DNA of 28,118 nt from Hamiltosporidium magnivora (taxonomy: Eukaryota > Microsporidia > Dubosqiidae): positions 1 through 28,118 of the forward strand of contig PITI01000048.1 of assembly GCA_004325065.1 (NCBI GenBank), written 5' to 3'. The notes below the pieces were generated by a model. The model worked only from the letters and a program-made list of their open reading frames with translations, did no database searches and was not told the DNA's origin. How positions within the stretch are numbered: position 1 is the stretch's first letter; every line of letters begins with the position of its first letter. This document shows, one piece after another, positions 1 to 28,118 of this stretch. A program made the translations under genes and the position numbers.

Positions 1-13
1 GGGGGGGGGGGGG
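1..13. repeat. Terminal poly-G run
   Basis: The window opens with a run of thirteen G residues, in DNA where G is otherwise rare. A homopolymer at the very edge of a contig is most simply a sequencing or assembly artefact. A real G-tract cannot be excluded from this window alone. Confidence 0.7.
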
Positions 14-701
14 TTGGGAAGTTACTCATGTTAAACCTAGAATTGCGCTAATGTCAATAAAAAATATAACACCTGCCACTGTTTTAAAAGATTTTATATT
101 TTTAATAAAGTATTATTAGTTTTATAAATGTAAGAAATAAAAAAAATTATATAAATATGAAAGCAAATAACACAAAATACGATTACTATTTTAATTTCCA
201 ATAAAGATATTTTTTCTTATAATCTACTTAACACTATATTTCATTTTTTTTATGATTTTCGTTTATTTTAGAGTCCGAAAAAGAAAAGAGAGCATTTCAA
301 CTTCGAAAACTGCTTTAATCAATGTTAAATGTGATATATATATCAATCCCTGATTATCTAAAACCTTACAAATCAACAAATGATATTCAATGAATAAAAT
401 AGTGGCGTTTGAAACGATATTTTCCTAATAAAAATATGATTTTGATATTATATATCGACAGAAATCATCGAGCTTTGACAAAATAATAAAGCCAATGAGT
501 TCGTACTTTAAAATAGCAAAAAACGAAATAAATTTTTCTTGTATAATATTAAAAGCTAATTGATTTGATATATATGTTACTTAAATGGCAATTATTCTTT
601 ACAAATATATTTAAAATGGTAATATTTATATCAGAAATATATTTGCCCAATTATAATTTATTAAATATTTAAAAAGTTATATAAGCCGTTAATAATATCC
701 A
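14..701. other. AT-rich intergenic, upstream of first family gene
   Basis: Very AT-rich sequence with no open frame of note. The last 40 bases before the gene contain AT runs and the stretch TTATATAAGCC, which could serve as a TATA-like element. I see no RNA gene. Confidence 0.5.
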
Positions 702-718
702 ATGTCATTAAAATTTGT

Positions 719-722
719 CCCC
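719..722 (+). promoter_or_regulatory. CCCC directly before the preferred start codon
   Basis: Four C residues sit immediately 5' of the ATG at 723. Short CCC-like or GGG-like motifs just upstream of start codons have been described as a gene signal in microsporidia. Its presence here, and of GGG before the paralogue at 26025, is one reason for choosing 723 over the ATG at 702. Confidence 0.4.
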
Positions 723-2321
723 ATGTTCTTTGAGCAATATAAATTAATGTTTTTCTGGTCTCTTATGAAACTGGCTATTCATAACGAATCTAAGGAAATA
801 TTAGCTGAAATGGAAAAAGCCAAAAACGATGAGGCAAGGCACAAAATTGTTACTATTTTCTCTAATAATTCTGGTATAAATCCTTTAATGTGCACGATCA
901 CAATCAATGAAAGTACCACCAAAGAGATGAATAAAGAAGATAAAAATATTAGTAATAACTCGAAAAATTACAGTTTTACAATATCGAATTGTGTGTTGGT
1001 TTCACAGAACATTACTATTCCTCACAATTCTAGCATTCCGATATTTATTGATTATCACATAGACTCTTCCAACAACATTCAGGGTTTTGACCAGTCATCA
1101 GATCACACATTAGCTGGAAGGAATATTGTCCCAAGTATACAAGCACAAAATGATGAAACCAGCTTTCATCCAGTAAAAAATAAAAATAATGTACCCAAGC
1201 ACAATAATTATAAATATGATATAGAATTTGTAAGATTTTTTTTCACTAATAAAAAAAATATTCAAAATCCAACGGTTATATTTGAACAAATTGAACGCAT
1301 ATTTGTGCATAATACCAATAACACATTAATAATTAAAAATTTTTATAAAAAAAACAAGTATATATTTAAGGACTTATACGATATCGAAATGAAGATGCAG
1401 AAGAATTTGCAAAATAGTAACATAATGGACGAAGTGCTGAGAATTTTTCTTGAAAAAATGAGTTCAATCAAAATCCCACAGACCAATTGTCCAATATTAT
1501 CGCTATTCCCGGGTTTAATTTTACTGAACAATTTTGTATTTGATAAAATAACTACAGTGGCTACCAACGAAACTTCCATATTTTGTATATTCTATGGATC
1601 TAAAATCATTGAAAAAATATTACAAAATCATACTTCATATTTTATTGAAAATTCGAATAATTTATATGGGAAAAATGTGAGACGGCCCGATTTTAAATTA
1701 AACACCCACTTTTACATGATTATAGAAAATGATTTTCGTAAAATTTTAGAAATTGTTGGGTTAATTAGAAATTTACTGGGTTTCCCAAATGAAAGCAAAA
1801 AAATAATTTATTTAGTCAGAGATATTTATTTTTATTTGGTAAATGATTTTATTGGAAATCACTTTGCAAACGATATTATCTTAAGATGTGTACTAGATTT
1901 AGTCTTTTTATTTGATAGTGAGACGATAGAATATTTAAAGCTGTACTTTTATGAGAAAGCGGATCCCGAGAATCGAACGCGGGCCAACTTTAAGAGTTTT
2001 TTTTATGACTATTTAAATTTCAAAAATAGTATATCTATAAAATTTATCGATTACTATCTAAATCTTTTTCAAAACGAGACATTTAAAAATTTAATAATTA
2101 TTCCGAAAGACGAATATAATTATTTTATCGATTACTTGATTGAAATGAAAGAATATATGAAGAAGAGTCATGAAAATAGTAGTATAAGACGAATTATTTT
2201 TAAAGTATTGAAAAATTCTCAAATATTTTTACGATATAATATAAATATTAGATTAAACTCGCTGGTTTTCACCGATATCTATAAAGAAAAAATGGAAAAT
2301 TGCTATCATTTTATGTCGTGA
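723..2321 (+). CDS. Lineage-specific paralogous family protein, member A
   Basis: Intact single-exon gene of 532 residues from the ATG at 723; the frame also has an ATG at 702, giving 539. I prefer 723 because the N-terminus MFFEQYKLMFFWSLMK then lines up with paralogue MLFKKYFFLVFWSLTK at 26025, and CCCC precedes it. Counting from 702, landmarks are a hydrophobic N-terminus (about 8-26), ISNCVLVSQ (94-102), NCPILSLFPGLI (262-273), DLVFLFD (399-405) and a block ending FTDIYKEKM (523-531). Cysteines are few and predicted structure looks mostly helical. The N-terminus could be a signal peptide or anchor, but a charged residue makes this uncertain. No known domain or function is recognised. Around codons 420-429 there is an unusually GC-rich patch (1959-1988). 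AATAAA lies about 78 bases after the stop. The endonuclease part of a dead LINE begins about 330 bases downstream. Confidence 0.9.
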   Translation: MFFEQYKLMFFWSLMKLAIHNESKEILAEMEKAKNDEARHKIVTIFSNNSGINPLMCTITINESTTKEMNKEDKNISNNSKNYSFTISNCVLVSQNITIPHNSSIPIFIDYHIDSSNNIQGFDQSSDHTLAGRNIVPSIQAQNDETSFHPVKNKNNVPKHNNYKYDIEFVRFFFTNKKNIQNPTVIFEQIERIFVHNTNNTLIIKNFYKKNKYIFKDLYDIEMKMQKNLQNSNIMDEVLRIFLEKMSSIKIPQTNCPILSLFPGLILLNNFVFDKITTVATNETSIFCIFYGSKIIEKILQNHTSYFIENSNNLYGKNVRRPDFKLNTHFYMIIENDFRKILEIVGLIRNLLGFPNESKKIIYLVRDIYFYLVNDFIGNHFANDIILRCVLDLVFLFDSETIEYLKLYFYEKADPENRTRANFKSFFYDYLNFKNSISIKFIDYYLNLFQNETFKNLIIIPKDEYNYFIDYLIEMKEYMKKSHENSSIRRIIFKVLKNSQIFLRYNINIRLNSLVFTDIYKEKMENCYHFMS

Positions 2322-2398
2322 CAATGAATTAAAACAAGATTTTTTTCCATATTTTTATTTTTTTCACTGTTTAATACGTAAAGACATATATTTCTATA

Positions 2399-2404
2399 AA
2401 TAAA
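2399..2404 (+). terminator. Candidate polyadenylation signal for member A
   Basis: AATAAA about 78 bases downstream of the stop of the first family gene. This hexamer is common by chance in AT-rich DNA, so support is modest. Confidence 0.35.
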
Positions 2405-2653
2405 TTCATAAACTAGAAACAAAGAAATAGGTAATTAATAAATTCTGCTAAATTAATATAATAACTCCGCCAAAAAATACGAGATCTTCTATTCTAGTCC
2501 CAAGCCAAGATAAAAGGTGAAAGATTAACAAAAGGCTAAACCACTATCTCATAAACTATATTGTTATGAAACAAAAACGAAATAATAAAATTTCTAAATG
2601 CTAACCAAATCAAATAATAAGAAAAAAAAAAGCAATTTTTAATAGATATCAGA

Positions 2654-3378
2654 ACAGCAGATTTGCGCCGACCTTTTCGACCAGGTTTATTGTATAATTT
2701 ATCTAGTATACGAAGAAATATATGTAGATATTTTTGCATTATAAGAAATCAGATGGAAGGGAACAGACGTGATAAAAACAAAGGAATACACTGTGTTCTA
2801 CAGCAGAAAAACGAATAACGTACTTGAAACAGTTTCTGCTTTTGAAAACAATCTAGTGAAAATTTTTTAAGAATATAAACCTATTGATGCACGTTTGTAT
2901 TCAATATGATTCATGAGAAACGTTTTTAACTCAATATTGATGTGAATTACGTGCTACTAAAGATACTAACAAAAAAAATAAAGATTCATCTCATGGCAGA
3001 CTGATATAGTCTAAGAAAACGCACCAAGAAATGATTTAAAAATATTTTATGTGAATTTAATGCAAAATTAGGAAACGATATGAGGTGCAGATTCCCGATT
3101 GAACAAAAAATCATTTATCCGGAATCGGATAAAAACGAAATCAGAGTAATTAAATTGGCATTAATTATGAACTTTACTATTTCTAGCAGTCTTCCATCAT
3201 AAAATATTACATAGATACACTCTGCTACCACCAGTGGTAGTACATTCAAGCAAATCTATTATGTGCTTATTGATTTGATACATGTATAAAGTGTAAAATT
3301 TATGAATTTTTAGATGCGCCGATGAGATTAAAATCACTTTTTGGTGAAGATGAAGTATAAGGAGTATATATCCAACTC
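2654..3378 (+). pseudogene. LINE endonuclease domain remnant
   Basis: Starts with RPFRPGLLYNL (2669-2701), matching the region after the TWN motif in LINE endonucleases. After a frameshift near 2702 come EIRWKG (2745-2762, corresponding to QExRWxG) and KTKEYTVFYS. A further frameshift leads to EFNAKLGND (3053-3079), the degraded GDFNAK metal-binding and catalytic motif. A long in-frame stretch from 3134 runs through KQIYYVLI (NQIDHVLI in relatives) to NHFLVKMKY near 3371, matching the final SDHFLV motif. Stops interrupt every part. A live domain of this type nicks target DNA to prime reverse transcription; this copy cannot. Confidence 0.82.
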
Positions 3379-3960
3379 AAATCTTTACAGAAGATATACA
3401 TTAAAAGATATAATACCAATATTTGAATGATATGGCTTTTAGAGAAAATGTGTAAATACATAGACCAGATACTTAAACTTAACAAGCCTTATATAATAGC
3501 TGAAATAGATTATACCCGGATCCAGGTAAGCTAAAAAACTAAAAAAAACTGGAGTGAAAGTTTTAGGTGAAAAACAACCGAGGAAATTTATTTTTAGTTC
3601 GATCTGATCTGCAAACCGATCATTAGCTTACAAATTAACTCAGAATTGCAATGCCTTGGCCTAATACTAGATTTATATGGCAAATTACTTTACGGCAGAA
3701 ACTAATATAAAGAGTATTTGCTTTAAATTAGAGCCCTATAGATCAAAAGCAATAGAATGCAATCAGATAATTAAAATATAAGAAAAATTTATGATGAAAA
3801 TAGAATATAATAATGAGTATTCGTATCAAAAAAACTGTATTCTTTAGTACAAATGGCAAGTTTTATAGCTTCTAAAGAAACTTCAGATTAGATGGCTAAA
3901 TATTTTTAAACTTTAAAAATTAGATTAAGAAGATAAATTAGGCCAAGAAAAATGTCGTAA
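3379..3960 (+). pseudogene. LINE linker between endonuclease and reverse transcriptase
   Basis: This stretch occupies the place of the poorly conserved linker in such elements. The piece GVKVLGEKQPRK (3551-3586) resembles the 'A-E-E-V-L-G' segment often found there. The rest is full of stops and not alignable by eye. It is assigned to the element because it lies between two clear domains in the same orientation. Confidence 0.6.
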
Positions 3961-4830
3961 GGATTTAGCGAAGAAGAATATTTGAACCATAGCGAATTAA
4001 ATGTCGAAAATTTAACTTTTGAGTAAATAATAACAGCGATTATGGGTTTGAGAAATCATAAAGCATCGGAAGAAGAGAAAATTTCAGTCGAATTTGTATA
4101 ATATAGCGAGGTTAAATTCTACGAAAACATACACGAATTGGTTAAAATCATATTTAAAAAGCGAGAAATACCCAATGAATAAGTTTTAAACCGATAATAC
4201 TTGTATATGCCAAATCCAAAATATGGAATTTACTACTTATACAGGAATATGTCTGTCAAATATAAGTTTAAAATTCTAAGCAAAATAGTCGCAAATGAAT
4301 TAGAGATATGCGATGAATAAATTATCGATATTATCAGTGTAGTTTCTGTTATTTAGATCGACAAAAAATCTACTATTTAATACAAGAATGATTTTGGAAA
4401 AATCCTTCGAATATGAAATTCTTACTAAAAAACCTCTTTTAGACTATAAACAAGCTTATGATAGTATTGATCGTAAATACATGGTTGATGTTCTTAGCGA
4501 TTTGGGAATGCCTACAGAATTGTTATGAATGATAACAATAGCGCTAACCAATGAAAAATAGAAAATATTGTTTGCAAAAGATACCATAAATGACTTTAGA
4601 ATATATAGAGGCTTGAAACAATTAGATATGTTATCATGAATATTATACAAACTGGAATCTAAAATATTTTTCGTAAGCTAAATATAAGGGAGGTAAAGGT
4701 TTCATATAGAAACAATTTATATACAACTTAAGATGACGACCTAAGTATAATCTACAGGAAAGAAGAAAATATGAAATCTTCATCTGATGCTAAACCCAAG
4801 AAATAAGAAATCGTAAGCAAAAGATTAATT
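3961..4830 (+). pseudogene. LINE reverse transcriptase domain remnant
   Basis: From 3961 to about 4335 one frame carries LRNHKASEEEKISVEFV (the NHKAPGxDxIxxE motif), then ILSKIVANELE. After frameshifting around YQCSF (4334-4348) a new frame opens at 4388 with MILEKSFEYE and DYKQAYDSIDRKYM (4442-4483), the F-x-D-x-K-Q-A-Y-D-S motif with the first catalytic aspartate. It continues to LGMPTELL and RIYRGLKQLDMLS, the G-x-x-Q-G-D-x-L-S motif with the central glycine changed to leucine. After another frameshift comes a stop followed by DDDLSIIYR (4732-4758), the damaged YADD catalytic box. Stops are frequent. Confidence 0.85.
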
Positions 4831-5056
4831 AAACAAACCAAGCATGCATAAATGACTTTCAAACTTCTTTACAAATACCAAGAGATTGACTCATTAAACT
4901 TCCACAGGTATCAAGCTTTTACCATCTTGGAAATTCTAAAAAGTAGGAATAACGATCGCAAAGATAAAATTATGGAATGGAGGAGGCAAAAGAAACTCTA
5001 TCTTTTGATGCGAACCTTGATTAGATCGAATTTATACGAAAGAATTCCATAAGAAT

Positions 5057-5510
5057 GTGTATTTGAATATCATTCGACCTATTGTAATGTATAGAAAAGA
5101 GAATTGAGTTATGAAAAAAAAAGATAAAATACTTTTAGACACGTAGAAAAGAAAGATAAGTAATAGAATATATGATCCAAAACTTCTGATCAATATGCGA
5201 AAATAAAAAACAGATCTAGAAATTTATGAAATCCATGTTAAATAAAATTTCGCAAGTATAATAAAAAGACTAAGATTAAGATACTAATATGTGTATCACG
5301 AATTTTCCCAGATTGAAATGAAAACCAAGCTTACATTATAAATCCAATGGAAAAAGAAGAAAAGGTGACAAAAAAAGATCGATAGATGATTGAGAAAATG
5401 ATCTGAGAATTATTAGTCTAATCAGGGAAATAAAGGCGCGCTGGATTGAGAAGAAATATGATAATTTTTTCAAGATGCCCGGGCTCTTTAAGAGCCGTGG
5501 TGTCATTTAG
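5057..5510 (+). pseudogene. LINE thumb and basic C-terminal tail remnant
   Basis: VYLNIIRPIVMYRKEN (5057-5104) followed by a stop and VMKKK matches the K-x-x-I-R-P-x-x-x-Y-G-x-E-x-W-x-x-x-K segment after the reverse transcriptase palm, with tryptophan turned into TGA. From 5349 one frame runs to 5510 with a single internal stop. It starts GKRRKGDKKRSIDD, the degraded GRPKKRWIDD tail, and goes on to RWIEKK and PGLFKSRGVI before TAG at 5508-5510, probably the native stop. Parts of the small open frame at 4852-5052 overlap this area but do not read as LINE protein, so I do not call it a gene. Confidence 0.8.
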
Positions 5511-6128
5511 TAGTATTAGACCTTTTTATTGTTAGACTAATTTTAAAAGATCTTTTCTTTAAATAGTGTGGTTTTGGTTACACCGAGAATTCAAACAATG
5601 ATTTTATCAACAATTTGATTTGATCATGACCAGCAAAAATTTTCCATTATTATCTTATATCTACTAATACATATGAATATAATATACATATATTATATTT
5701 ATATTCATTTCTCCTTCGACTCATAAATCTATTTCTCAAGCATTCTAGAAATTTAATTTTTTAGAATTTATACAATTCAATAAATGCGCTGTTTTTAAAA
5801 AATTGTAACAAATAATTTTTTTTGTGCAATGATCTTCATTAAAGAAAGAAATGATGGCTTAGGAATGAAAATCAAGATATTTTAATGCACAAAAAAGATT
5901 TGTATTGTTGGATGATTCATTTAATTAAATCAAAAAAATGTATTAATATTAGAAATATAGAGACAGAATGAATTTTTTTGCCTTAGTTAGTGAAAGTATT
6001 TTTTAAAAGGCTTATCTTTTTTGACAAATCAATCCATGTGAAATATAATGTTGAAATATATTTTGACATTATAGAAATATAAAAGTTATTTCTATTTTCG
6101 GAATATTCTACTATTTATATCCAAAATT
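5511..6128. other. AT-rich spacer after the LINE, with one palindrome
   Basis: Probably begins with the 3' untranslated remainder of the LINE. An imperfect palindrome with 10-base arms lies at 5673-5708. Beyond that I see only AT-rich sequence. The last 60 bases before the next gene are the only place a promoter could sit. Confidence 0.45.
5673..5708. repeat. Imperfect AT-only palindrome
   Basis: Arms ATGAATATAA and TTATATTCAT enclose a 16-base AT-rich centre that is itself partly self-complementary. It could form a hairpin or cruciform. It lies about 160 bases after the LINE stop codon and may be part of the element's 3' end, or chance in AT-rich DNA. Confidence 0.4.
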
Positions 6129-6149
6129 TTGTCCTTTAATTTTATAATT

Positions 6150-6701
6150 ATGATTCTTAATGATTTTGATCGGAAAATAAAATCCTATAAAATGAATTCA
6201 AATAATAAGGAAACAGACAAGGTACTTGGAATGGAAAAGTACATAATAGCCACTACAGATAGTAAGATTGGAACTATCAACTTTTCAAATGAGCAAAATA
6301 TATCAATTACCGGCGATTTAAGGCAAATTTTCGAAATAAATCATGAGAATATAAATATAAAGGAATTAAATGAAGCTAATTATTTGTGTAAAAATGCAGA
6401 CATAATGACAAAAACCATGAAATACGATATATCCTTATCCTACCTACCAATATCTTTTAAACTTTTATTTAATTTTCTGGTTGTAATTTATATGCTGACC
6501 ATAACTGTTTTTAATTTATGTTTGATACTTTACTCTTTATTTTTTCAAAGTCTTTTGATTTTATTTATATCAATTTCGCTAAATCAGTTATTAATTTTTT
6601 ACATTTTTTTCCAAATTTATTTCTATTCAAATTTTAATTTTATTTTGAGTCTTTTTACTGTTTTTGCCAGTAGTTCATGTTTTATTGCCGATAATTTTTG
6701 A
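6150..6701 (+). CDS. Hypothetical multi-pass membrane protein
   Basis: Open frame of 183 residues from ATG 6150. The frame extends upstream only to a TTG at 6129, which is an unlikely eukaryotic start. A second ATG at 6192 would give 169 residues and cannot be ruled out. The first 90 or so residues are hydrophilic and Asn/Lys/Glu-rich. The C-terminal half, from about SYLPISFKLLFNFLVVIY, is almost entirely Phe/Leu/Ile with room for three membrane spans, suggesting a cytosolic or luminal head and a membrane-anchored tail. AATAAA begins three bases after the stop, which favours a real transcript. No family is recognised. It has no paralogue in the window and its orientation matches member A. The hydrophobic bias of AT-rich codons weakens the membrane evidence, so I am only moderately sure. 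Confidence 0.55.
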   Translation: MILNDFDRKIKSYKMNSNNKETDKVLGMEKYIIATTDSKIGTINFSNEQNISITGDLRQIFEINHENINIKELNEANYLCKNADIMTKTMKYDISLSYLPISFKLLFNFLVVIYMLTITVFNLCLILYSLFFQSLLILFISISLNQLLIFYIFFQIYFYSNFNFILSLFTVFASSSCFIADNF

Positions 6702-8044
6702 AAAAATAAATATTTTGTATTAAATTTCGTTTAAATTGCCTTTCTCTTTGATTGGTTATAATTTATTAAAAAAAACCAAAGATGAGAGTGAGTAAGAAAA
6801 TTAGCTAAAGTTTGAAAACGTGGACTCCAAAGGCGGATATAGAGCTGCAATTCAAAAAGATAACCATTTAAAAAAATAGCGCACCTCTTATAAATAGATA
6901 TTGTTTTACTGGTTCGTTCGCTTTATTCCGGTATTTTACATTTTTTTTAGTGATATTTGAGTGTTAGTTAATTCCAATAAAGCACTAAAGAACGAAAAAT
7001 AAAAACGTAAAAATGAAAATTTTTAAGATATCGCTGAAAATAAATTTATATGTCAATCAGTAATTAATTTAGGCAAAAGTCAGTAAAAATATTTATATGC
7101 CTTAATTTTGATATAATTAGATAAAATAATAAATCGAATTAATATTAAACTTTTGAGGAACCGTTAAACTATGTTTTCTTCAAATTTTCTAAACCCATGC
7201 AACATTTTTTAGTGATTAACTCTAAAAAATCACACAATAAATTTTTTAAACTCATAGATATCAATAAAACTTATCCTATTCGGAGGAAATACTTATGTAT
7301 GCAGTAAGATTTTTCACTTGAAATTTGACAACAATCTTATAAAACCAAAACATGCCAAAATTATTCTATTAAAAATATCGACGTTCTTTTTTAGTTTATG
7401 AGCGCTATGATTGAAAAACCGGTTGTTAGAGTAGGCACAACTACTGTTTTAAATAAAAAAACATTATTATGAAATAGTACATAAATTTACAGTTTCTTCT
7501 GTCAGAATATATATTCAAATGCTTCCAACAGTCCATGAACTTAGAATTTAATAGAAACATAAGCGCGATATGATTTTAAGATTATATTTTACATTTTAAA
7601 TATATTTTTGATTCAAATAAAGAGCTTATTTATTTTTACTAGAAAAATGTTTATATAAAATGAAATAACGAATGATTATATCAAAATTTGGATTTAAGGT
7701 TCATAAAATGATTATTCGATGTCAAAAGGACCTAAAATCAATAAAAAGAATTTTTTATACATTTTCATATCTAAACCTTAATTATTTTACAAATGTAAAT
7801 AGTGGCACATCAAAAAAAATTGTTTTGATTTTATTATTATTTACTTCAGAAAATTATAAAACATTAATTTATATTTCAACTATTTGGAATTTTAAAATTG
7901 AAGTTTCACTATTATAATTGATATATATGCTGGTATTTTTTAATTGATTCAGGCCTTTTTTTGGCTTAAGTTATAATTCAAAACCCATTTTCTCGATCAA
8001 GGCAATAATTAATTGATATTTGATTAGGAATAGAAATGCAGATT
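6702..8044. other. AT-rich intergenic region
   Basis: No convincing gene. One copy (6871-6900) of a short motif shared with 13973-14012 and 14833-14870 is present. A lysine-rich 81-codon frame at 7672-7917 lacks any other support. Confidence 0.4.
6705..6710 (+). terminator. Candidate polyadenylation signal after membrane-protein ORF
   Basis: AATAAA three bases after the TGA stop. Such short 3' untranslated regions are usual in microsporidia. This placement supports the upstream ORF being a gene. Confidence 0.45.
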
Positions 8045-8266
8045 ATCAATAAAATATAGTATTCATATTATCGACACTACAGCCCTTTAGAAGCTTTAGC
8101 AGCCCTCGGTAATACCGCCCACCGGTTTTTTTTCAGTGGTTTTGTTTACTTTTTCGGGCTTTGTAACAAGGTGGTTTTGAAGAGTGGATTGTTAGCCTGA
8201 CTCCAAACCCCAAACCGGAGGACTAGTTCCTTTTAGTCGCTATTTACCACAAACAGAAAATACTCT
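8045..8266 (-). repeat. Dispersed repeat, copy 1 (inverted relative to copy 2)
   Basis: Read on the minus strand, this copy aligns along its whole length with 17041-17275 with few gaps, at very roughly 70% identity by eye. Shared blocks in order are GAGTATT, GCGACT, the TGGGGTT area, CAGGCTAACAA (AGGCTTAACAA in the other copy), AAGTAAACAAA, ACCGGTG-GCGGTAT and AAAGGGCTGTAGT. It is GC-rich for this genome and has no coding frame. It may be the 5' untranslated end of an arthropod-type LINE or a non-autonomous element. No endonuclease remnant follows it on the minus strand. Confidence 0.8.
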
Positions 8267-9369
8267 ATTTCAATTCCTCACGCAATTCCGAGGAAAAATT
8301 TATATAGTTAGTTCATATTTTTTCGATATCTGGATAATTTTTAACTTTACAAAATAAAAATACTCTTTAAACTTTAAAGGAATATTTATTCTAAAGATAG
8401 CACGACTACAAGACATTTTTTTTGACAAAATAAAAGAATTTACTATATGATTCTATGATGTATGAAAATTCTGATGTTTTTACTTGAAAAATTCATAAAT
8501 TGCTATTAATGATTTCCGAACAAAAAGGTTCAACAGACATTTCGGTTTTTGAAACGAAAAATAAAATATCTAAATATAAATAATCAAAACTGGAAAATTC
8601 TTGCCGTGCTTTTTAGAAAATATTTTTTTCAGCTTTTACTAGGCATCTTGTAATATTGCTGTGTAAAATGGAGATACAGAATATTAAATGATGCAGAAAA
8701 AGCCAAAATTAATAATTATTATACAAAGCTATGCTGCATTCGGCATTCACCAGTTACAATTTTATGATACATACATTGTTTTCATTCGTTCGGTTTTTCA
8801 AAACAGATTTCACAAGTCTAAAGCCTACATATTATTTAAAAAATTGTTTTTTGACTCTTTATAACGGTATTTCGGGTTCAAAAAACGTTAATGTATCGCA
8901 TATTTAGATATATAAGTCAATATTGATTAATATGTCTTTCTTTTATAAAATTATTATTTTAATCTAGCTTCTGAGTGATCATCATCTCAAACGATTTTTA
9001 TTTCACAAACTCGCAAAAAATCTAACACGACTCAATTACGTAAGGTGTAGTTCGACACTGATAGAATATGAGCACAAAACTTGTGCAGATACAAATATAT
9101 GCACAAGTCTGTAAAGCATTTATAGTTATATTCAGAACACTCGAAAAACTGGCATCATTAGTGCTGAAGCTATCGCATATTGCAATCTTCCTCTATCTAA
9201 AAATGTAATTTTCATTATAATATATCAAAAAAATTGCTTTAAATTCCCTGATTATAAGAAATCAAAAAAAAAACATGTTGCAAACTCAAATTCGGACTTG
9301 TTAAATCGTCTTGGCAGGATTTATAAAAAAAACAAATAGAATTTAAAAAGCTAGAAATTTATTCATACC
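8267..9369. other. Non-coding stretch with small nested inverted repeat
   Basis: No gene is visible. At 9072-9108 GCACAA/TTGTGC form a short hairpin and a further GCACAAGT can pair with the same ACTTGTGC arm. Otherwise featureless. Confidence 0.4.
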
Positions 9370-10180
9370 CTTTAAATCTAAAAATTTTAAGTTTAAATCG
9401 CGCAGCTTCTTTCTGTCGCAGTTTTATAAATTTTATTATTCACTGATAGCTCACGCTTTCTTTTCACAAATAATTACATTCTCATTACGCATCTGTTCCT
9501 CTCATAAACGCCTATTTTCTGGATTTATCAGTAAAGTATACTTTTTACCTACTGATACTGCTTGACGTTTCAAGAATTCTTTAACCCCTTTAAAGCCTAA
9601 GAACGAGCCTTTTTTTCGTTTCTGAGAAGCAATTAAGCTCGAGAATAAAACTTATAATATTCTGGGGTGTTTTAACTTCGAGAATGTTGAATATTTAAAA
9701 AGTAAAGCTATTTCGGCTTAAATGAGTCCATATTTGATTTTTTCTGCAAAGATAGAGAAAGTCAGTTTAAAAATTTCTGTAGCTTTCGACAAAGAACCAC
9801 ATCTAACGTGTGAATTCCAATCTTTTTATAGCAAAAACGTATTTATTTTTTGTTAAGTGCGTTAGGAAAAACATAAAAAGTGCCTTTTTGAATTTCGTAC
9901 AAACCAGAAAGAACAAGATAGCTCTTATCCGTCTTCTCGCAACAAATAACAATGAGAAGATCTTTAGAGAGTTCTTATATTCCACAAAGACAATGTGTTT
10001 GTATTTAAGCTCAAGAAAGATAAAAAAAATAGATGTCATTCTTTTGTAAGGAGCTGTTTTTTCTGGCAAGCCTGCAGATTGCACCTCCACGAACCATCTA
10101 TTCCTCGAAATACTATCACGCAAAAGATGCGTATGACTTCGAGCGAATGTTTATATAAGATTAATCAATTTTTTTGTTGA
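9370..10180 (-). other. G+C-elevated island with decayed reading frames
   Basis: Both strands have frames open for 60-106 codons (the longest is minus-strand 9803-10123). On the minus strand, a second run containing GFKGVKEFLKRQAVSVG (about 9550-9600) has few stops. The spacing and residues faintly recall a retroelement integrase core, but no catalytic D, D, E set can be placed. The base composition and broken frames suggest a dead transposon rather than a host gene. Function is not assigned. Confidence 0.25.
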
Positions 10181-12450
10181 TCAATGATGCCTCTCAGTCA
10201 TTTAAATTTTAGAAAATTACAGACTCTATGACAAACGGCTTTAAAATAGAAATCATTTTAATTATTTGTAATGATTCACAGGTATAGTGCTTAAGTCGGT
10301 CTTATCTACAGATTCTTGAATCTAGGTGCTTCCATGAAATGAAACTAAAGCTTGCCATCTTAATTTAATCCTTATTACAAAAATTCGATTACGAAGCAGC
10401 TGACTCTTGAAAAATTACACATGTTTCTTAATATTCGATTAAGGATTACGTTCAAGAGAAAAACAAAATAATATCTTCTCTATAAACATTCCCAGGTATA
10501 CTCATGACATATCGGAGGTGATGTGATAATTGAATCCTTTTTGAGGAATATCAATCCCTAAATTCACACATTATCAGCGTTTTTGCATTCTCAGATTTCT
10601 ATATACGAACCAGTTTAAACGCTTCGTCAAAGATATGGACCATGAAAAAAATTCTTAATTAAGATGTACTGGCAGAATATACTATTCGAAGTGTCTCGAA
10701 ACACCGGGACTGCTCTGAGAGACATAACAGTAAAACAAATCGAGCTAGTTGAAATTAATTGAGGACAAGACTGTTTCAATTTCCACAGCAATCTATCTAA
10801 GAAGAATTCGACGACTCAGCAAGTAATTTCACAAACAACAGCCTCAATCGTATTTGAGATTTCTTTAGATTTAAACTGTGATGATAATTTGCAGATCTGG
10901 GACGATTGATATATACAATCCGAAAAATTAATAGAATTTCTAAGTCTGAAAGCAAGAAGAAAGCCGAATAATATCAATAATATCACGATAGCCATAATAA
11001 GAAAGGCGGCAAACACCAATTCGTGTCATAGAACATAGCTTTACACCCGAAATTTCACGTTAAAGTTTAGTATGGGATCTTAAAATGAATCGTGGTATAC
11101 CTTTCCGAATAGCATTGATAAAGCAATTTCACAAGATAAGAACTTATTTTTTGGAAGAAAAAGCAAAGATCACTGCTAGTAGCAATGTTTCTAACCGTAA
11201 CTATAAAATTCTTCTGTAACGCGCATTTTAAAAGCAAAAGAAGCGACTGCATGTGCAATTTATTCCATAATAAACTATTGGTTATGAACTTTTTTAAAAG
11301 TCAAAAGAAGATAACCTTATTGAAATTATCTCGTTAGTAATAAGTGTGTGAAATTGTTATTAAAATTATTTTGACATTTTAGTGAGATATAAACCACACG
11401 CGATTTATATGCCAAGCCTTAAAATTCCGAGTTCAACAGATTAAATGAAGTAATCGAAAAATTTACAGCTGTTAAAAATTGACACCGAGGGATAAAAGAG
11501 AAATGGAATAAGTATGTAAGAAATATAAGTCAAAATTATTTATAGTAATCTTGAAAGTTGGCATAAACCATGTAATTAAATCATATAATAGATGTTCTAC
11601 AAATATGAGGAATTTCTTAATGTAGGAACTCGTTTGCAAAAATAGACACCCGTTAAAAAATAACAATATTCCGAAAACATATAAGAAACAGAAACAAAAA
11701 AAGAATGAACCAATAATCATAGGTAAAATAGAATGCGACAAGCATTTTGAGTCTTTAAAGACCATAAATTTGTTTTACATTGTAATCGGGATATTCTTAG
11801 ACGTTTTTCTAGTTTAAGCTCGAAATTTCGAAAGTAACTGTCTCCATAAAAATTCAGTCTTCTTCTCCGTAATAGCAGAATATTTTGTTTCTCCGCTATT
11901 AATTAGAATTTAAGCATTTTCAAATAACTACCCGTCTTTTGTAACAAATTCGATGCAGGGTGATGCACAAGTTCATCTTTGTAATTATCGAAATTAAAGC
12001 GTTCATTATCTTCTATCAAGTTTTTAAGAATTATTTATAACTTACAGCCTCCTCTACCATAACAGGTGTACTATTTATTTCGTCAGCAAAAGAAAATATG
12101 GATTCAAAAACCGAGTCATCTTATATGAATTAGAATATTTTTTTCATTTTCTATGAAATTAGCCGTAGAAGGCAATATATGGGTACTTGTTTAGCATTGG
12201 AATTCGGCATATAAGACATATTAATCGAATCACACGACTAAGTATTATTTTCAAATACAATTTTATTAAGAATTTTATCTGGTTTCTTTATCTTCGAGCT
12301 CAGTTAATTCTTTCGTGATTTTCCCAATAATTGTCCCATTGAGTAGTTCGATCTATACTTTGATTTGGAAGATTTCATGGCTCGTATCTTAAAAACCCAA
12401 CATTACGCAAACATAGAAGTTTTATGACAAACGAATTATTGAGTTTCGAC
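10181..12450. other. Unassigned region with residual reading frames
   Basis: Composition is less AT-extreme than in the flanking deserts. On the plus strand, one frame from about 10640 to 11030 has only a few stops, most of them TAA or TGA where sense codons one substitution away would fit. On the minus strand, a frame from about 12040 down to 11700 has one or two stops. I could not match either to a family. Minus-strand ORFs at 10816-11019 and 11472-11765 look hydrophobic only because they are antisense to Lys/Asn-rich sequence. Confidence 0.3.
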
Positions 12451-13475
12451 TTTTTTAGAACTGTATAACAATCAATACATTTAATATATTTATATCTGTG
12501 GTAGATAAATAGAATTTTTTAGACCATTTATATTGCTAATTGCAAACAAAATGAAAAATTTTAAATTACAATCTACCTATATCCTATTTTTCATTAAAAT
12601 AGTTTTTTTCTAGATTAAAACTATTTTTTAAAAACGATATGCTATAAATGCCGTCAACTGAAAGATTTTCAGTGATGATGTCTCTAAAGTTTGAAATCTC
12701 TCGCTGTTTAAACAATTTTAGCCAGATTCGTAAAATATTCAATTTAAACTGATAAGGCAAATTTGAGCTCGGACTTTCGATAAGGGCCTGAAGGAAAAGA
12801 ATAATTTAAAGGAAGAAAATTAAATACTTTGCTCTTGACTCACACATTTGGTATAAAATCACATTTAAAATAAATTATTTTAATAAATTTATCCCATTAG
12901 GTAAAACCATAAAATATTTTAAGGACAGTTTCTTGTGTTTTTACATCGATGATTCTTCATAAAAATTACTTCTTAAATTTATCTTTCGATTGAAGCGTTT
13001 GTTAAAAATTATTTTTCGTTTTAAACTTTGCAATCTTTAAGATAAATTTCAAATAATGCTATATATACCCGATTTTGGAGAGAATTTAATGAATAGTTCA
13101 CACGATAAAAAGAAATACCTGAATTATCTCACAATATCGATAAGTACGAACTATTTTCAAAGGTTATACTGTACATCTTAAAAAAATGGATCTTAAATTG
13201 CATTTCTAAAACAAATAACGTTCTATTTAGAACCATTTGCATATTGAAACCCGTTTTTGCTGCATATATAGTTACATAAACTCATTTCGGACTAACAAAG
13301 CGACTTCCGCTATACTTTCTCTTGCTAGTAACCGTTTCTTCTATTTTAAATATTGCTTCAGATCCTGCTATTTCGCTTTTTTTTTTAGGTATTGAAGAAA
13401 TTTTTTATATTAGCAATATCAATTCTTTAATAGTGTCTGCTATGATTACATCTAAAAAACTATGCTTTGTTCTTG
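12451..13475. other. AT-rich spacer
   Basis: No gene seen. On the minus strand, the part from about 13430 to 13280 continues with few stops after the possible zinc-finger fragment at 13476-13724 and may belong to the same dead element. Confidence 0.3.
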
Positions 13476-13724
13476 TCACCACAGGAAATTTAAATGTAAT
13501 TTCCAAACCATTAAAATTATACCATTAATTCCAATTTTGATGTTTTCAATTGGATTTAAACAATATTCGGTATGCTTCCTATCACAAAAATAACAGCGGA
13601 AACGAATTCTTCCAGAGGAATATTTGCGCCTTTTATAGTTATTTACTAGCAGAACATGATTTAAAGAAGTCTTTTTGTTCAAAAGGAAATTTTTCATTAC
13701 ATCAATGTCATTTTTTCTTTGCAT
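13476..13724 (-). pseudogene. Possible FLYWCH-like zinc-finger fragment of a MULE transposon
   Basis: An 82-codon minus-strand frame reads LLVNNYKRRKYSSG followed by RFRCYFCDRKHTEYCLN. The order of a hydrophobic-Tyr-Lys strand, a basic loop, an aromatic-Arg-Cys turn and a further Cys resembles the FLYWCH fold that heads MULE-type transposases, which are common in microsporidia. The usual Trp before Cys is not present, and no His-x-His pair follows in frame. The frame stops at 13476, but a related-looking minus-strand stretch continues with stops below that. It could equally be a chance frame, and no transposase core was found. Confidence 0.28.
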
Positions 13725-13855
13725 TTTAAAAATTTTGATAAAACGCGCTATTGCTAAAACGAGTCATATTCAAGCAAAATTGCACTACTTTTAAGCGCTA
13801 GAATTCCAAGACGATATTAGAATATTTATTTCAATCATATATATTTTATAATGTT

Positions 13856-14970
13856 TTAATCGAGCTGGGAAAAAAATGAAAGTGTGTTATTAAAGGACTT
13901 AAGGAGTACGAGCAATCCACACCCTTGGATAAAAGCGCGTAACAGGCAAGAATGTGTTTGGCATCTTAAATCAAAAAATAGCATACCTCTTATATAAATA
14001 GAGGGACCGGCCATAAATATAAAATAAGTGTCGGATTTGGACAAAAGCGAGGTGATTAAAAGCTGGGAGAAAATATTTAGAAGATCCAAAATTATTTAAT
14101 TAGAATAATGGATCATATTTTTATTCTATCTTAAGATTGTAATATTAAATCTAGTAATATGAGAAACAGTGGAAAATTCAGCTACAGAATGAAAAAATGC
14201 TTGATAATGTTTATTCGAGTAAAAAAATATGTAGCATGATTTATACATGCATTCTTACGTAGTAGATATAATCACAGGCGTTCAAAATGAATTGAAAGCA
14301 GGGGTTTTCAAAATTTTTGATAAAGAGTATGTAGAGATAAAATAAACACCAGAATCAAAATTTGTGTTTAACATTGCTATACAAGACTGGACATATTTAT
14401 TTGAGTTAAGAGTTAGCCTGATATAACTCACATTAGAGTAGAAATACCTTACAATATTTACTTCAAATAGTCAAATATAAAAGTTTGGGAAGTATGATCT
14501 GCTAGCCAATAAGCTAAGTCGTTTTCTATATTTCGTATGGATATAATTCCATATTCGATGAATTAAAACAGATTTAATAAAATATCATAGGATATAGGTT
14601 AAAAGACACCAAAATCTTAAAAATGTAGAGGCATAAATTCAGTTAACAGTAATCCAGAAGACTGTTGAAATGTTTTTTTCAATCGACGAAGCAGAAATTT
14701 TAGAGCCATATGCTGAAAAGCGTAGAGATAGGGCTTTATTAAATGTTGATGAAGCAGCTTGAATCTTAAAAACCCAACACTTCCTTTAAAACAAGGAAGG
14801 AGCGAGAGGATGTTGTCAAACAATATTAAAACAAAAAATAATGCATCTCTATATATGAAAGAGGAACCGAAATACCCAAAAATGAAGAATCCATATAGGA
14901 GAGGAAAGGATGGTGGTAAAGAAGTGAAGAAAAATCTAAAATTTTGAAAGAGGTTTTAGCCTAGGATTTT
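13856..14970 (+). pseudogene. Possible Ty3/gypsy-like retroelement debris
   Basis: Forward frames with scattered stops read through most of this stretch. Near 14262-14437 one frame gives KAGVFKIFDKEYVEIK, then a stop, then ESKFVFNIAIQDWTYLFEL. This vaguely follows the reverse transcriptase strand pattern of Ty3/gypsy elements leading to the M-P-F-G-L box, which here would be replaced by RVSLI. In the same frame, 14637-14763 encodes an acidic, charged 41-codon run ending DEAA. At 13973-14012 and 14833-14870 the same short motif recurs. Nothing is diagnostic and the order of parts does not make one coherent element, so the assignment is tentative. Confidence 0.25.
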
Positions 14971-17040
14971 ATTAAATAAAATTATTATAAAGATATTGTA
15001 AAAAAAATATATTTTTCGTTCGTTATATAAGTAATCTTCTCAAAATAACGACAATAAAGACCAAATTTAATTATATCACAAACTTTTTTTCCACAAATTT
15101 GGTAATATAGTTTTAATGTTACTAAAATGACTTTTTAATGCCTAAGAATGAATAAAAAAAGTATTAACTTGTATTAAGATACTTGAGAATATATTTTATG
15201 CTCTTTGACTACATATTTATTTAATAATGTGTTTTTCTTTTTTACGAATTCATTTATCGCTATAAAATCTTGAATTAAAAATCGAGAACCAAAATTTTCA
15301 CTTTATTTTTATTTTTTTAAAGGTTTCTGTTTTATAGAAGAATATAGGCGATCAATACGTAGAAATAACATAAAAGAAGGCGACATATTCCGACATGTAA
15401 TTATTTAAGATTTATAAAAAATATTTCCATTTTGATCTCAGTATATTTGACATGAATATATTAGGATAAAACATATGCTAAAATCTTAAACATTAAGATC
15501 AAAGAAAGAATATTTTCGCTAAAGAAGAAAACCCATTTCGATTTATTAATATATAATTTACCTAAAAATGATGATTCGATTACGCTGCCGAGATTTAAAA
15601 CAGCAACATTTTCATTCGCACAAAAAGCCATGTTTTTGGAAAATTATTTGTTAGTAAACAAGCGTCGGTAGAATATTATTCTACGATGATAATTTGCTTT
15701 GTAATTCTATTCAATAGTGAGAACAAAATAAAGCAGCATAAATTTAACAAAAAGCCACATTGTGTATGAAAACATACCAATATTAATAACATTGAATCGT
15801 AAGACTGTTTTCTTTTACATAAATGAATCATTAAAACATTGTGATTATCAATTAAAATAACCCCAAAGTAAAAAATTTAAAGAATATATTAGAATTTCTG
15901 CACCAAAATGTAAAGCTATACTGAAATTTGTAAAAATAATACGGAAATATATGATAAACTTCGACTGATTTACATTAATAAGAAAACATTTAAACCTTAG
16001 AAAAATATCATATATTTCTAAGATATCATATGAACGTTAAATTTAATTATAAGTCATGATTGAAAATTTGTACAGAAAATATGACTGGTTGTGTTTAAAA
16101 TCTCCAAAACAAAATATGGTTTTATTAGGGCCTTTAGCTGAGACTCGCTTTAATTTCAAAAATTTTAGTACACAATTTTTCATAAAATTTGTATCAATAG
16201 TTTATTTTTTATTAAAAACAATAATTGTTAATTTACAGTTCCAATTATTCCAAATCTAAGTTATGTGCTATAATCAAGAATATATATGAGTTAATACTGA
16301 AAAAGTTAAAAGCTTTTTAATGATGCCGAAATATCCAATAAGGTAGTTTCTTGGTTTAACAATGTTTTTAAGATCATGTTGCCTATAAAATTAAAATCGC
16401 TTATATTTTTGTAAATTATAAAAGCCAGAATATAACAGTACTTCTTTTAAGACTTAAAAAACATAAAATTTATAAAAAGACACTTTTTAAAAATAGAAAT
16501 TAGATTAAAAACAGTTAAAATTTTTATAACAAAAATACTTTAAAAGTTTCGGAAATTTAACGCTATTTTTTGACTATACGAGACTTTCATGATTCAGTGT
16601 AGATTAGTCTGTTACATATAAACTTTTATGTATTTTAGCTTGTATTATTTGATTAAATTTCATTTTTTATCTTATAATTAAAATTTTAATTGATATTTAA
16701 ATCGTTTCAAGTTACCCTATGAATCTTCCTAAAAATATAAATTATTTACGTTTCTCAACATTCCAATTTAATAACATGGCTATTGGTGAACAGAGCCTTT
16801 CATTTTGCCTATATTATCAGACGCTATGCATTTTTTCTTTTAATGACAGTTGTCTATTTTACTAGGGTTGTGCTCAAATCACATTTTTTTAGACCCAAAA
16901 TATGATTTGGGTGGCTGTTTCGAGATTAATAGACATATATTGTCTATATGTCAATATTTAAGTAAAATTTTATCCTTTTCTGTAACACAAAACACATCGA
17001 CATGATACTTCATTTTATAAGCCAATGAAATATTTTACTT
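14971..17040. other. AT-rich intergenic region
   Basis: No gene, RNA or clear repeat. A 67-codon frame at 16056-16259 with a hydrophobic tail has no supporting signal near start or stop. Confidence 0.4.
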
Positions 17041-17275
17041 CCCAACCATGGTAGGAGCAGAATTGGTTTGGAGTATTCTCTACTTGTCGTAAGAGGCGAC
17101 TGAAAGAGACTGATCCTCTATTTTGGGGTTGAGTGTAGGCTTAACAACCCACCCATTAAAACTACCTGTTACGAAAACCAATAAGTAAACAAACCCACTA
17201 GAAAAAGACCGGTGTGCGGTATCACTAAAGGATGTCAAGGCTTGCAAAGGGCTGTAGTACCAAGGATGAATGAAT
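17041..17275 (+). repeat. Dispersed repeat, copy 2
   Basis: Related to 8045-8266 on the opposite strand and better preserved. It begins near CCAACCATGGTAGGAG and contains a small hairpin, GTCG-TAAGAGG-CGAC (17087-17101). It then carries the shared blocks through ACCGGTGTGCGGTAT and AAAGGGCTGTAG, ending in GATGAATGAATGAT, which resembles the start of a short tandem repeat. It has no protein frame. G+C-rich islands of this make-up typically come from recently inserted elements; a 5' LINE end or a short non-autonomous element are both possible. Confidence 0.8.
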
Positions 17276-18615
17276 GATATATTTTATACTCGGGTAAAAG
17301 ATTTTTTGCAGGGTTTATAACAAGCTAATATTTAACCAAAACTAAGACTTTTAAATTAAATTAGAAATCGTGATTTTAGTATGGACTTTAGCAGAGATAT
17401 TTGCGGATAATTTTAAAGGTACAGAGTAATTGATTTCTATTTAGAATGAATGTCTTCGATATAGATAGCTTGGTTTAAAATTTCACATCTTTATAAAATG
17501 TTAGCATAAGTTAGATATTTTTTGTGGAGTAAACGTAGTTAGAGCTTATTCAAAGGTTATATTTCCTAGGTCTCCATCGTCATTCCTTGCGATACATCTC
17601 AAGGTGACACGTAAATGGTTATATATGTTTTTAAAATATTTACTTTAGAATTGTCTATTTTCGTTCTCCGGGCAGAATTTGGTGTAAAACTGGACTATAC
17701 TTCCTCAGGATCCGCAGAATATTCAGTTATCTTAGGTTTTCTAAAAATAAGCAACCAGCTAATATATTTCTGCACAAGAATCTGGGGGCTATTATTGTTT
17801 AATTAATACAATAATTTCAATCTGCTTTCTAAAATTGCGGGTTATTAGAGTTTTATCTTTGTTTTCTACATGCGCTAAGTCCTTCAACTATATAGAGTGG
17901 GGTCCAATTTCCTGGCTTCTATACGGAAATTACCTATAGTATTATTCTTGCATTTCAATATAGTCTGTAAAAAAATCCATAAACAGACTTCATAAAAAAA
18001 ATTTCGCTTATTTTTCATAAATTCTCTGTTAATGAACCCTTGCCATCAAAAGATCATGTGCGTGTTAAAAATTCAAAAAATCTGGACTCTTATTTTTACA
18101 CGGATTTTCTTAAAAACACGCCAGGCATAAAAGTTTTAACGTTGTTTTTATCTTTTACCACGAAAGGCTATCAAATAATTAGCTGCAAATAGCATTAATT
18201 AAATACGGTTTTGCTGAAAAAATATGTAAAAAAGGAATTTTGTCGGCATTTTTCTTGTATTTAAAAAATTTACGAGAATATTCCAGTCAATAATGAAAAT
18301 ATATTAATTTAAAAATGTCATTAAAATTTAATATTTATTATGGATATCTAAGAATATAATTATATAATGTGTTATGAACCTAAATAATATAACGTATTTT
18401 CTTTGCGTAATTATGTTCTTTTTTATATTTTAATGAAATTTTTAGTAATGGTAATCTATAATAAGATTTCTTACTAATATATTTAAAATAACTAGTTTAA
18501 CTAACGATTGGTTTTAACATATAAAGAAACAAAACAAATTTAAAATTTCTCGAATCAATTGTTTAGATCTTGAAATTGCGAAAGAAGAATTAAACTCAAA
18601 TTTTATTTTATTAAT
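17276..18615. other. Spacer with a small G+C-elevated island
   Basis: Between about 17530 and 17960 composition rises and both strands have partly open frames, the longest 63 codons at 17615-17806 (+). This could be more of whatever element the repeat at 17041 belongs to. I could not match it. From 18000 on it is AT-rich with nothing visible. Confidence 0.35.
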
Positions 18616-18621
18616 TTTATT
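18616..18621 (-). terminator. Candidate polyadenylation signal overlapping the stop of member B
   Basis: On the minus strand the stop TAA is contained in AATAAA, so the cleavage signal overlaps the end of the coding region. Overlap of this kind is typical of compact microsporidian genes and is striking in so gene-poor a region. Confidence 0.45.
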
Positions 18622-20239
18622 CCGTGTAATTTATTTCCTCAATGAAAGCTTCCAGCATTTTCTCTTTGTACTCATCTGTAAAAATCATTGAATTTACTTT
18701 TACATTGATATAATAGTGTATAAATATTTGAGTTTTTTCCAGTGCCTCGAAGGCAATAGTATTTATTTCAATATCCGTAAGATTTTGTGATATATTTTCT
18801 CTAATCTTATTCAAATATGAAATGTGTCGTTCATATTTTTGTTCGGGTATGTTGATATATTCTTTGAATATTTTATTCTCAAATATTTCTAAATAATATT
18901 TAATAAATTTACGACTTTCAAATACTGAAAAATCAATTATGTCTTGTTGAAACGATCTGAAAAGTGGAAATATATAAAGATTCGATTTACACGTATCAGA
19001 GTTGTATTCTATTATATATTCTATTGAATCTTCATCGAATAAAAATACCAGATCAAGCAAGGATCTAGTTATGATGTTTTTTGTATACCTATTATTTCTA
19101 AAATCATTCTTTAAATAATAACAAGCAGATTTTATTAATTTGGTCATTTTTTGATCAATTTGTCGCATTTCTAAGGCTTCATAGATGTATCTAACGATAT
19201 TAAGAATTTGTAACAAATAATTTTTTGTTATTTGTAAAGAATTGCGGCATAATCGAAATTTAGGATATTCTGAATTCTCTCCATATACAAAAGAATGATT
19301 TAATTCGGTAAATTTTAAAGAATCATAATGCAAAATACTTTCGATTATTTTACATCCATAATATATACTTATCATAGGTCTTTCATTTAATGACATATTA
19401 GTGAATCTTTTGTTTATGAAATCTTTTATAAAAATTAAGCCTGGAAAAAATGATAGTATTGCACAATTTTTTTTCGCTATTTCGATCTGATCTATTCTGG
19501 CTTTGAAAATAACTGCAACTTCCTTTAATATTCGTTCATCTTGCCAATATTCTTTCATTCCTGCCTCAATGTTTCTTAGTTTCCAAAACAACTTGCAATT
19601 ATTCATGAAAATATTTTTCAAAAATAAATTTCTGATTCTATATGAGTCATCTAAAAAACATAAAATATCACTATAAGAAGTACAGTTGATTTTATCTTTG
19701 CGAATACGTTTACAAATCTGTGTTAGTTTCTTTATTTTCTCAGAAATTTGGCACTGTAGATCTGTTTTATAATAATATTCTTTGGGAATTTCTTTGAGAA
19801 ACGTGTTTTCATTGTCTTTTTCATCAATATTTAGCAAAGTATTCATACAAGAAGGTGTTTGAGTTGAATCCGAAGCTGAAAATCGCGGGATTCCTGATAA
19901 TGTATGGCAGGCATGAGTATTATTTGAAGGGATTGGATTTTGTGAAGTTTTAGCCATATGAGAATCTAAAGCATTATTTGAAACTGGTATGGAGTATTTG
20001 TCTGTAGACTTACCCACATGTTCGGCTTTGCAAGGTAAAAATTCTTGTATCAAGGTAGTACTTGGATGCAAATAGGTGCTTGGTGTTCCCATAATATCTT
20101 CACACCAGAATGCACCAATATTGTGTCGTTTTATATGATCGTCTATTTTATATTCTTCGGCATAATAATTGGAAGGTAAACTTTCTATAGCTGATTTAAC
20201 AAAATTTCTAAAAATCCCTAAATATGATATAAAAAACAT
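18617..20239 (-). CDS. Lineage-specific paralogous family protein, member B (divergent)
   Basis: Intact single-exon minus-strand gene of 540 residues. The start MFFISYLGIFRNFVKSA aligns with the hydrophobic N-termini of the other two members. The C-terminal two thirds is clearly homologous: NCAILSFFPGLIFIKDF (258-274), YGCKIIESIL (294-303), DLVFLFD (396-402), and NVKVNSMIFTDEYKEKM (512-528). Residues about 45-150 are different: they lack the CVLVSQ block and form a Ser/Thr/Asn/Pro-rich stretch with dispersed His and Cys, probably disordered. Identity to members A and C is lower than theirs to each other. No domain or function is recognised. A secreted or membrane-anchored role is possible from the N-terminus but unproven. 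The ATG is preceded by GCC. It is transcribed towards the repeat at 17 kb. Confidence 0.9.
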   Translation of the reverse strand: MFFISYLGIFRNFVKSAIESLPSNYYAEEYKIDDHIKRHNIGAFWCEDIMGTPSTYLHPSTTLIQEFLPCKAEHVGKSTDKYSIPVSNNALDSHMAKTSQNPIPSNNTHACHTLSGIPRFSASDSTQTPSCMNTLLNIDEKDNENTFLKEIPKEYYYKTDLQCQISEKIKKLTQICKRIRKDKINCTSYSDILCFLDDSYRIRNLFLKNIFMNNCKLFWKLRNIEAGMKEYWQDERILKEVAVIFKARIDQIEIAKKNCAILSFFPGLIFIKDFINKRFTNMSLNERPMISIYYGCKIIESILHYDSLKFTELNHSFVYGENSEYPKFRLCRNSLQITKNYLLQILNIVRYIYEALEMRQIDQKMTKLIKSACYYLKNDFRNNRYTKNIITRSLLDLVFLFDEDSIEYIIEYNSDTCKSNLYIFPLFRSFQQDIIDFSVFESRKFIKYYLEIFENKIFKEYINIPEQKYERHISYLNKIRENISQNLTDIEINTIAFEALEKTQIFIHYYINVKVNSMIFTDEYKEKMLEAFIEEINYTE

Positions 20240-23200
20240 GGCTATGATTTTAATTTTCTTTTTATTCTAAACCAAGAAATCCATTTAGATCTGATACAAA
20301 AAACTTATCGATTTTTTGTCAAGAAGCGCACAAATGTTCCTTTGAAATGCTGAAATAAATCTTGTAATTTCGATTTTTTGCAAAATGTAATTTCTTATTA
20401 AAAAAATTAATATAAAATTGTTCTTAAAGAATCAAACGCTTAAAAAATTAGATACAAATTATTTTTAATACTTTAATGCATCTTTTGGATTTAAATAGTA
20501 AAACAAGCCATTATTATATATATCTTTAATAGAAAAAAATATATTTTATAAAATTTTTTACAATTAAAAGGAATCAAAAAATATTCCGAAATTAACTAAA
20601 AAAGGACAAATTATATTTTTAGAAAAAAAATTACCAAAAAAAATTCAAATGTCTAATCGTAGCTTTAAATTTAGACTGAATAAATTGTAAGCCAATATGT
20701 TGTTATAGTTTTAGATTTAGAAACTCAACTATTTCTTGTTTACTAGAAAAATATAATTGCTTTATATCTTTATTAATAAGATTTACTTTGTTATTAATGT
20801 AATATAGCATAAAATATTGCTTATATAGTAGTATTTTATAAAAAAAAAGAATGTAATTAGTCCGTGCAAGATCTATAAAATTTTGTGTCAATTTGTAGTT
20901 TTCTTTTAAACTATTAGATTAGAAATTTCTATTTCATTTAGAAATTGATAGTTAAAAATTTAAATCGAAAAAAACTAAATTTAAAAGTCATTGGAAAATA
21001 GAAACGTAACAAATATTATCTAGAGACTCGATCTGACAAGATGTTTCACAATACAGACGAACCAAATGCGCCCTCAAATAATTCGCTAAAAAATATTTTG
21101 AACGACTCTAAGCGCATAAAGGTATATCTAAATAATTACAGTATTCATGTCACTTTTCTTTCAATGTCGTATCCTCTGTATGCTCAGGCTTTTCTTATCA
21201 ATGGCAACCCAGTTAGGGTTTTGAGAATAACACTGTTAATATTTCCGTGGTCTCTTTTTAAGTTTCATATTGTTTATTGTATAGAAATATATGAGACCGT
21301 TTATTTGATTAGTAACGGTACGATTTAAAATTCTGATCGAAATCACTACCAAATCTTATAAATATCCCCAGAAAATTTTTCATGTTCCTTTAAATTACTT
21401 ATTTTTGAATATTTCTCATATAATACTATAAATAGAAAATATTAGAAATGATGGATTAAATCATCTGCAAGTCTTAATTGGCAATCAAATCAAGTCATAA
21501 CCTAAAAAATGTTGCATATAAATCTGCAAATAATTGTGTTGCCACAACCAATCCAATTTAATACCTTGAATAACTAAGATTTAAACTCGAAATCTAATCT
21601 TCAAATAATTTCAGTACATATTAAGTTTTTAAAGTATTTAAAAAGTTTAAAATGTGTGTTTTTTTTCGTATATTCTAGGCGATTAGAAAGAAACTTAAAA
21701 GGAAAAAAGACATGAGTATAATATACCAAGTCATTTGTAATCTTCCCTGGATAAGCTATTTGTATAAGATGAAATAAAATTCTATAAAATGCTTTTATTT
21801 ATTATTCCATTTAAGTCGTGATGTTGAATTACTTCTGATATACACATTTAGCATTTAAAAAAGTGTAAATATGCTTCCTGCTGCCTCAAATAATATAATA
21901 TTAATGAAAAGCTTTGCCTGAAAGTAAAAAACATAATTAGAAATTATAATCTTTGAATTAAAAAAATTAGTATGTACACATTAAATAGAATATTCTCAAG
22001 CATTTATAGACTGAAGTTTTCAAAAATTATTTGTGTTGTAAAATAATCGGAAATAGTTATTTTTATTAAATCTAGGATTTCTTAATTCAGGCAGAAAAAA
22101 CATCATTTTATATATCCGGCTAAATCTATTTGATATTTTTAGCACTTAATTTTGGCATTATTCGTTTATCAAACCATGATTAAACTTTAGAAATCGAAGA
22201 AAGCTAAATATATTTTTTGAAACACAAAAAAACTTAAACAATAATTGTTCCTAAAATTTATACCATGGAACTAGAAAAAAGATTCTATAAAAATTATTTA
22301 AACCAATTGATTTTGCTAAGCTACATAGATCTGTTCAGATTAAAAGTATCGCGAAACTATGACTTCATAAAAGTATAAATATACATTAAAACCTATCGCA
22401 CTCAAAGAAAATTTTATAAATACAGTCTGAAGAAGAATACAATGGTTCAAAAGTAGTTTAACTGTAAATTAAACCGTTAAAAATTTCAACATCTTTAGAA
22501 CTACTCTTTCTGATATGTTTTCAAATGAGAATTTCAATTTAAATGAGAATCATATGCAATTTTATAAAAGCAGTATATTTTTACAGTTCATATAAATTAC
22601 ATTTAAACCGAGTCTTATGATCTTATTAGTCATTACTTGTTTGCCTCAATGTTATAATTTATGTATCAGATTGATCGAACGATTCTGATCCCAAATTAAA
22701 TATAAAACCCCTTGGGTAGATTGTAATCTCATATATTTTTTGTTCGTATAATTCATTTGTATGCGCAAATAAAATATCCACAGAACAAACTATCTCAAAC
22801 ATATTTCCACTATAAATTCTTTTCTTGAAATAAATTATGACATACCTATATCAACAAGTTGACTAAATAGTCACTATAGAGAAAATAATACAATACCTAT
22901 CACTAAAAAATTTCTTTTTTCTAATATAAGTAGTACCTGGTTCGTATTTCAACATCACTTGAGCTTCTAGGCAATACTTCATTCTTTAAATATACCTGAG
23001 AGTGTTTTTAAAAAAGAAAATCATTTGACCTACTCGTTTTAAAAGAGAAGTGAAAAAATTCTAACCGCTATAACCATATATTAATACTACTTTATATAAT
23101 GAGTTAATCACATTATGGAATCACATATTCCTTAAATTTAGGAATACTTCGACTAATATATTTATCTTTTTCGGCTATATAATATTTTTATGTTGTATAA

Positions 23201-26021
23201 AACATTCCGCTACAGTATTTTTTAGAATTATTGTACAAATTTATACTTTTAAATTCCAAAACTTATAAATTCTTAGTATTGTAGTCAAATATAAACTTGG
23301 AAAATTATTCTAGCTCTTATATATACTCAAGAAATTAAGAAATCAGAGTCAAGCGGACAACTAGCAGAATATCAAAACTTAAAAATCACATCATAGTAAA
23401 ATATTGGTATATTTGTCTCAAATATCTAAAAAAACGACTCGGGAATTCAAACGCTAAAAATTTGACAGAACAGAGTTTAATAGCTTTAATTTAGATCATA
23501 TGGTCATATGACTTAAATGATAAAAATTTAGCTTTAAGGACCTAACTTTTATCTTATACACTTAAACCATGAATCACATTATAGATTCATTATAATTATG
23601 TAGCCTTTTAGATAATTTTTGATTTTTTAAAATACCGTCTAAATAAAATTTTAAGAGTCATGGCAGTGTATACCAAGCACAACAATCGTGTAGATATTAT
23701 ATGCATCTTACTTGGGAAGGTTAATACAGTTTGAGTCTTAAACTTAAACAAAGTGTCTTTATTTTGTTTTAATTCATAAATAAGTACGAGGGATTGTCCA
23801 AAATTGAAATATAAATCTTCAACTGAAAAAATAAATTTTTATTTGATTTTTTTAATGAGAATAAAACTGAAAATCACAATTAAGTCTAAATTTTACTTTT
23901 TTCTTCGAATTATTTAAACTAAAAGACAAATGAATTTTTAACTTAAATAAAAATCGAAAAACGCTCTTAAGCACAGAAATTTTTTCGAAAATTTCTAATA
24001 TTTTAAGTTTGATGATATTTCACGGATGTTATAACCAATAAAATGAAGATATATGTTAACAGCAGGATCTAAACACAAATAATATACAAATTGACTATCG
24101 GAATCAAGTTTACTCATCTCTTTTATATAAATTGGAATGTGATATCAAGAAGACTCTAAATGAAGCGTAAATATTTAATAATGACGAAATTCAAAGGAAA
24201 AATTTTTATAAACAATTAAAGGTAATATATTGATTCTATGTTAGTTATATAATAGTGACGATCCAAAGTCTATATCTCAACGATTGATACAAGTTTAAAT
24301 TAGAGTATATGTAATATAAAATAAGATTAAATAGAAGAAAAAACATAATCAAAATCAATATATCTCTGTGTCGTCTGTTCTTTATTTAAACTTTGTTTAA
24401 ATGAAAATTAATTAACATTTTGTACGCTTTTAAATCATTTATCGAAATCTTAAGTGATCGTATTTTAAAGAAAGTACCTTTTAAGATATGAAAAATATTT
24501 CTTGCTATTATCCGTATTAGTACACAGCTAAAAATAAGAAATTTTAACTTCATTAGTAGTTTGGTATTTGTTACATTCTATTATTTTTTACAAGCTTTAA
24601 AAATTAAATTAGATAATTGCTCATTCTGATTTAGATTTTATAAAGATTTTACTTTAAGTATAATAAAAACTTATACTATATTTTAGAGTCTTAAAACCTT
24701 TTAGCTCCTCTGTCATAATGAATTTTATAAAAAGTTTCGAGTGCCAAAAACCTACTAGATTTTATAAAAACATGCTATGATTATTTCTTTGTGTTTATAT
24801 GATTTCAATTTGAATAAAATTTTAAACAACCATTTGTCGTTCAAAAAGATAAAAATGCACCTTGTCAACATTTTTAAATAAAAATATTCAATAAAATTCT
24901 AGGATTTTAAAAGATTCTAAGACCGTGTGATTCAATCGTGTTAATAAATTTTTATAAGAATTATTTGTGCCATCATGCACTAATTATCCAAGTGAAAAAA
25001 AATCTTTGAAATGAAATACACAAAAAAATTTACAATTTTAGCCTAATAGATAAAAATCTGAAGTCATTATTGATAATTTCTACTGATAAAGTTAACCGAA
25101 AATTTCAACACATCAATAGTAAGAAATATTAACTACATTAATCTCACTATTAATAATGTATGACATAAATTTTTTGTGATTTCATTTTGGTTTTCAGTAA
25201 AAATTTCAAAAAATATCATTAGTCTTTAAATCGATGATTGAAATTTAATAAATTTTCTTTGTAATACAAATACATAATTACAATTTCAATAGTCTAATTT
25301 GTTTAATACAATATATTTATATTTGTTTTATTTTCTAAAAAAAAAACCTATTCTACAAAAAAAATTGTGGCAGACCGGATAACTATATTATGTCGCAAGC
25401 CGTAATAGAGATCCTAACTAGATGAATATTCTTTTCATTATAAAATCTAAAAAATGTATAAAACGTAAAATAGAACTCCTATTTGAGGTTCAATTAAAGG
25501 TTTTGAAATAAATTTATATCTATTTATAGTTCTGAGTTAGTAGTAAAAAAATCTATAATTTATTAGGATTTAGTTCATTTTTTTCGTATAATACCATAAA
25601 TGCAATATTTAAATTATCTTTTTTTACAATTTAACTAGAATTACTTCAATTTGTACATATGAAGATAAATTAAATTTTGATTACCCGAATTTTATATTTT
25701 TTTTGCAATTTTTTAAATCATTTTATAAATTTTGAGAATATATGATTTAAAAATAAAATTTTGAATAGTGTTATTATTCTTGATCAATAATATCGCTTGA
25801 ATTTTCACATTCTGCAATTTCCATTCTATGTATGATTAAAATAGAGTTCTTAATATTTAAAACAAGTTTTAACCTGAATTATTAGTTTACTAAAATAGAT
25901 CAAAAATATCTCAAATTGCTATATTTAATTATAATATAAAGGAAATTATTCGTTTTAAATTTTTTTCAAAACATTATGTACTTATTTAGAAAAAATATAT
26001 AAAAAATATAAAAAATTTTTA
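20240..26021. other. 5.8-kb AT-rich desert
   Basis: Uniformly AT-rich with stops in all frames. Two short frames are noted with low trust: 20703-20891 (-), 62 codons, basic and Tyr-rich; and 21041-21328 (+), 95 codons, with a polar start and hydrophobic C-terminal half. Neither has a start-proximal C or G run or a nearby AATAAA. I see no transposon motif, tRNA or structured repeat. Confidence 0.5.
21041..21328 (+). CDS. Doubtful small hypothetical protein
   Basis: A 95-codon frame starting MFHNTDEPNAPSNNSLKN, with a hydrophilic first third and hydrophobic stretches after residue 37. It is the longest frame in the desert and slightly richer in G and C than its surroundings, which is why it is listed. 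There is no paralogue in the window, no recognised motif and no polyadenylation hexamer near the stop. It may be a gene, a fragment of a dead one, or chance. Confidence 0.2.
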   Translation: MFHNTDEPNAPSNNSLKNILNDSKRIKVYLNNYSIHVTFLSMSYPLYAQAFLINGNPVRVLRITLLIFPWSLFKFHIVYCIEIYETVYLISNGTI

Positions 26022-26024
26022 GGG
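26022..26024 (+). promoter_or_regulatory. GGG directly before the start codon of member C
   Basis: A long A/T-only stretch ends in AGGG immediately before the ATG at 26025. A GGG-like triplet at this place is a reported microsporidian start-proximal signal and is conspicuous here because G is so rare around it. Confidence 0.4.
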
Positions 26025-27626
26025 ATGCTTTTTAAGAAATATTTCTTTTTGGTTTTCTGGTCTCTAACAAAAACGGCTGTTCAAGATAAAGTTTCGGAGT
26101 TATCAACAGACTTAGAAAAAGCAAAAATCGGTTTGAAAAGCCGTTTGATTGTTACAGTTTTCGGAAATGATTTGGATAAAAAATTTTCGATTCGTAAATA
26201 TCCAGAAAAAACTGATTCAAAAAATGAAAATCGTTGTAATCCTCCTAATCATTATATTTTGAGCATATCTGATTGTGTTTTGGTTTCACAGAAATTTTAT
26301 ATTTCACATGATTCTGATATTCCAATAGCCATTGATTATTTTGTAGACTGTTCCGAAAATCCTTCATACATTTATCAGCCTCACATTAACACATCTTCTT
26401 TGGAAACAATCACAAATCAAACACATAACACAGACATCGAAAGTAGTATTGGTGTAAAAACCAATAAAACTAAAAAACCAATAAATATTAGCCACGATTA
26501 TGCTTTTAAATATATAATAAAGATGTGCAATGGTAATGAAAACATTCGAAATCCATTGAACCTTTTTGAAAAAATTGAAGACAGTTTTGAGTGTTTTAAG
26601 AAACAAAATTTTGATGAACAAAATTTTGATTTGGAGTCTCTTTTTAAAAGCAATTGCTTTGTTTTTGTATGTTTGAATGTGATTGAGAAGAAAATGAAAG
26701 AAGATTTGAAATGTGAGGCTTTTTTTAAGTGTATTTCCGAATCTTTAATCAAAAGAATGAGATGCATCGAGATTGCAAGACATAATTGTCCTATATTGTC
26801 ACTTTTCCCTGGATTGATTTTCTTAAAAGATTTTATATCCGATCAAATACCTAAAAAGCCTATCAAAGAAATCTCCATATCTAGTATATTTTATGGATTA
26901 AAAACAATTGAAATAATACTGCAAAGTCCTTCATTAAGTTTTCCGGTTGTAAATTCGAAAGTTTTATACAATTATAATTCTAAATATACAGAATACAAAT
27001 TGAGTCCGGAAATATTAAAAAAAGTAAAAGATGATTTAAGAAATGTTTTATATACAATTCGATTGATCAAAAATTTACTTCTTTCTCCAAATGAAGGCAA
27101 AATAATGTGCAAGCTGATTATTAATATCTGTTTTTATATGCATAATGATTTTATTAACGGTAAATATACCAAAAATATTATTTTGAAATGTGTACGCGAT
27201 TTGGTATTTTTGTTTGATGTGGAAACGAAAAAATATTTAGAAAGTTACTTTTATAGAAATAATGAGTCTGATGTCGTGAGGCCTTTGATAACGAGTTATG
27301 AATATGACTTTGAACATTTTTCAATTCATGAATCTTTAAAATTCATAGATTACTATTTAAAATTATTTCAAAGCGAGACGTTCAAAAAATACATAAATTT
27401 GTCCTCAAGCGATTATACTTGTTATATTGATTATTTTATCAAAATTAAGGAACGTGTAAAAAGTAAACTTGAAGACAAAGACATAAAAAAGATAATTTTT
27501 GAAACTTTAAACAAATATCATATATTTTTACGATATAACATGAATGTGAGATTAAATTCCGGCATATTTACCGATGACTATATACTAAAAATGAGAATTC
27601 TTTGTATTCAAAGCTTATTGACATGA
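26025..27626 (+). CDS. Lineage-specific paralogous family protein, member C
   Basis: Intact single-exon gene of 533 residues. It is closest to member A: MLFKKYFFLVFWSLTK at the N-terminus, LEKAKIGLKSRLIVTVF (30-46), ISDCVLVSQ (81-89), NCPILSLFPGLI (254-265), IFYGLKTIEIILQ (288-300), DLVFLFD (392-398) and RYNMNVRLNSGIFTDDY (503-519). The segment between about 110 and 155 is Asn/Thr/Ser-rich and variable in length between members, suggesting a flexible linker between an N-terminal and a C-terminal module. No catalytic motif is apparent. The N-terminal 20 residues could be a signal sequence or membrane anchor. The start is fixed by alignment with the other members and by the GGG before it. AATAAA follows the stop by about 16 bases. 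Confidence 0.92.
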   Translation: MLFKKYFFLVFWSLTKTAVQDKVSELSTDLEKAKIGLKSRLIVTVFGNDLDKKFSIRKYPEKTDSKNENRCNPPNHYILSISDCVLVSQKFYISHDSDIPIAIDYFVDCSENPSYIYQPHINTSSLETITNQTHNTDIESSIGVKTNKTKKPINISHDYAFKYIIKMCNGNENIRNPLNLFEKIEDSFECFKKQNFDEQNFDLESLFKSNCFVFVCLNVIEKKMKEDLKCEAFFKCISESLIKRMRCIEIARHNCPILSLFPGLIFLKDFISDQIPKKPIKEISISSIFYGLKTIEIILQSPSLSFPVVNSKVLYNYNSKYTEYKLSPEILKKVKDDLRNVLYTIRLIKNLLLSPNEGKIMCKLIINICFYMHNDFINGKYTKNIILKCVRDLVFLFDVETKKYLESYFYRNNESDVVRPLITSYEYDFEHFSIHESLKFIDYYLKLFQSETFKKYINLSSSDYTCYIDYFIKIKERVKSKLEDKDIKKIIFETLNKYHIFLRYNMNVRLNSGIFTDDYILKMRILCIQSLLT

Positions 27627-27642
27627 ATCTGAACCAAGTTCT

Positions 27643-27648
27643 AATAAA
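27643..27648 (+). terminator. Candidate polyadenylation signal for member C
   Basis: AATAAA about 16 bases beyond the TGA stop, consistent with a short 3' untranslated region. Confidence 0.4.
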
Positions 27649-28118
27649 TTTGCGTTAAAAGTTATTTCTTTTTCCTTATTGATTCATTTTTAACGGTTCT
27701 ATTTTTATGATAAAAGAGATGGTAATCAGAGACTTCATAGATTTTTTATGATCAAAAAAATGCTATATACAACCCTGATCCTTTCAAAACTAAAACTATA
27801 ATATTAAACTCATATATAAATACCTAATTTCATATGTACACACATCAAAAATATATTTTTTTATGGCGGAAGAAGTCCACACTGTATATTATTAAATTCT
27901 ATATGTTACTTGCCTAATATAAATGCAAAACATCTAGTTAAAATTTAAAAATTCAGCAAAATGCTTTTGGGCTACATTTTTTCAATAAAATAACGTTAGT
28001 TTAAAAAATTAAAGTATTTTATACATTCATTTGATATAAGTTACGATTAAATTATTTTTGGCTGGTTCCTTTCCTTACAGATGGAACAAAATCTATGAGT
28101 CAATCAAACCAGTGTCAA
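27649..28118. other. AT-rich sequence to window end
   Basis: No reading frame or RNA gene is visible. The last 60 bases are slightly richer in G and C and may be the edge of another feature beyond the window. Confidence 0.4.

What the first reader, a model, noticed from the sequence alone, without database searches (positions are those of the whole stretch)
723..27626. Dispersed three-member gene family with no recognisable domain
Three intact genes (723-2321 +, 18617-20239 -, 26025-27626 +) share ordered blocks: NC-[PA]-ILS-[LF]-FPGLI, a YG-x-K motif, DLVFLFD and a C-terminal NS-x-x-FTD-x-Y motif. They are the only large open frames in 28 kb, and everything between them is decayed. Diverged yet intact paralogues imply selection. 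Expanded families of this sort in microsporidia often encode secreted or host-interacting proteins; that role is inference only.
Basis: partly seen in the sequence, partly recalled or inferred. Interest (0 to 1): 0.75.

Follow-up and report, generated by a model that had tools for sequence, protein, structure and literature searches.

The report
Hamiltosporidium helical-domain gene family, probably secreted
Three look-alike genes in this stretch belong to a larger, changing gene family found so far only in a genus of water-flea parasites; they may make secreted or surface proteins with a helical domain for which no solved look-alike was found, but their job is unproven.

Summary
They are not a three-member family: searches of the same Hamiltosporidium assembly found 11 open copies of at least 500 aa in three subfamilies and 9 degraded loci, one in this window. 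Profile comparison joins the subfamilies (E 4e-11 to 2e-14). CCC or GGG, the microsporidian start signal, precedes 9 of 10 genes but 17 of 912 other ATGs of the window. No Pfam, NCBIfam or PDB sequence family was matched; the five homologous database proteins are all Hamiltosporidium. The conserved C-terminal part is predicted all-helical (pTM 0.79), with no confident PDB neighbour. Six of ten genes start with a signal-peptide-like segment; the window's three do so only weakly. One near-identical gene pair differs 3.3 times more in the CDS than in its flanks, synonymous sites included, which fits gene conversion. Best reading: a genus-specific birth-and-death family like other microsporidian large gene families, perhaps host-exposed. 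New family of a known kind; function inferred.

The parts
723..2321 (+). intact family member (532 aa), subfamily A
   Evidence: 99.6% identical to P0001, H. magnivora CWI39_0722p0010
719..722 (+). CCCC immediately before the start codon: microsporidian CCC-like signal
   Evidence: motif described in PMC2803860 (passages)
18617..20239 (-). intact family member (540 aa), subfamily A; only GCC before its ATG, counted as a miss
26025..27626 (+). intact family member (533 aa), subfamily A; 96% identical protein on contig C110
26022..26024 (+). GGG immediately before the start codon: GGG-like signal
26517..27626 (+). conserved all-helical core domain (369 aa modelled, pLDDT 75.4, pTM 0.79)
   Evidence: alignment A4; model
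15777..16047 (+). degraded relic of a further family member (C-terminal part)
   Evidence: two tblastn pieces with the 26025 protein, 43% over 42 and 78% over 18 residues, E 5e-8; weaker (E 0.015); DNA match
22719..28118 (+). stretch 98.8% identical to the end of contig C110 (allele or recent duplicate); divergence concentrated in the CDS

Best explanation
The three genes are subfamily A of a Hamiltosporidium multigene family that turns over by local duplication, decay and probably gene conversion. The genes are single open frames, nine of ten with a microsporidian CCC/GGG start signal. They code for about 500-560 aa: an N-terminal hydrophobic segment (signal-peptide-like in subfamilies B and C), a variable Asn/Ser/Thr/Pro-rich region of roughly 150-200 aa that is predicted with low confidence and read as disordered, and a conserved all-helical core of about 330 aa. 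Shown: family, intactness, constraint, start signals, restriction to Hamiltosporidium in the searches made, predicted layout. Inferred: the proteins enter the secretory route and reach the parasite surface or the host cell, where the helical core binds a host partner while the variable region and copy turnover diversify exposed surfaces.
For: Family. Start signal: CCC or GGG within 8 nt of the ATG in 9 of 10 genes, against 23 of 1230 ATGs in the window plus 10 kb of C110 and 17 of 912 in the window alone with the three gene starts left out. Constraint: omega 0.056 and 0.08 for two window pairs, 0.16 and 0.22 for two subfamily B pairs; omega = 1 rejected. Fast N-part: identity 23-33% in the first 200 residues against 37-44% after them for the three window pairs, about 30% against 51-54% for the two B pairs. 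N-terminal hydrophobic segment: in 5 of 12 proteins no window beyond residue 30 reaches it, in 2 more just one does. All five homologues found are Hamiltosporidium. Such families are typical of microsporidian host-exposed proteins: PMC5423893 reports 68 families from 23 genomes, 59 of them with no member outside the genus or species (passages).
Against: The window's own three proteins have weak N-terminal segments (12-mer hydropathy 1.79, 1.24, 1.37), reached by 6, 9 and 22 internal windows; C110 is alike. No expression, localisation or secretion data were seen and SignalP was not available. The core matched no known binding fold, so 'binds a host partner' has no structural support. PMC5423893's criterion of signal-peptide enrichment was not tested.
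Confidence: 0.5

Rival explanations
1. The proteins are secreted but structural: spore-wall, polar-tube or matrix components rather than factors acting on the host.
For: Signal-like N-termini in subfamilies B and C; 5-16 cysteines and 5-15 N-glycosylation sequons per protein in the ten genes measured.
Against: Core spore components are usually shared across microsporidia (recalled); this family was found only in Hamiltosporidium and many of its copies decay.
Confidence: 0.2
2. They are intracellular or membrane-bound parasite proteins of unknown role; the hydrophobic N-termini of subfamilies B and C are later gains, or the window's clade lost secretion.
For: Weak N-terminal segments in the window's three genes and C110; omega well below 1; 19-residue hydropathy beyond residue 35 peaks at 1.24-1.80, the highest in C50, so an internal membrane segment is not excluded.
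Against: Six of 10 genes have N-terminal hydropathy of 2.0 or more, in two of three subfamilies.
Confidence: 0.2
3. The ORFs belong to an unrecognised mobile element, which would explain dispersal near repeats and decayed copies.
For: A dispersed repeat lies between the genes; nine degraded loci.
Against: In flanks of up to 1.3 kb, DNA similarity between paralogues stops near the CDS ends; leaving out the two near-identical pairs, what lies outside is one piece reaching 64 bases upstream in C126a/C482, one reaching 57 bases past the stop in C126b/C482, and short flank matches of 24-162 bases. Copies diverge singly, about 20 loci were found, and gene-type start signals are present. No transposase-like family was matched.
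Confidence: 0.06

Closest known systems
Microsporidian large gene families with signal peptides (e.g. NemLGF1, NemLGF5; PMC5423893, PMC10393165)
   Same: Lineage-restricted paralogous family without known domain, N-terminal secretion-like segment in many members, local clusters (passages)
   Different: About 20 loci found rather than over 100 as in NemLGF1; found only in Hamiltosporidium; no proteomic evidence of host exposure; sequence relation to NemLGF families not tested
InterB / InterAE families of Encephalitozoon (Pfam DUF1609, DUF3654; PMC4704409)
   Same: Multigene family of unknown function with pseudogenes and a predicted signal peptide (passages)
   Different: No Pfam match in the window's proteins at E up to 1; InterB and InterAE are subtelomeric with a predicted transmembrane domain; subtelomeric position was not testable here
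Ricin-B lectin and LRR families of microsporidia
   Same: Expanded, host-interaction candidates (passages)
   Different: No Pfam match; predicted core is all-helical

Membership tests
Microsporidian large gene family (definition of PMC5423893) | at least 10 unique proteins in one genome | tested here: inconclusive
   10 unique open proteins from 11 open ORFs (C12 and C50 identical), but C110 may be an allele and homology runs past the stop of C394
[quoted passage not shown]
   no SignalP or TMHMM and no genome background; only hydropathy was computed
Microsporidian large gene family (definition of PMC5423893) | usually restricted to a genus or species | tested here: met
   all 5 proteins found are Hamiltosporidium, within the reach of a shared-word search
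Microsporidian large gene family (definition of PMC5423893) | host exposure | not testable with these tools
   needs proteomics or imaging
InterB/InterAE | Pfam DUF1609 domain | tested here: not met
   0 Pfam families at E up to 1 for the three window proteins; DUF1609 not listed for 11 further proteins
Ricin-B lectin | ricin-B Pfam domain | tested here: not met
   not listed at E up to 1
Any solved fold | significant fold match of the core | tested here: inconclusive

The most novel reading that the evidence does not exclude
The family is a gene-conversion cassette system: diverged coding tracts are moved between copies and haplotypes while flanks stay near-identical, so that a new helical fold with a variable exposed part is diversified without sex (H. 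tvaerminnensis is described as asexual in PMC12376958, passage; which species the window is was not settled).
Probability: 0.12. Interest if true: 0.75.

Novelty: new member of a known kind. Interest (0 to 1): 0.45.

Why it matters
Hamiltosporidium and Daphnia are studied as a host-parasite pair. The 2009 survey of Octosporea bayeri, since renamed H. tvaerminnensis (recalled), reported no evidence of gene or segmental duplication (PMC2784321, passage). A constrained, turning-over family with secretion-like N-termini in many members gives concrete candidate genes for that interaction. If the conversion-like pattern holds, it would show one way in which such a parasite diversifies exposed proteins.

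Tried and rejected

Rfam and tRNA scans of the window: no hits. Start at 702 for the first gene: dropped because CCCC lies before 723. Positive selection as the sole cause of the high CDS divergence of 26025/C110: not supported, since dS (0.04) exceeds flank divergence (0.0064) and omega is 0.44. Saturated dS makes omega between window genes a bound, and one pair gave no finite dS. The C12/C50 pair was first read as support for conversion; it is weak, since the outer flanks are identical too, and I lowered the novel case from 0.15 to 0.12 for that. P0002 ends in about 180 residues unrelated to the family that look to me like a retroelement ORF (recalled; Pfam gave 0 families).

Literature: 8 searches. 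I saw no description of this family in the titles and abstract openings listed; several lists were capped. One genome paper on Hamiltosporidium (Haag et al. 2020) is not held. Seen as passages only: PMC5423893, PMC12376958, PMC2784321, PMC4704409, PMC4589312, PMC2803860, PMC10759460, PMC10393165; PMC10542269 as abstract plus a find without matches.

Full report
What is there. The window is contig C48 of a 10.74 Mb, 644-contig assembly. The three ORFs exist as stated, share the listed motifs and align over their length at 32-39% identity. Base shuffles of each CDS carry about 47 in-frame stops, so intact frames are not chance. The nearest named proteins are H. magnivora CWI39_0722p0010 (99.6% to the 723 gene) and CWI39_0028p0010 (96.7% over 480 residues to the 26025 gene), while the C138 protein is 98% identical to H. 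tvaerminnensis CWI38_0817p0010. The assembly is therefore Hamiltosporidium; the species was not settled.

Size of the family. Single-protein searches of the same assembly found subfamily A (C48 x3, C110), B (C126 x2, C482) and C (C138, C12, C50, C394) as open frames of 500 aa or more; C12 and C50 code for the same protein. C394 may be truncated, as homology runs past its stop. Degraded loci: C160, C52, C488, C644, C177, three on C138, and C48:15777-16047. Counts are lower bounds, as the tool scores only its best candidates. Profile comparison joins A-B (E 1.8e-14, 280 columns), A-C (4.2e-11, 308) and B-C (1.3e-12, 349). A tree of 12 core sequences separates C from A plus B with 100/99 support, but the program warns of long branches (C50, C394) that may join falsely. 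Three homology searches of 5.8 billion proteins gave 5 proteins in all, each from Hamiltosporidium; that tool needs shared 5-residue words, so remote relatives in other genera are not excluded.

Are they genes. CCC or GGG lies within 8 nt before the ATG in 9 of 10 distinct genes (w18617 is the miss), against 23 of 1230 ATGs in the window and 10 kb of C110, gene starts included, and 17 of 912 in the window alone with the three starts left out. With C110 dropped (8 of 9) the binomial probability is about 1e-13 either way. This is the signal described for microsporidia with very short 5' UTRs (PMC2803860, passages). A codon model rejects omega = 1 for the six pairs tested, narrowly for 26025/C110 (LRT 4.3).

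Anatomy. AlphaFold2 of the 26025 protein gave residues 14-204 at pLDDT under 50 and a better helical remainder. The core alone (369 aa, 13 sequences) gave pLDDT 75.4, pTM 0.79, almost all helix. Four columns are invariant in the core alignment: E, K, D, Y at core positions 57, 129, 228, 280. The first 200 residues are less conserved than the rest in the five distant pairs tested. N-terminal hydropathy is 2.0 or more in six of ten genes and lower in subfamily A.

Copy dynamics. Window 22719-28118 matches the end of C110 at 98.8%. The CDS holds 34 differences in 1602 bases, the flanks 21 in 3306 and 4 in 492 (odds ratio 3.3, P 9e-6). dS is 0.04 and dN 0.017, so synonymous sites also exceed the flanks. 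Of 29 amino-acid changes private to one of C48, C110 and P0002 (480 residues), 13 are C110's, 13 P0002's and 3 C48's. C12 and C50 are identical across the CDS and in the outer flanks, and differ at 59 sites in an upstream patch of about 1 kb and at 6 just downstream; that pair shows patchy divergence but does not by itself single out the gene. Gene conversion fits the 26025/C110 pattern; retained old alleles or assembly mixing of copies are not excluded, and no further near-identical copy that could be a donor was listed in this assembly.

Function. By analogy with microsporidian large gene families, which are enriched in host-exposed proteins (PMC5423893, passages), I commit to secreted or surface-exposed proteins with a helical binding core, at 0.5. 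No result here shows secretion or host contact.

Noticed in passing
window 17060-17287 (+) and 8049-8276 (-): Two copies (74% alike) of a dispersed repeat, mostly matched over about 218 bases; 40 places scored out of 203 candidates in the assembly. Its end looks like a LINE 3' tail (recalled, not tested).
   Followed up: partly
window 4343-4528 (+): Stop-to-stop frame with a reverse-transcriptase-like stretch, perhaps part of a decayed retroelement (the motif is recalled, not tested by a profile).
   Followed up: no
window 6129-6701 (+): Open frame of 190 aa (183 from the ATG at 6150) with a hydrophobic C-terminal half; only itself found in the assembly, no Pfam match, and no CCC/GGG seen before its ATGs.
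   Followed up: partly
P0002 (H. magnivora CWI39_0028p0010): Relative of the 26025 gene whose last ~180 residues are unrelated to the family and look retroelement-like (recalled), suggesting an insertion in that strain or an annotation fusion.
   Followed up: partly
G000 C12 and C50 (L044, L045): Identical coding sequence and outer flanks on two contigs, with a diverged upstream patch of about 1 kb.
   Followed up: partly
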